From Demequina rhizosphaerae (GTDB taxonomy: Bacteria > Actinomycetota > Actinomycetes > Actinomycetales > Demequinaceae): 64,000 bases of DNA. Below, piece after piece: positions 1 through 64,000 of the stretch. The position numbers and the translations under genes were made by a program. The notes under the pieces were generated by a model, which was not told where the DNA came from, did not search any database, and worked only from the letters and a program-made list of their open reading frames with translations. The first letter of the stretch is position 1, and each line of letters opens with the position of its first letter. The stretch spans positions 62,001 through 126,000 of the forward strand of contig NZ_BBMC01000005.1 in NCBI RefSeq assembly GCF_000971255.1. Reading direction: 5' to 3'.

Positions 1-861
1 GTCGAGGATCGACTTCAGCGTGCCATCGTCCATGAGGCCCTGCAGGGCGGCGGCGACGGCGTCGGTGGCCTCGGAGCCCTGCGCGGTGACGACGCCCTGA
101 GGGGCGGTCGCGAACGCGTCGCCGAGCTGCTCGAGCTTGTCGCCGGTCTGGGTGACGGCGTAGCCGATGATCGGCGAGTCCGCGAAGAGCACGTCGGCCT
201 TGCCTCCGACCACGTTGGTGGCCGCGTCGGCGTTCGAGTCGTACGTGAGGATCTCGAGCGCGTCCTTGCCGGCGGCCTCGCAGTCGGCGGCCATCTGCAT
301 GGCCTCGTCCTGCTGGATCGTGCCGGTCTGGAGCGCGACGGTCGCGCCGCAGAGGTCGTCGGCGGAGATGCCGGCGGGGTTGCCGGCGGCGACCGCGAAG
401 GCCTCGCCCACGGACAGGTACGAGGTCATGTCGGCGACCTCGACGCGCTCGGGGGTGATGGTGAAGGACGAGATGCCGGCGTCGTACTTGGTGCCGATGC
501 CCGGGATGATCGAGTCGAACGCCGCCGACTCGATGTCGACCTCGAGGCCAAGCGCGGCGGCGACCGCGGCGGCGATGTCGACGTCGTAGCCGATCGGGGT
601 GGTGCCGTCGACGTCGAGGTACTCGGCCGGGGCGTACGACGTCTCCATGCCCACGCGCAGCGTGCCGCGGTCCGCGATGTCGGCCGGCAGCAGCGCGGCG
701 GCCTCCTCGTTGACGGCGACGGTGGCGACGTCGAACGCGTCCGCGGTCGCGGAGGCGCCGGCGGACGAGCCGGTCGCGGCGGTCTCCTGCGACGCGTACG
801 TGCAGGCGGACAGCGAGGCCGCGGTCATCGCCGCGAGCATCACGAGGGCAGGCTTGCGCAT
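1..861 (-). CDS. Amino-acid ABC transporter substrate-binding lipoprotein (3' end off window)
   Basis: Extracellular solute-binding protein of the SBP family 3 type, which captures polar amino acids and passes them to an ABC permease. Translation from ATG at 861 gives 287 residues without a stop, so the gene continues past the left edge. Residues 1-20 are a lipoprotein signal (RKPALVML... ending in LSAC, lipidated Cys20). The mature part has the family-3 signature around GTLRVGMETSYAP and IGYDVDIAAAVA, followed by AFDSIIPGIGTKYDAGISS. An AAGGAG ribosome site precedes the ATG. Three ATGCAT words about 100 bp upstream suggest control by an arginine-type repressor, which would favour arginine or another cationic amino acid as substrate (inference). 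The permease and ATPase genes would lie outside the window. Confidence 0.9.
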   Translation of the reverse strand, partial: MRKPALVMLAAMTAASLSACTYASQETAATGSSAGASATADAFDVATVAVNEEAAALLPADIADRGTLRVGMETSYAPAEYLDVDGTTPIGYDVDIAAAVAAALGLEVDIESAAFDSIIPGIGTKYDAGISSFTITPERVEVADMTSYLSVGEAFAVAAGNPAGISADDLCGATVALQTGTIQQDEAMQMAADCEAAGKDALEILTYDSNADAATNVVGGKADVLFADSPIIGYAVTQTGDKLEQLGDAFATAPQGVVTAQGSEATDAVAAALQGLMDDGTLKSILD

Positions 862-960
862 GGGGGTGCTCCTTCGAGGGTGTGAGGGCGCATGGGACCG
901 CGGGTCCGGGGTGGGGACTCCCGCGGGCGCCGCGCTGGCGGTGACGCCCGGCGGCGGTTC

Positions 961-986
961 ATGCATCGCTATGCATCATTATGCAT
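961..986. promoter_or_regulatory. Three ATGCAT words at exact 10-bp spacing (ARG-box-like operator)
   Basis: ATGCAT occurs at 961, 971 and 981, one DNA turn apart. Each neighbouring pair reads TGCAT-N4-ATGCA, the same geometry as bacterial ARG boxes (E. coli TGAAT-N4-ATTCA; actinobacterial boxes use TGCAT). On the minus strand the same bases contain CATAAT, a plausible -10 for the lipoprotein gene at 861, so a bound repressor would cover the promoter. The site lies in the divergent region with the plus-strand gene at 1090 and could act on either. Confidence 0.55.
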
Positions 987-1089
987 GACTCCAGCCGGGA
1001 CCCTGGGCCGCTTCGGCGTTTTCGCAGTCTCATCAGGGACGATGCGGTGGTAGCGTCCGGGGCACGCGCGACCGCATCGGGGGGATGGG

Positions 1090-2136
1090 ATGGCGGAGTT
1101 CTGGGAACCGGGGTGGACGGATCCGCACGCCCCGCCGCCGCCCACGCAGGCGCCGCCTCGTCTCGCGCCCACGGTCGCGACCGCGTACGCGCCGCATCAT
1201 CCCGCTCCCCCGCGCCGCTCGAGGCGTTCGGGATGGATCGCCGCCGCCCTCGTCGCCGCGGCCTACGGAGCGTGGCACTGGGGCGACCTCGCCGCGGTCG
1301 TCGACGCGCTGCCCTTCGGGCCCCAGCCGGCCTACGCGCTGCCCGCGGTCGAGACGCTGTCGGCGGAGGCGCCCGCGGAGGGCTACGCGGTCTTCGGCAG
1401 CGACGACCTGGTGCGCCACCTCGAGCGCGAGCTCATGGCCCACACCGCGCGCATCGACGTGACCGCGTGGGTGCGGCTCGACGACGACTTCGACGCGGTC
1501 TGGGACGCGTGGGACGAGGCGGTCGCCCAGAACCCGTACCTGTACGTCGACACGGGGCACGCGTACCGGGTGCCGGGTCGCGTCGAGCTGCGCCCCACCT
1601 ACACGTATTCGGCCCGCGAATCCGAGCGGCGCCGCGCGCTCACGGTGTCGGCGGCGCGGGCCGGCCTCGCGGCGGCGGGCGTGGCGGAGGCCCCCGACGA
1701 CGCGGCCAAGGTGGGGCTCATCTACGACTACATCGCGGCCGTCGCGGAGTACGACGACGACGCCGCGGAGGAGATCGAGCAGGACATCTCGTCCGGGCGC
1801 GTCGACCACTCGCAGGAGGCGTACGCGATCCTCGTCGACGGCTACGCGGTGTGCGCCGGCTACTCGAAGGCCTTCATCGCGATGGCGCACGAGGCGGGCC
1901 TCGAGGCCGTCGAGGTGACGGGCTCGGACACCGCGGGACGCTTCGGCGGCTCGCACGCGTGGAACAAGGTGCGGGTGGACGGGCGCTGGCTGCTCGTGGA
2001 CATCACGTGGGACGACAACGGCGCGTACGCCGGCGACGACTACCTCCTGCTCCGCGACGACGCGGACATCCTCGACACCCGCACCGCGGACGAGTTCTGG
2101 ATGACCGACGCGCGGCTCACGGACTACCGCGGCTGA
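1090..2136 (+). CDS. Membrane-anchored transglutaminase-like protein (copy 1)
   Basis: 348 residues. A Pro-rich cytoplasmic N-terminus (1-44) is followed by one membrane segment (about 48-65) and an extracellular domain. The C-terminal third has a transglutaminase/protease-like triad: Cys in GYAVCAGYSKAF, His in HAWNKVRVDG and Asp in VDITWDD. This fold includes peptidases and cross-linking enzymes; the substrate is unknown. A paralogue lies at 4815 with the same order of motifs, and the two flank the CNNM pair. The N-terminal EFWEPGW looks like a remnant of the DUF2510 motif seen in the paralogue. The start at 1090 is preferred over an out-of-frame ATG at 1085; a G-rich ribosome site (GGGGGGAT) precedes it. 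Confidence 0.8.
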   Translation: MAEFWEPGWTDPHAPPPPTQAPPRLAPTVATAYAPHHPAPPRRSRRSGWIAAALVAAAYGAWHWGDLAAVVDALPFGPQPAYALPAVETLSAEAPAEGYAVFGSDDLVRHLERELMAHTARIDVTAWVRLDDDFDAVWDAWDEAVAQNPYLYVDTGHAYRVPGRVELRPTYTYSARESERRRALTVSAARAGLAAAGVAEAPDDAAKVGLIYDYIAAVAEYDDDAAEEIEQDISSGRVDHSQEAYAILVDGYAVCAGYSKAFIAMAHEAGLEAVEVTGSDTAGRFGGSHAWNKVRVDGRWLLVDITWDDNGAYAGDDYLLLRDDADILDTRTADEFWMTDARLTDYRG

Positions 2137-2186
2137 CACGCGCCCGCGCCGCTGCAGAGCCGGCGCGGTCAATTACACTCGACGCC

Positions 2187-2285
2187 ATGTCCGACGGCCA
2201 TAGTCCCGAGCGCCGGCGCGAGGTCACCGACCCGCAGCCGGCGCCAGCCCCCACCCGCCCCTCGCGCCACGGAGGCCGCCGATGA
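2187..2285 (+). CDS. Short leaderless ORF coupled to the CNNM gene
   Basis: A 32-codon ORF begins MSDGHSPERRREV and ends in a TGA that overlaps the ATG of the next gene (ATGA). A -10-like TACACT lies at 2174-2179, seven bases before the ATG, the spacing expected of a leaderless actinobacterial transcript. The peptide is rich in Arg and Pro and is not recognised. It may simply deliver ribosomes to the downstream start or act as a regulatory leader. No ribosome site is visible in front of it. Confidence 0.4.
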   Translation: MSDGHSPERRREVTDPQPAPAPTRPSRHGGRR

Positions 2286-3679
2286 CCGAGGCCTGGCTCC
2301 TCCTTCTCCTCGCGATCGTCCTCATCGCCGCGAACGCGCTGTTCGTCGCGGCCGAGTTCGCCTTCGTGACCGTCGACCGGCCCACGGTGGACCGCGCCGC
2401 CGAGACCGGCGATCGCCGCGCGCGCTCGCTCCAGGCGGGCCTCCGCAAGCTGTCGACCGAGCTGTCGGGCGCGCAGCTGGGCATCACCCTGTCGTCCCTG
2501 CTCGTCGGCTTCATCGCGGAGCCGTCGCTCGCGACGCTGCTGCGCGTCCCGCTCGAGTCCGCCGGCCTGCCGGAGGCGTCCGCGCTCGGCGTCGCGCTCA
2601 CGCTCGCGTTCATCCTCGCGACCGGCACGCAGATGGTCTTCGGCGAGCTCGTGCCCAAGAACTGGGCGATCGCGGAGCCGCTGCGCATCGGCCGCGCCGT
2701 CGCCGGCGCGCAGCGCGGCTTCACGTGGTTCGCGGGCCCGCTCATCCGCGTCCTCAACGGCGGCGCCAACCGCATCGTCCGCATGCTCGGGATCGAGCCG
2801 CGCGAGGAGCTCGCGTCGGCGCGATCCGCGCGCGAGCTGCAGTCCCTCGCCGAACGGTCGGGCGAGCAGGGCACGCTCGAGCCGCGCGTCGCGCGCCGCC
2901 TCGCGCGCGCCGCCGAGATGCGCGAGCGCACCGCCTCGGACGCGATGACGCCGCGCACGCGCGTGCACTTCCTCGAGGCCGATGCGACGGTCGCCGACGT
3001 GCTCGAGCTCGCCTCGCGCACGGGCCACGCCCGCTTCCCCGTCATGGGCGAGAACGTCGACGAGATCGTGGGCGTCGCGCACTTCAAGCGCGCGCTCGCG
3101 GTGCCCGCCCGGTCGCGCAGGACCACGCCGGTGACCGAGATCGCGCTGCCCGTCGCGTCCGTGCCGTCGACGATGCCGCTGAGCGCGGTGCTCGCGGCGC
3201 TGCGCGAGGGCGCCCAGGTCGCCGTGGTGGTCGACGAGTACGGCGGCACCGACGGCGTCGTCACGCTCGAGGACCTCGTCGAGGAGATCGTCGGCGAGAT
3301 CGAGGACGAGCAGGACCGGCCCGTGAGCCGCCACCGCCGCCTGCGCGACGGCCGCTGGTCGCTGTCCGGGCTGCTGCGCCCCGACGAGGCGGGCGAGGTC
3401 ATGGGCCTCGAGCTGCCGGAGGCACGCGAGTCCGACACCCTCGGCGGCCTACTGACCGAGCGGCTCGAGCGCTTCCCGCGCGTGGGCGACGTGGTCGAGC
3501 TCGACGCGCGCGACGAGTCCGAGCGCGACGAGGACGGGCTCGCGACCCCGGTGATCGCGGAGGTCCGCGTCACCCGCCTCGACGGCCACCGCGTCGACCG
3601 CGTCGTGGTGGCGGTGGTCGCGCCGCCCGACGAGGACGCCGACGACGATGACGACACGACCGAGGAGGCCGGACGATGA
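2282..3679 (+). CDS. CNNM/CorC-family membrane protein with CBS pair and C-terminal CorC_HlyC domain
   Basis: 465 residues of the family often labelled hemolysin or CorC, linked to Mg2+/Co2+ handling. The N-terminal DUF21/CNNM transmembrane domain spans about 1-190 (first helix AWLLLLLAIVLIAANALF, then the conserved GAQLGITLSSLLVGF and FGELVPKNWAI). A CBS pair covers about 205-345 (DAMTPRTRVHFL; VVVDEYGGTDGVVTLEDLVEEIVGEI), and a CorC_HlyC domain about 355-445. The acidic tail ends with a run of Asp. The stop overlaps the start of a paralogous gene at 3676, so the two are translationally coupled and probably form a heteromeric pair. True haemolytic activity is not implied. Confidence 0.9.
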   Translation: MTEAWLLLLLAIVLIAANALFVAAEFAFVTVDRPTVDRAAETGDRRARSLQAGLRKLSTELSGAQLGITLSSLLVGFIAEPSLATLLRVPLESAGLPEASALGVALTLAFILATGTQMVFGELVPKNWAIAEPLRIGRAVAGAQRGFTWFAGPLIRVLNGGANRIVRMLGIEPREELASARSARELQSLAERSGEQGTLEPRVARRLARAAEMRERTASDAMTPRTRVHFLEADATVADVLELASRTGHARFPVMGENVDEIVGVAHFKRALAVPARSRRTTPVTEIALPVASVPSTMPLSAVLAALREGAQVAVVVDEYGGTDGVVTLEDLVEEIVGEIEDEQDRPVSRHRRLRDGRWSLSGLLRPDEAGEVMGLELPEARESDTLGGLLTERLERFPRVGDVVELDARDESERDEDGLATPVIAEVRVTRLDGHRVDRVVVAVVAPPDEDADDDDDTTEEAGR

Positions 3680-4725
3680 ACGACTACACCGCGCTCCTCA
3701 TCGCCGTCGCGCTGCTGATCGGCAACGCGTTCTTCGTGGGCGCCGAGTTCGCGCTCATCTCCGCGCGCCGCACCCAGATCGAGCCGCGCGCGGCCGAGGG
3801 CTCGCGCGCCGCGCGCCTCACGCTCCGCGCCATGGAGCACGTGTCGCTCATGATGGCCGGCGCGCAGCTGGGCATCACCGCGTGCTCGCTGGGCCTCGGT
3901 GCCGTCGCCGAGCCCGCGGTCGCGCACCTGCTCGAGGTGCCGCTCGAGGCGATCGGCATCACCGGCGCCTGGGTGCACGGCATCGCGTTCACGATCGCGC
4001 TCGTCATCGTGGTCGCGCTGCACATGGTGCTCGGCGAGATGGTGCCCAAGAACATCGCGATCGCCGGCCCCGAGCGCGCGGCCATCGTGCTGGGCCCGCC
4101 GCTGTACGCGATCGTGTGGGTGCTCAAGCCGCTCATCTGGCTGCTGAACCAGTCCGCGAACGTGGTGCTCCGCCTGCTCAAGGTGGAGCCGCAGGACGAG
4201 GTCACCTCGACCTTCCGCGCGGAGGACGTCGAGGGCTACCTCGCCGAGTCGCGCTCCGAGGGGCTGCTGGACGAGCACGAGCACCAGGTGCTGTCGGGCT
4301 CGCTCACCCTGAGCTTCGAGAACGTGCGCGACGTCATGACCCCGATCGATGCGCTCGTGACGCTGCCGGCCGACGTCACGCCCCAGCGCGCGCAGAAGGA
4401 GTGCGTGCGCACCGGCTTCTCGCGCTTCCCGATCATCGAGGCCGACGGCACGTACGCCGGCTACCTCCACCTCAAGGACTTCGCGTCCGTGCCGCGCGGC
4501 GGCGCCACCAAGCCGGTGCCGGACGATGCGATCCGGCCGCTCACGGTGATCTCGCCCGACGCGTCGCTCGAGGAGGCGCTGACCGCGATGCAGGCGAAGG
4601 GCACGCACCTCGCGCTCGTGCGCGATCCGGAGACCGACGAGGTCCTCGGGGCCGCGATGCTCGAGGACGTCATCGAGCGGCTCGTGGGCGAGGTGGTGGA
4701 CGCCGCGCAGGCCGTCGAGGCCTGA
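3676..4725 (+). CDS. CNNM/CorC-family membrane protein, second of the pair
   Basis: 349 residues. The DUF21/CNNM transmembrane domain occupies about 1-190 (FFVGAEFALISARRTQIE, GAQLGITACSLGLG, LGEMVPKNIAI) and a CBS pair about 205-335 (VMTPIDALVTLP; GAAMLEDVIERLVGEV). Unlike its upstream partner it lacks the C-terminal CorC_HlyC domain and stops after the CBS pair, the usual arrangement in actinobacterial tandem pairs. It overlaps the previous gene by four bases, and a strong GAGGAGG ribosome site lies inside the end of that gene. Probable role is divalent cation transport or sensing. Confidence 0.9.
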   Translation: MNDYTALLIAVALLIGNAFFVGAEFALISARRTQIEPRAAEGSRAARLTLRAMEHVSLMMAGAQLGITACSLGLGAVAEPAVAHLLEVPLEAIGITGAWVHGIAFTIALVIVVALHMVLGEMVPKNIAIAGPERAAIVLGPPLYAIVWVLKPLIWLLNQSANVVLRLLKVEPQDEVTSTFRAEDVEGYLAESRSEGLLDEHEHQVLSGSLTLSFENVRDVMTPIDALVTLPADVTPQRAQKECVRTGFSRFPIIEADGTYAGYLHLKDFASVPRGGATKPVPDDAIRPLTVISPDASLEEALTAMQAKGTHLALVRDPETDEVLGAAMLEDVIERLVGEVVDAAQAVEA

Positions 4726-4814
4726 CGGTGTGACGCACGCCCTTCTCCCCCGGCGTCGTCGCTGGTAGGTTCCGGCCAGGAGCGATGAGGGCGCTCCGGG
4801 CTGGGGGCATCGGG

Positions 4815-5939
4815 ATGACGTTCGAGCCGGAGTTCGGCGGAGGGTCGCGCGCGCCCTACCTGCCCGAGCCCGGGTGGCGTCCCGACCCCGCGGATCCGGC
4901 GATCGACCGGTGGTGGGACGGCGCCGGCTGGACGGCCCGCACGCGCAACGCCTTCACCCAGGTCGAGCACACCGCGTACGCGCCGGCGCCGGCCCCCGCG
5001 AGGCCCGTGCGGCGCGGGCGCGGCCGGCTGGCGGGTCTCCTCGCCGTGGTCGTGCTCCTCGCAGGAGTGCTGGTCGCCGCGCGCGCGAGCGACGCGGGCC
5101 TGCTGCCCGAGTGGGCGAACGTGGGCCGGACCGCCGCACAGGCGCTGACCCCGACCACCGAGCCCGTCGCACCCGCGGTCGACTACCCCGTCTACGGCAC
5201 GACCGAGCTCGTGCGCTACCTCGAGAGCGCGATGATCGCTCAGCAGGAGTCGATCGACGTCACCTACTGGGACACCGAGCTCGGCGGGCCGGCCATCGAG
5301 GACGCTCTGCGCGAGGCGGTCACCCAGAACCCGTACGCCTTCGTCAAGGGCTGGGTGTTCTGGGACACCGCGACCGGCGTCGAGCTGCGTCCCGTCTACA
5401 CGTACGGGCGCGACGAGGCGGACCGCCGCCGGTCCCTCACGGCGACCGCCGTCCAGCTGGGGCTGAACGCGTCCCGGGCGACCGGCGCATCGTCCGACAA
5501 GGAGAAGGTGACGCGCATCCACGACTACCTGGTCTCGCTCGGCGAGTACGACTACGAGGCGTACGACGCGATCAACCGCGGCGAGGACACCGAGGTCGTC
5601 GACCGGTCGCAGGAGGCGTACGGGCTGCTGGTCGAGGGCACGGCCGTGTGCAACGGGTACGCGCAGGCCTTCCTCGCGATGGCGGAGGCGGCGGGGCTCG
5701 ACGCGGTGCAAGTGACCGGCTCGGACCTCGCGGGCGCGACCGGCGGCGACCACGCGTGGAACAAGGTGCTGGTCGACGGCGAGTGGCTGCTCGTGGACGT
5801 CACGTGGGACGACCCGTCGACCAACCCGCGCACCAGCCACGACTACCTCATGCTCGCCGACGGCGACCCGCGGCTCATCACGCGCATCACCGACAGCGAC
5901 TGGGTGGTGGACGCGCACCTGGGCGACTACTCGTCGTAG
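4815..5939 (+). CDS. DUF2510 and transglutaminase-like membrane protein (copy 2)
   Basis: 374 residues from the ATG at 4815, preceded by GGGGGC; an in-frame ATG at 4785 would add 10 residues but has a poor ribosome site. The N-terminus carries a DUF2510 motif (PGWRPDP...RWWDGAGWT), a membrane-proximal element common in actinobacteria. One membrane helix lies at about 72-90 (LAGLLAVVVLLAGVLVAA). The extracellular C-terminal domain has the transglutaminase-like triad: Cys in GTAVCNGYAQAF, His in DHAWNKVLVDG, Asp in VDVTWDD. It is a clear paralogue of the 1090 gene, including the YTYGRDEADRRRSLT stretch. Substrate unknown. A -10-like TAGGTT lies at 4765-4770. Confidence 0.82.
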   Translation: MTFEPEFGGGSRAPYLPEPGWRPDPADPAIDRWWDGAGWTARTRNAFTQVEHTAYAPAPAPARPVRRGRGRLAGLLAVVVLLAGVLVAARASDAGLLPEWANVGRTAAQALTPTTEPVAPAVDYPVYGTTELVRYLESAMIAQQESIDVTYWDTELGGPAIEDALREAVTQNPYAFVKGWVFWDTATGVELRPVYTYGRDEADRRRSLTATAVQLGLNASRATGASSDKEKVTRIHDYLVSLGEYDYEAYDAINRGEDTEVVDRSQEAYGLLVEGTAVCNGYAQAFLAMAEAAGLDAVQVTGSDLAGATGGDHAWNKVLVDGEWLLVDVTWDDPSTNPRTSHDYLMLADGDPRLITRITDSDWVVDAHLGDYSS

Positions 5940-5945
5940 CGGAGT

Positions 5946-6089
5946 TCAGTCGGGGACGCGCGTGTCCTCGCCGCCCGAGGGCATGTGATCGTTCTCCGGC
6001 CTGCGCGCGAGCACGATGATCGAGCCAGCGAGGCCGCCCCAGATCAGCACGATCGACACCGTCAGCAGGGCCAGGGCCGAGCCGCTCAT
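5946..6089 (-). CDS. metS: MetS-family small subunit of an NSS methionine/alanine importer
   Basis: A 47-residue protein: one membrane helix (SALALLTVSIVLIWGGLAGS) followed by IIVLARRPEN and a short acidic tail. It matches the MetS-type small subunit that accompanies NSS-family transporters such as Corynebacterium MetP, where it is required for methionine and alanine uptake. Its ATG overlaps the TGA of the large-subunit gene (ATGA), so the pair is translationally coupled. It is easily missed because of its size. Confidence 0.85.
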   Translation of the reverse strand: MSGSALALLTVSIVLIWGGLAGSIIVLARRPENDHMPSGGEDTRVPD

Positions 6090-7693
6090 GATCCGCTCCT
6101 CGGGTCGTAGTCCTCGGTATGGCGCTCCCCCACCTCGGCCGGGAGCTTGAGCTGCTCACGCGTGGGCCAGGGGTGGAAGCGCGCGATGTCCTTGCGCCAT
6201 CTCAGGAGCGGCATGAGGAAGGCCGCGAGCGCGAGGAAGGCCACGGTGCCCCATCCGAAGACCACGAGGTACCAGGTCGGGTAGCCCTCGTAGCCGTCGA
6301 CGAGGAGCGACACGGCCTTGTCGACGAACATGTAGATGAGCAGCAGCGCGACGGCGCTCACCAGCCACAGCCAGGCCTTCCCCGGTCTGATCGTGGAGAC
6401 CGCCGCGAGGTGGCGTTCGAGCTCATGGCCGCGCCTGCCGATCCAGATGGCCGCGGCGATCATCGTGATGGCGCCCGCGACGATGCCGAGCTGGTTGGAC
6501 CACTGGTCGACCGTGTCCAGCAGGTACAGGCCCGTCGTGGTGCCGAAGCCGACGATCGACAGCACCGCCGACGTGCCGCCGACCGCGACCGCGGCGGTGC
6601 GCGGCTTGAGGTTGAGCTTGTCCTGGAGCGCCGACGACACCACCTGGAGCACGGAGACCAGCGACGTGAGGCCCGCGAGGACCAGCGAGGCGAAGAACAG
6701 CGCGCCGAAGAACTGGCCGCCGGGCATCTCCGCGATGACCGCGGGGAACGTGACGAAGGACAGGAACGGGCCCGCGAGGCCCTCGAGGTCCCCCACCGCG
6801 ACGCCCTGCTGGCTCGCGAGGAAGCCCAGCGCGGCGAAGACGCCGATGCCCGCGAGCAGCTCGAACGAGCTGTTGCCGAAGGCCACCACGAGGCCCGGCG
6901 CGGTGATGTTGGAGCGCCGGCGGCGGTACGACGCGTACGTGATCATGATCCCGTAGGCCAGGGACAGCGAGAAGAAGATCTGGCCGTACGCGGCGATCCA
7001 CACCTGCGGTTCCGAGAGCGCCGCGAAGTCGGGCGTGAAGAGCGCCTCGACGCCGTCGCCCGCGCCCTCGAGGAACAGCGCGCGGACCACGATCACCATG
7101 AAGGTCGCGACCAGCACGGGGATGCCGATGAGGTTGAGGCGCTCGACGCCCCTGTGGAGGCCCAGCGCCAGGATGACGATCGTGATGAGCCACACCGCGA
7201 CCAGCGGGACGATGACGTGCGGCACGAACGACAGGCTCACGGTGCCGGCCTCGCCCAGCTGGAGGTAGTCGGCGGTGAAGAAGCCCGCGGGGTCGTCCGC
7301 GTAGGCCAGGTCGAAGCTGAAGAAGAAGTAGCTGAGTGCCCACGCGATGATCGCCGTGTAGTAGAGCCCGATGACGAAGCAGATGGCGACGTGCAGCCAG
7401 CCCACGCCCTCCGCGTGACGGTGGACGCGCTTCATCGCGAGCGGGGCGGATCCGCGGAAGCGGTGGCCGATCGCGTGCTCGAGGAAGAGGATCGGGATGC
7501 CCGCCGTCAGCAGTGCGACGAGGTACGGGATCATGAACGCCCCGCCGCCGTTGTCGTAGGCCTCGCCGGGGAAGCGCCAGATGTTGCCCAGGCCCACCGC
7601 GGAGCCGATCGCGGCGAGGATGAACGCGGTCTGGCCGCTCCAATGCTCGCGCTTCTCGTGGGTGTGAGGTGCTGCTGCGGGCTGCTCGGCCAT
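6086..7693 (-). CDS. metP: NSS-family sodium-dependent amino-acid transporter (MetP-like large subunit)
   Basis: 535 residues with about 12 membrane helices and the neurotransmitter:sodium symporter signature near the N-terminus (AIGSAVGLGNIWRFPGEAYD, then NGGGAFMIPYLVALL). It moves amino acids into the cell with Na+. The small subunit encoded directly downstream, overlapping by four bases, points to a MetP/MetS-type methionine and alanine importer rather than another NSS substrate; this is inference from the pairing. A GGAGGGGAGGA-type ribosome site precedes the ATG. The upstream region contains clustered copies of the GACGATGCG repeat. Confidence 0.88.
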   Translation of the reverse strand: MAEQPAAAPHTHEKREHWSGQTAFILAAIGSAVGLGNIWRFPGEAYDNGGGAFMIPYLVALLTAGIPILFLEHAIGHRFRGSAPLAMKRVHRHAEGVGWLHVAICFVIGLYYTAIIAWALSYFFFSFDLAYADDPAGFFTADYLQLGEAGTVSLSFVPHVIVPLVAVWLITIVILALGLHRGVERLNLIGIPVLVATFMVIVVRALFLEGAGDGVEALFTPDFAALSEPQVWIAAYGQIFFSLSLAYGIMITYASYRRRRSNITAPGLVVAFGNSSFELLAGIGVFAALGFLASQQGVAVGDLEGLAGPFLSFVTFPAVIAEMPGGQFFGALFFASLVLAGLTSLVSVLQVVSSALQDKLNLKPRTAAVAVGGTSAVLSIVGFGTTTGLYLLDTVDQWSNQLGIVAGAITMIAAAIWIGRRGHELERHLAAVSTIRPGKAWLWLVSAVALLLIYMFVDKAVSLLVDGYEGYPTWYLVVFGWGTVAFLALAAFLMPLLRWRKDIARFHPWPTREQLKLPAEVGERHTEDYDPRSGS

Positions 7694-7734
7694 GGCGGTC
7701 CTCCCCTCCTCCGCTCACGCTAGACCGGCGCCGC

Positions 7735-7806
7735 GCATCGTGCCTGGTGACGGTCGACGATGCGGCGGCCGGGCGGGTGCGCGGAACGCGCGTCGCGCAT
7801 CGTCCC
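7735..7806. repeat. Cluster of GACGATGCG-family repeats, both orientations
   Basis: In the divergent region between the NSS transporter and the membrane protein gene at 7911 there are three copies of the window-wide short repeat: CGCATCGTGCC at 7737 (variant), GACGATGCGG at 7756, and CGCATCGTCCC at 7796. The inverted pair can fold into a stem-loop. The remaining 100 bp before 7911 contain a -10-like TACGCT near 7850. Confidence 0.6.
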
Positions 7807-7910
7807 GACGAACGCGTGCGCCGGGGCCGTCCCGGGCCCTACGCTCAGATGGGGGAAGGCGTCTCACCAGGGGTTTCGGTGGCGCGCCGCGTGCATCGCG
7901 AGGAGGGGTC

Positions 7911-9350
7911 ATGGCTGGACCGACGAAGGCGCAGATCGAGGCGAGGCTCGCCGAGCTCGAGGCGGAGAACGCGCGCCTGCGCGGGGCGCTCGAGGAGAAC
8001 GCGACGCTGCGCGCGGCGGCGCCCGCCTCCGGGCCGGCGGCGACGGTCACGGTCGTGCCCGCGCCCCGGCATCGTGGCCGGGCGTTCCTGGGGATCCTGC
8101 TCATCGTGATCGCGACGCTGCTGGCGCCGGTGTCGACGGTCGCGGCGTTCGCGGCGCGCGAGGCGAGCGACACCGACGCGTTCGTGGGCACGCTCGCGCC
8201 GCTCGCGCAGGACCCGGCTGTGCAGGCGCTCATCGTCGACGAGGCGACGGACGCGATCGACCAGGCGCTCGACACCGATGCGCTGGTGAACGAGCTGCTC
8301 TCGCAGGTGATCGACGAGAACTCGACGCCGCGGCTGGCGAACGCGTCCGACCTGCTCGGTCCGCTGCTCGCGGACCAGGCGCGGGTCGCGATCCGCAGCG
8401 CGCTCACGACCGTGGTGCAGTCCGACGCGTTCGCCACGGTGTGGGAGGAGGCGCTGCGGCTCACCCACAAGCAGCTGGTCGCGGTGATGGAGGCGGACGC
8501 CGAGGGCGCCGTGTCGATCGACGACACCGGTGTGGTGTCGATCCAGCTCGCGCCGATCATCGCGCAGCTCAAGCCGGCGCTCGTGGACGCGGGCTTCACG
8601 CTCGCCGACTCGATCCCCGAGGTGGACGCGAGCATCACGGTCGCGGAGGTGCCGGCGATCGCGAAGGCGCGGCTGGGGTACTCGGTGCTCACCACCACCG
8701 GGAACGTGCTGCCGTGGGTCGCGCTGCTGCTGCTCATCGTGGGCGTCGTGGTGCACCCGCGCCGGCCGCGCGCGATCATCGTCGCGGGCACACTTCTGCT
8801 GGTGACGGGGGCGCTGCTGGCCGGTGCGATCGCGATCGGCGGGTCCGTCGCGGCCGCGATGATCGCGACGGAGGTGCCGACCGATGCCACGAACGCCATC
8901 TACGGCCAGCTCACGGGCGAGACCGCGGCGGTGATGCTCGCGTACGTGGTGCTGGGCGCGGTGCTGATCCTGGCGGGGATCTTCGCGGGCGGCTCGTCGC
9001 TGGGTTCGGGCGCGCGCGGAGCGGGGTCGTCGTGGCTCGCGCGCGGTTCTGGGGCGCTGGACGCGCGGGGCTGGCGCCCGGAGGGCGTGGGGCTCGTGCT
9101 GAGGCGCATGGGCTGGCTGCTGTGGCTGTGGCTGGCGTTCGTGCTCGCGCTGCTGGCGGCGACGCTGCGGCCGCTCAACGTCTGGGACGTGGTCTTCGGG
9201 ACCGTGGTGCTCGGGCTCGCGGCGGCGGTGTTCCTGGTGTTCCGCGGGCCGGACGAGGTGGTCGTGGTCGAGGACGAGGTCGAGGTCGACGTCGTCGGGG
9301 AGCGTGCGGACGCTGACTTCGACGAGTTCGAGGACGAGCCGCAGATCTAG
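7911..9350 (+). CDS. Multi-pass membrane protein with N-terminal coiled coil, function unknown
   Basis: 479 residues from the ATG at 7911, which has a strong AGGAGGGG ribosome site; the frame is open further upstream but without one. Residues 1-35 form a short coiled coil (EARLAELEAENARLRGALEE). A first membrane helix at about 58-78 (LGILLIVIATLLAPV) leads to a roughly 190-residue extracellular region with repeated short helices. At least five further helices follow (VALLLLIVGVVV, IIVAGTLLLVTGALLAGAI, AVMLAYVVLGAVLILAGI, WLLWLWLAFVLALLAA, VVLGLAAAVFLVF), with an acidic tail. The architecture is typical of uncharacterised actinobacterial envelope proteins. I do not recognise a catalytic motif. 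Confidence 0.8.
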   Translation: MAGPTKAQIEARLAELEAENARLRGALEENATLRAAAPASGPAATVTVVPAPRHRGRAFLGILLIVIATLLAPVSTVAAFAAREASDTDAFVGTLAPLAQDPAVQALIVDEATDAIDQALDTDALVNELLSQVIDENSTPRLANASDLLGPLLADQARVAIRSALTTVVQSDAFATVWEEALRLTHKQLVAVMEADAEGAVSIDDTGVVSIQLAPIIAQLKPALVDAGFTLADSIPEVDASITVAEVPAIAKARLGYSVLTTTGNVLPWVALLLLIVGVVVHPRRPRAIIVAGTLLLVTGALLAGAIAIGGSVAAAMIATEVPTDATNAIYGQLTGETAAVMLAYVVLGAVLILAGIFAGGSSLGSGARGAGSSWLARGSGALDARGWRPEGVGLVLRRMGWLLWLWLAFVLALLAATLRPLNVWDVVFGTVVLGLAAAVFLVFRGPDEVVVVEDEVEVDVVGERADADFDEFEDEPQI

Positions 9351-9416
9351 GTGGCGGCTCCCTCCTGACAGGATTCTGCGGAGCTGAGGGGCGTCGCGCC
9401 TCGCGCCGGCGGCGCG

Positions 9417-9983
9417 TCACCCAGCGAGCGCGCGCTCGATGAAGCGATCCGTTGCGTCGAGGTGAGCGGGCTCGAGGCCCCGCTCCGAATCTGGACTGAT
9501 CATGAGCAGCCGCTCGGTGTCCCACCAGCGGGGGCCGGGCTCATCGAGCTCCTCGCGCGCCTCGAGCCAGCCCTGGATGAAGTCGTCGACCCAGACGACC
9601 GCGCCGAACTCCTCGAGCGCCTCCCGGGCGCGCTGCGCCTTCCACCACCCGGGCGAGACCGCGAACGCCCCGCCGGAGTCCTCGAGCCAGGGCCAGTCGG
9701 TGCCGAGCCCGATCTCGCGGCCCAGGACCTCGGGAGCACGGTCCTGCCAGGTGGTGCACCAGCGCATCGCGACGCCTGGGGTCGCGGCGATCGCGCGCAG
9801 CCGGTCCACCAGCGCGGACGACCACTCGACCTCGTAGACACCCCCGAACAGGAAGCACCGCCACGAGTCCGCGGGCCAGTGCGCGCGGTTCGCCGGCGTC
9901 GACGGGAACGGACTCACGACGCCGTCGACGTCGAGCAGGACGGCGACGATGCCGGCATGCTGCTTCCTCCAGAGGTGCCTCAC
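9417..9983 (-). CDS. HAD-like phosphatase, Swiss-army-knife RNA-repair type (copy 1)
   Basis: 188 residues. The N-terminal HAD motif I is LLDVDGVV (nucleophile Asp and acid Asp of DxDG). Motif II-like MRWCTTWQDRA follows, and VVWVDDF near residue 133 is the WxDD-type acidic motif IV. This layout fits the small HAD families associated with RNA-repair proteins, close to the gene at 13794. Substrate unproven; a nucleic acid 3' phosphate is possible. The annotated GTG at 9983 has no good ribosome site; a strong GGAGG lies inside the ORF before an out-of-frame ATG, so the real start or a frameshift needs checking. First gene of the accessory island. Confidence 0.7.
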   Translation of the reverse strand: MRHLWRKQHAGIVAVLLDVDGVVSPFPSTPANRAHWPADSWRCFLFGGVYEVEWSSALVDRLRAIAATPGVAMRWCTTWQDRAPEVLGREIGLGTDWPWLEDSGGAFAVSPGWWKAQRAREALEEFGAVVWVDDFIQGWLEAREELDEPGPRWWDTERLLMISPDSERGLEPAHLDATDRFIERALAG

Positions 9984-10311
9984 CTCTCGATGCTCCGTCG
10001 TACGCCGCCGGGTGTCGAATGCGAGCCGGGCGGAGGGCGCAGCAGGACTCCATTCGGGTTAGTGCTGCGCTACGGAGTTTCCGCCAGTGTCAATGAGGCC
10101 TTGCTCGACCGCCAAGTCCGGCGATCACGTCGAGTATCCCGTTTCAGAGCCGGATCCGCATCTCTTTGCGAAGCGCGTTGACTTGAATGAGTGCTCATAG
10201 CGCGCATGTCCCTACACGCTCGGCAAACGATGCTGCGCGCGCTTTGGTGACTCTCCGGAGCCACGTGATGTAGCGCGCAGCCCGCCTCCGAACACTCGTG
10301 GACCGTAAGCG
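9984..10311. other. Gene-free stretch
   Basis: 328 bases of visibly lower GC than the flanks. Short open frames here read as shadows with no domain, ribosome site or clean start. I see no tRNA, terminator or repeat. It may be decayed island DNA. Confidence 0.5.
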
Positions 10312-10800
10312 CTATGCCTCCGGGGGCTCACCAAAGACCGTGATGAGACAGGCCGCAGGCAGGTCACCAAGTCGAATGTTGAACATCGGGTGAAGACGCT
10401 TGCCACCGTGAATCTTCGCGATTCGCTTCTCGTAAATGTGTGCGTTGGCGAGCAACGCCGGACCCGGGACGCGGTCGATCCACGCAAGTTCATGCCCTGC
10501 CTCGCCCTTGATCGCACCCACGACATAGAGGTCGCGCATGGAACCGATCGCCATCTGAGTCTGGAGAGGATTCCAGCCCGCTCCACGGATCAGCGAGGGT
10601 CGCACGTTGACCTTGGAAGCCGCCACAGTGACCGTCTTTACCTGAGCGAGATAGCTGCCGCAGCCCTTGCATATGAGATCCAGTGAAGGGAAGCTGTCCT
10701 CAAGCGGAGTCAGCTTCTTGCGATGGCAAATCTGACACGGCACCTTGAGCGCGACTTCTCGCTCACCCCAGTCACCGAGTCCCTGCGCTTCAGTCCTCAA
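10312..10800 (-). CDS. Zinc-ribbon protein with PD-(D/E)XK-like core, possible nuclease
   Basis: 162 residues from a TTG at 10800, chosen because AAGGA lies six bases before it; a TTG at 10806 is also in frame. An N-terminal helix GDWGEREVAL has the Glu typical of helix 1 in PD-(D/E)XK nucleases. A Cys4 ribbon follows (CQIC and CKGC about 28 residues apart). Directly after it LDLI...YLAQVKTV gives an Asp then QxK, the acidic-then-(E/Q)xK hairpin of this fold. DpnI has a similar zinc ribbon inside its catalytic core. Nuclease function is inference from motif order; Q replaces the usual E. Base composition is lower in GC than core genes, suggesting transfer. Confidence 0.5.
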   Translation of the reverse strand: MRTEAQGLGDWGEREVALKVPCQICHRKKLTPLEDSFPSLDLICKGCGSYLAQVKTVTVAASKVNVRPSLIRGAGWNPLQTQMAIGSMRDLYVVGAIKGEAGHELAWIDRVPGPALLANAHIYEKRIAKIHGGKRLHPMFNIRLGDLPAACLITVFGEPPEA

Positions 10801-11129
10801 CGGCAATCCTTATCTAATCAGCAGTGCGGTTACCGTCGCCGAATATACCGATCGGCTCCGACAACGCTTGCAGCACGGCGCTTTCGGTTGCCGCGCGAAA
10901 TCCAGCTCCAGTCGGCGTTGCGCGACCCGTGCGGCCTTCTTTGCCATGACCGAATCTGACGGGTGTACTGACGAGTTGCTCCATTGGAGATGGAAGTAGA
11001 TCCACGCGTGATGAGGGTTTCCATCCTCAGAGGGGCGCCCAAAACTTCATGGTGCCTGCTACGGTCCGACAAGATCGCTAGTGTCTCGTTGTACTGGGCT
11101 CCGAAACGCTCGAACAGACTGGGGTCATC
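10801..11129. other. Gene-free stretch
   Basis: 329 bases of lower GC between the zinc-ribbon gene and a small membrane ORF. An AT-rich GATTAGATA just upstream of 10806 (minus strand) could be the -10 of the zinc-ribbon gene. Otherwise nothing recognisable is seen. Confidence 0.45.
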
Positions 11130-11354
11130 ATGCGCTGGGGATGGAGTGCTGCCGCGATCGGCTCGCTTGTCGGCGGGTTCACTGCTTACACCCGACTCTC
11201 GGCGTACACATGCCTCGCAAGAACAACGCCGAGCGGCGAGCCCCCGCATTGTGGCCTAGCGCTTGTCGACATTGTGGGCATGGCGTTCGTGGTGGGGGCA
11301 ACTCTCGCGCTGTGCGGCTACTCCGTCTATCGCGCAGTACGCAAGACGCCCTAG
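11130..11354 (+). CDS. Small two-helix membrane protein, unknown
   Basis: 74 residues starting MRWGWSAAAIGSLVGGF. Two hydrophobic segments (about 5-20 and 48-66, VGMAFVVGATLALCGYSV) are separated by a short loop with two Cys, and the C-terminus is basic (YRAVRKTP). The ribosome site is weak (CTGGGG). No family recognised. It lies in low-GC island DNA and could be a chance ORF, but the two clean membrane segments argue for a real gene. Confidence 0.42.
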   Translation: MRWGWSAAAIGSLVGGFTAYTRLSAYTCLARTTPSGEPPHCGLALVDIVGMAFVVGATLALCGYSVYRAVRKTP

Positions 11355-11466
11355 CGCGTTGGCGCACCCGGGGCATGAAACACCCGCAGTCCTACTGCTC
11401 CGCGTGCAGGGGATGTATTCGCGAGTGGCGCCCTTCGGGGTGGATGTATGCCCGACGTCGCCGCGC

Positions 11467-12522
11467 TCAGTCCTCGCCCTCGCCGCGGACGTAGCGCGTG
11501 TGGAAGTCCAGGATCTGCGCGATCGTCTCGGGGCGCCTGGTCTCCATCGCGATCTCTCGCGTACCGAGACGCACGCCGCCCTCCACGAAGTTGTGCGAAC
11601 CGGTGATCGCCGTTCGCGCGCCATCCTCGCGGAAGAAGACGATCGCCTTGGCGTGCAGGTAGCGCTGCCTCGTGTACATCGAGCGGTGGCCGGTCCACAG
11701 CATCGAGGAGGCGATGAGCACGCGATTCGCGGGGCTGGCGTTGCGCGGAGGGTTGAACCACAGCTCGTTCTCACGTTCGCTGATGACCTTGCCGAGCTCC
11801 CCCGTGGGGCAGTACTGGGACACGAGAAGCACCCGGTCCGACTGCCGCGCCAGCGACAGCGCCCGGCGGTAGATGATCGAGTCGCCGGGGATGCCGCCGT
11901 CCACCAGCACCCGGTCGGCGCCGTACCGGTACACGAGCGAATCGTGCCCGCGCTCATGCACGTTCATGTGCTGGATCTGGTGGTAAACGGTCTCCAGGTC
12001 GTCGGCGAGACGCGCATCGGCGATGCGGAGCATGAAGTCGGTGTTCTCGACGCCCTTGCGGTCGAGGTTGACCCCGCCGAACGCGTAGGCGGTGTCGTCC
12101 ACCACGCAGAACTTCGTGTGCGTGCGGCCCCGCCACGGCAGTCCCTTCTCACGTCCCAGCCAGGAGAAGTGCACGCCTGCGTGGATGAGCTTCGAGGCCA
12201 GAGTGTCGGAGGCGCGCCACAGCTTGGTGCGGTAGCCGGTGGGAAGGAACGTGCCTGCGGCATCCGCATAGGTGAAGACATCGGCAGCGACGGACACCTC
12301 GACCCCGCGCCGCGCCGCATACACGAGCGCCTCGATGAGGTCGTCCGTGCGGTGGTCGTGCGCGATGGTCAACGTCGTCAGCAGTACGCGCCGCTTGGCA
12401 TCGTGGATGCGGCGAGTCGCGTCGGCGACGTAGTCCTCGCCGCGGAGCAGTTGAGGCTGCGCGAGACCCCCGCGGCGGTCTTGAGAATGCTCGCCGTGTG
12501 CGGGTGCCGGTGCACTGGACAC
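11467..12522 (-). CDS. Phospholipase D-like protein
   Basis: 351 residues. The first HKD motif is clear: HTKFCVVDDTAYAFGGVNLD (His, Lys, Asp, then GG/N). The second is HAKAIVFF followed by TAITGSHNF, with the usual Asp position replaced. Such bilobed PLD proteins include cardiolipin synthases, nucleases and phosphodiesterases. There is no N-terminal membrane helix, which argues against a cardiolipin synthase and leaves a soluble phosphodiesterase or nuclease possible. GTG start at 12522. A -10-like TAGACT lies about 35 bases upstream, without the damage-type element seen elsewhere in the island. Confidence 0.8.
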   Translation of the reverse strand: MSSAPAPAHGEHSQDRRGGLAQPQLLRGEDYVADATRRIHDAKRRVLLTTLTIAHDHRTDDLIEALVYAARRGVEVSVAADVFTYADAAGTFLPTGYRTKLWRASDTLASKLIHAGVHFSWLGREKGLPWRGRTHTKFCVVDDTAYAFGGVNLDRKGVENTDFMLRIADARLADDLETVYHQIQHMNVHERGHDSLVYRYGADRVLVDGGIPGDSIIYRRALSLARQSDRVLLVSQYCPTGELGKVISERENELWFNPPRNASPANRVLIASSMLWTGHRSMYTRQRYLHAKAIVFFREDGARTAITGSHNFVEGGVRLGTREIAMETRRPETIAQILDFHTRYVRGEGED

Positions 12523-12686
12523 AGATCCACGCTTTCTTGCTTTGCCTCCAGTCTAGGGAGGCGCGCCGCACGGCGGCGACGCGGGAGCACCAACCGACGT
12601 CGGCCCGGGCGATTCCCACGCGCGTAGGCGTGCAACGGCGAGCAGCCGGCAGGGTCTCCCCCACCGGCCGCCGCCGGATCATCAGG

Positions 12687-13664
12687 TCAGTCGATCGGAT
12701 CGGCGGGAAGCCGGTCGATATGCGTGCAGACACGCTGCATCCACGTGCGGTAGTCCCCGACCAGTCCTCCGGCAGGATCGGCGATGTACTCATGACGCGA
12801 CCCCACGCGGAGCACCCAGCTCCGCACGTCCGTGGCATCGACCTCGCCGTCGGCGAGGACACGCCCGTCGATCTCGACGATGGGACCCGCCGTCACGCCA
12901 ATGAGCGGGACCCACGTGCCGTCCCACGACGCGCGCGAATGGGGGCTGTCACCCGGATCGCGCATCATGCGCGCGCGCCCCTCGCCGCGCGTGTCGACGT
13001 AGTACACGGCGGTCGACTCCGTGCGAATGCGGTACATGCCGGGTTCGTTGATGACGTTCACCTCGTCGAGCGGGAAGGCACGGTAGCCGGCCAGCGGGTC
13101 GCCCTCGACCTGGCGCGTGAGCGCCGCGATCTCCCCTTGCCGGGTGAGGGCGCGCACCACCGTGGCGATGTCGTCGAGGCTGATGAAGCGCGGGTCGACT
13201 CCCGCGGCCTCGCAGATGCGACCGAGCCGGATCCAGTCCACAATCTCTCCGGGGTTCTCCTTGTCCACCGTCGCAGCGACGAGGTCCTCCCCCGTCCACT
13301 CGCGATTCGCGGCCTGGATCATCGCCTCGTCGGCATCGCCCTTCGTCGCGTGGACCGTCGGAAGCATGCTGTTGTGCCAGACCGTCACGTAGTCGTGAAC
13401 CTCGGGCGACAACTCGGGTCCGTCGAGGACGGCGGAGCCGACGTCCCGGTGGATCGCAAAGCCCTCGTCGGCATCGATCACGTAGTAGTCGTCGAAGAGA
13501 ACCACGTACATCTGCTCGGTCACGCGCATCACGAAGGAGCGCTCGACGTAGGTCGGGTCCTCTCGCGTCTCGTGGGCCGACACTTCACGATGCACGCCGA
13601 TATCGGTGAACCATCCCCACGGCAGCTTGAGCCCCTCCTTGCGCTCGTCCTTCACCTCATCCAC
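12687..13664 (-). CDS. Unknown island protein with C-terminal YVDTR domain (copy A)
   Basis: 325 residues from a GTG at 13664 with GAGAGGGG eight bases before it; the frame is open to 13754. The N-terminal half is unrecognised (WGWFTDIGVHREVSAHE, YVVLFDDYYVIDADEGFA). The last 125 residues form a domain shared with the two small proteins at 18539 and 18994: PGMYRIRTESTAVYYVDTRG, a variable acidic stretch, SWVLRVGSRHEYI, then WMQR and a DRLP end. The conserved Tyr, Asp, Arg, Trp and His pattern suggests a compact beta-rich binding or enzymatic domain. Function unknown. Confidence 0.65.
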   Translation of the reverse strand: MDEVKDERKEGLKLPWGWFTDIGVHREVSAHETREDPTYVERSFVMRVTEQMYVVLFDDYYVIDADEGFAIHRDVGSAVLDGPELSPEVHDYVTVWHNSMLPTVHATKGDADEAMIQAANREWTGEDLVAATVDKENPGEIVDWIRLGRICEAAGVDPRFISLDDIATVVRALTRQGEIAALTRQVEGDPLAGYRAFPLDEVNVINEPGMYRIRTESTAVYYVDTRGEGRARMMRDPGDSPHSRASWDGTWVPLIGVTAGPIVEIDGRVLADGEVDATDVRSWVLRVGSRHEYIADPAGGLVGDYRTWMQRVCTHIDRLPADPID

Positions 13665-13793
13665 CCAAGTTTCCCCTCTCTCGTCACGAGCCGTGGCGAT
13701 TGCATCGCCACCGGGCTCCAATAGCGTCGGACTGACGTGAGACTCGCGGCGCATGCGCGAATCCCAGAATCTCCCTGCTGACTCCTGCGCCCT

Positions 13794-14375
13794 TCAGCTC
13801 TGCTCCCCCGGCCCGGCGTGCGACGGATGCGCAGCAAAGAACTCCTCGACGCGATCCAGGTCGTCGTTGGTGAGTCCCCACATGGGGTCCGTCTGCACGG
13901 CGAGGTGTTCCACGGGCGTGCGGAGGCGCGACGGGTCGAACCACCGGACGGCCTCGTCGTCGATCCACACGAACGGCCGCGCCTCGTCGCCATTGATCCA
14001 TTCGACGTGTGCGGTCTTGGCCGCGCCGTTCGGATCCCGCTCGTAGCCCCGGTGCCCCTGGCCGTCGGATGCATTCCACGCGATGTGGCCGTCGTCGAGG
14101 GTTCGGAGCGCCGGGCGGATCGTCTGCGGGCCGTGCTCGCGCCACGTCGTGAGCCACAGCCACTCGAATCCGTAGGCGACGCGCATGTGGTTGAGGCGTC
14201 GCACCACTTCCCACGAGTAGCGGACCCGATACGCCATGCCGTCCGCGTGGAGCAGCTTCTGCTGCCAGTGACGCGGCACCGCCGGGTTCTTCTTGTATGC
14301 GCCGCGCGACGCATCGATGTTGAGCACGCCGTCGAAGTCGAGGAGCAGGAGCGGACGCGCGGCGGCACCGGTCAT
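13794..14375 (-). CDS. HAD-like phosphatase, Swiss-army-knife RNA-repair type (copy 2)
   Basis: 193 residues from the ATG at 14375, which overlaps the stop of the upstream gene (ATGA). HAD motif I is LLLLDFDGVLNID; the second motif is LWLTTWREHG with Thr; the acidic motif is FVWIDDEAVRWFD. These match small HAD phosphatases of the RNA-repair-associated type and resemble the gene at 9417. Last gene of a three-gene unit with a metallophosphoesterase and a small unknown protein, driven from a damage-type promoter at 15775-15796. Substrate could be a damaged DNA or RNA end (inference). Confidence 0.75.
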   Translation of the reverse strand: MTGAAARPLLLLDFDGVLNIDASRGAYKKNPAVPRHWQQKLLHADGMAYRVRYSWEVVRRLNHMRVAYGFEWLWLTTWREHGPQTIRPALRTLDDGHIAWNASDGQGHRGYERDPNGAAKTAHVEWINGDEARPFVWIDDEAVRWFDPSRLRTPVEHLAVQTDPMWGLTNDDLDRVEEFFAAHPSHAGPGEQS

Positions 14376-14893
14376 CGGTGCCCTCCACGCTCGTGCCGCG
14401 GCACCGCGAGCGCCGCACGGGCTCGCTTGTCCGCCACACTCGTCGCGACGTGGAAGCCCGTTCCTCCGGGGCACTCGAACGCGTTCATGGTCGCGCCGCC
14501 CTTGGCCGACATCGCAAGCGCGGCCGCGTTCGCCGCGTCGCGGGTCGGATGCGTGCGCTTCCGTCCACCGTTCGCACTGTGGCACAGGCACGCGCGCCGG
14601 TTCACCTTCAGCTTCTTCGGCGGCTTCGGCACCGGATGGGTGGGGACGGGGCGCGGCCGGGAGGAACGATGCGCGGCGCCCGCCACACTGTCGATGAACC
14701 ACTGCGCGCACACCAGCGCGTGCGCCCGCTCCCGATCGTCATCCGACTCGGTGGCCGCGAACGCGGCGCCCGCGTCGCTCCAGCGGACGCGATGTCCGTC
14801 ACGATCCATGGTGGTCGCGCCGTCGCCGTCCGGCTCCGTCACCACGGCCCATTCCTGCTCGGCCCGGGCCAGCTCCTTCAGGTCGATCCGCAT
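14372..14893 (-). CDS. Unknown island protein between two phosphatases
   Basis: 173 residues beginning MRIDLKELARAEQEWAVV. The N-terminal 60 residues look like a small alpha/beta unit (DGDGATTMDRDGHRVRWSDAG). A Pro-rich linker follows, and the C-terminal part is basic and Cys-containing: KLKVNRRACLCHSANGGRKR, then FECPGGTGFHVAT. The C-terminal half resembles small phage-type zinc or nucleic-acid-binding modules that read CxC...C, but I do not recognise a named family. It overlaps the HAD gene by four bases. The true start at 14893 is chosen over upstream in-frame codons that lie inside the previous gene. Confidence 0.65.
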   Translation of the reverse strand: MRIDLKELARAEQEWAVVTEPDGDGATTMDRDGHRVRWSDAGAAFAATESDDDRERAHALVCAQWFIDSVAGAAHRSSRPRPVPTHPVPKPPKKLKVNRRACLCHSANGGRKRTHPTRDAANAAALAMSAKGGATMNAFECPGGTGFHVATSVADKRARAALAVPRHERGGHR

Positions 14894-14927
14894 GGTCAGC
14901 ACCCCTCGTTCATGTCGGTGTTCACGG

Positions 14928-15710
14928 TCATGGCAGATCTCCGCCCAGGAAGCCGGGCTCGAGCGTGTCGAGGTCGAGCACACCGAGCGAGAGCGGGTCC
15001 CCGTCGAGAGACAGGCCGAACACATGCGAGCGGAATCCGTCGAACTCCACGAGCTCGTCGACCGCGAAGTGGTAGTGGCCGTGCAGCAGCAGGCGCGGAT
15101 TCACGGCCTCGAACGCCTCCGTGAAGCGGCTGCGCACCTGGTACGCGTAGTGAAGGTCGTCGCGATAGAAGTCGTGCGGATTGCCCGCAAGCTGTCGCTC
15201 GATCGACGGAACGCCGTGGGGAGCGTCGTGAGCGACCATGACCTCCGCATGGCCGCCGGCAGCGGTCGCGTCGACGTCGGCGAAGGTGATCTCCTCCTGG
15301 TGCCACCACGTCTTCTGGCCGGTCCTCGACTCGAGGTAACGACGCCAGCTGCGGTCGACGCTTCCCGCGCCGCCGAGCCAGACGAACGTGCGGCCACCCA
15401 GCTCGGTCCGGTGCCCGCGCGGCGCGAGCAGGATACGGTGCCGGAATCGCAGCCAGCCGTCGTCGCGCGACTTGAGCCGATCGATGCGGTCGTAGTCCTC
15501 GTGATTGCCCGGAGCGACGAACATCGTCTGGCTGTGGCTCGCGAGCAGCTCGTCGATCCGGTTCCACATCTTCCCGGCAAAGGGCCCCGACCAGACGCCC
15601 AGATCCCCCACCTGGATGATGGTGTCGAGCCCCGCCTTGGCGAACTCGTCGAGCGCGTGACGAATCCACGCCTCATTGCCGTGCGTGTCCCCCAGCAGTC
15701 CGACCTTCAT
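14928..15710 (-). CDS. Calcineurin-like metallophosphoesterase
   Basis: 260 residues with the full metallophosphoesterase motif set: GDTHG (metal Asp and His), GDLG, GNHED, VAHD and HGHYH. It hydrolyses a phosphomonoester or diester using two metal ions; the substrate is unknown. It is the first gene of a unit that continues with an unknown protein and a HAD phosphatase, so two phosphatases of different folds are co-expressed. A RecA-NDp-like promoter lies 65 bases upstream. A GGGGGAACG ribosome site precedes the ATG. Confidence 0.88.
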   Translation of the reverse strand: MKVGLLGDTHGNEAWIRHALDEFAKAGLDTIIQVGDLGVWSGPFAGKMWNRIDELLASHSQTMFVAPGNHEDYDRIDRLKSRDDGWLRFRHRILLAPRGHRTELGGRTFVWLGGAGSVDRSWRRYLESRTGQKTWWHQEEITFADVDATAAGGHAEVMVAHDAPHGVPSIERQLAGNPHDFYRDDLHYAYQVRSRFTEAFEAVNPRLLLHGHYHFAVDELVEFDGFRSHVFGLSLDGDPLSLGVLDLDTLEPGFLGGDLP

Positions 15711-15774
15711 GGTCGTTCCCCCTTCTCTTGCGCGGCGATCCTCGTTGTCGCCGCTGTCCTTCCTGGTAGGTCAG

Positions 15775-15796
15775 AGACTAGAGAGGGGGTCTGACA
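15775..15796 (-). promoter_or_regulatory. RecA-NDp/PafBC-like promoter of the metallophosphoesterase unit
   Basis: On the minus strand TGTCAG, then ten bases, then TAGTCT. This matches the published damage-promoter layout TGTCRG-N10-TANNNT at every defined base. It lies 65 bases before the ATG at 15710. Confidence 0.7.
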
Positions 15797-15802
15797 TCGG
15801 GT

Positions 15803-16516
15803 CTAGCCCTCCTCGATCCACGCAAGCGCAAAGGACAGCGGGGTCGACGCGAGCACGGGTGCGTGGCACCATCCATCGTTCTGCTCGCAGTCGCAGCCAC
15901 CGTCGGGCTGGCGGAACCCGCCGGCGGCTTCCCCAGACTTCGACCGATGCGATAGCTCACGTGCTGGCGCCCAGTGCTCCGCCCTCCAGTTGTCCAACTC
16001 GACGTCGACGAGATCGCGCGTGAGCGCGCCGTCGCCGAGCGCTTGCGCGATGCCGAGCCACCGACCAGTCACTTCGACCCCGAGCTCCCGCTCCATGGGA
16101 CCCGCGGCAAGGCCGCTCGCGATCTCGCCCGCGATGACGTCAGATGCGGCGATCGCGATCTGAGCCGCAATCGCCGAACGTCGCCAATCGCCGCGTGCGG
16201 CGAGCTCGTCACGGGCGGCATTTGCGAGCCGAGGGACCTCTCGACGTTCTCGGGTGAAGAACCCTGCGATCGCCGTCGCCAGCCACCACCGTGCCCACAC
16301 CGCGTCGAACCGCTCGGGCCGGTCGAAGCCGTTGGCGGCGGTATGGCGTTCCAGGAGGCTCAGGGCGGCCTGGCTCTCCCACGCCAGCCGCAGGAGCCGT
16401 CGCCCGCAACCGTGCAGCCAGCCGGGGCGGGCGTCGCCGTAGCCGGCGGCGTCCTCGAACGCGTCGACGGCCTTGCGCAGCTTCGCGAGCTCGACGTCGA
16501 CGTGGATCGCGCTCAC
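15803..16516 (-). CDS. Unknown island protein, family with the 20027 gene
   Basis: 237 residues from a GTG at 16516 that overlaps the upstream stop (GTGA). Helical protein: AVDAFEDAAGYGDARPGW near the start, WWLATAIAGFFTRERR in the middle, and a Cys-rich C-terminus (CDCEQNDGWCHAPVL). The gene at 20027 shows the same landmarks (AYERAAGYG, FALATAVSEWLWHLELERR, C-x3-GGRC-x2-PVL), so they are paralogues. No catalytic motif recognised; the two C-terminal Cys clusters may bind a metal. Co-transcribed with the gene at 16513 from the promoter at 17767-17788. Confidence 0.65.
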   Translation of the reverse strand: MSAIHVDVELAKLRKAVDAFEDAAGYGDARPGWLHGCGRRLLRLAWESQAALSLLERHTAANGFDRPERFDAVWARWWLATAIAGFFTRERREVPRLANAARDELAARGDWRRSAIAAQIAIAASDVIAGEIASGLAAGPMERELGVEVTGRWLGIAQALGDGALTRDLVDVELDNWRAEHWAPARELSHRSKSGEAAGGFRQPDGGCDCEQNDGWCHAPVLASTPLSFALAWIEEG

Positions 16517-17736
16517 TGGGTGGGCTCCCTCTCCCACCACGGCTCGGCCGAAGGCACGTTCCACCATCCCCGGTCGGAGCGCGTCACCACGTCCATGAAC
16601 AGGTGCGCGTCGCCCCCGTTCCGGAGCCGACGCAGCGCCTCGTTCCAGCAGGCGTCGATCCGCTCGTCCCAGCCGATGATGTGCAACGTGAGCGCCGCGA
16701 ATCCGTTCTCGATCGCGACGCGCGTTCCGAGCTGGCGCGCGGTCGGCACGTCGACGCCGTTCGCGATGAGCCGCGCCATGTACTCGAGGGCCCGCTCGCC
16801 CGGATGGACGATGCTCGGGTCGGGCAGCGGCACGTCCGCAGCGTCCCCCATCCCGTCAGGCGACGGCGCCAGCCCGGCCCAGCGGAGCATCGTCCCGTAG
16901 CGGTGGCGCAGCACGGCGACACGGGCCACGTCGCTCTCCGCCAGGCCCACCGCCACCTCGCCCCCCGCGGCCGCGTAGAGGCCGCGCACCCGCGCATCGT
17001 CCACCCCCTGCGTGAGAGGAACGCCCAGTTCGACCACAAGGTCGTGGAAGATGTCGCGGCGCGCGTCGCGCGTCGCGTCACCAAGCTGCGAACCGACGGA
17101 GTAGTCCCAGTCGATGTGGATGCGGCGCTGCACCAGCAGGGGGTCGTACGTGACGCGCACGTCGTCGCGCACCCCGTCCAGCAGTACCTCGGGGTGCGCA
17201 GAGTGTCGCGGCTCCACCCCCGCGCGGTCGTCGGGGTAGCGGTGGGGGGCGGGGTCCGGATAGAGCGAGGTCGCGTGGGCGATGTCCTCCGCGGTGACGT
17301 CCCGGAACGGCTGGGTGGGCCCGCTGTCGATCACCGAAGGATCGAGGCAGGCGCCAGCCTTCTCGGCGAGCCAGGCGAGCGCCTCGGGGTTGTTGCGCGC
17401 GACGGGGCCGCGCTCGTTGAGCCACCACCAGAGGTAGGTCTCGGTGTCCTCGTCCTGGCCGAACCAGTAGTAGCACTCGTCACGGGGGCCGAAGTCCGCG
17501 GGGAACCCGTCGGCCCGGTGGACGCCGTAGCAGGGCACCATCGAGACCTGCTGGAGGTCCTTGTCGGGGTCCCTGATGTCGAACGGGATCTCACGGATCA
17601 CCGTCACCGCTTCGGGACGCGCCTTGCCGACCCCGCTGTTGCCGATCGAGCACCAGGCGCACGCCCGCACCTCGGCATCGGCCAGATGCCAGCCGTCGAC
17701 CTCACACCCCTCGAACGTGATGGCTCCCCAGGACAT
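16513..17736 (-). CDS. Unknown 407-residue island protein
   Basis: Starts MSWGAITFEGCEVDGWHLAD. The N-terminal 120 residues are rich in Trp, Tyr and acidic residues (VPCYGVHRADGFPADFG, ECYYWFGQDED, LWWWLNERGP). The C-terminal half is more helical (FHDLVVELGVPLTQGVDD; ENGFAALTLHIIGWDERID). No family recognised. The RADGFPADF stretch echoes RADPDGFAADFDHG in the small protein at 19615, hinting at a shared motif. First gene of a two-gene unit with 15803, 31 bases downstream of a damage-type promoter -10. Confidence 0.65.
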   Translation of the reverse strand: MSWGAITFEGCEVDGWHLADAEVRACAWCSIGNSGVGKARPEAVTVIREIPFDIRDPDKDLQQVSMVPCYGVHRADGFPADFGPRDECYYWFGQDEDTETYLWWWLNERGPVARNNPEALAWLAEKAGACLDPSVIDSGPTQPFRDVTAEDIAHATSLYPDPAPHRYPDDRAGVEPRHSAHPEVLLDGVRDDVRVTYDPLLVQRRIHIDWDYSVGSQLGDATRDARRDIFHDLVVELGVPLTQGVDDARVRGLYAAAGGEVAVGLAESDVARVAVLRHRYGTMLRWAGLAPSPDGMGDAADVPLPDPSIVHPGERALEYMARLIANGVDVPTARQLGTRVAIENGFAALTLHIIGWDERIDACWNEALRRLRNGGDAHLFMDVVTRSDRGWWNVPSAEPWWEREPTQ

Positions 17737-17766
17737 CGCTCCCCCTCATCTTGATGACTGCCAGCC

Positions 17767-17788
17767 AGTATGGCGAGGGGGTCTGACA
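17767..17788 (-). promoter_or_regulatory. RecA-NDp/PafBC-like promoter of the 17736 unit
   Basis: Minus strand TGTCAG, ten bases, CATACT. The -10 departs from TANNNT at its first base only. It ends 31 bases before the ATG at 17736. It is back to back with the plus-strand element at 17809-17830. Confidence 0.62.
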
Positions 17789-17808
17789 GCGTGTCCGACA
17801 TCTCGGGC

Positions 17809-17830
17809 TGTCTGCCGCCAGCGGTAGGGT
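17809..17830 (+). promoter_or_regulatory. RecA-NDp/PafBC-like leaderless promoter of the 17838 gene
   Basis: TGTCTG, ten bases, TAGGGT. The ATG at 17838 lies seven bases after the -10, so transcription should begin at or near the start codon. The R position of TGTCRG is T here. Confidence 0.62.
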
Positions 17831-17837
17831 CTCAGCC

Positions 17838-18413
17838 ATGGCTCCGTCGATCTGGTTCACGTCCGACCTGCACCTGCGCCACCAGCTCGTCGCGGACGTC
17901 CGCGGTTTCGCGTCCACCCACGAGCACGACGAGGCGATCTGCAGCGCATGGTGGAACGTCGTGGACAACGAGGACATCGTGTACGTGCTCGGCGATCTCA
18001 CGGTGCGCGCCCACGAGTACGCACTCAATCGCATCGCGACGCTCCCCGGCAGGAAGCGCCTCATCCTCGGCAACCACGACGAGGCGCACCCGATGTTCAA
18101 GGGCTACGAGCGCGCCGAGGCGCCGTACCGGGACGTGTTCGAGTCCGTCGGCACGCACGGCATGCGCACCGTCAACGGCGTCGACGCGATGCTCTCCCAC
18201 TTCCCCTACGACGGAGACTCGCGCAGCGACGATCGCGGCGTGCGGCACCGCCTGCGCGACGTTGGCGTACCCGTGATCCACGGGCACACGCACTCGAAGG
18301 AGCAGCTCACGCGCTCGCATGCGGGCACGCTGCAGGTCCATGTCGGGCTCGATGCTCACGGGTATCAGCTGGTGCCCGAGTCCTGGGTCGCGAAGGCGCT
18401 CGCCGGCGCCTAG
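17838..18413 (+). CDS. Calcineurin-like metallophosphoesterase, small phage type
   Basis: 191 residues with motifs SDLHLRH, LGDLTV, LGNHDEAHP, LSHFPYDGD and HGHTHSKE. This compact form resembles phage and YfcE-like phosphoesterases that act on small phosphoesters or nucleic acid ends. No ribosome site is present; the ATG sits seven bases after the -10 of a damage-type promoter, so it is probably leaderless. Divergent from the 17736 unit, sharing a 100-bp control region that holds two opposed promoter elements. Second metallophosphoesterase of the island, only distantly similar to the one at 14928. Confidence 0.88.
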   Translation: MAPSIWFTSDLHLRHQLVADVRGFASTHEHDEAICSAWWNVVDNEDIVYVLGDLTVRAHEYALNRIATLPGRKRLILGNHDEAHPMFKGYERAEAPYRDVFESVGTHGMRTVNGVDAMLSHFPYDGDSRSDDRGVRHRLRDVGVPVIHGHTHSKEQLTRSHAGTLQVHVGLDAHGYQLVPESWVAKALAGA

Positions 18414-18457
18414 GCCGCGGTACGGATAGCGCGGCGGTTCGTCCGGGGACGATGCGC

Positions 18458-18479
18458 TGTCCGACACCGGCGCTAGGGT
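18458..18479 (+). promoter_or_regulatory. RecA-NDp/PafBC-like promoter upstream of 18539
   Basis: TGTCCG, ten bases, TAGGGT. The R position is C. A copy of the GGGGACGATGCG repeat abuts it at 18446-18457. Transcription would start near 18486, about 50 bases before the ATG. Confidence 0.55.
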
Positions 18480-18538
18480 CACCGCAGGTAGGTGGCCGGG
18501 ACAGGAACGGCCGCCGTACGAGTGGCGAGCGGGACGCG

Positions 18539-18997
18539 ATGGTGACGCAGGTGGAGAGCCGCGATATGGAGAAGGAGAAGGTGCTCGCGCGCGTGCTGAG
18601 CTCGTCGAGCACCGTCGACTACGTCGACACCCGGGGTCGGGTGCCGCGGCGGACGCGCGCGGCGGGGGCCGGCCGTACGGACCACGGGCCGTACGACGAC
18701 TCCTGCGTCGGCCTCGACGCCGTCGAGTCGGGTCCGCGCCTGTGGGATGGGACGCGCGAGCTCTCGCGTGACGAGATCGAGACGGGCGACTCGCGGTACT
18801 GGGCGCTGCGCGTTGGCTCGCGCCACGAGTACGCCTTCCGAGTGCCCGGTTTCCTGGGGCCGGACGAGCACGGGTGGACCCAACGGGTCGCCGAACGGAT
18901 CAAGGTGATCGACGAGATGCCGCCCGGAGGTCACCGTTCCCGCGGCGCCGACGAGGTCGACTTCACCGACGGTCCGGCGGCGGGGGCGGTCGCGTGA
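18539..18997 (+). CDS. Unknown YVDTR-domain protein (copy B)
   Basis: 152 residues from the ATG at 18539; an ATG at 18566 with a better GGAGAG site would give 143. The domain reads STVDYVDTRGRVPRR, an acidic stretch, YWALRVGSRHEYAF, then HGWTQRVAERIKVIDEMP, matching copies A (12687) and C (18994) in order and spacing. The first start gives the same distance to YVDTR as copy C, which is why I prefer it. The end is Arg/Asp-rich and overlaps copy C by GTGA, so the pair is translationally coupled and may form a heterodimer. Function unknown. Confidence 0.62.
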   Translation: MVTQVESRDMEKEKVLARVLSSSSTVDYVDTRGRVPRRTRAAGAGRTDHGPYDDSCVGLDAVESGPRLWDGTRELSRDEIETGDSRYWALRVGSRHEYAFRVPGFLGPDEHGWTQRVAERIKVIDEMPPGGHRSRGADEVDFTDGPAAGAVA

Positions 18998-19428
18998 GCC
19001 CGCTGAGCCGCGTCGAGGTCCTGGTCGAGCCCGGGCTCTACGAGCTGCGTTCGGTCACGTCGACCTCGCGCTACTACGTGGACACCCGGCTCGGAACGTC
19101 ACCTCGACATCTGCGCGTCTCGGGCGTCGACAGCTTCTCGGGGCGTCTCGACTCGCGGTGGCAGCCGCTGCGACGCCTGGTCTCGCATCCTGTGCGGTGG
19201 GATGGCGAGCGATACCTCCACGACTCCGAGGTCGACGGCGCCGACAACCAGGAGTGGGTGCTCCGCGCGGGTTCGCAGCACGTGTTTCTCGCGCCCGACG
19301 ACACCCCAGGCAAGCCGCCGTTCTACTGGGTGCAGTCGAGCGCATGCAAGGAGCTGCGGAAGGTCGAGGAGCTCCCTACGGAGGTTGTCGAGTGGCTCGC
19401 GACGGTCGAGGGCGCGCCGCTCGCCTGA
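18994..19428 (+). CDS. Unknown YVDTR-domain protein (copy C)
   Basis: 144 residues from a GTG inside the stop of copy B. The whole protein is one domain: PGLYELRSVTSTSRYYVDTR, a variable middle with SRWQPLRRLVSHPVRWDG, EWVLRAGSQHVFLAP, then a YWVQSSA helix ending KVEELP. Compared with copy A, PGMYRIRTESTAVYYVDTR and the VLRVGSRHEYI block align without gaps. No signal peptide or membrane segment. The conserved Arg and His after the WVLR strand are candidates for an active or binding site. Confidence 0.65.
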   Translation: MSPLSRVEVLVEPGLYELRSVTSTSRYYVDTRLGTSPRHLRVSGVDSFSGRLDSRWQPLRRLVSHPVRWDGERYLHDSEVDGADNQEWVLRAGSQHVFLAPDDTPGKPPFYWVQSSACKELRKVEELPTEVVEWLATVEGAPLA

Positions 19429-19455
19429 GCACCGCGCCGAGCCACGGGAGGGCCC

Positions 19456-19477
19456 TGTCGGACACCACCGGTATGGT
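19456..19477 (+). promoter_or_regulatory. RecA-NDp/PafBC-like promoter upstream of 19615
   Basis: TGTCGG, ten bases, TATGGT: a full match to TGTCRG-N10-TANNNT. Transcription would start near 19484, in front of the short ORF at 19496 and the gene at 19615. Confidence 0.68.
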
Positions 19478-19495
19478 CGGGATTGTTGGGAGTAC

Positions 19496-19555
19496 GTGAA
19501 CGAGAGAGGACACGGGATGAGCCAGCAAACGCTGACATTCGGGTGCTTAAGATAG
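19496..19555 (+). CDS. Short ORF, possible leader peptide
   Basis: GTG start at 19496 (or ATG at 19517 after GAGAGAGGA), ending in TTA AGA TAG; 19 residues finishing MSQQTLTFGCLR. A TTA codon is rare in such GC-rich DNA. It lies just after the damage-type promoter and before the 19615 gene, so it may be a leader peptide or the stump of a broken gene. Confidence 0.3.
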   Translation: MNERGHGMSQQTLTFGCLR

Positions 19556-19614
19556 CCCGATCGCGAGCGCCAAGGCGGCGTTCAGACTTCCCGGGCTGCC
19601 GGAAAGCAGCGAAC

Positions 19615-19944
19615 ATGTCCCGGACAGACAAGGACCGTCCTCAGTGGGTGCGCGCCCAGGATCCCCTGGAGCGCCGCCTCACGGCGCACCAGTGCACACC
19701 GGCCTCGTGCCGGATCGACCTGCCCGCGCGCTCGCGCGTCGAGTGGTGGGGCCACGGATGCATGTACTACGTCGCTTCGAGCAAGTGGCACTGGGGCCGC
19801 GTCACGCACCGTGCCAAGGAGCGCGCACGTGTGCGCATGTACACCCACGCCGCGGTCCGGTGGCATCGCGCGGATCCGGATGGCTTCGCCGCCGACTTCG
19901 ATCACGGCCCCCACGTGCCCTGGCGTGACTACTGGATGGACTGA
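19615..19944 (+). CDS. Small unknown Trp/His-rich protein
   Basis: 109 residues from the ATG at 19615, with GGAAAG before it. It contains HQCTPASC, VEWWGHGCMYYVASSKWHWG, RADPDGFAADFDHG and a WRDYWMD end. The Cys, His and Trp content suggests a small metal-binding or nucleic-acid-related domain of phage flavour; no named family recognised. It shares a DGF(A/P)ADF motif with the 16513 protein. Transcribed from the full-match damage promoter at 19456-19477. Confidence 0.6.
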   Translation: MSRTDKDRPQWVRAQDPLERRLTAHQCTPASCRIDLPARSRVEWWGHGCMYYVASSKWHWGRVTHRAKERARVRMYTHAAVRWHRADPDGFAADFDHGPHVPWRDYWMD

Positions 19945-20026
19945 CGCTCGATGCGCGGCGCGTCGGGCGATCGAGCCTGGCGCGCTGCGGACGAGCATCC
20001 GAGAGCGACGGCGTCCGCGCCGCCAT

Positions 20027-20839
20027 TCACACGAGAAGGTCGGTCCACGGAAGCACGGGCAGCAAGCATCGACCGCCCTGGTGTCTGCACTCGCTGCCCT
20101 CGTCGCGGATGAGGCGCGCGGTGTCCAAGGCAGCGAGACCCGCTCCCAACGCCGCTACGTCGACGGGCCGATTCTGGTCCACCGCAACCTTGAGCTCCGC
20201 CAACGCGACCGCCATCGCGTGCGCTTGTGTCTCGCCGAGGCCGAGCTCGAGGTGTGTGTCCCGAGCCGCGGTCAGATCCTCGAGCACGCGCTCAGCACGG
20301 ACGTACTCATTCACCGCGCGTGCTGCCTCTCGCCACCACCCCGTGACCGACAGCAGGGTGGCCTGCTCGGTGGGCGCCGCGAGATCGCCTGCGATCTGCC
20401 CATAGATCGTGCGGGAGATCGCCTCGCTCACGCGAAGCGCAACCTCGCGACGCCCGCCGTCCGCTGCGTCCCCCTCGACCTCGAAACCCCACACCGCGTC
20501 GTCTGCGAACTCCTCGACGAGGTCCTCGCGAGTCGTCGGAACATCTCCACGCCGCTCGAGCTCAAGGTGCCAGAGCCACTCGCTGACGGCCGTCGCGAGC
20601 GCGAATTTCGCGGCGTCCCCCGGCGGCGCTTCGCAGAAGCACGCCTGGAGCCACGCCACGGACGGCTCGGTCCAGCGCAACGCATCGGCCACCTCCTCAA
20701 GCACGACCCCGCACGCCGAGAGCCGTCCCTCGGTGCCCGGCCGCCCGTAGCCCGCGGCTCGCTCGTAGGCCGCCACGGCCACAGCGACCGCTGCGAATTG
20801 CTCAGCCGTCGGGTTGGTGCTGAAGTTGTCCTCGTTCAT
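20027..20839 (-). CDS. Unknown island protein, paralogue of the 15803 gene
   Basis: 270 residues from the ATG at 20839 (MNEDNFSTNPTAEQF). Mostly helical. Landmarks shared with the 15803 protein: AAYERAAGYGRPGTEGRLSA near the start, LATAVSEWLWHLELERR, and the Cys-rich end ECRHQGGRCLLPVLPW. The middle is acidic (DLVEEFADDAVWGFEVEGD). No catalytic motif. No damage-type promoter is seen directly upstream, unlike its relative; the 100 bases before it hold nothing distinctive. Confidence 0.65.
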   Translation of the reverse strand: MNEDNFSTNPTAEQFAAVAVAVAAYERAAGYGRPGTEGRLSACGVVLEEVADALRWTEPSVAWLQACFCEAPPGDAAKFALATAVSEWLWHLELERRGDVPTTREDLVEEFADDAVWGFEVEGDAADGGRREVALRVSEAISRTIYGQIAGDLAAPTEQATLLSVTGWWREAARAVNEYVRAERVLEDLTAARDTHLELGLGETQAHAMAVALAELKVAVDQNRPVDVAALGAGLAALDTARLIRDEGSECRHQGGRCLLPVLPWTDLLV

Positions 20840-20938
20840 CGTGCCCCTCGTTGTCTCAAGATCCCCACGTGCTTCTCGGCTGAGCCACGCGCACACGCAC
20901 GTCGGTACCCGTGAAGCGCCGAGCGAAAGCGGTGGCGC

Positions 20939-21367
20939 CTAGACGAACCGGCTGTCGGCCACGAGCTTGTCTCGCGCACCCTTGAGCCCGACGACCACCC
21001 GGAAGAGCAGGTCAGGGACCGTGCACCGTTCGATTCCGGCAAGCAGCGCGATCGCCGTCAGGTCGGCGGCGTTGACAGCATCGACGACTTCATGGGTCTT
21101 CGTGGGAAGCGGCAGTCGGGCCGCGTGGATGAGCTCGTCGAGCTCGACGACGTCGACGATGTCGGTCACGTCTTCGACCCACATGAGCAGCTCGACGATG
21201 ACATCGCGTCGACGCAGTTCCGAGGTGCGATCCGACAACGCCGTCGACGAATCCTCGCCGCACTGCAACACCGCGTCAATCGCCTGAGCCACCGCGATCT
21301 CGGCGGCGGGCTTCTCGAGCCCCTCCCCAAGAGCCGTCTGCTTCCGCCAGTTCCACCAGAACGTCAT
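20939..21367 (-). CDS. Unknown helical island protein
   Basis: 142 residues starting MTFWWNWRKQTALGEGLEK. Predicted mainly helical and acidic (VIVELLMWVEDVTDIVDVVELDELIHAARLP would be two amphipathic helices). A single Cys in IERCTVPDLLF. No family recognised. GAGAGGGG ribosome site. The ATG lies 31 bases after the -10 of the damage-type promoter at 21398-21419, the same distance as in the 17736 unit. Confidence 0.6.
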   Translation of the reverse strand: MTFWWNWRKQTALGEGLEKPAAEIAVAQAIDAVLQCGEDSSTALSDRTSELRRRDVIVELLMWVEDVTDIVDVVELDELIHAARLPLPTKTHEVVDAVNAADLTAIALLAGIERCTVPDLLFRVVVGLKGARDKLVADSRFV

Positions 21368-21397
21368 GCCAAGCCCCTCTCAGCGATGTGTGCGCCA

Positions 21398-21419
21398 AGC
21401 ATGCCCGAGGGGTCTGACA
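21398..21419 (-). promoter_or_regulatory. RecA-NDp/PafBC-like promoter of the 21367 gene
   Basis: Minus strand TGTCAG, ten bases, CATGCT. The bases around it (GACGCG before, ACCCC after TGTCAG) closely repeat those at 15796 and 17788. Confidence 0.6.
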
Positions 21420-21504
21420 CCGCGTCCAAGAAAGAGCGCGAGCGCACCAGTCCCCCCTGATGCGCCGCAGAACCGCGCGCCGACGTCACCTCGCGCTGGT
21501 GCCG

Positions 21505-22431
21505 CTACGCGTCGCGAGCACCAGCATCGAGCACGTGCGTAGTCGCAACTCGCGCCTCAGCAGCGCCCGGCAACGTCGGCGCGCCCTCTGCCTGGTCAGT
21601 CACCTCACGCAGCACGATCCACAGGTCACGCAGGGAGGCGTCGGAGGCGATTCCGTGCTCCTCGATCCCGACGACTCGCCACGCGCGCGGGGCGAGCAGC
21701 ACGTCGGCCGGCACGAAGAACGGCTGTTTGTCCCGTCCGATGTACTTGCCGTAGCGGGGTCCCTGGAAGAGGTAGCGGATCACGGGCTGCTTCATCGCGG
21801 CGACCTCGACGAGCGATTCCGGCGCGGGTCCGTAGTTGTCCGACTGATGGTCAAAGACCGCCGGGTCGAGCATTGTGCGAATGGTCTGATCGAACGCGAG
21901 GTCATCGCCGATGCGCAGGCCGCGGATCTGTTCAATCCGTGCCGCGGTCGTCGGGATGCTCGGGTGCGGGGTCTCCGTGTAGTGGAGGTAGACCTCGACC
22001 CCGTCCATCTGCACAACACCGTCGCTGTCGGGCGTCAACGACTGGAGATAGGCCTCGTCCTCGTCGTACTTGACCATGTCGTCTAGCGCGCATGCTTTGG
22101 TGCCCTGCTGGGCCTGCCACACGCAGTCGAAGGTCCCGTTCTTGTCGCCGCCGAGTCGCGGCGCATACGCCTCGACGAGCGCCTGGACCGCCTCGGACGG
22201 GAGGTCACCGTACAGCCCCGCGTCCGCCCGCACACCCTTCATGCGCCCGACCTCCGCGACCAGGTCGTCCCACGCGACCTGGATCTCAGGCGACGGCGCC
22301 GCCTCGCCATGGTCATGGCCGCACGTGCACTCCAGCACCGGACGATGCACGGGGCACCGAAGGCGCCCCCGTCGCGTCAGGTGGAACCCGGCCAGGGACC
22401 TGCACCCGGATCGGCGCTTGGACTCGGTCAC
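21505..22431 (-). CDS. Unknown 308-residue island protein with N-terminal Cys/His cluster
   Basis: GTG start at 22431 with GAGGGAG five bases upstream. Residues 10-40 carry a Cys/His cluster (GCRSLAGFHL, LRCPVHRPVLECTCGHDHGE) that probably binds zinc. The rest is unrecognised: DGVVQMDGVEVYLHYTETPH, AVIRYLFQGPRYGKYIGRD-like stretch and ADVLLAPRAWRVVG, suggesting a beta-rich C-terminal domain. The second half reads like a small ligand-binding fold. No damage-type promoter in the 60 bases upstream. Confidence 0.6.
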   Translation of the reverse strand: MTESKRRSGCRSLAGFHLTRRGRLRCPVHRPVLECTCGHDHGEAAPSPEIQVAWDDLVAEVGRMKGVRADAGLYGDLPSEAVQALVEAYAPRLGGDKNGTFDCVWQAQQGTKACALDDMVKYDEDEAYLQSLTPDSDGVVQMDGVEVYLHYTETPHPSIPTTAARIEQIRGLRIGDDLAFDQTIRTMLDPAVFDHQSDNYGPAPESLVEVAAMKQPVIRYLFQGPRYGKYIGRDKQPFFVPADVLLAPRAWRVVGIEEHGIASDASLRDLWIVLREVTDQAEGAPTLPGAAEARVATTHVLDAGARDA

Positions 22432-22494
22432 GCGAACTCCCTCAAGAACGACATCCGCAACGCCAACCTTGGGGGACGGGCTGCGTCCAGCGAC

Positions 22495-23358
22495 TCACGG
22501 GTTCGGATGGAGCGTCAATGCGAGGGCCAGGGCCTCAGGCTCGACACTCCCCGCAGCAAACCCGATGGCACCCGCAGCAACAAGCGCCTCCCACGCGCCA
22601 TCGTTCATGGGGTCGAGCCGCATTTCCCCCCGAATCGAGCTGTCCAGGTAGTTGCGGTTGACGAACCAGCGAGACTCGTCCATGCGAGTGCCCTCCAGCC
22701 AGTACTCTCCCAGTCCCGCAGTGAGGTTGCCTGCGAACCCAAATTGGCGGCGGGCCGCCTCCACCGTCGAGTGCCGCGCCCCTCGCTCCCAATACTCGTC
22801 GGGTCCGTGCGGGAACCCGTTGTAGCCCGACGCCGCTCCAGTGATACGAGTCCGCAGATCGTTGAGCTGATTAGGGTATTCAACCGCGGGCTTGCCACCC
22901 CCACGGTGGCGCACGCCGTCGAGCCAGTACTCGCGGACACCGTCCGCAAAGTACCGTGCTGGCTTTCCCCCCGAGCGCGAACGCTTCCCATCGACCCAGT
23001 ACTCCTCAAAGGACTGCTCGCACGGCAGCCCGCCCTTACGCACCGCGGTTCCGGTGCTGTCGAGCTTCGGATAGCTACTAGAACCGTCCGGCACGACCCA
23101 CATAACTCGCGCACCTGTTGGCCTCGTCCGCAACACGGCGGGACTGTCGTTACCCCGATGCAGTTCACCGTGACGAAACCAGTATTTGTCGCCGTTGTCG
23201 CACACGACTGCGGGAAGGTCTCGATCGCGGTGATACCGCCCGTGAGCGTCGAGCCAGAATCGCTCCCCGGAGTTGATGGCGTAGTACGAACCGTCCGGCG
23301 AGATGGTGTCTTCAGCACCTGGACTCATCAAGAAGGCCAACTCGGGCCCCATAGGCAT
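22495..23358 (-). CDS. MORN-like repeat protein (WxDGxxHRxGGKPA repeats)
   Basis: 287 residues from the ATG at 23358, chosen for its AGGAGA ribosome site; the frame is open to 23421. It contains at least five degenerate repeats of about 22-28 residues, for example FWLDAHGRYHRDRDLPAVV, YWFRHGELHRGNDSPAVL, YWVDGKRSRSGGKPARY and YWLDGVRHRGGGKPAVEY. Such Tyr-Trp-x-Asp-Gly/His-Arg repeats occur in phage, giant virus and bacterial proteins and fold as beta hairpins; their role is unclear. The C-terminal 40 residues are hydrophobic and Ala-rich. GC is lower than the flanks. Confidence 0.65.
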   Translation of the reverse strand: MPMGPELAFLMSPGAEDTISPDGSYYAINSGERFWLDAHGRYHRDRDLPAVVCDNGDKYWFRHGELHRGNDSPAVLRTRPTGARVMWVVPDGSSSYPKLDSTGTAVRKGGLPCEQSFEEYWVDGKRSRSGGKPARYFADGVREYWLDGVRHRGGGKPAVEYPNQLNDLRTRITGAASGYNGFPHGPDEYWERGARHSTVEAARRQFGFAGNLTAGLGEYWLEGTRMDESRWFVNRNYLDSSIRGEMRLDPMNDGAWEALVAAGAIGFAAGSVEPEALALALTLHPNP

Positions 23359-23729
23359 GCTTTCTCCTAGTGTTCGCGCCTGGTGCAATCCGTCGCCAAC
23401 GCTATCGACACGCGCTGACATTGCACGACCTCAAGGCTTCGTTCTCGGCTCGGCGGCAGTAGTAGTTGGGTCTAAACGTTGACGGCTACAGCGCCCGAGC
23501 CGTGTGCGATCTGGCGGCGAGCGGCTTCCTCGCGCGGCGGAGGTGGTCGATCCCGAGGTTCACACCGTCCCGCACGAGTGAATATCGGTTCGGCGTCATC
23601 TTCGCCACAGTGACCGGCAACCAGCGGCACCGCGATGGCAGCAGCGGGCGCAGTCTTCGGCATCTGCCACGTCCATCTGCGAAGCCGTCGCTTCCCGGCC
23701 CTTCGGGCGCCGACCGATCAACGACTTGC
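23359..23729. other. Gene-free stretch
   Basis: 371 bases between the repeat protein and the HEPN gene. Short frames read as shadows. No tRNA, terminator or repeat is evident. It includes the probable promoter of the 23358 gene (TAGGAG near its start is more likely ribosome site than -10). Confidence 0.4.
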
Positions 23730-24377
23730 TCACTCCACGACGGGATAATGGACAGGCCCCCAGTTCTCACCGGGGTGGTCCATGAGCGTCGCGACGATGA
23801 GCGGCACGAGGCGACCCAGCACTGCCGCACAGTCGCGCACCTGGTCTCGGTTGAGCTCCCCGTTCCAGGTGGCGCCACCATGCACGAGCTGGTTCCTGAG
23901 CGTGCAAAGTCGATGGACGACGATCTGGAGGAGCACCTCCGTGTCCCCTTCTCCGAGCGCGCGCTCAGCGGCACGCCGCGATCCTTCGAACTGACGCCTG
24001 TACTCGTCCTCTTCGATGCGTCCGTTGCGCCAGTCCCAGAACGGCTGGAACACGTACTGGTTCTCGAGTAGGACACGCACGCTGCCGGGGAACTCCTGCC
24101 AAACGAGTTCGCCGAATCGCTTGCCGTCGACGCGGCACAGCTGCCCGAGGAACGAGTGGAGCCGCTCGCGCTCACTCTGCGAGCCGTCGCCGGTCAGGTC
24201 CTGTGCGTAGGCGGCGTTGAACGCAACCCACAGGAGCATGAACTGCAGGTCCTTGTCGTCGCTCGACCGCTCAGCGCGGTCGAGCCAGCTCAACGCACGA
24301 TGCACTCGCAGTGTGAGCGACGTCGGGTACCCGACCCGCTCAGCGCGGTGGCGCGCCTTCAGGCTTGCATAGTCCAT
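23730..24377 (-). CDS. HEPN-domain protein
   Basis: 215 residues, almost all helical. The C-terminal part has the HEPN signature RNQLVH (Arg-x4-His) inside TLRNQLVHGGATW, preceded by FMLLWVAFNAAYAQDLTGDG, which is typical of the Apea-like HEPN group. HEPN proteins are often RNases in toxin-antitoxin and anti-phage systems. The gene begins 30 bases after the stop of the RecB-like nuclease/helicase gene, with a GGAAGGA ribosome site, so the two are probably one operon. Target and trigger unknown. Confidence 0.78.
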   Translation of the reverse strand: MDYASLKARHRAERVGYPTSLTLRVHRALSWLDRAERSSDDKDLQFMLLWVAFNAAYAQDLTGDGSQSERERLHSFLGQLCRVDGKRFGELVWQEFPGSVRVLLENQYVFQPFWDWRNGRIEEDEYRRQFEGSRRAAERALGEGDTEVLLQIVVHRLCTLRNQLVHGGATWNGELNRDQVRDCAAVLGRLVPLIVATLMDHPGENWGPVHYPVVE

Positions 24378-24407
24378 CGCTGCAGTTCCTTCCGCTCCGA
24401 GTACGGA

Positions 24408-27400
24408 TCACACCAGGGCGGACGCTGCGGACGCGGCCACGGCGCGCGTGTCGCCGGAAACGGATAGCCCCGACTCGCAGAGCCTCACGAACGCACCGAG
24501 CTCGACGAATGGCTCCGGCGTCGTCGGGATGGCCGCCGTCAGACTCCGCGAGCGGACGATGACCGCGAGCCACTGCGCGCGCGACACCGCAACATTGGTG
24601 CGATTGCGCTCGATGACGAAGCAGAGCCCCCGTGGAGACTCTGCGGGGGACGACGTCGCCGTCGTCAGGATCGCCACCGGCGCCTCGCGGCCCTGGAAGC
24701 GGTCCACGGTGCCGACCTCGATCTGCTCGTAGCCTGCCTTCGCGAGGCGATCCCGGACGAGCCCGACCTGAGCGTTGAAGGGGGCGACGACCAGGATGTC
24801 GCCCTCGCCGATAGGCCTCGTCGTCTCGCCGTCGAACCAGTCGCGCCCGATGACTCGTTCGACCTGCCGGACGACCGCATCGGCCTCCTCGACCGACGAC
24901 GTCGCGTTGCCGGCGTGATCGAGCATGACCACCTCGAGGCCGGGCCCGATCCCTTCGAGCCGCCGTGCGTCGGTCGAGGGCGCGGAGTGGAGCTTCCCTC
25001 GGTACGACAGCCGCGAGACCGGCGCCGTGACTGCGCTGTGCATCCGGTAGGTGGTGTCGAGCAGGTAGCCGCGGCGCTCGGGCACGAGGCCGTCCTCCGC
25101 CACCCACGACAGCGCCGACTCGTCGACATGCTCGGGGTGCGTCGCATGGCTCACCTGGCCGAGTTGCTGCGGGTCGCCGAGCAGCAGGAGCCTCGCTGCG
25201 GCTCGTCCCGCTGCGATGGTGAACGCGAGCGAGTACTGGCCGGCCTCATCGACCACGATCAGGTCAAGCTCCTCCGCATCGAGCTTCGCGAATCCCCAGG
25301 CCGTTGCGCCGATGACGTAGCCACCCTGTGCGGGGCGCTTGTCGATCTTGTCGAGCCAGGTCCAAGGTTCGACGTTCTTGGGCCCTCCGACCTTGAACAC
25401 CTGGGCCTTCGCGTCGATGTCAGGCAGCTTCGCGACGTCCTTGAGCATGTTCTCGACGGTCGAGTGGCTCTGACCGACCACGCCGACGCGCCAGCCGTGC
25501 TCGACGAGCGCGGCGATGACGCGCGAACCCGTGTACGTCTTTCCCGTTCCCGGCGGACCCTGCACGGACACGCAGGACGATGCGGGCGCAAGGGCGTCGA
25601 TGATCGCGCCGGCGTAGTCGTGCCCGGCGACCACCGGAAGCGCTGCATCGGCTCGGCGCAGAAGGGACAGCGCCGCGGACTCTCCACACGCGCCGATCGC
25701 GCCGTACGCCGCGAGGGCCCGCGCGGCGACCTCGCGGACGGCGTCCTGGACCACCGTCGCGTCGGGCGGCGAGCCCGGCACGATCGCGAGCGGCCGGTCG
25801 GACCAGCCCTCCGGAGCCAGTGCCGTGTCGGCGCGCTCGGTCAGGCGCAGGACCGTGAGCGGGCCGCGCCGCTCGATCCACGGCTCGCCGTCGTCGTCGG
25901 TCGCGAGGCTGAAGGAGCCGCCGCCGGTCGCGTACTCCGCGAGGTCGGGTGCCCACGAGCCGGGATGATCGGTCCCGCCCGGGTACATCGACTTGATCGA
26001 GTCCAGCTTGGCTCCGGCGGGGAGATCGACCTCGGCCTCGAGCACGCGCGTGAGCTTCTTGCCTGTCTTGGTCCTGGTGGCGTCGTGCCACTCCTCGACC
26101 ACCCCAACGCTCACGAACGGGATGTGCTCACGCGACTCGCCCCACTCGTCGATCGGTGTCTGGAGCCGACCGATGAGGTCCTGCCAGTAGACCTTCTTCT
26201 CACGATCGGCGTACTCCGCGGCGGCGCCCAGCATCGCGAGCGCTTGGAGGTCTGCCGATCGGGCCGAGACCCCGTGCTCGTCGTCGTGGGAATCCACGAG
26301 ATCGCGGATCTGGTCGACGACGGACGGCCCGACAGAAATCTCGGCTTCTACCGCATCGTCCTTGGACTCGCGGGGAGCCCGCTCCACGGGCGCCACGTAC
26401 GGCATCGACGACTCGGCGGCCCGCAAGCGCAGCCAGGCATCGAGCTCGAGGGTCGAGACGCAGTCGTACTCGTTGTAGTCGGCGATCCCAGCGAGCAGCC
26501 GATCGGCCACCTCTGTGTGCCCCGCCTCGACGGCGGCACAGTAGTCGGCGTACACGTTGACCGACGTCGCCGCGTCAGTGACTTCACCCGTGCGAAGGTG
26601 GTCGCCCATGTACAGCGGCTCGAGCTTCTTGATCGAGTAGGACGGTGCCGAGATGCGCAGGCTGCCGCGCACGACGGGCAGCAGGTCGACGAAGACCCCC
26701 TCGCGCAGCAGCCTGTCCACCACGTCCTCACACACCTGGTGGCGCATCGCGATCGAGAGCAGATGCGTCTTCTCGTATGGCGCGTAGTGATAGACGTGCA
26801 TGTCGGGGTACGCCGAGCGGCGCTCCTCGACGAAGGCGATGAAGTCCTTGAGGGCCCTCTTCTCCTGGCGCAGGTCGTGGGCCCAGAACGCGGTGAACGG
26901 CGGCGCAGCGCCCTCCGCCTCGGGCCGCGTCACCAGGCCGAACAGGTAGTCGATGCCCCACTCGCCCGTGTCCGTGGACTGCCACAGCGGGTCGCCTTCG
27001 AAGTCGAAGTAGACGTCGCCCGCCGAGGGTGTGGGCAGCGCGTCGATTCGGCTCCGGCTGATGAGGCTCCAGCTGAGGTGGTGGGTCTCGTCAGCCTTGA
27101 CGTACGCGACCGTGCCACCGTCCGGACCGAGGGGCGCGGCACCCTTCTGCATCGCGGCCTGGAATCGCAGGTTCTCGAACGTCTCCCGGCTCATGCCGGC
27201 TGGGGCGTCGGTCGCGGCTGCAAGGTCGGCAGCGGTGGTGAGACCCGCGGCGTGGAGCTTCGCGCGCTGCGGACGACGGAGGTTGGCGACCTGAAGCAGG
27301 TCGTCGTTGGCCTCGATGGCATCCTCGCAGTACGCACACGTGCCGCAGATGGCGATCGCGTAGTCGCCCCAGGCGACCGGCGCTTCGGTGACCTCGTGAG

Positions 27401-28121
27401 ATGCCATCGTGGCCTGGAAGCGTGCCATCGCGGCCCGCGAGACCGCCTCGACTTCTCCGAGCGCGAAGTCCTCGTACTCCCCGGTACCGAGGATCACGCG
27501 CGCACTGTCTCCCAAGGCGACACCGGCGTCGCGCAGGACCGCGGCGTAGGAACCGATCTGCAGCAGGGCCGAGGTCTTGACGTGGCGCGCGACCTTGGAG
27601 TCGGCGACGACGTAGCGCGGCTTCGCGTCCGGCGTCCACTCTCCGCGCGCGACGTCCTCACGGAGCAGGAAGTCGGCGAAGCCGTGAAAGCCGTCCTTCA
27701 TGACGGTTGCCTGGTAGACGATCGCCGCTCCGGCCTCAAGCGCTGAGAGTGAAACCCTCGCGGCTGCGGCGAGCTCGTCCGCCGTCGGACGGCGTTCGTC
27801 GGCGCCTGCCTCGATGGCGACGATGCGCGACGCGACATCAGCGGGCAGCGTTTCGTCGTCGCCTGGGCGCCACGTCCGCACGACAGCTTCCTCGGCCAGA
27901 CCCGTGGCCTCCGCCAGCGCGTCCCGCATGTCCATGAGAACGTCGGCCTCGTGAAGGTCGCCGAGTGCACCGGCACGCTCGAGCATCGCGTCCGCCTCAG
28001 CCTCGAGGCGCGGCGAGCGACCGCGTACCTCGTCGAGGCGGCGCAGCGTCGCGTACTCGCATTCGGCGGCGCGCACAACGTCGGAGGCGCTCCACATCAT
28101 GGTCTGTCCTGCCAGGTACAT
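24408..28121 (-). CDS. TM0106-type RecB-like nuclease fused to DNA2/NAM7-type SF1 helicase
   Basis: 1237 residues. N-terminal third: RecB-like nuclease with YVVADSKVARHVK (Asp and the (D/S)xK hairpin), QIGSY and a Cys cluster (CGTCAYC) of the iron-sulfur type. Middle: an RNase H-like YprB domain with VYFDFEGDPLW (DEDD Asp/Glu) and ADYNEYDCVSTLELDAWL. C-terminal 450 residues: SF1 helicase with QGPPGTGKTYTGSRV (Walker A), LIVVDEAGQYSLA (Walker B), YRMHSAV, VDRFQGREAPV and NRTNVAVSRAQ. Probable role in DNA end processing or defence. Starts at 28100 (AGGA six bases before) and 28121 are both possible. Co-oriented and close to the HEPN gene. Confidence 0.88.
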   Translation of the reverse strand: MYLAGQTMMWSASDVVRAAECEYATLRRLDEVRGRSPRLEAEADAMLERAGALGDLHEADVLMDMRDALAEATGLAEEAVVRTWRPGDDETLPADVASRIVAIEAGADERRPTADELAAAARVSLSALEAGAAIVYQATVMKDGFHGFADFLLREDVARGEWTPDAKPRYVVADSKVARHVKTSALLQIGSYAAVLRDAGVALGDSARVILGTGEYEDFALGEVEAVSRAAMARFQATMASHEVTEAPVAWGDYAIAICGTCAYCEDAIEANDDLLQVANLRRPQRAKLHAAGLTTAADLAAATDAPAGMSRETFENLRFQAAMQKGAAPLGPDGGTVAYVKADETHHLSWSLISRSRIDALPTPSAGDVYFDFEGDPLWQSTDTGEWGIDYLFGLVTRPEAEGAAPPFTAFWAHDLRQEKRALKDFIAFVEERRSAYPDMHVYHYAPYEKTHLLSIAMRHQVCEDVVDRLLREGVFVDLLPVVRGSLRISAPSYSIKKLEPLYMGDHLRTGEVTDAATSVNVYADYCAAVEAGHTEVADRLLAGIADYNEYDCVSTLELDAWLRLRAAESSMPYVAPVERAPRESKDDAVEAEISVGPSVVDQIRDLVDSHDDEHGVSARSADLQALAMLGAAAEYADREKKVYWQDLIGRLQTPIDEWGESREHIPFVSVGVVEEWHDATRTKTGKKLTRVLEAEVDLPAGAKLDSIKSMYPGGTDHPGSWAPDLAEYATGGGSFSLATDDDGEPWIERRGPLTVLRLTERADTALAPEGWSDRPLAIVPGSPPDATVVQDAVREVAARALAAYGAIGACGESAALSLLRRADAALPVVAGHDYAGAIIDALAPASSCVSVQGPPGTGKTYTGSRVIAALVEHGWRVGVVGQSHSTVENMLKDVAKLPDIDAKAQVFKVGGPKNVEPWTWLDKIDKRPAQGGYVIGATAWGFAKLDAEELDLIVVDEAGQYSLAFTIAAGRAAARLLLLGDPQQLGQVSHATHPEHVDESALSWVAEDGLVPERRGYLLDTTYRMHSAVTAPVSRLSYRGKLHSAPSTDARRLEGIGPGLEVVMLDHAGNATSSVEEADAVVRQVERVIGRDWFDGETTRPIGEGDILVVAPFNAQVGLVRDRLAKAGYEQIEVGTVDRFQGREAPVAILTTATSSPAESPRGLCFVIERNRTNVAVSRAQWLAVIVRSRSLTAAIPTTPEPFVELGAFVRLCESGLSVSGDTRAVAASAASALV

Positions 28122-28452
28122 CTGCCTCCTCAGTCATCGCAGTGCGGCTACTGCCGTACCGTGCGTCGCAGCGGTGCGATCGTGCCAGACGGACCGGGTC
28201 CGTCACCAGACCCTTACCCGGTTTGCCCCTGTAGACGCAGAGTCCACGATTCAACTGACTGAGCAGCGCAACCAAGTGCACCGATCGAGGCGCGTCTCTT
28301 CAAGGAAATGTCAGGCAATGACATTAGTCTCTCGATTCGCGATGCAACGGTTACACCGCGGTCTGTCGCCAACTCGAGCACTATGCGGATCCACCGGAGG
28401 TACGAGACGGAGGACGCGCAGATCAGCAGCCCGCTGAGAGGAAACGTCAAAC
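28122..28452. other. Gene-free divergent region
   Basis: 331 bases between the divergent helicase and 28453 genes. GAGGAGG lies just before 28121 on the minus strand and GAGAGGAAA before 28453 on the plus strand. No damage-type promoter element is found, and no repeat or RNA gene is seen. Confidence 0.45.
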
Positions 28453-29943
28453 ATGCAGATCCCCCCAGAACCTCCGCCCGCAGGCGAGGCGGACGAACCG
28501 TCTAGCGGGTCAGGGCGCGAGCGCGCGCGCCCGATCACCGAGCAAGAGGCGTCTGCGCCCGCCTCCCTCGCCCACAATTGGGCGGCCGTGTCGGTAGCCA
28601 TCATCGTGCCCTACTTAAGCGAGTGGGCAGGGCCTCCACCGGCGAATCACATCGTGTACCAACGCGGAAATGCAGCGACCAGTTGGCGTCTGCGGGGCCT
28701 GTGGACGAAGGGTCGACGGGGCGGCGTCTACTCAACAGCGAATGGCGAAGATCCACACGACTGGTTCGTACGAGCACGGGCAATCGGCGCTCTTGCACCG
28801 TCGGCATGTTGGCACGCACCTCTCGGGCTCTACACGCACGCTCACGAGGGAAATCGGTGGAGGTTCGAGGCCCGGGGAATCGAACACTTCGACTTCGACC
28901 AGGACGCGGGCTTCCACGCGGAATACAAGTCGCGCTCATTCCTAGTCATCCACGGACGGATAGCCGGCACGGACCCCAGCGCTCCTATGCATTTCGTTCG
29001 CTGGATCAGCAAACCCGACAAGGGCGTCCACAACCCTGTCAGCCACTTCCTCAGGCTCAGCGGGATTGATGCGGCGCTCCACAGCAACGGCCACGTGTGG
29101 AAGCGATCCGGCAACATTGACGTCGAGCGATCTCGGAGACTGACGCCGTTCGTGGTGACGCACCTCGCAACGCACGATGAGGTTCCCAATCTGAGATCGG
29201 GCACGCTTCAAGCCCAGCGACCGACGGTCGAGATGTGGGCATCTCTTATGACGTCGCGCCACCCCCTTCAGCGCGGATATGTCGCACCGAGTCACGATGC
29301 CAACACCCCCGCACGCCATCATTCGCAGTTCGGTTCAACCCACGTCCAAGCGTCGCGCAACGCCCTCACGTTTATCACAACCGAGTCGTTTGAGACTCGG
29401 TCGAAGGCCCACACCACGCATTCCAGAATCTCCCAACTAGCTCACCTGCACGCGGTCCGCATGGCCATGCTCGCGATCCGCCAACGCGACTTCCTTGACG
29501 GCCACGCCGACGCACTGGCCAGGTTGGATTGGGGGCAGCCCGTCAAGACGATACGAGATCACGCCATTCGCCTTGAGAAGGCGCAAATGCAGTTCCAGAA
29601 CAAGGTTTGGCTAGCGCGGATTCCAGAACGCCCGCAGTTCAACATGGTCATGACGCTGCTGAGCGAGGCTAGCGAGATTCAGGCTCTGCTCCGAGATATC
29701 TCGGACGAGTCAGCATCCATATCGCGCGTGTTGGAACTTGACAATGCACGCGAGTCCCACCGGTCGTGGGAAGCTCTCAACCGGCTGGTGGCGTATCTTG
29801 CACTGCCCGCAGTGCTGCTGAGTGCGGCGAGCCTATGGGCCGCCACCAACATGACGTTCGCGGCGCGCTCGTTGGGCATCGCAGTCGCGGCTGCACTCTC
29901 TGCGTGGCTGCTGATCGGATGGCATACACGGCGCGGCAACTAG
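28453..29943 (+). CDS. Unknown protein with C-terminal pair of membrane helices
   Basis: 496 residues. N-terminal 340 residues are soluble and unrecognised (HIVYQRGNAATSWRLRG, HFDFDQDAGFHAEY, HFVRWISKPDKG). Then a long helical region (about 335-440) ends in two membrane segments: YLALPAVLLSAASLWAAT and LGIAVAAALSAWLLIGW, separated by a short loop containing TNM. A soluble domain, long helices and two C-terminal membrane helices is the layout of CorA-like channels, but the diagnostic GMN is not present. Could be a membrane effector of a defence system. Lower GC than core genes. GAGAGGAAA ribosome site. Confidence 0.6.
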   Translation: MQIPPEPPPAGEADEPSSGSGRERARPITEQEASAPASLAHNWAAVSVAIIVPYLSEWAGPPPANHIVYQRGNAATSWRLRGLWTKGRRGGVYSTANGEDPHDWFVRARAIGALAPSACWHAPLGLYTHAHEGNRWRFEARGIEHFDFDQDAGFHAEYKSRSFLVIHGRIAGTDPSAPMHFVRWISKPDKGVHNPVSHFLRLSGIDAALHSNGHVWKRSGNIDVERSRRLTPFVVTHLATHDEVPNLRSGTLQAQRPTVEMWASLMTSRHPLQRGYVAPSHDANTPARHHSQFGSTHVQASRNALTFITTESFETRSKAHTTHSRISQLAHLHAVRMAMLAIRQRDFLDGHADALARLDWGQPVKTIRDHAIRLEKAQMQFQNKVWLARIPERPQFNMVMTLLSEASEIQALLRDISDESASISRVLELDNARESHRSWEALNRLVAYLALPAVLLSAASLWAATNMTFAARSLGIAVAAALSAWLLIGWHTRRGN

Positions 29944-30084
29944 CGGGGGCCCAGCCGCGCCACACTCGCCACCAGAACGGACGCCACGCTCCTGTCGTCG
30001 GGGTGCGGTACGTTCGCACGACAGTCCCTGCCGGTGCGGCTCGCGCTCACCTCGCATCCAAACCCGACATTGTAAGGAGCGGCA

Positions 30085-30942
30085 ATGAGCAAGTGCACGG
30101 CACCGATAGTGGGACATCGACGTGGGGGAGCGGCTTCCTGTCCTGTGCACCGTTACAGCGTGTACGGCGGACAGGTCACGATGCCGTGGGCAGCGCCAAC
30201 CGCACCGTCACCAGCCTCTGTCGCCGCGTGCATCGAGGCCGCGTGGACCAGCACGGACGCCACGCTGCTGATGCGGCTTTACGACCACAAGACCATGGCG
30301 GTCCGGTACGCGGTCGCGTCGAACGTGCACACGCCACCGTCGCACCTCATGGGCAAGTGCACAGACTGGCGTGACGGTACGGTCATGCTTGGAGCGCTGA
30401 AGAACCCGTCTGTGCCTGCCGACTTCCTCGACGAGATAGCTCGTGATCCGTGGCCCTACGGAGTCCTCGCCGCACTGGCGCAGAACCCGAGCTTGGAGAC
30501 GAACACGGTGACATACTTGTGGCATCTCAATGACCCGTACCTGCGACGTAACTGCGCCGCGCATCCGGCGGCTGAGGAGTGGATGCTGGAGGTGGCGATG
30601 AACGACCCGGACCCCTACGTGCGCGCCGGCGCCGCCCGCAACCCCAACGCGCCGACCGGGTTCACTGAGCAGGCATCGAGAGGCACGGATCCGGACGCCC
30701 GTCTGTGCGCGGCAACGAACCCTACGCTGCGTGACGACCTGCTGAGCAATCTGCGCCACGACGACAGCAACCTGATCGCCAAGATCGCGGACTACACCTG
30801 CCGTGACCGTCTCATCGCACGCATCCCCGAACTCCAGGACAACCGCGAGGCACAGGACCAACTGCTGGATCAGCAGTGGTGGGTGCTGACCGAGGACGAC
30901 CCCGAGGTCATCCTCGCGCTCAGCATGTACGGAGCCGCGTAG
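30085..30942 (+). CDS. Leucine-rich-variant/HEAT-like repeat protein with N-terminal Cys tag
   Basis: 285 residues. The N-terminus is CTAPIVGHRRGGAASCPVH, a short Cys/His tag (C-x-x-P-x-x-GH...CP-x-H/C) that I have seen at the front of varied actinobacterial and cyanobacterial proteins. After a Pro-rich linker, residues 50-260 contain about seven repeats of 23-26 residues with the pattern VRYAVASNVHTP, VMLGALKNPSVP, VLAALAQNPSLE, LRRNCAAHPAAE, VRAGAARNPNAP and ARLCAATNPTLR, typical of leucine-rich-variant repeats that form a curved binding surface. AAGGAG ribosome site. Function unknown; a recognition module is likely. Confidence 0.68.
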   Translation: MSKCTAPIVGHRRGGAASCPVHRYSVYGGQVTMPWAAPTAPSPASVAACIEAAWTSTDATLLMRLYDHKTMAVRYAVASNVHTPPSHLMGKCTDWRDGTVMLGALKNPSVPADFLDEIARDPWPYGVLAALAQNPSLETNTVTYLWHLNDPYLRRNCAAHPAAEEWMLEVAMNDPDPYVRAGAARNPNAPTGFTEQASRGTDPDARLCAATNPTLRDDLLSNLRHDDSNLIAKIADYTCRDRLIARIPELQDNREAQDQLLDQQWWVLTEDDPEVILALSMYGAA

Positions 30943-31078
30943 GCGCCGCGCGGTCGCGTGGCTCCATCATCGCAGACATGCGGGCGGCTTCCGTCACGGT
31001 ATGAGGGGGCCCGATCCTGACGCTCTTCCGTGGACACCTGATCTGAGACGATGATCGTCTTGGAAGGGAGTTCCACGA

Positions 31079-31363
31079 ATGCCCGCACCGAAGTCGCCGG
31101 AGTTCCGGCGTCGAGCATTGGACCTCGTCGCGCAGGGTGAACCTGTCGCGGCGACCGCCCGCAATCTTGGGATCAGCGAGTCGTGCCTGCGTCGCTGGAT
31201 GGCTCAGGACGAGATCGACCGTGGCGACCGTGAAGGCCTGACGAGCGCTGAGAAGCGCGAGCTGGTCGAGCTGCGTCGCAAGAACCGGGTCCTGGAAACC
31301 GAGATCGAGATCCTCAAGCGTGCCTCGGCGTACTTCGCGCGCGAGAACATCCTCCCAAAATAG
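31079..31363 (+). CDS. IS3-family transposase OrfA
   Basis: 94 residues: a helix-turn-helix (FRRRALDLVAQGEPVAATAR, then NLGISESCLRRWMAQDE) that binds the IS ends, followed by a leucine-zipper-like helix (ELVELRRKNRVLETEIEILK). Its stop TAG at 31361 directly follows the heptamer CCCAAAA in the C CCA AAA register, a classical -1 slippery site, so ribosomes can shift into the orfB frame and make the OrfAB fusion that is the active transposase. GGAAGGGAG ribosome site. Confidence 0.9.
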   Translation: MPAPKSPEFRRRALDLVAQGEPVAATARNLGISESCLRRWMAQDEIDRGDREGLTSAEKRELVELRRKNRVLETEIEILKRASAYFARENILPK

Positions 31364-31383
31364 GGTTCCGGCTCGTCCAGGAG

Positions 31384-32235
31384 TTGGCCGCCGACGGCTT
31401 CGACGTCGCGGTGGCGTGCCGGGTCCTGAAGGTCTCCCGTACCGGCTACTACGCCTGGCGGACCCGTCCGCCGTCGGCGCGCGCCGTCGCCGACGAAGCG
31501 CTGACGACCACGATCGAGCGCATCCATCTGGACTCCCGCGGCACCTACGGCGCACCCCGCGTCCACGCCGAGCTGCGGCTCGGTCTGGGAGTGCGTGTGG
31601 GGCGCAAGCGCGTCGCCAGGCTCATGCGGACCGCCGATTTGCAGGGCGTATGCCACCGCAGGAAGCGTCGAGGCTGGAAGCCGGCCCCGGTCCCGCACGA
31701 CGACCTCGTCAAACGCCAGTTCCGTGCCGACCGCCCCAACCGGCTGTGGTTCTGCGACATCACGCAGCACCGCGCGAAGGACGGCTGGGTCTACTGCGCA
31801 GGCGTCATCGACGCCTACTCCCGACGCATCGTGGGCTGGTCGATCTCGGACCGCATCACCGCGGACATCGTCGTCGACGCCCTCGACATGGCCCGCTGGC
31901 AACGCCGACCCCAACCGGGCACGATCGTCCACGCGGACCGAGGAGCCCAGTACACGTCCTGGGTCTTCGGGCATCGACCACGCCAGGCCGGACTGCTCGG
32001 GTCGATGGGGCGAGTCGCTTCGAGCGTGGACAACGCCCTGATCGAGTCGTTCTGGTCGACCATGCAGCGCGAGCTGCTCGACCGCCACGACTGGGATACC
32101 CGCACCGAGCTCGCATCCGCGATGTTCGAGTGGATCGCGGGGTTCTACAACCCTCGCCGCCGCCATACCTCGCTCGGGGACCTCAGCCCCGTCAAGTACG
32201 AAGCCCTTCACACCCGTGCCGCCATCGCGGCATGA
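31384..32235 (+). CDS. IS3-family transposase OrfB (DDE integrase core)
   Basis: 283 residues from a TTG at 31384; the frame continues upstream into the slippery site at 31354-31360, so it is normally translated as OrfAB. An HTH_21-like N-terminal part (RGTYGAPRVHAELR) precedes the rve integrase core with catalytic Asp in LWFCDITQHR, Asp in HADRGAQYTS and Glu in DNALIESFWSTMQ. The C-terminus has FYNPRRRHTSLGDLSPVKYE. All three catalytic residues and the full length are present, so the element could still be active. Confidence 0.9.
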   Translation: MAADGFDVAVACRVLKVSRTGYYAWRTRPPSARAVADEALTTTIERIHLDSRGTYGAPRVHAELRLGLGVRVGRKRVARLMRTADLQGVCHRRKRRGWKPAPVPHDDLVKRQFRADRPNRLWFCDITQHRAKDGWVYCAGVIDAYSRRIVGWSISDRITADIVVDALDMARWQRRPQPGTIVHADRGAQYTSWVFGHRPRQAGLLGSMGRVASSVDNALIESFWSTMQRELLDRHDWDTRTELASAMFEWIAGFYNPRRRHTSLGDLSPVKYEALHTRAAIAA

Positions 32236-32420
32236 TCAACACACCACCCGTGTCCACGAGACCGGGTCAGGCTCCGGATGAAGTTGTGGCGTGCACGGCC
32301 TGACGAATGCGGCAGCCTTGGTGGAGGGCCCACGACACAGTCTTGGTGCGATCAGCTGATCGCTCTGTCGATCCGCGGACCCATCAACACGCTTGGATGA
32401 CGTGATGGTCCCCGACGGGG

Positions 32421-32450
32421 GGCGGCCGGCAGGGATTCCTGTCGGCCGCC
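32421..32450 (-). terminator. Strong hairpin after pheT
   Basis: Thirteen-base arms (GGCGGCCGGCAGG and CCTGTCGGCCGCC) around a GATT loop; the one mismatch is a G-T wobble on the plus strand. It lies 27 bases downstream of the pheT stop. No T-run follows on the minus strand, as is common for actinobacterial terminators. It also marks the boundary between pheST and the island. Confidence 0.65.
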
Positions 32451-32477
32451 ATCAGTGAGTTCCCCATGGGGCTTGAG

Positions 32478-35059
32478 TCAGCGCAGGACGGCCCCGAACT
32501 TCTCCCCTGCCTCCGCGATGATCGCGTTGCGGACCTCGAGCACCTCGTCGGCCGAGAGCGTGTGGTCCGCGTCGCGCATCCTCACGTTGATGGCCAGCGA
32601 CTTCTTGCCCTCGCCGATCTGCTCGCCCGTGTAGACGTCGAACACGCGCGCGTCCTCGACCAGCCCATCCCCAGCGGAGATCACGGCGTCGACGAGCGAG
32701 CCCGCAGTCACGGAATCAGGAACCACGAACGCGAAGTCCTCCTTCGCCAGCACCTGGCCGGACACGGGCGACGCCGTCACCAGCACGCCCTCGGACTCGT
32801 CGATCAGCGGGTCGAGCAGCAGCTCGAACGCGACCGTGCGCGCGGGCAGGCCGAGGTTCTCGCAGACCTTGGGGTGCACCTCGCCGGCCACGCCGACGAT
32901 CTGGCCCTCGAGCCGGTAGACCGCCACGCGGCCCGGGTGGAACGGAGCCGTCGACTGACGCTCCCCCGCCTCGTTCGAGATCTCGAGCACCACGCCGCAC
33001 GCGCGCTCGACCTTCTCGACCATTGCCATCGCGTCCGTCCAGCGCCACGGGGTGGCGTGGCCGTCCCAGCCCGCGGAGACCCGGTTCCCGGCCATGACGC
33101 CGGCGACGCGCCGCACCTGGCCGGGGATGGCCTCGTTGAGCGCCTCGACGTCGTCCGGCGTGATGGACGTGCCCGAGTAGGTCGCCGGGATGGCGCCCAC
33201 GAGGCGGCCCAGGTACGCGCGGCCCGTCTCGTACAGCGCCACGTCCTGCGCGCCGCGTCCGAGGTTGACCTTCACCGCGTCCACGAGCGTCTCGAGGATC
33301 GCGGTGCGCAGCAGCGGCTGCTCGGCCGACAGCGGGTTGGCGAGGCGGATGACGTCGCGACGCACGTCGTCCGCGGGCAGCATCACCTCGTCGAGGCGCG
33401 CCTCCGAGATGAACGGGTACGTGAGCACCTGCGTGAGGCCGGCCTCGGCGAGCGAGCGCGCCACCGACTTCCGGACCAGCTGCGAGTGCGTGTAGCCGCG
33501 CCCCGGAGGCGCGACGGGCAGCACCGACGGCAGGCCCTCGTAACCCTGCAGACGCGCGACCTCCTCGACCAGGTTGATCGGGCCCTCGAGGTCCGCACGC
33601 CACGTCGGGCGCGTGATGATGAGCACCTCGCCGTCGCGCTCCACCTGGCAGCCCACCTGCTCGAGCGAGTCGATGACCTGCTCGGCCGTGTAGGGCACGC
33701 CCACGATGCGCGACGGGAAGTCCCAGTCCATCTCGATGGGCTCCACGGCCGGGACGTTGTCGACGTCCGTGTAGACCTCCTCGATCACTCCCCCGCCGAG
33801 CTCGACCAGCAGGTTCGCCGCACGCTGCACCGCGACGGGCGGTAGCGCGGTGTCCACCGCGCGCTCGAAGCGGCGCGAGGCCTCCGAGCCCAGCTTGTGA
33901 CGACGGGCCGTGCGCGCGACGGAGATCGGGTCGAAGTGCGCGCCCTCGAGGAGCACGTCGGTCGTCGACTCCGACACCTCGGTGAGCGCGCCGCCCATGA
34001 CGCCGGCGATGCCGATGGCGCGCTCGGCGTGGCCGCCGAGCGAGTCCGTGATGAGCAGGTCCTCGCCGTGCAGGACGCGCGTCGCATCGTCCAGCGTGAC
34101 GATGCTCTCCGCGGGCCGCGCACGACGCACCACGATGGGCGCGGTGAGGGTCGCGAGGTCGTACGCGTGCAGCGGCTGGCCCAGCTCGAGCATGACGTAG
34201 TTGGTGACGTCCACGGCGAGCGAGATCGAGCGCATGCCTGCGGCCTCGAGGCGGGTCTTCATCCACGTGGGCGACGACGCTGAGGGGTCGAAGCCACGCA
34301 CGATGCGGGCGACGAACCGGTCGCAGCCGACGTTGCCGCGCACGGGCGCCTCGTCCTCGATGAGGATCGGGAAGCCCTCGCCCGCCTCGCCCGAGACGGG
34401 CAGGCCCGCGGGGTCGGTGAACGATGCGCCGGTCGCGTGACCGTACTCGCGCGCCACGCCGCGGATCGAGAACGAGTAGCCGCGGTCGGGCGTGACGTTG
34501 ATCTCGATGGTCTTCTCGTCGAGGCCGAGGAGCGCGATCGCGTCCTGGCCCGGCGTCAGCTCGGAAGCGTCGAAGCCCATCTCGGTCAGCACGATGATGC
34601 CCGAGTGGTCGTCGCCGAGACCGAGCTCCTTCGACGAGCAGATCATGCCGTCCGACCAGTGGCCGTACGTCTTGCGGCCCGAGATCGGGAACGGGCCGGG
34701 AAGGGTCGCGCCGGGCAGCACGACGACCACCCAGTCGCCCTCGACGAAGTTGTGCGCACCGCAGACGATGCCCTTCGACGACGGGTAGTCGACCTTGTTG
34801 TCGGGCTTGTGGCCGGGGCCCTCGGGGTCGTTGTGGGAGCCGACGTCCACGCGGCAGTAGTTGATGGTCTTGCCGTTGGACTGCTCCTCCTTGACCAGCG
34901 ACATCACGCGGCCGACGACGAGCGGTCCCTCGACACCCGAGCCGTGGATGCCCTCCTCCTCGAGGCCCACGCGGGCGAGCGAGGTGGCGATGTCCACCGG
35001 CGTGGCATCGGGCACCAGGGCAACCGACTCCGCGAGCCAGCTGAGCGGAATCTTCGGCA

Positions 35060-35060
<1 letters not shown>
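32478..35060 (-). CDS. pheT: Phenylalanyl-tRNA synthetase beta subunit
   Basis: 860 residues from the ATG at 35060. Charges tRNA-Phe as an alpha2-beta2 enzyme in the cytoplasm. Order: start MPKIPLSWLAESVALVPDAT, EMAP-like tRNA-binding domain at about 40-160 (VVGRVMSL; ICSSKELGLG), B3/B4 editing domain (about 215-385), B5 domain, catalytic-like core and a C-terminal ferredoxin-fold anticodon-binding domain (DFAFVVPDSVTAGSL... VRMRDADHTLSADEV). The ATG overlaps the pheS stop by one base (TGATG), so expression is coupled. Full length for a long-form bacterial PheT. Confidence 0.97.
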
Positions 35061-36184
<1,124 letters not shown>

Positions 36185-36251
36185 CTAGCGGGAGCGCGGG
36201 CAGGTCCGGCGGCTGGGCGCGGAGGGACGATGCGGGCGCGGGCATGCGGTC

Positions 36252-36276
36252 AGGCCCGGGGGATCTCCCCGGGCCT
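36252..36276 (-). terminator. GC hairpin overlapping the stop of the pheST leader peptide
   Basis: Ten-base perfect arms (AGGCCCGGGG / CCCCGGGCCT) around a five-base loop. The 5' arm begins with the last two bases of the leader ORF stop codon, so a ribosome stalled near the end of the leader would mask it. No T-run follows. Candidate attenuator. Confidence 0.5.
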
Positions 36277-36331
36277 AGAGAAAGAGGCGCACGGCGGCGC
36301 GACGCGTGATGCGGGCCAGGCTCGTGCTCAT
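36275..36331 (-). CDS. Putative pheST leader peptide
   Basis: 18 residues, MSTSLARITRRAAVRLFL, ending CTC TTT CTC TAG. A -10-like TACCGT lies six bases before the ATG, giving a leaderless transcript. TTT is an unusual Phe codon in such GC-rich DNA, and it falls two codons before the stop that abuts the hairpin. This resembles ribosome-mediated attenuation, although only one Phe is present. Confidence 0.45.
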   Translation of the reverse strand: MSTSLARITRRAAVRLFL

Positions 36332-36383
36332 GCGGCCACGGTAGCAGGACGATGCGCGGCGCCGGTAGGACGGGCGGCACGCC

Positions 36384-37895
36384 TCAGGCGGGCGCGCCCT
36401 CGTACGCGACCCCCTTGGTGGTGCGCTTGCCGGCCATCATCGCGTCGTCCGCGGCGCGCACGAGCGCGGGCAGGCGGTACTCGCCCGCGGTGGTGTCGAC
36501 CCAGCCGGCGCTCACGCCGACCTCGAAGCGGTCCCCCACCGCGCGCTCGCGGGTCATGTGCGCGCTCGTGCGGAGCCGCTCGACCGCGGTGGCGGAGTCC
36601 TCGTCCGCGCTGAGCCACAGCACGGCCGCGAACTCGTCGCCGCCGAGACGGCCGACCACGTCCCGCGGGCCCGACGCCCGGGCGAGGCCGTCCGCGACGG
36701 CGCGCAGCGCATCGTCCCCCAGCTCGTGCCCGGCGCCGTCGTTGACGGACTTGAAGTTGTCGAGGTCGAAGACGGCGACCGCGACGACGGTGCCCCGGCG
36801 GCGCGCGGCCTGGAGGACGTCGTTGCCGCGCACCTCGAAGTGGTGGCGGTTGCTCAGCCCGGTGAGCGCGTCGGTGCGGGCGCGGACGGAGACCTCGCCG
36901 GCGGGGCGGCGCAGGGCCCACAGCAGGAGGCTCATGATGAGCGTCACCACCACGATGACGACCGTGTAGAGCAGCATCGTGCGATCGAGCGACGCGATGG
37001 CCGGGAGCACCTCGTCGCCGTCGACCACGACGGTGAGGGTCCACGGCAGGCTGGCGCTCACGGGCCGCTGGTACGTCACCACCTCGGTCACCGCGACGGT
37101 GCCCTCGGATGCCTGCTCGGTCGCCGCATCGTCCGGCAGCGCGAGCCCGGGCACGCCCGCGAGCGCGACGCCGTTCTCGCCCACGAGCGAGGCCTCGCCG
37201 TAGCTGGCCGCGGGCGACGCGGCCAGCAGGCGCGTGAAGATCTCGGAGTCGAGGCGCACCGACACCAGGGCGACCGTGGCGCCGGTCGCGTCGCGCGCGG
37301 CCATGGACGCGTGGACGACGGTGCGGCCGACCTCCGGGACGCGCTCCGGGTCGCTCCACACGACGTCGGTCGACCAGCGTGCCTCGTCGAGCCAGGCGCG
37401 CTCGGGTCGCGCGCGCTGCGGGGCGTCGCCGCGGGCCTCGACGGGCTCGAGGGACTCGTCGAGCACGGTGACGTCGACGGTGCCGTCCGCGCCGATGGTG
37501 CGGAACACGAAGCCGGGCTCGCGGCGGTCGATCTCGGTCTCGGAGCCGTCCTCCGCGAGGACGGTGATCGCCGCGATGGTGGACTGGCCGTCCATGAGGC
37601 GGCCGAGCTCGTCGAGCATGCGGGACGGGTCGTCGAGGAGGGCGCCGTCCGCGCCGATCGCACCCGCGACGGTGCGCACGGTGGCCTCGGCGGGCCGCGT
37701 CGCGCCCTCGAGCTGCACGGCGGTCGCGTCGCCCACGAGCGTGGTGCCCTCGATCGCGGCGTGCGCCGAGTCCGCGGTCACGCTCTCGCGCACCACCACC
37801 GTCGTGAGGCCGATGATCACCAGCGCCGCGATGACGACGCCGAACGCCCACGGCAGCGGGTCCGAGGGGCTGCGGACGGCGAGGCGGCGGGACAT
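36384..37895 (-). CDS. Membrane diguanylate cyclase with extracellular sensor (copy 1)
   Basis: 503 residues. Membrane helix 1 at about 16-38 (AFGVVIAALVIIGLTTVVV), a roughly 275-residue extracellular Cache-like sensor, helix 2 at about 313-335 (LLYTVVIVVVTLIMSLLLWAL), then a GGDEF domain. The active-site signature GRLGGDEFAAVLW is intact, so it should make cyclic di-GMP from GTP. The inhibitory I-site (RxxD five residues upstream) reads GPRD, lacking the first Arg, so product inhibition may be lost. It is one of two cyclases here flanking a small membrane protein. Signal unknown. Confidence 0.9.
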   Translation of the reverse strand: MSRRLAVRSPSDPLPWAFGVVIAALVIIGLTTVVVRESVTADSAHAAIEGTTLVGDATAVQLEGATRPAEATVRTVAGAIGADGALLDDPSRMLDELGRLMDGQSTIAAITVLAEDGSETEIDRREPGFVFRTIGADGTVDVTVLDESLEPVEARGDAPQRARPERAWLDEARWSTDVVWSDPERVPEVGRTVVHASMAARDATGATVALVSVRLDSEIFTRLLAASPAASYGEASLVGENGVALAGVPGLALPDDAATEQASEGTVAVTEVVTYQRPVSASLPWTLTVVVDGDEVLPAIASLDRTMLLYTVVIVVVTLIMSLLLWALRRPAGEVSVRARTDALTGLSNRHHFEVRGNDVLQAARRRGTVVAVAVFDLDNFKSVNDGAGHELGDDALRAVADGLARASGPRDVVGRLGGDEFAAVLWLSADEDSATAVERLRTSAHMTRERAVGDRFEVGVSAGWVDTTAGEYRLPALVRAADDAMMAGKRTTKGVAYEGAPA

Positions 37896-37919
37896 GGCCG
37901 GGGTGACGTCGCTCTGGAC

Positions 37920-38375
37920 CTAGAAGAGGAAGCTCGGCACGCCGATCAGGGTGAGGGCCATGGCCATCACCGCCGTGTTGACGAGCGGCAGGCCCAGGCG
38001 CAGACCCATCGGCATCTGCGGGTTCTTCACCAGGATGATGTTGGTGAGGAGCATGAGCACCGTGAGGATCGCGCCGACGAAGCCCCACAGGAGCAGGACC
38101 ACCGGCGCGAACATCGCGACCTTGACGGCGGGCTCGACGTGGGCGCCCATCTTGAGGATCGGCTCGCCCTCGAAGCGCAGGGTCTGGAAGCCGGGGATGA
38201 CGCCGTTGGCGGACAGGGTCGCGGTCTTGCCGTTGCGCATCGGGATGGGCCAGCGGCCGCGCGTGCGCTTCACCACCTGGCCGTCGATGCGGACCTTGTA
38301 GAGGAGTCCCAGCACACCGTCGACCTCGACCTTGCCGCGCGCTCCGGGGATGTCGAGCCGGCGCGTGTTCTCCAT
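37920..38375 (-). CDS. Small membrane protein between two diguanylate cyclases
   Basis: 151 residues from the ATG at 38375. The N-terminal half is soluble and beta-rich (VDGVLGLLYKVRIDGQVVKR; ATLSANGVIPGFQTLRFEG). The C-terminal half has two or three membrane segments (VAMFAPVVLLLWGFVGAILT, LPLVNTAVMAMALTLIGV). Resembles uncharacterised actinobacterial membrane proteins; no catalytic motif. Same strand as both cyclases with short gaps (24 and 10 bases), so probably one transcription unit. Confidence 0.7.
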   Translation of the reverse strand: MENTRRLDIPGARGKVEVDGVLGLLYKVRIDGQVVKRTRGRWPIPMRNGKTATLSANGVIPGFQTLRFEGEPILKMGAHVEPAVKVAMFAPVVLLLWGFVGAILTVLMLLTNIILVKNPQMPMGLRLGLPLVNTAVMAMALTLIGVPSFLF

Positions 38376-38385
38376 GGGTCCTCCC

Positions 38386-40140
38386 TCAGTTCCCGGGGAG
38401 ACTATCAGCCTGATGCGGGCGCCCCTCGGCACCCTCGCCTTCCTCGGTCCGGTCCGGCCCGCTGGTCGCGTCGCCGGTCGCTTGCCGGGCCGACGCATCG
38501 TCCGCCCGCCCGGCCGCCGCATCGTCCCGCGACGATGCGCTGCCCGCCGCGTGCCCGTACGCGTACGTGCGGCCCTTGCGGACGCGCTTGCCGGCGACGA
38601 GCGCCTCGTCGGCGGCGGTCTGGAGGTGGTGGGCGTCGTAGCCGACGTCGCCCGTGGTCGCGAAGCCGGCGGTGGCGCCGACGCCGGATGCGCCGGCGAA
38701 GGACTCGTGGATCGCGGTGGCGACGTCGTCGCGGAGGCGGCGCGCGAGTTCGACGGGCGAGCCGCGCTCCCCCAGGCGCATGACGACGACGAACTCGTCG
38801 CCGCCGACCCGCGCCGCGACGTCGCGCACGCGCACGGACTCGAGGAGCGTGTCGCCGACGGCCGCGAGGACCACGTCGCCCGCATCGTGCCCGTGGTCGT
38901 CGTTGACCTGCTTGAAGTTGTCGAGGTCGAGCGCGATGAGGAGGACGGTGTCCTCGGTGTGCTCGGCGGAGCGCAGGATCGCGCGCAGGCGGCGCGTGTA
39001 CTCGTAGCGGTTGGCGAGGCCGGTGAGGGCGTCGGTGGCGGCGCGCACGCGCAGGGTGCGGATGGGGCGCCACAGGCGCAGGGCGACCGCGGCGGCGGCC
39101 ATCACCATGACGATCGAGATGATGGTCACCCAGGAGGAGGCGCGCTTGAAGTCGTCGATCGAGGGGGTGAGGTCGGCGGCGCTGGCGTCGAGGTGGAGGA
39201 CCCAGTCGAGGCCGGTGTCGGGGTCCATGGTGCGCTCGAGGCTGACGGTGTCGTCGCGCGTGCGGATGGCGTCGCCCTCGTCGTCGAGGGTGCTCGGGGC
39301 GACGGTGGGGAGGCCGAAGTCCCCGGCGTCGGGCAGGCCCTGGGTCTCGTCGAGGAGGGCCTCGAGCTCGTCGCGCCGGGCGGTGGGGGCGGCGACGATG
39401 GTGCCGTCGCCGGTGAGGATGAAGGCGCGGGCGTCGGCGCCGATGGGGATGTTCTCGAGCAGCGCGCCCAGGCGGTCAAGGTCGAGGTCCGCGCCGACCA
39501 CCGCGGCGAGCTCGCCGTCGACCGTCACGGTCATCGCGGGCGAGACCACGATCTCGCCGGTGCGGACGGAGATGTACGGGTCCGTCCAGACGATGCCGTC
39601 CGCGGCGACCGCGTCCTCGTACCAGGGGCGCGTCTCGGCGGTGTAGTCGACGAAGCCGCCGTCGCGGCCGGTCTCGTCGAGGTTCTCGTCGAGGTCGATG
39701 CGCTCGAAGGCCGAGCCGCCGCCCGCGACGGGCGCGACGTCGAGGCGCGTGTAGCCGGAGTCGGCGCCGGCGAGGGCGATGAGGTTGCCCTCGGTGTCCG
39801 CGACGAAGATGGTGCCGACGGCGGGCTCGCGGTCGAGGCGGCTGGCGAGCGCGCGGACGAGGGCGTCCTCGTCCATGGCGCCGCCGCGGCGGACGAGCTC
39901 CGACGCGGTGCCCTCGACGACGTCCTGGGCCGACCCGGCGAAGTCGCCCACGCGCTCCGACATGAGGTCGCCGACGTACGTGTACGTGTCCTCGGCCGCG
40001 GCCTGCAGGGCACGGTCCGCGAGCACGGCGTTGAGGATCGAGGTGGCCATCTGGCCGATGAGGACCGTGGCGATGATGACCACGGCGACGATGACGCCGC
40101 GCGAGCGCGCCATCCGCAGCCTCAAGGTCCCGAACCACAT
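38386..40140 (-). CDS. Membrane diguanylate cyclase with dCache-like sensor (copy 2)
   Basis: 584 residues from the ATG at 40140 (MWFGTLRLRMARSRG). Membrane helix 1 (GVIVAVVIIATVLIGQMA), a long dCache-like extracellular region (about 35-335), helix 2 (SSWVTIISIVMVMAAAAVAL), then GGDEF at about 365-520 with ARVGGDEFVVVMRL. The I-site RVRD (RxxD) is intact, in contrast to copy 1. The C-terminal tail is a hydrophilic linker coding three copies of the GACGATGCG repeat and so rich in DDA. The frame is open upstream to 40689, but the 40140 start gives a proper signal-anchor. Confidence 0.9.
   Translation of the reverse strand: MWFGTLRLRMARSRGVIVAVVIIATVLIGQMATSILNAVLADRALQAAAEDTYTYVGDLMSERVGDFAGSAQDVVEGTASELVRRGGAMDEDALVRALASRLDREPAVGTIFVADTEGNLIALAGADSGYTRLDVAPVAGGGSAFERIDLDENLDETGRDGGFVDYTAETRPWYEDAVAADGIVWTDPYISVRTGEIVVSPAMTVTVDGELAAVVGADLDLDRLGALLENIPIGADARAFILTGDGTIVAAPTARRDELEALLDETQGLPDAGDFGLPTVAPSTLDDEGDAIRTRDDTVSLERTMDPDTGLDWVLHLDASAADLTPSIDDFKRASSWVTIISIVMVMAAAAVALRLWRPIRTLRVRAATDALTGLANRYEYTRRLRAILRSAEHTEDTVLLIALDLDNFKQVNDDHGHDAGDVVLAAVGDTLLESVRVRDVAARVGGDEFVVVMRLGERGSPVELARRLRDDVATAIHESFAGASGVGATAGFATTGDVGYDAHHLQTAADEALVAGKRVRKGRTYAYGHAAGSASSRDDAAAGRADDASARQATGDATSGPDRTEEGEGAEGRPHQADSLPGN
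38494..38539. repeat. Three GACGATGCG-family repeats in the cyclase tail
   Basis: CGCATCGTCCG at 38494 and an inverted pair CGCATCGTCCC...GACGATGCG spanning 38518-38539, which could form a hairpin. They lie in the region coding the nonessential-looking C-terminal tail, showing that the repeat tolerates coding linkers. Confidence 0.65.
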
Positions 40141-40297
40141 GTCTCTATTGTCCGTTCTCCGCCGTGCGCACCGGGCGGAACCAGGGGTGGTCTTCGTCAC
40201 AGGGTGTCTCTTTGGGGGTGGCCTGGCCGGCATTCTCCCCCGGCGCGCGGGGGCTCTCGCGACTGTCCACCATCCGCCCTGTGGAGAACGTCCGAAT

Positions 40298-40319
40298 TGT
40301 CTGACCCTGGTGGTGGACT
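40298..40319 (+). promoter_or_regulatory. RecA-NDp-like element before the HNH gene
   Basis: TGTCTG, ten bases, TGGACT, with the ATG at 40326 six bases later. The -10 is a weak match (G at the second position), but spacing and leaderless geometry equal those of recQ, dnaE and hrpA. Confidence 0.42.
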
Positions 40320-40325
40320 TGTCCC

Positions 40326-41825
40326 ATGGCGATCTCCACGGCCCGGCTCGAGACCTCGGTCGAGGGCGCACGCGGGCTGGACGGAGCGGACCCGCGGGAG
40401 ATGACGCGAGACGCTCTCCTCGACGGGGAGGCGGCGGCCGCGGCGGTGATGGCTGCGGCCAAGGTCGTCTACGCAGCGTTCGCGGCGGAGATCTCGCTGC
40501 GCTCCACGGGAGGAGCGATCGGGCTGGCCCGTCAGGAGGGCTTCTCGACGGCGGAGCGCATGATCGGGAGTCGCGCGGGCGTCTCGCCCGCCGAGGCGCG
40601 GCGGCTCGTCGAGGCGGGGCTCGCGATGCTGCCGCCCGAGCCCAATCCCGATCCTGGGCCGGATCCGGATCCGCAGCCGAACGGCACACCCGACCCGTCG
40701 CCCGACGACCCCGACGAGGGCTCGGGCGAGGGATCTGACGACGACGAGGACCTGGACGACGCGCCCCTCTCCCCCGTCGGCGAGGCGCTGCGCGCGGGAC
40801 TCATCGGACCGGAGGCGGCGTCGCTCATCGTCCAGACCCTCGAGGGGATGGACGATGCGGCGGCGGCCGTGATCGAGGAGCGCCTGGTGAAGAAGGCGTT
40901 CCGGCTGGACATCCCGGACCTGCGTCGCGCGTGTCAGCGCGAGCGGGAGTCCTACGACCACCAGCGCTTCCTCGAGGACGAGCGGCGGCGACGCGAGGCA
41001 CGCCACCTGCTCGTCCGCCAGGACGCGGACGGCATGGTGACGCTGACGGGCCGCTTCGACGCGGCGACCGCGCTGCCCATCGTGGCGTGGCTCGACGCCC
41101 AGGTGAAGGACTCGTTCCAGCGCCGGCGCGACCGCGAGCTCGACGATCATCGCACCGCCGGCCAGATCCGCGCCGATGCGCTCGCCGACCTCGCCCAGCA
41201 CGGCCTCGACTGCTCGTCCATGACCACCGGCGTGAAGACCACCGTCGTGGTGCATGTGGACCTCGAGGACCTGCGCCGAGGCTCGGGGCTGGTCGATACG
41301 GAGCACCTGTCGACGCGCCTCAGCATCGAGTCGCTCCGCGCGATGCTGGCGGACGCGGGCGTGATCCCGGCGGTCATGGGCGGCCCGTCGGTGCCGCTCG
41401 ACCTGGGACGACGGGAGCGGCTCTTCACGCGCTATCAGAAGCTCGCCCTCGCCCGCCGGGACGGGGGCTGCGCCTGGCGCGGGCGCCCGCCGGCCTGGTG
41501 CGACGCCCACCACATCCTCGACTGGAGCAAGGGCGGCCGCACGGACCTCAGCAACGGGGTGCTGCTCTGCCGCTCGTGCCATGTGCAGCTGCACGCCACG
41601 GGATGGGAAATCGTGGTGAGGGACGGCCAGGTGTGGTTCATCCCGCCTCCCGAGGTGGACCCGTCGCGGGAGCCGCGGATCGGCGGCAGCGCCCGCGTGG
41701 ACTCGGTACCGCCGGACACCGGTCGACCGCCGCCGACGGGGAGCTCACCGCCGATCTCACCCTCCTCCGCCCAGGGGGTGAAGGCCTCGGCACCCACCCG
41801 AGGCGCGCCCGCGGGGCTGTTCTAG
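40326..41825 (+). CDS. DUF222/13E12-family HNH endonuclease
   Basis: 499 residues. The N-terminal DUF222 region (about 30-330) is typical of the mycobacterial 13E12 repeat family. It is interrupted by an acidic Pro-rich linker (about 110-150: PNPDPGPDPDPQPNG, then a run of Asp/Glu). The C-terminal HNH domain has CAWRGRPPAWCDAHHILDW and LLCRSCHVQLH, with the His-Asn-His and two CxxC-type zinc positions. Likely a homing-type or phage-derived nuclease. The ATG lies six bases after a -10-like sequence and has no ribosome site, so it is probably leaderless. Confidence 0.88.
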   Translation: MAISTARLETSVEGARGLDGADPREMTRDALLDGEAAAAAVMAAAKVVYAAFAAEISLRSTGGAIGLARQEGFSTAERMIGSRAGVSPAEARRLVEAGLAMLPPEPNPDPGPDPDPQPNGTPDPSPDDPDEGSGEGSDDDEDLDDAPLSPVGEALRAGLIGPEAASLIVQTLEGMDDAAAAVIEERLVKKAFRLDIPDLRRACQRERESYDHQRFLEDERRRREARHLLVRQDADGMVTLTGRFDAATALPIVAWLDAQVKDSFQRRRDRELDDHRTAGQIRADALADLAQHGLDCSSMTTGVKTTVVVHVDLEDLRRGSGLVDTEHLSTRLSIESLRAMLADAGVIPAVMGGPSVPLDLGRRERLFTRYQKLALARRDGGCAWRGRPPAWCDAHHILDWSKGGRTDLSNGVLLCRSCHVQLHATGWEIVVRDGQVWFIPPPEVDPSREPRIGGSARVDSVPPDTGRPPPTGSSPPISPSSAQGVKASAPTRGAPAGLF

Positions 41826-42114
41826 GGGTGGGGTGCGCGAGTCGGCGCACCGGTGTTGTCACATGCTTGAGCTTGTGCTCGCCAGGTCTGGGCGCGCCAG
41901 GTCTTGGTCGCGTCGCGTGGTCGCGTGGTCGCCATCAGCCAGGACGCTAGGCACGATGCACGATGCGCGGTCGCCGGTCGCTGCTCGCAGGAACGCCCTT
42001 CGACGGGATGCCGGGCGTCGAGACGCGAGGCACACTGCGCCGTCGCAGGTCGCCGGTCGCCGTCGCCGGTCGCCGTCGCCGGTCGCCGGTCGCCGGTCGC
42101 CGGTCGCCCAGACC
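41826..42114. other. Repeat-rich intergenic stretch
   Basis: 289 bases between the HNH and methyltransferase genes, made largely of short direct repeats: CGCGTGGTCG twice near 41917, GCACGATGC twice at 41953-41966 (a variant of the GACGATGCG word), and the CGCCGGT tandem array at 42041-42109. No gene seen. Confidence 0.55.
42041..42109. repeat. Tandem CGCCGGT array
   Basis: Roughly eight copies of a 6-7 base unit (CGCCGGT with interspersed CGCCGT) in about 70 bases. A simple microsatellite-like array that may vary in length by slippage. It ends just downstream of the methyltransferase stop codon. Confidence 0.7.
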
Positions 42115-42966
42115 CTACGCGTGCTGCGCGGTCGCCGAGGCGTAGAGGCACACCGCGGCGGCCGTGCCGAGGTTGAGGCTCTCCGCGTGGCCGTGGATGG
42201 GGATGCGGACCACGGCGTCCATGAGCTCGAGCTCGTCGGGGCGCAGGCCCCACGCCTCGTTGCCGAACACCCACGCGGTGGGACCCGCGAGCGACTCCGA
42301 GCCGCCCGCGCCGGCGCCCGCGGTCGGGTCGCCCAGCAGGTCCTCACCCGAGCCGTCCGCGGCCAGGACCGTGAGCCCCGCCGCACGCAGCGCGTCCACG
42401 GCCTCCGCGAGCGGCGCACGCGCCACCGGCAGGTGGAAGAGGCTGCCCGCGGTCGAGCGGATCACCTTGGGGTTGCCGGGGTCGACCGACTCGCCGGCGA
42501 GCACGACCGCATCCGCGCCCGCGGCGTCGGCGCACCGGATGACGGTGCCGGCGTTGCCCGGGTCGCGGACGTTCGAGAGCACGGCGACCAGCTTCGGCGC
42601 GGCGGCGACCACGTCGTCGAGCGACGTGCCGGTCGAGTCGAGCACAGCCACCACGCCCTGCGCGTCGGCGCTCATCGCGTCGAGCACCGCGTCGGTGCCG
42701 AGGTGCACGTAGAGGTCGGCGGCGAGCGCCTCCGCGGCGATCTCGGGGTAGCGCAGCGACGCGTCGGGCGAGAGGTAGACGTCGCGGACCCGCGGGGCGG
42801 CGAAGCGCACGGCCTCGCGCACGCCCTGCGGGCCCTCGACGAGGATGGCACCCGCCCGCGAACGCGCAGAACGCCCCGCCAGGGCCGCGACTCTCTTGAC
42901 CCGTTCCGCCTTCGGATTCGAAAGCGTGACGGAGAGGTCTGCAGGCCCGGCGGGGCGTTCTGTCAT
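42115..42966 (-). CDS. TrmH/SpoU-family RNA methyltransferase
   Basis: 283 residues. N-terminal substrate-binding domain (SNPKAERVKRVAALAGRSAR, ILVEGPQGVREAV) and a C-terminal SPOUT knot with the three family motifs: LSNVRDPGNAGTVIRCADAA, WVFGNEAWGL and IPIHGHAESLNLGTAAAVC. It uses S-adenosylmethionine to 2'-O-methylate an rRNA or tRNA ribose. The position downstream of rplT is usual for this family (TsnR/RlmB group) in actinobacteria. The exact target cannot be read from the sequence. Confidence 0.9.
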   Translation of the reverse strand: MTERPAGPADLSVTLSNPKAERVKRVAALAGRSARSRAGAILVEGPQGVREAVRFAAPRVRDVYLSPDASLRYPEIAAEALAADLYVHLGTDAVLDAMSADAQGVVAVLDSTGTSLDDVVAAAPKLVAVLSNVRDPGNAGTVIRCADAAGADAVVLAGESVDPGNPKVIRSTAGSLFHLPVARAPLAEAVDALRAAGLTVLAADGSGEDLLGDPTAGAGAGGSESLAGPTAWVFGNEAWGLRPDELELMDAVVRIPIHGHAESLNLGTAAAVCLYASATAQHA

Positions 42967-42994
42967 GCGGCGGGTGCCTTCCTGGAGAGGCGTC

Positions 42995-43375
42995 TTACGC
43001 GGCGGGCGCGTTGACGTCGGCCGGGAGGGCCTTCTTCGCCGTCTCGACGAGGGTCGCGAACGCGGCCTCGTCGTTCACCGCGAGCTCGGCGAGCATGCGG
43101 CGGTCCACCTCGATGCCAGCGGCCTTGAGGCCCTGGATGAAGCGGTTGTAGGTCATGCCGTTCGCACGGGCCGCAGCGTTGATGCGCTGGATCCACAGCT
43201 TGCGGAAGTCGCCCTTGCGCTTGCGGCGGTCGTTGTACGAGTAGACGAGGGAGTGGGTGACCTGCTCCTTCGCCTTGCGGTAGAGGCGCGAGCGCTGGCC
43301 GCGGTAACCCGCAGCGCGCTCGAGGGTCGTCCGGCGCTTCTTCTGGGCGTTGACCGCCCGCTTGACGCGTGCCAT
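42995..43375 (-). CDS. rplT: 50S ribosomal protein L20
   Basis: 126 residues, full length. Begins [19 protein letters not shown], contains the conserved [17 protein letters not shown] and [19 protein letters not shown], and ends in an Ala-rich tail. Binds 23S rRNA early in large-subunit assembly. Third gene of infC-rpmI-rplT; a GGAGAA ribosome site precedes it. In many bacteria L20 or IF3 controls this operon. Confidence 0.98.
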
Positions 43376-43412
43376 TTCAGTTCTCCTAAAGGTACGTGTG
43401 AGAGGGCGGGGC

Positions 43413-43607
43413 TTACTTGCCCAGCAGCTTCTTGATCTTCTTCGAGTCGGCGTCCGACAGGATCTGGTCCTGGGCCACGCGGCGCTTGCGCGAGGAGTGC
43501 TTCTCCTCGAACTTGTGGACGTTCATCGCCGAGGCGTGCTTCACCTTGCCGGTGCCGGTGAGCTTGAAGCGCTTCTTGGCACCCGAGTGGGTCTTGTTCT
43601 TGGGCAT
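43413..43607 (-). CDS. rpmI: 50S ribosomal protein L35
   Basis: 64 residues from the ATG at 43607 ([20 protein letters not shown]), with the conserved [13 protein letters not shown] and a Lys-rich end (KKIKKLLGK). Full length. The frame is open upstream, but the AGAAGGAGAGG ribosome site fixes this start. Lies between infC and rplT. Confidence 0.98.
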
Positions 43608-43701
43608 TGCTGCCTCTCCTTCTAGGTCTGGCCGGGCCCGGTGGAGCCCAGCACGTTTCACGGGCGGCTGGCGCCCGAAGCCTGTATGCGTCTCGCGACG
43701 A

Positions 43702-44337
43702 CTACTCGGCGGCCGACTCCTCGGCCACCTCGGCACCCTTGTGCGGCGCCTTGCGCTCCTCACGCGCGGCCGCCTCGGCGGCCTTGCGCTCCTCACGCAC
43801 CTTGCGCTGCTCCTCCTTGGCCTCCGCCTTCTTCTTCAGCGGACCCAGGACCAGCGACATGTTGCGGCCCTCCTGGTTCGGCGCGTTCTCCACGACGCCG
43901 AACTCCTGGACCTCCTCCGCGAGCTTCATCAGCAGACGACGACCGAACTCCGGACGGGACTGCTCACGACCGCGGAACATGATCGTGACCTTGACCTTGT
44001 CGCCACCCTTGAGGAAGCGGACGACGTGACCCTTCTTGGTCTCGTAGTCGTGGTCGTCGATCTTGAGGCGGAAGCGCATCTCCTTGATCTCGGTGTTGGC
44101 CTGGTTGCGCCGGGCCTCACGCGCCTTGACCGCCGCCTCGTACTTGAACTTTCCGTAGTCCATGAGCTTGACGACGGGAGGACGCGAGTTGGGCGCCACC
44201 TCGACCAGGTCGAGCTCGGCGTCCTGCGCCAGACGGAGGGCATCCTCGATTCGGACGATGCCGACCTGCTCGCCCTTCGGACCGACCAGACGGACCTCGG
44301 GGACACGGATGCGCTCGTTGATGCGCGGCTCGTTGAT
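43702..44337 (-). CDS. infC: Translation initiation factor IF-3 with AUC start
   Basis: 211 residues from an ATC at 44337, preceded by TAAGGAG; the conserved N-terminus [19 protein letters not shown] begins exactly there, and no ATG/GTG is available. The N-domain runs to about 80 and the C-domain carries AEVKEMRF-like [19 protein letters not shown] and [14 protein letters not shown]. The C-terminal 40 residues are a Lys/Glu/Ala-rich extension typical of actinobacteria. The rare start codon is the basis of IF-3 autoregulation in other bacteria. Leader terminator at 44399-44430. Confidence 0.96.
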
Positions 44338-44398
44338 AGCGGCTCCTTACCGTTGCTTCCTGTGCGACCTCCCGGCCGGCACCCGCCCCAGAAACGGG

Positions 44399-44430
44399 AA
44401 AAGGCCCCTGCCCGAACACGAGCAGAGGCC
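44399..44430 (-). terminator. infC leader attenuator hairpin with T-run
   Basis: On the minus strand GGCCTCTGC, an eight-base loop, GCAGGGGCC, then TTTT. It lies about 62 bases before the infC start, after the presumed promoter, so it is a transcription attenuator in the leader rather than an end-of-operon terminator. GU pairs complete the stem. Confidence 0.65.
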
Positions 44431-44568
44431 ACCGCAGCAACGACGGCCCGTCCATACGGCGGCCGCCGGAACCGAGACCCTGGTCCTCATGGTCCTAGGG
44501 TGGGAGGTGGACTCCACTTGCGTGTTGCGACACCTGCCGCAACCGGTCGATGCACCAGAATAGCAAGC

Positions 44569-45054
44569 ATGAGCAGCAATGACCAGGCAGCAGGTCCCGG
44601 TGCGTCCGGATCCGACCCCGGCGAGACCGCCGCAACGGGCCAAGAAGCATCCGTCGAGGGCGTCCCCGAGGGTCTTCCCCGGCACGTCGCGGGGGACGAT
44701 GCGGCGGGCGCCGCGGGGGACGATGCGGGCCTCGCGGAAGCGGCGCGCGACATCGCGGACGTCGGCGCCGTGGAACTTATCACGACGGTGAGCGTTCATC
44801 TCCTGAGTGCCGCCGCGCTCCGGTGCGGACTGGCGGAGGAAGGCGAGGACCTCAAGGACCTCGACGAGGCGCGGACGATCATCAACGCGCTTGCGGGACT
44901 CGTCACCGCCGCCGCCCCGGACTTGGGTGACACTCACGCGCGCGTCCTGCGAGACGGGCTGCGGAGCGTACAGTTGGCATTCCGGGAGGCCTCGGTGGTC
45001 CCGGACAGGCCTGGAGACGGGCCCGGCGAGAAGTACACGGGGGCGGTCACGTAG
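44569..45054 (+). CDS. DUF1844 protein
   Basis: 161 residues from the ATG at 44569. The C-terminal half is DUF1844 (VELITTVSVHLLSAAALRCG, then EGEDLKDLDEARTIINALAG), a small helical protein that is conserved next to infC in actinobacteria and whose role is unknown. The N-terminal 65 residues are an Ala/Gly/Asp-rich linker encoding two tandem copies of the GGGGACGATGCG repeat (44692-44703 and 44715-44726). CAGAAT lies seven bases before the ATG, so it may be leaderless. The stop overlaps the next gene by one base. Confidence 0.85.
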   Translation: MSSNDQAAGPGASGSDPGETAATGQEASVEGVPEGLPRHVAGDDAAGAAGDDAGLAEAARDIADVGAVELITTVSVHLLSAAALRCGLAEEGEDLKDLDEARTIINALAGLVTAAAPDLGDTHARVLRDGLRSVQLAFREASVVPDRPGDGPGEKYTGAVT

Positions 45055-45908
45055 TGACGACTGGGGAGGACAGCCGTCGAGGCGTCGCGAGGGGCGACCT
45101 CGCTACGTCGGCGAGCCCTCCCGAGGGCCTCGACCGGCCCCGCCTCCCCTTCCTCCCCGTGAACGACGAGCGCCAGGACGCCTCCGACCCGACCGACCAC
45201 GTCGACACCGACGAGATCCCGGTCGTGGGCGCGCCGCTCCGTCACGACGACATCGGCCTCACGGTCCCCGATCAGGAGCCGGGCTTCGACGACGCGCACC
45301 GCTTCGGCGAGGACGACGACGCCGACCCCGTGGTCGCCGACGAGGACGACGAGACCGACGCCGAGGCCGAGGCCGAGGCGGCCTACGCGCATCGTCCCCG
45401 CCCGGTCGGGCTCCTCGTCACCGTCGCCCTCCTCAGCGTGCTGCTCCTCACCGCCTCGGCGCTCATCGCGTACCTGTGGCGCGTGTCCGAGGCCTGGGAG
45501 GAGCGCGTGGTCGAGATCACCGAGTTCAGCTACGGGCTCGGCTCCGACCTCGCGACCGAGCGCGACACCCTCACCACCACGCAGGAGCAGCTCGCCCTCG
45601 TCTCGGACCAGCTCGCCGCCTCGAAGGACACCGTGAGCCGCCTCCAGGCGGAGAACGCGCAGTGGGGCGACGATGCGGCGTACGCGCAGGAGCAGATCGC
45701 CGGCCTGCAGGAGATCATCACGGACGCGACGTCGGTGGCGAACTCGCTCGGCCGCTGCATCCAGGGCCACGAGCAGCTCGCCGAGTACCTCGCCAACCCC
45801 GACGACCTCAAGCCCAAGGAGCTGCGCAGCTTCGAGCAGAGCGTCGACGAGCTGTGCCAGGCCGCCGCCGACGCCAACCTCGAGTTCCAGCAGTCGGTGG
45901 CTCCGTGA
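45054..45908 (+). CDS. Single-pass coiled-coil membrane protein (module 1 stalk)
   Basis: 284 residues from a GTG overlapping the DUF1844 stop. A long acidic cytoplasmic N-terminus (1-115) is followed by one membrane helix at about 119-142 (VGLLVTVALLSVLLLTASALIA), an extracellular coiled coil (about 145-205, ATERDTLTTTQEQLALVSDQ) and a helical C-terminus with two Cys separated by exactly 32 residues (GRC...ELC). The gene at 46651 has the same layout and the same Cys spacing, so they are paralogues. Each is followed by a trypsin-like lipoprotein. Probable partner or anchor of that protease on the cell surface. Confidence 0.72.
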   Translation: MTTGEDSRRGVARGDLATSASPPEGLDRPRLPFLPVNDERQDASDPTDHVDTDEIPVVGAPLRHDDIGLTVPDQEPGFDDAHRFGEDDDADPVVADEDDETDAEAEAEAAYAHRPRPVGLLVTVALLSVLLLTASALIAYLWRVSEAWEERVVEITEFSYGLGSDLATERDTLTTTQEQLALVSDQLAASKDTVSRLQAENAQWGDDAAYAQEQIAGLQEIITDATSVANSLGRCIQGHEQLAEYLANPDDLKPKELRSFEQSVDELCQAAADANLEFQQSVAP

Positions 45909-46654
45909 TCCGCACCCGGATCGCGGCCCTCTCCCTCGCCGGCGCCCTCGCGCTCACCGGCTGCGCCGCGCTGCCCCAGGCGCCCGGCGCGATGCCCGAC
46001 GACTTCGTGCCCGAGCCCTCCACCTCGCCCGGCGAGGTCGCGGTCGCGCTCTCCCCCGACGGCTTCTCGGCGGCGCAGCGCATGACCGTGCGCGTGCGCA
46101 ACGTCGGCTGCGGGTTCATCGCAACCGGCACCGGCTTCGCGCTCGACGACCACACGCTCGTCACCAACCGTCACGTCGTCGCGGACGCCAAGCGCATCAC
46201 GCTGACGACGTACGACGGTCGCTCGATCGCGGCGACCGCCGCCTCGAGCACCACCGTCGCGGACATCGCGATCATCACGACCGAGGAGTCGCTGGGCTCC
46301 TCGTACGCCGAGCGCGCCGAGGAGGACCCCGCGGAGGGCGACGTCATCACCGTGGTCGGGTACCCGAACGGCGGCCGCCTCACCACCTCCGCCGGCGTGG
46401 TGCTCGGCGCGACGACGGACCCGCTCGGCGGCGCGGTCGGCACCGTCCTCGCCACGAGCGCGAAGGTCGAGCAGGGCTCGTCCGGATCGCCGGTGCTCGA
46501 CGAGGGCGGCCGGGTCGTCGGCGTCATCTACGCGAAGAACTTCTCGAACCAGAGCTTCATCGTGCCGATCTCCACGCTCAACACGCTCCTGAGCGAGGCC
46601 TCGCTGTTCGTGCCCGAGTCGACCTGCACGTCCTCGAGCCTGGGATCGACGTGA
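45905..46654 (+). CDS. Trypsin-like serine protease lipoprotein (module 1)
   Basis: 249 residues from a GTG overlapping the previous stop (GTGA). Lipoprotein signal with lipobox LTGC (Cys20). Chymotrypsin-fold catalytic triad: His in LVTNRHVVADA, Asp in VADIAIITT, Ser in GSSGSPVLD. One Cys precedes the His (VGCGF) and one lies near the C-terminus (ESTCTS), a likely disulfide shared with the paralogue at 47306. No PDZ domain. Extracellular, membrane-tethered protease; substrate unknown. Second gene of a four-gene operon. Confidence 0.88.
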   Translation: MIRTRIAALSLAGALALTGCAALPQAPGAMPDDFVPEPSTSPGEVAVALSPDGFSAAQRMTVRVRNVGCGFIATGTGFALDDHTLVTNRHVVADAKRITLTTYDGRSIAATAASSTTVADIAIITTEESLGSSYAERAEEDPAEGDVITVVGYPNGGRLTTSAGVVLGATTDPLGGAVGTVLATSAKVEQGSSGSPVLDEGGRVVGVIYAKNFSNQSFIVPISTLNTLLSEASLFVPESTCTSSSLGST

Positions 46655-47313
46655 CCGAGCGGGATCCTCGCGGGGACGGGTGGTCGCCGGAGCCCGCGGA
46701 CGAGCGCTCGCCCGGTCCCGCACCGTCGGCCGGACCCGAGCCAGCGCCCGACGGTGTGTCGGCGGAGGGTGAGACGCCCGCGCCCGGACCCATGCCCGAC
46801 ACCGCCTCCGACGCCACCCTCACCCCGGATCCCGAGTCCACGGCCGCCCCTGCCCCCGCCCGCCGCCGGGGCCTCGCGATCGGCCTCGCGCTGAGCCTGG
46901 TCGCGGTGGTCGCGCTCGCCGTGCCGCTCGCGCTGCTCGCCTCCGCCCGGTCCGCCTGGGAGGGACAGAACGCCGACCTCCGGGACCACGTCGAGTCGCT
47001 CACCGACGAGATCTCGGACCAGAACGCGCGCATCGCCGAGCTAGAGCAGACCGAGGCGCAGCTCGAGACGCTCAAGAAGGAGTACTCGTCGGCGGTCAAC
47101 CAGGGCGCCCAGGGCACGGAGCTCGTCGAGGAGCTCGAGGACATCGCCGACGCCTACGACACGTGCATCGAGGCCCAGCAGGAGCACTTCGACGTGCTCC
47201 GCAACTCCGAGCTCTACGTGGAGTCGAGCATCGACGAGTCCGAGCGGTCGATCATCGACTTCTGCGACGAGGTGTCCGCCGCCTACCGCGACTTCCGGGA
47301 GAAGCATGGCTGA
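46651..47313 (+). CDS. Single-pass coiled-coil membrane protein (module 2 stalk)
   Basis: 220 residues from a GTG inside the preceding stop. Pro/Ala/Asp-rich N-terminus (1-68), membrane helix at about 73-94 (LAIGLALSLVAVVALAVPLA), coiled coil (ESLTDEISDQNARIAELEQT) and a helical end with two Cys 32 residues apart (DTC...DFC), the same spacing as in the 45054 protein although the rest is divergent. Overlaps the next gene by eight bases. Likely surface partner of the second lipoprotein protease. Confidence 0.72.
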   Translation: MTERDPRGDGWSPEPADERSPGPAPSAGPEPAPDGVSAEGETPAPGPMPDTASDATLTPDPESTAAPAPARRRGLAIGLALSLVAVVALAVPLALLASARSAWEGQNADLRDHVESLTDEISDQNARIAELEQTEAQLETLKKEYSSAVNQGAQGTELVEELEDIADAYDTCIEAQQEHFDVLRNSELYVESSIDESERSIIDFCDEVSAAYRDFREKHG

Positions 47314-48016
47314 GCGGCGCCGCCTCGGCGTCGCGGCCCTCGCCGTCGCCGCAGGAGTCGCGCTCGCCGCGTGCGCGCCGCTCGCTCCCCCGCCCTACGC
47401 CACCCCGACGCCGGTCGAGGCCACGGCCACCGCATCGTCCGCCGACGGCTTCACCGACTCCGAGCGCATCGCGCTGCGCGTGTGGGCCATCAGTTGCGAC
47501 GCGTACCGCAACGGCACCGCGTGGATGCTCGACGAGACCCACGCGGTCACCAACAGGCACGTCGTGCGCGACACGACGCTCATCCAGCTGACCGACTACC
47601 AGGGGCGCGAGTACCGCGTCGCGTCAGCGGAGTACTCGACCGAGGACGACCTCGCGCTCATCACGATCGACGGCACGTTCCCCGAGGCCGCGACGATCGG
47701 CGAGGAGGAGCCCGCGATCGGCGACGACCTCACGGTCAGCGGCTACGCGCTCGGCGGGCCGCTCGCATCCGTGACCGGGCCCTACGTCGACCTTCGCGTG
47801 AACGACCTCGACCCCACGGGCGCCGAGATCTACTACCTGCGGCTGCTCGCGCGCGAGGGCAACTCGGGCTCGCCGGTGACCGACGCGGCCGGCGACGTGG
47901 TGGGCGTCGTCTTCTCGTCGGACGGAGAGAAGTACGCCGGCGCCGTCACCCTCCCGCGCCTCGAGGCCTTCCTCGCGGACGATGCGGAGCGCACCGAGGT
48001 CGACGCGTCCTGCTGA
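47306..48016 (+). CDS. Trypsin-like serine protease lipoprotein (module 2)
   Basis: 236 residues. Lipoprotein signal MAERRRLGVAALAVAAGVAL ending LAAC (Cys23). Triad: His in AVTNRHVVRD, Asp in EDDLALITI, Ser in GNSGSPVTD. Cys before the His (ISCDAY) and a C-terminal Cys (VDASC, the last residue) mirror the 45905 protein. All catalytic residues are present. Last gene of the operon; the short linker near 47430 and the end near 47982 each encode a GACGATGCG-family repeat. Confidence 0.86.
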   Translation: MAERRRLGVAALAVAAGVALAACAPLAPPPYATPTPVEATATASSADGFTDSERIALRVWAISCDAYRNGTAWMLDETHAVTNRHVVRDTTLIQLTDYQGREYRVASAEYSTEDDLALITIDGTFPEAATIGEEEPAIGDDLTVSGYALGGPLASVTGPYVDLRVNDLDPTGAEIYYLRLLAREGNSGSPVTDAAGDVVGVVFSSDGEKYAGAVTLPRLEAFLADDAERTEVDASC

Positions 48017-48034
48017 ACGCCCGGACGGGTGGGG

Positions 48035-48760
48035 CTACGCCTGCGCGAGACGCAGCTCGACGCTGTCGACGCGCTGCGCGACCACGTTGGAGCGCGCGAG
48101 GTCGTGCTGGACGCGCTCGACGACCGCGTTCACCTCGGGCTGCGTGAGGCCCGCGACCAGCCGCAGGACGATCGCGACCTCGGCGCCGCGGCCCGCGACC
48201 GCGTCGACGCCGCGCAGCGCATCGTCCAGCGCGACGGCCTCGGCGACGGCCGCACGGATGTCGTCCGCGACCTCGCCGTCGACGACCGCGGGGCGCCACG
48301 GCTCGCCCTGCCCGAGCGCCCACACCGCGGGGCGCGGGATGAGCACGGTCTCCATGCCGGGGTTGAGCACGAGCGCGCTCCAGCCCTCCGCGACCGCGGC
48401 GAGCGCCGCGCGCGGGCCCTCCGCGGGGATGGGGCGGGCGCGCTCGCTCCACGCCTTGACGGCGTCGACGTCCGTGAACACGGGCAGCGCGGTGCGGCCG
48501 TCGGGCATCTCGACCGCGACGACGCCGGTCGAGGCGACCTCGTCCTGCTCGAGCCCGTGCTTGCCGACGACGCGCTTCTCCCCCGACGCCATCACGGGGA
48601 TGAGCACGCGCGCGTAGGCGAGCGCGTCCACGACGTCGGCGAGCGGCGTCTTGCCGTGCGAGAAGCGGATGAGGGCCTGGGCGAGGCGCGCGTCGGCGCT
48701 GCCGTCGTCGTCCGAGAAGATCGACTCCGGGATCTCCTTGCGGGGCTCGTCGTCGCTCAT
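48035..48760 (-). CDS. SseB-family protein
   Basis: 241 residues from the ATG at 48760 (MSDDEPRKEIPESIF). The SseB domain spans about 25-150 (LAQALIRFSHGKTPLADVVDA, LPVFTDVDAVKAW, ALVLNPGMETVLIPRPAVWA), and a second helical/beta region follows with VAIVLRLVAGLTQPEVNAVV. SseB proteins are widespread in actinobacteria and have no established role here despite the name, which comes from a type III secretion chaperone. Position next to hisA is common. Confidence 0.85.
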   Translation of the reverse strand: MSDDEPRKEIPESIFSDDDGSADARLAQALIRFSHGKTPLADVVDALAYARVLIPVMASGEKRVVGKHGLEQDEVASTGVVAVEMPDGRTALPVFTDVDAVKAWSERARPIPAEGPRAALAAVAEGWSALVLNPGMETVLIPRPAVWALGQGEPWRPAVVDGEVADDIRAAVAEAVALDDALRGVDAVAGRGAEVAIVLRLVAGLTQPEVNAVVERVQHDLARSNVVAQRVDSVELRLAQA

Positions 48761-48791
48761 GGGTCCCAGCCTAGAGGCAGGCGCCGACCGT

Positions 48792-49283
48792 TCAGAGACC
48801 CGCGAGCGTGTCGAGATCGCCGATGACGCCGTCCGGGGTCGACAGCAGCCCCGGCTCGCCCTCGACGCGCGCCCAGCGGCACCCGTACGCGTCGACGACG
48901 ATGCGGGTGAGGTCCTCGCCGTCGGCGAGCGTGAGCAGGTAGGTGGGCCCGAGCTCGAGGGTGCAGGGTCGGGTGAGGTCTGCGGGCTCGAGCGCGTCGA
49001 CGATCTCGCGGACCCCGTCGAGGTCCTCGATGGGCGCGGGCCCCTCGGCCAGCGTCCACTCCTCGCCCAGGGCGTAGACGCACAGCCACGCGGCGTCGAA
49101 CGGGCCGATGTCGGGGGCGGACGCCGCCGCCTCGGGTGTGCCGGCCTCGGGCGTGATCGTGTCGGGGCACGTCGGCGTCGCGGTCGCGCCGCCCGACGGG
49201 CCGCCGCCGGCGTCATCGGCCGCGCTGCACCCGGCCAGCACCGCGATCGCCATCGCCGCCACGGCCATCCCCCGCCCGCGCAT
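48792..49283 (-). CDS. Small lipoprotein, unknown
   Basis: 163 residues from the ATG at 49283. Lipoprotein signal MRGRGMAVAAMAIAVLAGCS (Cys19 after LAG). A Gly/Ala/Thr/Pro-rich linker leads to a compact domain with Cys at several positions (PTCPDTI, AAWLCVYALG, RPCTLELG, YGCRWARV), probably two disulfides. No enzyme motif recognised. Ends LSTPDGVIGDLDTLAGL. Expressed on its own between sseB and hisA. Confidence 0.68.
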   Translation of the reverse strand: MRGRGMAVAAMAIAVLAGCSAADDAGGGPSGGATATPTCPDTITPEAGTPEAAASAPDIGPFDAAWLCVYALGEEWTLAEGPAPIEDLDGVREIVDALEPADLTRPCTLELGPTYLLTLADGEDLTRIVVDAYGCRWARVEGEPGLLSTPDGVIGDLDTLAGL

Positions 49284-49371
49284 CGTCGCCCCTCTCGACA
49301 CCTCCACCGTATCGAGGCTCGGCCTGCGAGGCGCGAGCCGCCGGGTGCGGCGGGCGCTGCGGCGGCGGCCG

Positions 49372-50109
49372 CTACGGGCGGCCCGCGACGTCGAGCGCCT
49401 GCGGGAGCGTGAAGTTGCCGTTGTAGAGCGCCTTGCCCACGATCGCGCCCTCGATGCCGGCGCCCGTGAGGGTGCGCAGGGCGGCGATGTCGTCGAGCGA
49501 GCTGATGCCTCCGCTCGCGACCACCGGCGCGTCGGTGGCCTCGCACACCTGCTGGAGGAGCTCGAGGTTCGGGCCGGACAGCATGCCGTCCTTCTTGACA
49601 TCCGTGACGACGTAGCGGGCGCAGCCGGCGGCGTCGAGGCGCGCGAGCACCTCCCACAGGTCGCCGCCCTCGCGGGTCCAGCCGCGGCCGGCCAGCGTGG
49701 TGCCGCGCACGTCGAGGCCCACCGCGATGCGGTCGCCGTACGCGTCGATCGCGCGGGCCGTCCACTCGGGGTTCTCGAGGGCGGCGGTGCCGAGGTTGAC
49801 GCGCGCGCAGCCGGTCGCGAGGGCGCGCTCGAGCGACTCGTCATCGCGGATGCCGCCGCTCATCTCGACCTTGACGTCGACCGCCTTGACCACGCTCGCG
49901 AGCAGCTCGGCGTTGGAGCCGCGCCCGAAGGCCGCGTCGAGGTCGACCAGATGGATCCACTCGGCGCCGCCGTTCACCCAGTCCTGCGCAGCGGACAGCG
50001 GGTCGCCGTAGCTGGTCTCGGAGCCGGCCTCGCCCTGCGTGAGGCGGACGGCCTGGCCGTCCGCGACGTCGACGGCGGGCAGGAGCTCGAGGCGGGGGGT
50101 CTCGGTCAT
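49372..50109 (-). CDS. hisA: Phosphoribosyl isomerase, HisA/PriA type
   Basis: 245 residues from the ATG at 50109. TIM barrel that isomerises ProFAR in histidine synthesis; in actinobacteria the PriA form also performs the TrpF step of tryptophan synthesis. Motifs: [19 protein letters not shown] (Asp), [39 protein letters not shown] (Asp) and [15 protein letters not shown]. The dual role is inferred from phylum and from the lack of trpF in view. Last gene of the hisCBxHA run. Confidence 0.94.
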
Positions 50110-50152
50110 GGCTTCCTCTCGGGAGGGGTGGACGATGCGAGGGTACCGGGGA

Positions 50153-50809
50153 TTACAGCGTCTCAACCCAGTTGCGCAGCAGCTGGAGGCCGGCCTCGCC
50201 CGACTTCTCCGGGTGGAACTGGGTCGCCATGAGCGGGCCGTTCTCGACGGCGGCGACGAAGCGGTCCTCGTCGCCCTCGCGCCCGGCGGTCGACCACGTG
50301 ACGAGCGGCGCCGCGAAGCGGCCCGTGTCCTCGGTGGTGCCGAGCGGGAACGCGCGCGCGCCGTACGAGTGCACGAAGTAGAAGCGCTCGTCCTCGACGC
50401 CGTTGAACAGCGTGGATCCCTCGGGAGGCTCGACGGTCGCCCAGCCCATGTTGGGCACCACGGAGGTCTGAAGCAGCTCGACGGTGCCGGGCCACTGGTC
50501 GAGGCCCTCGGACTCGGTGCCGTGCTCGACGCCGCGCTCGAACATCACCTGCATGCCGACGCAGATGCCGAGCACGGGCCGGCCGCCGGACAGGCGCCGT
50601 CCCACGATCTGGTCGCCGCGCGCCTCCTTGAGGCCGGTCATGACGGCCTCGAAGGCGCCCACGCCGGGGACGACGAGGCCGTGCGCGTGCTCCGCGACCA
50701 CGCGGTCCGAGGTGAGCTCGACGCGCGCGCCCACGTGCTCGAGGGCGCGGGTGGCGGAGCGGACGTTGCCGAAGCCGTAGTCGAAGACGCAGACGAGGGG
50801 CTGGGTCAT
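50153..50809 (-). CDS. hisH: Imidazole glycerol phosphate synthase, glutamine amidotransferase subunit
   Basis: 218 residues from the ATG at 50809. Supplies ammonia from glutamine to HisF. Class I amidotransferase triad: Cys in [13 protein letters not shown], His and Glu in QFHPEKSG. N-terminus [19 protein letters not shown] is typical. The ATG overlaps the stop of the small unknown gene upstream (ATGA). hisF is not in the window. Confidence 0.95.
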
Positions 50810-51258
50810 GCGCCCATCTTCTTCCGCAGCGCGTTCGTCTCCTTGATGAGCTCGCGGTAGGCCTTGATGCGGCCGACATCCGTGCTGTGGACCTTGTCCT
50901 CGTGCGTCTCCGCGATCTCCTCGAAGGTGGAGGCGCGCGTGAGCAGCGAGGTCACCACGCCGGGCGAGTCCGCGAGCGCGAGGCCCGCGGGGACCTCGCG
51001 GTCGACCGCGCCGGCCTTCCACACCTGCACGCGGACGTTGCCCTCGCGGCTCTCCGCGAGCATGAACTCGGGTCCCTTGATGAAGGCGGACACCGTCCGG
51101 GCGGCCTTCTCCGCGGACTCGGGCGACGCATCGTCCAGGATCGCGATCGGTCCGCCGCTCGTCTCGAGCACGTGGCCGCCGATCTTGTTCACCGCGCACA
51201 GCGCGGTGAGGAAGCGGGGACGCGGGATCGGGGTGAGGATGATCGCGACGTCGCTCAC
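50806..51258 (-). CDS. Unknown protein embedded in the his operon
   Basis: 150 residues from a GTG at 51258 ([16 protein letters not shown]). It overlaps hisB upstream and hisH downstream by four bases each, so it is translationally coupled within the operon. Contains [22 protein letters not shown] and a C-terminal helix [21 protein letters not shown] do not recognise a named family. Conserved insertion of a small gene between hisB and hisH is known in some Micrococcales; a role in histidine synthesis is possible but unproven. Confidence 0.75.
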
Positions 51259-51854
51259 AGGGCTCCCTTGGTCGAGGGGATGCCGGTGACGCGCTCGTCC
51301 TTCTCGACGGCGAAGCGCAGCGCGCGGGCGAGCGCCTTGAACTGGGCCTCGACGATGTGGTGCGGGTCGCGGCCCGCGAGCACGCGCATGTGCACGCAGA
51401 TGCCCGCGTGGTGCGCGATCGACTCGAGCGCGTGGCCCGTGAGCGAGCCCGCGAAGTTGCCGCCGATGAGGTGCGTGGCCTGGCCGACCGGCTCGCCCAC
51501 GTGGACGAAGTACGGGCGCCCGGACACGTCGACGACGCACTGTGCGAGCGCCTCGTCCAGCGGCACGAGCGCGTCGCCGAAGCGCGAGATACCGGCCTTG
51601 TCGCCGAGCGCCTGCTTGAGGGCCTCGCCGATGCAGATCGCGACGTCCTCGACGGTGTGGTGCGAGTCGATGTGGACATCGCCCGTGGCGCGGACCGTGA
51701 GGTCCATGAGGGAGTGCTTGCCGAGCGCGGTGAGCATGTGGTCGTAGAACGGCACGCCCGTGCTGATCTCGGTGCGGCCGGACCCGTCGAGGTCCAGCTC
51801 GACCAGGACGGACGACTCGCTCGTGGTGCGCTCGATGCGACCGGTGCGGCTCAT
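51255..51854 (-). CDS. hisB: Imidazoleglycerol-phosphate dehydratase
   Basis: 199 residues from the ATG at 51854. Both metal-binding signatures are present: [17 protein letters not shown] and [17 protein letters not shown], plus [16 protein letters not shown]. Mn2+-dependent dehydration step of histidine synthesis. Monofunctional, without the N-terminal phosphatase of enterobacterial HisB. ATG overlaps the hisC stop by four bases. Confidence 0.97.
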
Positions 51855-52945
51855 GCAGTGACCTCCAGCAGCGCGCTGCGGAACAGCGCCATCTCCTGCG
51901 GCGTGCCGATCGACACGCGCAGCCAACCCTCGGGGCCGGTGACGCGGATGAGGACCCCGCGCGCGAGCAGGCCCTGGAATACCCTCTCACGATCCTCGAA
52001 CGGGCCGAACAGCGCGAAGTTCGCGTCCGTGTCCGCGACCGTGTAGCCCTGCGCCCGCAGCCACGCGACGGTCTCGTCGCGCTCCGCGCGGATCTCGTCG
52101 ACCTGCGCCTGGAGCTCGCGGTGGTGCGCGAGCGCCGCGCAGGCCGTCGCCTGGGTGACGGCGCTGAGGTGGTACGGCAGGCGCACCACGCGGAGCACGT
52201 CGATGAGCTCCTCGTGCGCGGCCAGATAGCCGAGGCGGCCGCCCGCGAGCGCGAAGGCCTTCGACATCGTGCGGCTCACCGCGAGGTTGGGGTGCTCGGG
52301 GATGAGCGAGGCCGCGCTCGGCACGCCCCGGCGGCGGAACTCGGCGTACGCCTCGTCCACGACCACGACGCAGCCGCCCTCGACGTCGTTCGCGGCCGCC
52401 ATCAGCGCCTCGACGTGCGCGAGCGGCAGCGCGGTGCCGGTGGGGTTGTTGGGGCTCGCGACGATCACCATGACCGGCTGCACCTCGCGGATCGCGGCGG
52501 CGGCCGCGTCGACGTCGAGCGTGAAGTCGTCGCTGCGCGGGAAGGTGACGTACTCGGTGAGGGTGTCGCGCGCGTACTCGGGGTACATCGAGTAGGTGGG
52601 CGCGAAGCTCAGCACCGTGCGACCCGGGCCGCCGAAGGCCTGGTGGAGGTGGAGCATGACCTCGTTCGAGCCGTTCGCGGCCCAGATGTTGCGCGCCTCG
52701 AGGAAGTCGACGTGGCTCTCGGCCGCGAGGTACGTCGCGAGGTCCTGGCGGAGCGACAGGAAGTCGCGGTCCGGGTAGCGGTTGAGGCCCTCGGCCGCCT
52801 TGCGCACCGCGGTCGCGATGGCGTCGACCACCGAGTTCGGCGGGGCGTAGGGGTTCTCGTTGACGTTGAGGCGCGCGGCGACCTCGAGCTGGGGCGCGCC
52901 GTACGGCTCGAGCCCGGCCAGGTCGGGGCGGATCGGCAAGGTCAT
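51851..52945 (-). CDS. hisC: Histidinol-phosphate aminotransferase
   Basis: 364 residues. PLP-dependent fold-type I aminotransferase. Landmarks: [11 protein letters not shown] near the start, [16 protein letters not shown] (PLP phosphate site), [24 protein letters not shown] (Asp and Tyr at PLP) and the Schiff-base Lys in [17 protein letters not shown]; Arg near the C-terminus in WLRVSIGT. Full length. First gene in this part of the his cluster: hisD, usually directly upstream, is 4 kb away. Confidence 0.96.
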
Positions 52946-52984
52946 GAGGCGATTCTAGTGAGCGTCCGCGCGGCGCCCGAGCGC

Positions 52985-53013
52985 CGCATCGTCCCTGCGC
53001 AGGGGACGATGCG
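52985..53013 (-). terminator. Hairpin made from two inverted GACGATGCG repeats after mntH
   Basis: CGCATCGTCCC and GGGACGATGCG facing each other, with a self-complementary CTGCGCAG centre, give a stem of about 12 bases. It begins eight bases downstream of the mntH stop, where a terminator is expected, and before hisC. Shows how the dispersed repeat can be used as a transcription end. Confidence 0.65.
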
Positions 53014-53020
53014 GGGAGGC

Positions 53021-54286
53021 CTACACCTGGCCGGCGAACGTGAGCACGATGAGCGCGGCGTTGAGCGCGACGATGAGCGCGACGATGGTCCACGCGACCA
53101 CCTGCGTGGTGCGCGAGTTGACGTGCTCACCCATCACCTCGCGATCCGAGGTGAGCCGCACGAGCGGGATGACCGCGAACGGGATGCCGAGGCTCAGCAC
53201 CACCTGCGAGATGACGAGCGCCCACGTGGGGTTCGCGCCCGCCCCCAGCAGCACGAGCGCCGGGATGAGCGTGATCGAGCGGCGCAGCCACACGGGGATG
53301 CGGCGGTGCAGCAGCCCGCCCATGATCGCGGCGCCCGCGTAGCAGCCGACCGAGGTCGAGGCGAGGCCCGAGGCCAGCAGGCCGACCGCGAAGGCGCCCG
53401 CGACGATCGGGCCGAGCGCGGACTCGATGGCGGCGTGGGCGCCCTCGATCGAGTCGGTGCCCGCGACCCCGCGCAGGCTGCCCGCGGCGAGCAGCAGCAT
53501 GCCGATGTTGACCGAGCCCGCGATGACGAGCGAGATCGCCACGTCCCACTTGGTGGCGTGGAGCAGGCGCTTGAGACGCGGCCGGTCGTGGCCGACGCCG
53601 TGGCGGTCGCGCGACAGCGAGCTGTGGAGGTAGATGACGTGCGGCATCACGGTCGCGCCGAGCATCGAGGCCGCGAGCAGCACCGTGCCGGGGCCGTCGA
53701 AGCGCGGGACCAGGCCGCCGGCCGCGCCCGCCCAGTCCGTCTCGGAGATGACGAGGCCCGCCATGAAGCCGATCGCGATGATCGCGAGCAGGAACATGAT
53801 GACGAGCTCGAACTGGCGCTGGCCGTGGCGGGACTGCACCGCGAGGAGCGCGAGCGAGACCAGGCCGACGATGAGGCCGCCGATCACCAGAGGCAGGTCG
53901 AACAGCAGGTACAGCGCGAGCGCGCCGCCGATGACCTCGGCGAGGTCGGTCATCGCGGCGACGATCTCCGCCTGGCCCCAGTACGCGAGGCGGCCGCGGC
54001 GGCCCAGGCGTCCCCGCAGCATCTCGGGCATCGAGTGCCCCGTGACGAGGCCGAGCTTCGCGGAGGTGTACTGGATGAGCACGGCCATGAGGTTCGACAC
54101 GACGAGCACCCACACGAGCAGGTAGCCGTAGTCGGCGCCCGCGGTGAGGTTGGCGGCGACGTTGCCGGGGTCGACGTACGCGACCGCCGCGACGAAGGCC
54201 GGGCCGACCAGCGTGACGATGCGGCGGATCGGGCCGTGCGTGCGCTCGGCCTCCTCGCGGTTGCGCTCGACGAGCGTGTTCGACAC
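53021..54286 (-). CDS. mntH: NRAMP-family manganese transporter
   Basis: 421 residues with about 11 membrane helices. Metal-binding motifs DPGN in VAYVDPGNVAANL (helix 1) and MPH in ASMLGATVMPHVIYLHSSL (helix 6) are intact. Proton-coupled import of Mn2+ (and Fe2+). Sits between hisC and recQ. An MntR/DtxR-type palindrome lies about 110 bases upstream. Manganese import fits oxidative-stress defence. Confidence 0.94.
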   Translation of the reverse strand: MSNTLVERNREEAERTHGPIRRIVTLVGPAFVAAVAYVDPGNVAANLTAGADYGYLLVWVLVVSNLMAVLIQYTSAKLGLVTGHSMPEMLRGRLGRRGRLAYWGQAEIVAAMTDLAEVIGGALALYLLFDLPLVIGGLIVGLVSLALLAVQSRHGQRQFELVIMFLLAIIAIGFMAGLVISETDWAGAAGGLVPRFDGPGTVLLAASMLGATVMPHVIYLHSSLSRDRHGVGHDRPRLKRLLHATKWDVAISLVIAGSVNIGMLLLAAGSLRGVAGTDSIEGAHAAIESALGPIVAGAFAVGLLASGLASTSVGCYAGAAIMGGLLHRRIPVWLRRSITLIPALVLLGAGANPTWALVISQVVLSLGIPFAVIPLVRLTSDREVMGEHVNSRTTQVVAWTIVALIVALNAALIVLTFAGQV

Positions 54287-54394
54287 CGGTGTCTCCCTCT
54301 CCTGCTGTCCTGCGGTCCTGCCGTGCTTCTGTGCTGCCGTGCTGCGGTCCTGCCGTGCTGCCGGGCCGGGCGGTCCTGGACCGCCTGCCGTTGG

Positions 54395-54416
54395 AAAGTT
54401 AGGTTAGCCGAACTTT
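54395..54416. promoter_or_regulatory. MntR/DtxR-type metal box upstream of mntH
   Basis: 22-base imperfect palindrome with AAAGTT and AACTTT ends and a TTAGGTTAGCC core, close to the DtxR/IdeR box TTAGGTTAGCC(T)AACC. Predicts repression of mntH by a metal-loaded DtxR-family regulator. Between it and mntH lie short CTGCCGTGCTG-type direct repeats (about 54300-54370). Confidence 0.65.
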
Positions 54417-54547
54417 GACGGTCGGTGGTGCGCGGCGGCGCGCGTGGCGCGGATGCGCGGCATCGGTCGCGGTGATGCCTCTGGGGGCTGGCGGCGGGTG
54501 CCGACGACAGGCCGGGCGGGGTGCGGCGGTGGACGATGCGCGGATGC

Positions 54548-54569
54548 TGTCGGTGTCCCGCCCTACCAT
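54548..54569 (+). promoter_or_regulatory. RecA-NDp/PafBC promoter of recQ, leaderless
   Basis: TGTCGGTG, eight bases, TACCAT: matches every base of TGTCRGtg-N8-TANNNT including the tg. The ATG of recQ at 54576 lies six bases after the -10. Confidence 0.8.
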
Positions 54570-54575
54570 CGGGGG

Positions 54576-56804
54576 ATGGTCTCGTCCCCGTCCCCCGTCA
54601 CCACCGCATCGTCCCTCCGCGAAGACGCCGAGGCCGCGCTCCGCGCCCTGGTGGGGCGCGACGACGTCGCGCTGCGCGAGGACCAGTGGACCGCGATCGA
54701 CGCGCTGGTGTCGCGCCACGAGCGCGCGCTGGTGGTGCAGCGCACCGGCTGGGGCAAGTCCGCTGTCTACTTCGTGGCGACCCGACTGCTGCGCGACCGC
54801 GGCGCGGGCCCGACCGTCATCGTGTCGCCGCTGCTCGCGCTCATGCGCGACCAGATCGCCGCGGCCGGGCGGGCGGGGATCCGCGCGGCGACCGTGAACT
54901 CCGCGAACGTCACCGAGTGGGACGACATCCACGCGGCGATCGCGCGCGGCGAGGTCGACGTGCTGCTGTGCTCGCCCGAGCGGCTCAACAACCCCGCCTT
55001 CCGCGACGAGGTGCTGCCCCGGCTGGCGGCCGACGCCGGGCTCGTCGTCATCGACGAGGCGCACTGCATCTCGGACTGGGGACACGACTTCCGGCCCGAC
55101 TACCGGCGCATCCGGACCCTCCTCGCCGACCTGCCCGCCGGCATCCCCGTGCTCGCGACCACCGCGACCGCCAACGCGCGCGTCACGGCGGACGTCGCCG
55201 AGCAGCTCGGGGTGACGGGCTCCGACGCGGCCGCCGAGGTGCTCGTGCTGCGCGGCCCGCTCGACCGCGAGTCGCTGCACCTCGCGGTGCTGGACCTGCC
55301 GGACCCGGCCGCGCGCGTCGCGTGGCTCGCGCAGTCGCTCGGCGGGATGGACGGCTCGGGGATCGTCTACTGCCTCACGGTGTCGGCGGCGGAGGAGGTC
55401 GCGTCGCAGCTGCGCGCGGCCGGCCTCGAGGTCGCCGCGTACACGGGGCAGACCGACCCGGCGGAGCGCGAGCGGCTCGAGGGCGACCTCAAGGACAACC
55501 GGGTCAAGGCGCTCGTCGCGACGTCCGCGCTGGGCATGGGCTTCGACAAGCCGGACCTCGCGTTCGTCGTGCACCTGGGGGCGCCGTCCTCGCCCATCGC
55601 GTACTACCAGCAGGTGGGCCGCGCGGGCCGCGGCGTCTCGCGCGCGGTGGTCGTGCTGCTGCCGGGACGGGAGGACCGCGCGATCTGGGAGTGGTTCGGC
55701 TCGCAGGCCTTCCCGCCTGAGGAGACCGTGCGTGCCACGCTCGCCGCCCTCTCCCCCGACGCGGCGACCTCCGTCCCCGCGCTCGAGGCGCGGGTGGACC
55801 TGCGGCGCTCGCGCCTCGAGTCGATGCTCAAGGTGCTCGACGTCGACGGCGCCGTGCGGCGCGTGCAGGGCGGCTGGATCGCGACCGGCGAGCCGTGGGC
55901 GTACGACGCGGAGCGCTACGCGCGGGTCGCCGCGGCGCGACGGTCCGAGGAGGCGACGATGCTTGCCTACCAGCGCGAGGACGCGTGCCGCATGGCGTTC
56001 CTGCGCCGCGTGCTCGACGACCCCGAGCTCGAGGACGGCTGGGCGTGCGGACGATGCGACGCGTGCGGCGGCGTCGAGCTGCCCGAGGCGCCGACGTCCG
56101 AGGCCGTGGCCGCCGCGCAGTCGGGGCTCGACCGCGTGGGCGTCGAGATCGTGGCGCGAAGGCAGTGGCCCACGGGACTGTCGGCGCTCGGGCTCGACCT
56201 CCGCGGCCGCATCCCGGCGGAGCAGCAGGCGTCGGCGGGGCGTGCGGTGGCGCGCCTCGACGGGCTGGGCTGGTCGGTGCAGCTGCGCGAGCTCCTCGAG
56301 TCGCGCGACGAGGACGGCCGTCCCGTGGACGGCGAGACGCCCGTGCCGCTGCGCACCGCCGCCGTGCGGGTGCTGCGCGACTGGGACGCGCTGTGGGTCG
56401 AGGGCGGGTCGGACACGGTGATCGACGGCGTCGTCGCGGTGCGCTCGGTGTCGCGGCCGGTGCTGGTCGACCATCTGGCGCGGGGTCTCGCGCGGTGGCT
56501 GGAGGTGCCCTTCGTCGGCTCCGTCGGCCCGGTGCCGGGGCGCGAGGCGCCGGAGCGGCACGACGTGAACTCCGCCATCCGGCTCGCGGGAGTGGTGCGG
56601 CGGCTCGGGCTGGAGCTCGAGGGCGGGCTCGACGGCGAGGGGCGCGCGACCGAGGGGCACGCGGGGGTCGCGGGGGTGGCGGGCCGGCGGCTGCTCCTCG
56701 TGGACGACTCCACCGACTCCGGCTGGACCCTCACCGTGGCGTCACGGCTGCTGCGCCAGGCGGGCGCCGAGGCGGTGCATCCCTTCGTGCTCGGGGTGCG
56801 GTAG
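54576..56804 (+). CDS. recQ: RecQ-family DNA helicase with C-terminal phosphoribosyltransferase-like domain
   Basis: 742 residues from the ATG at 54576, which is six bases after a damage-type -10 and has no ribosome site. SF2 helicase: VQRTGWGKSAVYFVATRL (motif I), VIDEAHCISDWGHDFRPDY (motif II and aromatic loop), LATTATANARV, TSALGMGFDKPDLAFV and QQVGRAGRGVSRA (motif VI). A RecQ-Zn Cys cluster (CGRCDACGG) follows at about residue 490. The C-terminus ends with RRLLLVDDSTDSGWTLTVA, the PRPP-loop signature of phosphoribosyltransferases. Recombination and repair helicase; the PRT domain is common in actinobacterial RecQ and of unknown use. Confidence 0.92.
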   Translation: MVSSPSPVTTASSLREDAEAALRALVGRDDVALREDQWTAIDALVSRHERALVVQRTGWGKSAVYFVATRLLRDRGAGPTVIVSPLLALMRDQIAAAGRAGIRAATVNSANVTEWDDIHAAIARGEVDVLLCSPERLNNPAFRDEVLPRLAADAGLVVIDEAHCISDWGHDFRPDYRRIRTLLADLPAGIPVLATTATANARVTADVAEQLGVTGSDAAAEVLVLRGPLDRESLHLAVLDLPDPAARVAWLAQSLGGMDGSGIVYCLTVSAAEEVASQLRAAGLEVAAYTGQTDPAERERLEGDLKDNRVKALVATSALGMGFDKPDLAFVVHLGAPSSPIAYYQQVGRAGRGVSRAVVVLLPGREDRAIWEWFGSQAFPPEETVRATLAALSPDAATSVPALEARVDLRRSRLESMLKVLDVDGAVRRVQGGWIATGEPWAYDAERYARVAAARRSEEATMLAYQREDACRMAFLRRVLDDPELEDGWACGRCDACGGVELPEAPTSEAVAAAQSGLDRVGVEIVARRQWPTGLSALGLDLRGRIPAEQQASAGRAVARLDGLGWSVQLRELLESRDEDGRPVDGETPVPLRTAAVRVLRDWDALWVEGGSDTVIDGVVAVRSVSRPVLVDHLARGLARWLEVPFVGSVGPVPGREAPERHDVNSAIRLAGVVRRLGLELEGGLDGEGRATEGHAGVAGVAGRRLLLVDDSTDSGWTLTVASRLLRQAGAEAVHPFVLGVR

Positions 56805-56843
56805 GCGCATCGTCGCGCGTCGCCGGCGCGAAGGCGGTGGCGC

Positions 56844-58148
56844 TCAGCCCTCGAGGCGCGCCTGGATGGCCGCGCCGTGCGCCGGCAGGTCCTCCGCCTC
56901 CGCGAGCGCGACGACCTTGTCCCCCACCTGCGCGAGCGCGTCGGCGGAGTAGTCGATGAACGACACGGCCTTGAGGAACGCGGTCACCCCGAGGCCTGAA
57001 GCGAAGCGCGCCGTGCCGCCCGTGGGGAGCACGTGGTTGGAGCCCGCGAGGTAGTCGCCGAGCGGCACCGGAGAGTGCTCGCCCACGAAGATCGCGCCCG
57101 CGTTCCGGATGCGGCCGGCGACCTCGCGCGCGTCCGCGGTGTGGATCTCGAGGTGCTCGGCGCCGTACGCGTCGGCGACCGCGACCGACTGGTCGATGCC
57201 CGAGGTGAGGATGACCGCGCTCTGGCGACCCGTGAGCGCCTCCTTGGTGCGGGCGAGGTGCTTCGTCGCGTCCGCGAGCTCGCCGAGCTCGCGCTCGACG
57301 GCCTCGGCCAGCTCGGGCGAGTCGGTGATGAGCACGGAGCCGGCCATGGGGTCGTGCTCCGCCTGGCTCAGCAGGTCCGCCGCGACGAAGCGCGCGTTGG
57401 CGGTGCGGTCCGCGATCACGGCGATCTCGGTGGGGCCCGCCTCCGAGTCGATGCCGACCAGGCCGTTGACGGCGCGCTTGGCGGCGGCGACGTAGACGTT
57501 GCCGGGTCCGGTGATGACGTCGACCGGGTCGCAGAGGCCCTCGACGCCGTGCGCGAGCATCGCGATCGCCTGGGCGCCGCCCACCGCGTACACCTCGGTG
57601 ACGCCGAGCAGGGCGCAGGCCGCCAGGATCGTCGGGTGCGGCAGGCCGCCGAACTCGCGCTGCGGCGGGCTCGTCACCGCGATGGACGGCACGCCGGCCG
57701 CCTGCGCCGTCACCACGTTCATCACGACCGAGCTCGGGTAGACGGCGAGGCCGCCCGGCACGTACAGCCCGACGCGCCCCACCGGGATCCAGCGCTGCGA
57801 CACGGTCGCTCCGGGTGCGAGCTCGACGTCGACCGGCGGCGGCACGGTGGCGCGGTGGAAGCGACCCACGCGGTCGATGGCCTCCTCGAGGCCGTCGCGC
57901 ACGGCGGGGTCGAGCGTCTCGAGGGCGCGCGCGATCTCGTCGGCGGGCACCCTCAGGTGCGCGGGGACCACGCGGTCGAAGCGCTCGCCGAGCTCCCGCA
58001 GCGCGGCCTCGCCGCGGGTGCGGACGTCCTCGATGATGGGCTCCACGACGGCGAGCGCGTCGCCGACGTTGACGTCGGCGCGCGGCACGACGTCGAGCAG
58101 CTCGCGGGCGGAGAGGTCCTGGTCGCGCAGATCGATCCTGGAAAGCAC
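56844..58148 (-). CDS. hisD: Histidinol dehydrogenase
   Basis: 434 residues from a GTG at 58148. NAD+- and Zn2+-dependent last two steps of histidine synthesis. Conserved blocks: [61 protein letters not shown] (zinc Gln and His), and [13 protein letters not shown]. Full length. Separated from hisC by recQ and mntH, unlike the contiguous hisDCB of many relatives. Confidence 0.96.
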
Positions 58149-58239
58149 GGGTCGAGTCTAGTGCGGAGCGCGCCCGCGGCACCGCGTCACGTCACCGGCT
58201 CCACGTCTGCCGACACGCATGCGGTCACGGCCGGACCGG

Positions 58240-58632
58240 TCACGCGGCCTCCCCGGGATTCGGGGCGGCGGCGCGCCTGCCGCCGATCCAGCCCAGATGC
58301 GTGTGCTGGAAGTGGTCCGGGAGCTTGAGGCCGTAGCCGAGCGCGCGGTCGACGGCGACGTGGAACGCCCAGCACAGCGCGAGCAGCCCGAGCGCGGGCA
58401 CGTTCGCGACGAGCGCGACCGCGCCGAGCGCCGCCGGCACTGCGTAGTTGTGCGCGGCGTTGTAGAGCACCGCGCCCGCACGGGGGCCGGCCGCGTAGCC
58501 CGCGGCGGACAGGTCGAAGGCGAGGAACAGGACGAGCGGCCACCACCACGCGAAGCCGAGCACGATGACGGCGACGTAGGCGGCGACGGCGACGACCGCG
58601 GCCTCGAGCCGCTGCCAGGCGATCGGTGTCAT
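58240..58632 (-). CDS. DUF4260 membrane protein
   Basis: 130 residues from the ATG at 58632. Three or four membrane segments (EAAVVAVAAYVAVIVLGFAW, ALGAVALVANVPALGLLALC). The C-terminal LGYGLKLPDHFQHTHLGWIG, with its His-rich end, is the hallmark of DUF4260. Function unknown in the family. The frame upstream is open, but this start gives the family length. Confidence 0.85.
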   Translation of the reverse strand: MTPIAWQRLEAAVVAVAAYVAVIVLGFAWWWPLVLFLAFDLSAAGYAAGPRAGAVLYNAAHNYAVPAALGAVALVANVPALGLLALCWAFHVAVDRALGYGLKLPDHFQHTHLGWIGGRRAAAPNPGEAA

Positions 58633-58745
58633 GGCACCAGCGTCGCCCACTTCCCCGCAGGAGTCGAGGGTCCGCCGGGGGCCTCGCCCGGCTCCCCGTG
58701 GCGCGGCGAGGACGCGGCACCGGTGCGGGGCGTGCCCCGCCCCGG

Positions 58746-61700
58746 CTACACCCCGGACAGGCAGCTCGGACCGAGCGCGGCCTTGAGGTCGCCGTAGAGC
58801 GCCGACGAGCGCGCCACCCGGAACTCGTCGCCGAGCCTCATGGTGAGCGGCTTGTCCGGCCCCGTCAGCACCATGCGCACCTCGATCGAGCCGGGGTGGG
58901 AGCGCAGGATGCCCTTGACCTGCTCGACCAGCGGCGGCGTGACGCGCGCCGCCGGCACCGTGATGGCGACCGGCGAGTTGTCCGTGACGTTGAGGTTGGG
59001 GATGCGCACGTCGATCGCCGAGAACTGAAGCCCGCCGTCGCCGCGCTCGCGCCCGCGCACCTTGATCGCGATGACGGCGTCCTCGGCGAGGTCCCGTGCG
59101 TAGGTCTCGTACGTCTTCGAGAAGAACGACACCTCGGTCTCGCCCGTCATGTCCTCGAGCGTGACGATCGCGTACGGGTTGCCCGACTTCGCGATGCGCC
59201 GGTCCACGCGCGTCACCAGTCCCGCGAACGTGATCTGCGAGCCCTCCTGCACGCCGTTCGCGGGCGTGGCGTTGAGGATCTGGTGCGTGGCCTCCTGGCG
59301 GATCACGTGGTCGAGGCCCGACAGCGGGTGATCCGACACGTACAGGCCGAGCATGTCGCGCTCGAGGTTGAGCTTGGTCTTCTTGTCCCACTCGTCGAGC
59401 GTGGGCACCTCGACCGTGACGCCGCCGCCCAGGTCGCCGGCGTCCGCGAACAGGTCGAACTGGCCGGTCGCCTCCTGGCGCTTCACGCCGATGACGGAGT
59501 CGATCGCCTGCTCGTGCACCGCGTTGAGCGCGCGGCGCGAGTAGCCGAGCGAGTCGAAGCCTCCCGCCTTGATGAGCGAGTCGATGGTGCGCTTGTTGCA
59601 CACGGTCGCGGGCACCTTGTCGAGGAAGTCCGCGAACGACGTGAACGCGCCCTTCTCGGTGCGCGCCTTGACGATCTCCGCGACCACGTTCGACCCTACG
59701 TTGCGCACGGCCGTGAGGCCGAAGCGCACGTCGCCGCCGACCGCGGCGAAGGTCGCCTTGGACTCGTTGACGTCCGGCGGCAGCACCGTGATGCCCATGC
59801 GGCGGCACTCCGCGAGGTAGAGCGCGGACTTGTCCTTGTCGGTGCCCACCGAGGTGAGCAGCGCCGCCATGAACTCCGTCGGGTAGTGCGCCTTGAGGTA
59901 CGCGGTCCAGAACGAGAGCACGCCGTAGGCCGCGGTGTGCGCCTTGTTGAACGCGTAGTCGGCGAACGGGAGCATCGTCGACCACAGCGCGTTGATCGCC
60001 TCGAGGGAGAAGCCGCGCTCGAGCGCGCCGTTCTTGAAGGGCTCGAACTCCTTGTCGAGGATCTCCTTCTTCTTCTTTCCCATCGCTCGGCGGAGCAGGT
60101 CCGCCGCGCCCAGGGTGTAGCCGGCGACGATCTGCGCGATGCGCTGCACCTGCTCCTGGTACACGATGAGGCCGTAGGTGATGCCCAGCACCTCCTTGAG
60201 CGGCTCGTCGAGCTCCGCGTGGATGGGCACGATCTCCTGGCGGCCGTTCTTGCGCTCCGCGTAGTTCGTGTGCGAGTTCATGCCCATCGGGCCGGGCCGG
60301 TAGAGGGCCAGCACTGCGGAGATGTCCTCGAAGCTGTCGGGCCGCATCTGGCGCAGCAGCTGGCGCATCGCGTTGCCGTCGAGCTGGAACACGCCCAGGG
60401 TGTCGCCTCGCGCGAGCAGGTCGAACGTGCCGTCGTCGGCGAGCGGCAGGTCCTCGAGGACCAGCGGCTCCTTGCCGTTGTCCACGATGTTCTCGAGCGC
60501 ATCGTCGAGGATCGTGAGGTTGCGCAGGCCCAGGAAGTCCATCTTGACCAGGCCGAGCGTCTCGCACGTCGGGTAGTCGAACTGCGTGATGACCGCGCCG
60601 TCCTGCTCGCGGCGCATGATCGGGATGATGTCGATGAGCGGGTCCGACGACATGATGACGCCGGCCGCGTGCACGCCCCACTGGCGCTTGAGGCCCTCGA
60701 GGCCCTGCGCGAGCTCGAACACCTGCTGCGCCTCGGGGTCCTGCTCGAGCAGCGCCCGGAAGTCCTGGCCCTCGTGGTGGCGCGCGTGCGCGGTGTCGGT
60801 GACGCCGATGAGGGGCATGTCCTTGCCCATGATGGCCTCGGGGTAGGCCTTGGTGAGCTGCTCGCCCAGCGAGAACGGCTTGCCCAGCACGCGGGTCGAG
60901 TCCTTGAGCGCCTGCTTGGCCTTGATGGTGCCGTACGTCACGATCATCGAGACGCGTTCCTGGCCGTACTTGTCCGTGACGTACTGGATGACCTCGCCGC
61001 GCCTGCGCTCGTCGAAGTCGATGTCGAAGTCGGGCTTGGACTCGCGCTCCGGGTTGAGGAAGCGCTCGAAGTAGAGCTGGTGGACGATCGGGTCGATGTC
61101 GGTGATCTTCATCGCGTACGCGGCCATCGAGCCCGCACCCGAGCCGCGGCCCGGTCCCACGCGGATGCCGTTGTCCTTGGCCCACTGGATGAAGTCCGCG
61201 ACGACGAGGAAGTAGCCCGGGTAGCCCTTGCCCGCGATGACCTCGATCTCGAAGTTCGCGCGCTCCTGCACGTGCGCCGGGATCTCGGGGCCGAAGCGCT
61301 CGTGCAGGCCCTTCTGGACCTCCTTGACGAACCACGAGTGCTCGTCCTCGCCCGGCGGGCAGTCGAAGACCGGCATGTAGTCGGCCTTGGTGTTGAACTC
61401 GACCTCGCACTGCTCGGCGATCGCGAGGGTGTTGGTGAGCGCCTCCGGGTAGTCGCCCCAGAGGTCCCACATCTCCTCGGACGACTTCACGTAGTAGCCG
61501 TCGCCGGAGAACGCGAAGCGCTTGCCGCCCTGGTCGTAGGTGGGCTCGTTGAGCGTCGAGCCCGACTGCACGCACAGGAGCGCCTCGTGCGCCTTCGCGT
61601 CCTCCTTGCGCGTGTAGTGGAGGTCGTTGGTGGCGACCAGCGGCGCGCCGATCGCCTTCGAGATCCGCAGCAGGTCCTCGAACACGCGCTTCTCGATGTC

Positions 61701-62288
61701 GAGGCCGTGGTCCATGAGCTCGACGTAGTACGCGTCCTTGCCGAAGATGTCCTGGAACTCCGCGGCGGCCTTGAGCGCCTCGTCGTACTGGCCCAGGCGC
61801 AGGCGGGTCTGCACCTCGCCCGACGGGCAGCCGGTGGTCGCGATGATGCCCTTGGAGAAGCGCTGCAGGAGGTCGCGGTCCATGCGCGCCTTGTAGAAGT
61901 GCCCCTCGAGCGACGCGTAGGACGCGAGGCGGAACAGGTTGTGCATGCCGGCGGTGTCGCGCGCCCACATCGTCGCGTGCGTGTACGCGCCGCCCGAGCT
62001 GACGTCGTCCTGCTCCTGGCCGCGCTCGCCCCAGCGCACGCGCGTGCGGTCGCCGCGGGCCGTGCCGGGCGTGAGGTACGCCTCGAGGCCGATGATCGGC
62101 TTGACGCCCGTGGACTGCGCCTTGTTCCAGAACTCGTAGGCGCCGAAGAGGTAGCCGTGGTCGGTGGTGGCGATCGCCCGCTGGCCGAGGCGCTCGGCCT
62201 CGCTGAAGAGGTCCCCGATCTTCGCCGCTCCATCCAGCATCGAGTACTCGGTGTGGACGTGGAGGTGGACGAAATCCTTGCCGGGCAT
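58746..62288 (-). CDS. dnaE: DNA polymerase III alpha subunit
   Basis: 1180 residues from the ATG at 62288. N-terminal PHP domain (FVHLHVHTEYSMLDGAAKIG), polymerase core with catalytic Asp residues in FDIDFDERRRGEVIQYV, helix-hairpin-helix region and a C-terminal OB domain (QITFAGLVTRVDRRIAKSGN). Length and intact PHP indicate the replicative DnaE1 rather than the mutagenic DnaE2. It carries a matching RecA-NDp-type element and an ATG seven bases after the -10, so it should be damage-inducible and leaderless. An upstream in-frame ATG at 62405 lies beyond the promoter and is rejected. Confidence 0.96.
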   Translation of the reverse strand: MPGKDFVHLHVHTEYSMLDGAAKIGDLFSEAERLGQRAIATTDHGYLFGAYEFWNKAQSTGVKPIIGLEAYLTPGTARGDRTRVRWGERGQEQDDVSSGGAYTHATMWARDTAGMHNLFRLASYASLEGHFYKARMDRDLLQRFSKGIIATTGCPSGEVQTRLRLGQYDEALKAAAEFQDIFGKDAYYVELMDHGLDIEKRVFEDLLRISKAIGAPLVATNDLHYTRKEDAKAHEALLCVQSGSTLNEPTYDQGGKRFAFSGDGYYVKSSEEMWDLWGDYPEALTNTLAIAEQCEVEFNTKADYMPVFDCPPGEDEHSWFVKEVQKGLHERFGPEIPAHVQERANFEIEVIAGKGYPGYFLVVADFIQWAKDNGIRVGPGRGSGAGSMAAYAMKITDIDPIVHQLYFERFLNPERESKPDFDIDFDERRRGEVIQYVTDKYGQERVSMIVTYGTIKAKQALKDSTRVLGKPFSLGEQLTKAYPEAIMGKDMPLIGVTDTAHARHHEGQDFRALLEQDPEAQQVFELAQGLEGLKRQWGVHAAGVIMSSDPLIDIIPIMRREQDGAVITQFDYPTCETLGLVKMDFLGLRNLTILDDALENIVDNGKEPLVLEDLPLADDGTFDLLARGDTLGVFQLDGNAMRQLLRQMRPDSFEDISAVLALYRPGPMGMNSHTNYAERKNGRQEIVPIHAELDEPLKEVLGITYGLIVYQEQVQRIAQIVAGYTLGAADLLRRAMGKKKKEILDKEFEPFKNGALERGFSLEAINALWSTMLPFADYAFNKAHTAAYGVLSFWTAYLKAHYPTEFMAALLTSVGTDKDKSALYLAECRRMGITVLPPDVNESKATFAAVGGDVRFGLTAVRNVGSNVVAEIVKARTEKGAFTSFADFLDKVPATVCNKRTIDSLIKAGGFDSLGYSRRALNAVHEQAIDSVIGVKRQEATGQFDLFADAGDLGGGVTVEVPTLDEWDKKTKLNLERDMLGLYVSDHPLSGLDHVIRQEATHQILNATPANGVQEGSQITFAGLVTRVDRRIAKSGNPYAIVTLEDMTGETEVSFFSKTYETYARDLAEDAVIAIKVRGRERGDGGLQFSAIDVRIPNLNVTDNSPVAITVPAARVTPPLVEQVKGILRSHPGSIEVRMVLTGPDKPLTMRLGDEFRVARSSALYGDLKAALGPSCLSGV

Positions 62289-62295
62289 GGGGATG

Positions 62296-62317
62296 ATTCT
62301 AGGAGGCCCGGCCGACA
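62296..62317 (-). promoter_or_regulatory. RecA-NDp/PafBC-like promoter of dnaE, leaderless
   Basis: Minus strand TGTCGG, ten bases, TAGAAT: full match to the consensus. Seven bases separate the -10 from the ATG at 62288. Confidence 0.75.
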
Positions 62318-62348
62318 GCGAGGGGACGATGCGGCGGCCGGTCGGGAG

Positions 62349-62370
62349 TGTCGGCGCGAGTTGGGAGAAT
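62349..62370 (+). promoter_or_regulatory. RecA-NDp/PafBC-like promoter of hrpA, leaderless
   Basis: TGTCGG, ten bases, GAGAAT (first -10 base differs). The GTG start at 62377 follows after six bases. Divergent from the dnaE promoter with 31 bases between the two elements, containing one GGGGACGATGCG repeat. Confidence 0.6.
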
Positions 62371-62376
62371 GTCCGG

Positions 62377-64000
62377 GTGAGCGAGGACACCAGGGCCAGG
62401 CGCAACCCCCGGCGCGGGCGGGGCGGACAGCGCAGGGACGATGCGCGCGCGCCGCAGGAGCGCCGCCCCCGGGTGAGCCGGCGCGCCCTCGAGGCGGCCG
62501 CCGCCCGGCGTGCCGCGGTCGAGGTGCCCGCGATCGCCTACCCCGCGGAGCTGCCCGTCTCCGCGCGCCGCGAGGAGATCGCCGCCGCGATCCGCGACCA
62601 CCAGGTGGTGATCGTCGCGGGCGAGACCGGCTCGGGCAAGACGACGCAGCTGCCCAAGATCTGCCTCGAGCTGGGCCGCGGCCGCGCTGGCCAGATCGGC
62701 CACACGCAGCCGCGCCGCATCGCCGCGCGCTCGGTCGCCGAGCGCATCGCGGAGGAGATCGGCACCGAGCTGGGCGGGATCGTCGGCTACCAGGTGCGGT
62801 TCACGGACCAGAGCTCCGACTCCACGCTCGTCAAGGTGATGACGGACGGCATCCTGCTCGCCCAGATCCAGCGCGACCCCGACCTGCTCGCGTACGATAC
62901 GCTCATCATCGACGAGGCCCACGAGCGCAGCCTCAACATCGACTTCCTGCTCGGCTACCTCACCAACCTGCTGCCGCGCCGCCCCGACCTCAAGATCGTC
63001 ATCACCTCCGCGACCATCGACTCCGAGCGGTTCGCGCGCCACTTCGCCGCCGGGGGCCCGCTCCCCCAGCCCGCGCACGTGGACGATGCGGCGGTCGCCG
63101 ACGAGCGCGAGCACGACCCGCGCATGGCGCCCGTCGTCGAGGTCACCGGCCGCACCTACCCCGTCGAGATCCTCTACCGCCCGCTCGAGGGCGAGGCCAA
63201 GGGCGAGGAGAAGGACCTCGTCACCGGCATCGTCGAGGCGTGCGACGAGCTCATGACCTGGGGCGACGGCGACATCCTCGTGTTCCTCTCCGGCGAGCGC
63301 GAGATCCGCGACGCGGCCGACGGCCTCGAGGCGCACCTGGGCGACCGCGCCAGGGACCCGCGCCACCCGCGCCGGGTCGAGATCCTGCCGCTCTACAGCC
63401 GCCTGTCCGCCGCGGAGCAGCACCGGGTCTTCGAGCGGCACTCGGCCCGCCGCATCGTGCTCGCCACGAACGTCGCCGAGACCTCGCTCACCGTGCCCGG
63501 CATCCACTACGTCGTCGACCCGGGCACCGCGCGCATCTCGCGCTACTCCAAGGCCACCAAGGTCCAGCGCCTTCCCATCGAGCCGATCTCGCAGGCCAGC
63601 GCGCGCCAGCGCTCGGGCCGCGCGGGCCGCCTCGCGGACGGCATCGCGATCCGCCTGTACGCGGAGGACGACTTCGAGGCGCGACCCGCCTTCACCGAGC
63701 CCGAGATCCTGCGCACCTCGCTCGCGGCGGTGCTGCTCCAGATGATCTCCGTGGGCGTCGTGGCGAGCCCCGAGGACGTCGCGCGCTTCCCGTTCGTCGA
63801 GCCGCCGGACACGCGCGCGATCCGCGACGGCGTGCAGCTGCTGTCCGAGCTGGGCGCGATCAGCACGCGCGACGGGCGGACCGTGCTGACGGACATCGGC
63901 CGCCAGCTCTCCCGGCTGCCGATCGACCCGCGCCAGGCCCGCATGATCGTCGAGGGCGCGCGCCACGGCGTCGCGCGCGAGGTCGCGGTCATCGCGGCCG
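62377..64000 (+). CDS. hrpA: HrpA-type ATP-dependent helicase (3' end off window)
   Basis: 541 residues visible from a GTG at 62377, continuing past the right edge. DEAH-box helicase: IVAGETGSGKTTQLPKI (motif I), LIIDEAHERSLNIDFLLGYL (DEAH), KIVITSATIDSERF, IVLATNVAETSLTVPGI and RQRSGRAGRL (motif VI). Annotated as an RNA helicase family in E. coli; role here in RNA or nucleic acid remodelling. Two copies of the GACGATGCG word are coded in linkers (RRDDARAP near residue 25 and VDDAAVADE near residue 238). It starts six bases after a damage-type -10. Confidence 0.93.
   Translation, partial: MSEDTRARRNPRRGRGGQRRDDARAPQERRPRVSRRALEAAAARRAAVEVPAIAYPAELPVSARREEIAAAIRDHQVVIVAGETGSGKTTQLPKICLELGRGRAGQIGHTQPRRIAARSVAERIAEEIGTELGGIVGYQVRFTDQSSDSTLVKVMTDGILLAQIQRDPDLLAYDTLIIDEAHERSLNIDFLLGYLTNLLPRRPDLKIVITSATIDSERFARHFAAGGPLPQPAHVDDAAVADEREHDPRMAPVVEVTGRTYPVEILYRPLEGEAKGEEKDLVTGIVEACDELMTWGDGDILVFLSGEREIRDAADGLEAHLGDRARDPRHPRRVEILPLYSRLSAAEQHRVFERHSARRIVLATNVAETSLTVPGIHYVVDPGTARISRYSKATKVQRLPIEPISQASARQRSGRAGRLADGIAIRLYAEDDFEARPAFTEPEILRTSLAAVLLQMISVGVVASPEDVARFPFVEPPDTRAIRDGVQLLSELGAISTRDGRTVLTDIGRQLSRLPIDPRQARMIVEGARHGVAREVAVIAA

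Follow-up and report, generated by a model that had tools for sequence, protein, structure and literature searches.

The question raised by this locus is whether a variable genomic island can come under the control of its host's DNA-damage activator PafBC, which is LexA-independent and known so far for core repair genes. The window (the whole 64-kb stretch of the Demequina rhizosphaerae genome analysed here) had been given a sequence-only reading, in which ten occurrences of TGTCNG, ten bases, and a TANNNT-like hexamer were proposed as PafBC-type promoters, six of them serving island genes. An excerpt of PMC8151990 gives the published motif as TGTCGG or TGTCAG-10N-TA-3N-T and ties the expression of Mycobacterium tuberculosis genes bearing it to PafBC; excerpted text of PMC11804915 describes the -26 element and activation by single-stranded DNA (ssDNA).

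All ten places do read as described (Table 1). Four match TGTCRG-N10-TANNNT in full (15775, 19456, 54548 at recQ, and 62296 at dnaE), and the others are off by one base (17767, 17809, 18458, 21398, 62349) or two (40298). As a list the ten stood less well: three exact sites, 10842(-), 23399(-), and 28309(+), had been missed, and 40298 and 62349 are weak. The window has seven exact sites in all.

Table 1. Candidate PafBC-type sites and selected genes in the window (positions are those of the window; mismatches are to TGTCRG-N10-TANNNT).
Feature	Position	Strand	Remarks
Exact site	10842..10863	-	35 nt upstream of ORF 10312-10806 if TTG start; gene caller placed start further down
Island proper	~12600..32300	.	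Ends approximate, ~20 kb; variable hotspot adjoining pheT
Uncharacterised protein	12687..13664	-	C-terminal domain, here named "YVDTR", common to 18539 and 18994
HAD_SAK_2 domain protein	13794..14375	-	Domain match
MPE1, calcineurin-like metallophosphoesterase	14928..15710	-	Predicted fold nearest Dbr1, then Mre11 and others
Exact site	15775..15796	-	64 nt upstream of MPE1; exact at matching place in D. iriomotensis
Uncharacterised 407-aa protein	16513..17736	-	Single non-self match in protein database
One-mismatch site, CANNNT -10	17767..17788	-	30 nt upstream of 16513-17736; same CATACT -10 in D. iriomotensis
One-mismatch site, TGTCTG	17809..17830	+	MPE2 ATG 7 nt past -10; D. iriomotensis counterpart TGTCGC...TACAGT
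MPE2, phosphoesterase	17838..18413	+	Matches phrog_547
One-mismatch site, TGTCCG	18458..18479	+	59 nt upstream of 18539-18997 and 18994-19428; exact consensus in D. iriomotensis
Exact site	19456..19477	+	5 nt upstream of TTG, ORF 19483-19944 (or 170 nt, GTG 19648)
One-mismatch site, CANNNT -10	21398..21419	-	30 nt upstream of 20939-21367; matrix score low
Exact site	23399..23420	-	40 nt upstream of 22495-23358
TM0106-type RecB-like nuclease fused to IGHMBP2-like helicase	24408..28121	-	
Exact site	28309..28330	+	122 nt upstream of CorA-like gene 28453-29943; matrix score low
496-aa protein, CorA-like C-terminal region	28453..29943	+	
Weak one-mismatch site	29993..30014	+	70-130 nt upstream of ORF 30085/30145-30942
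IS3-type transposase	31199..32235	+	pheT end of island; second frame by Pfam, first by eye
Weak site, two mismatches	40298..40319	+	6 nt upstream of ATG, DUF222-HNH gene
Exact site	54548..54569	+	6 nt upstream of recQ ATG
Exact site	62296..62317	-	7 nt upstream of dnaE ATG
Weak site, one mismatch, GAGAAT -10	62349..62370	+	102 nt upstream of hrpA called start

The sites are genuine and more frequent than chance. In the 3.03-Mb genome the exact motif is found at 36 places, against two for the reversed pattern, and enrichment is confined to the 10-bp spacer: for spacers of 7, 8, 9, 10, 11, 12, and 13 bp, exact sites number 1, 1, 3, 36, 0, 2, and 2. At 19 of the 36 an ATG lies 6-8 nt past the -10 element, a pattern as in leaderless transcripts, which agrees with transcription starts 6-8 nt after the -10. 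The expectation that genome-wide matches would fall near repair genes held: targets downstream of the motif include recQ and dnaE in the window, and elsewhere recA, uvrB, radA, and sbcD, along with dnaK, clpX, ogt, and rarA-like, ftsK-like, and AlkZ-like genes. At one mismatch or fewer, the window has 17 sites for 5.87 expected (standard deviation 2.53), a count reached by none of 100 shuffles.

Part of these 17 (12204, 29830) fall within genes, and may be chance matches. When the 29 sites that lie elsewhere in the genome are used to train a matrix, both rank among its high scorers together with 48768, none of them named in the earlier reading; 21398, 28309, and 62349 score below 9, in a range also reached by chance sequences.

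Conservation outside the island proper differs from site to site. The recQ site is exact in six of eight relatives, the remaining two being off by one base and by two, and the dnaE site in seven of the eight whose gene start could be located, with one mismatch in the eighth. The hrpA site (62349) is conserved poorly: of seven relatives none has it exactly, and two have it within one mismatch. That at 40298 is unchanged in both relatives that yielded the gene, but the flank is equally unchanged, making the comparison uninformative. The 10842 site lies to the left of the island proper, within a ~0.9-kb segment missing from one close relative (G015).

The island, whose genes are mostly uncharacterised, was looked for in the nearest relatives, G010 and G015, and not found at their hotspot. 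A related island occupies the same hotspot in D. iriomotensis, with sites at matching promoters, and the aligned island promoters are conserved between the two species. The 24.8-kb hotspot interval has five of the genome's 36 exact sites for 0.29 expected, four of the five inside the island proper, and its D. iriomotensis counterpart has eight for 0.36 expected (13 for 0.65 in the two together); the claim made for the island sites is borne out by these counts and by the conserved promoters. In the other 23 hotspot intervals there are six sites for 2.6 expected, a marginal enrichment, and the densest 25-kb stretch of the genome (G000) is on C14, with six sites to the island's five.

By a fixed rule, nine of 15 leading genes in the island have a site at no more than one mismatch, against three of 22 in the rest of the window (Fisher P 0.005). 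The six without include the helicase, whose best upstream site here has two mismatches, and for which D. iriomotensis has an exact site 68 nt upstream; that species also has an exact site upstream of its distant 20027 homologue, of note for the 21398 site. The 15775 site probably heads the MPE1, 14372, and HAD genes, and perhaps also 12687. Start-codon spacing of 6-8 nt is seen in the island only at MPE2, in addition to the closer TTG of 19483. Several island sites are off consensus by one base. Among ten relatives of MPE1 at other loci in the genus, only two (L040, L042) are directly preceded by an exact site.

When ten island proteins were scanned with PADLOC models, all matches were partial: the helicase was hit by MkoA and other models, a PLD protein by a DrmC-like one, and there was also a CorA-like match. 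The enzymes themselves, namely a Dbr1/Mre11-like phosphoesterase, a HAD phosphatase-type protein, and a nuclease-helicase, suggest that the island's role is most likely nucleic-acid processing or defence.

Finding pafBC in the genome had been named as a check on the promoter assignment, and the two genes are indeed present in tandem; PafB matches PafB chains from solved complexes, and HTH_PafC is detected. A PafBC-type promoter reading of the sites is supported, and it is likely that a known promoter class has here been put to new use, with an accessory island under host PafBC. The sites would be RecA-NDp promoters, read by RNA polymerase with sigma A plus PafBC, TGTCRG acting as the -26 element and TANNNT as the -10. 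If the mycobacterial work carries over, PafBC would engage sigma A and open the promoters once ssDNA builds up. To the customary core of repair genes the regulon would then add a variable island, some eight of whose transcription units would each have a PafBC-type promoter of their own, so that most of the island is predicted to be co-induced by DNA damage independently of LexA. We hold this explanation as a whole to be quite probable.

The island could instead be a decayed phage or satellite, with damage induction for its own mobilisation and phosphoesterases that are phage genes; this is unlikely. Of 50,697 phage records, 297 do contain MPE1 relatives, with identities of 36.6-44.6% among the 20 matches listed, and both MPE1 and MPE2 match PHROGs. 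Against this, no integrase, structural, or packaging genes were found among the scanned island proteins (Pfam; PHROGs on 10 proteins), only the IS3 transposase. In 89 IMG/VR loci surrounding MPE relatives, searches for 12 island proteins (the helicase not among them) found none, and the motif is at chance level (13, against 11 reversed). A limited search for direct repeats at the island ends yielded 10-mers only.

Alternatively, the hexamers might be ordinary sigma-A promoters or the sites of another regulator, with PafBC uninvolved. ClgR was once proposed for a TGTCRG-type motif, according to an excerpt of PMC5656591, but the exact 10-bp spacing from TGTCRG and the PafBC-linked expression of motif genes in M. 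tuberculosis (excerpt of PMC8151990) make this alternative decidedly improbable, as does co-occurrence of the motif with HTH_PafC across the order. In the genus the motif outnumbers its reversed control in all 44 genomes, the smallest margins being 22 vs. 17 (G038) and 16 vs. 9 (G037). At the level of the order, the motif-to-control ratio in 149 genomes was set against HTH_PafC matches: it is 6.0 in the 125 with strong HTH_PafC and 1.1 in the nine without. At least twice the control, with at least 10 sites, is reached by 108 of the 125, and seven of the nine are at or below 1.6 times the control. Enrichment mostly tracks PafC presence, with exceptions in both directions: ten of the strong-PafC genomes are at or below 1.6 times, as would suit another regulator, and two without a PafC match are enriched (G100, G167).

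The SOS box consensus is TCGAAC-N4-GTTCGA. The host has both damage systems, since recA has an exact SOS box (C11:177318) close to an exact PafBC site (C11:177230), but LexA control of the island is very improbable: the window has no SOS box within one mismatch of the consensus, and its seven at two mismatches are all outside the island. That the island sites are chance matches in GC-rich DNA is just as hard to credit, for although some six window matches are expected by chance at one mismatch, the exact-site count of the hotspot interval, the share of leading genes with a site, and conservation in D. iriomotensis all argue against it.

Taking the island to be under PafBC, the system resembles the mycobacterial RecA-NDp regulon in its -26 element, 10-bp spacing, and -10, in overlapping repair targets, and in a recA with both PafBC site and SOS box; it differs in its Demequina host, in the accessory island within the regulon, and in the position of pafBC between hisG and tatC, with no pafA in between in the stretch read. 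SOS-controlled mobile islands and prophages likewise link accessory genes to DNA damage; here, in contrast, no SOS box within one mismatch was found in the window, and control would be by activation instead of derepression. BrxR- and CapW-type regulators are encoded alongside their defence genes. The likeness to their islands is that WYL-domain regulators are tied to phage defence, as excerpts of the literature have it; the difference is that here the activator would be chromosomal and work in trans. In the titles and abstract openings listed for PafBC together with prophages, genomic islands, defence, or bacteriophage, a PafBC-controlled island is not described.

Very tentatively, PafBC as the host's ssDNA-sensing activator might double as an infection alarm, arming in trans a multi-operon island that encodes a membrane protein and enzymes of nucleic-acid processing whenever ssDNA arises from DNA that is damaged or invading; this would be a LexA-independent inducible defence island with no regulator of its own. 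PafBC-type promoters on most units of an accessory island, kept in two species though some intervening genes differ, would show PafBC to be capable of controlling variable cargo, and would give its uncharacterised genes a defined, testable inducing signal.

The motif TGTCRG-N10-TANNNT, with TGTCRG as the -26 and TANNNT as the -10 element, has 36 exact matches in the genome under study (3.03 Mb in 15 contigs; the window is C11:62001-126000), vs. two for the reversed pattern. With spacers of 7-13 bp tried genome-wide, only 10 bp is enriched (36, vs. at most three for any other length), as the sequence-only reading would have it. The window contains seven exact matches and 17 with at most one mismatch, where 5.87 are expected; 0 of 100 shuffles scored as high. 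The motif outnumbers its reversed control in all 44 genus genomes, by the smallest margins in G038 (22 vs. 17) and G037 (16 vs. 9). A simple gene caller places 33 of the 36 exact sites outside genes. One (L034) is within a methylase gene; those at L002 and L036 appear intragenic probably because the gene start was called too early.

At 19 of the 36 exact sites an ATG follows the -10 element by 6 (13 sites), 7 (four), or 8 nt (two), over a background of 0.35 per offset (10-69 nt), a spacing that points to leaderless transcripts. With the ATG taken as the transcription start, TGTCRG would span about -28 to -23, in agreement with the published -26 element (PMC11804915); the published M. tuberculosis PafBC motif (PMC8151990) is the identical pattern.

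Repair and replication genes had been proposed as core targets, and sites are indeed found at recA, uvrB, and recQ (along with dnaK and clpX; all by family models), at radA, ogt, and a gene for a DEDD-exonuclease/UvrC-like protein (above family-model cut-offs), and at genes for SbcD, an AlkZ-like protein, a PD-(D/E)XK protein, and dnaE. Site-bearing rarA-like and ftsK-like proteins score under the cut-off. Sites are not confined to repair genes; the genes for a hydrolase and an MMPL-like transporter carry them too, as do several of no known function. At G000:C10:37122 (L008), an exact site with an ATG 6 nt on precedes a small two-gene pair, toxin-antitoxin-like by eye. Another exact site (G000:C13:141662, L021) lies 52 nt upstream of a Cys-rich ORF of 66 aa, oriented divergently from the DEDD exonuclease gene; G008 (D. 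iriomotensis), G023, and G024 have comparable pairs of sites.

The regulator this reading presupposed is present as adjacent pafB and pafC. Two neighboring WYL protein genes are flanked by hisG and tatC (L031/L032, G000:C13:293437-297556), with no pafA in between; the first product matches PafB chains in solved PafBC complexes (7p5x, E 5.5e-41; 6sj9, E 9.9e-31), the second HTH_PafC (E 1.4e-17). In the order (149 genomes), the motif/control ratio, summed over each class, is 6.0 with a strong HTH_PafC match (n = 125), 2.2 with a weak one (n = 15), and 1.1 with none (n = 9, seven from one family and so not independent cases). There are exceptions: 10 of the 125 do not exceed 1.6 times control, among them G056, which has strong HTH_PafC and zero exact sites; its PafBC may have another recognition sequence. 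G100 and G167 (a 580-contig assembly) have motif sites and no PafC match.

A matrix trained on the 29 exact sites outside the window ranks seven of the originally proposed sites high (15775, 54548, 17809, 18458, 62296, 19456, 17767), as well as 23399, 10842, 48768 (missing from the original list), and 12204 and 29830, both inside genes. Sites 21398, 62349, and 28309 score below 9.

Features located in the window
Feature	Position	Strand	Remarks
Variable hotspot beside pheT	7694-32477		comparison of 25 genus genomes
One-mismatch site GGTCGG...TAGGCT	48768-48789	-	7 nt before ATG of 48035-48760; high matrix score
DUF222-HNH gene	40326-41825		two-mismatch site 6 nt ahead of ATG

The interval between the sodium-dependent transporter gene (6086-7693) and pheT varies from 1.9 to about 30 kb among these 25 genomes. 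Its left-hand portion (7.7-10.05 kb) recurs, together with the PLD gene, in the nearest relatives by pheT, G010 (98%) and G015 (96%); their corresponding intervals have no match to the island at 12.6-32.3 kb. A related island occupies the same hotspot in D. iriomotensis, with 65-84% protein identity for the metallophosphoesterase MPE1, 14372, HAD, 15803, 16513, the phosphoesterase MPE2, 18994, 21505, and the helicase, and low identity for 18539 (40%) and 20027 (30%). Because the flanking transporter is itself 87% identical between the two, old common descent with loss elsewhere would be as possible an origin as transfer. Most island genes have a third-position GC of 0.74-0.92, most core genes one of 0.95-0.99. 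In named contig records, MPE1 relatives occur in three Demequina (D. iriomotensis, D. lignilytica, D. globuliformis). One small domain is present in three copies (12687-13664, 18539-18997, 18994-19428), with matches in this analysis only in Demequina and unnamed sequences; neither PDB nor BFVD offers a clear counterpart to its confidently predicted fold.

Leading genes were those whose upstream neighbor is on the opposite strand, or on the same strand at least 40 bp away; sites were counted within 200 nt, on the correct strand, with at most one mismatch. Nine of 15 island leading genes have a site, vs. three of 22 (recQ, dnaE, hrpA) in the window outside the hotspot; under the same rule the four resident hotspot genes, as called, have none. 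Exact sites per hotspot interval number five here (0.29 expected from genome means) and eight in D. iriomotensis (0.36 expected). Sites in the latter are at matching positions before MPE1, 16513 (where even the variant -10 CATACT is retained), MPE2, and 18539, and exact ones also precede the helicase and the distant 20027 homologue. The proposal that these sites serve island genes is supported. Of 10 MPE1 relatives at other loci in the genus, only two have an exact site directly upstream. Contig C14 equals the island in exact sites over 20 kb (five) and exceeds it over 25 kb (six); some of these C14 sites belong to core genes, sbcD among them. A second dense group there (L093, G000:C14:89910-98160), near genes of no known function and an Eco57I-type DNA methylase, is possibly another PafBC-linked accessory segment.

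The promoter class is already known, and such a regulon in Demequina is unsurprising. The island's damage induction and function are predictions from sequence; what is new is an accessory island with putative PafBC-type promoters on most of its units, conserved in a second species.
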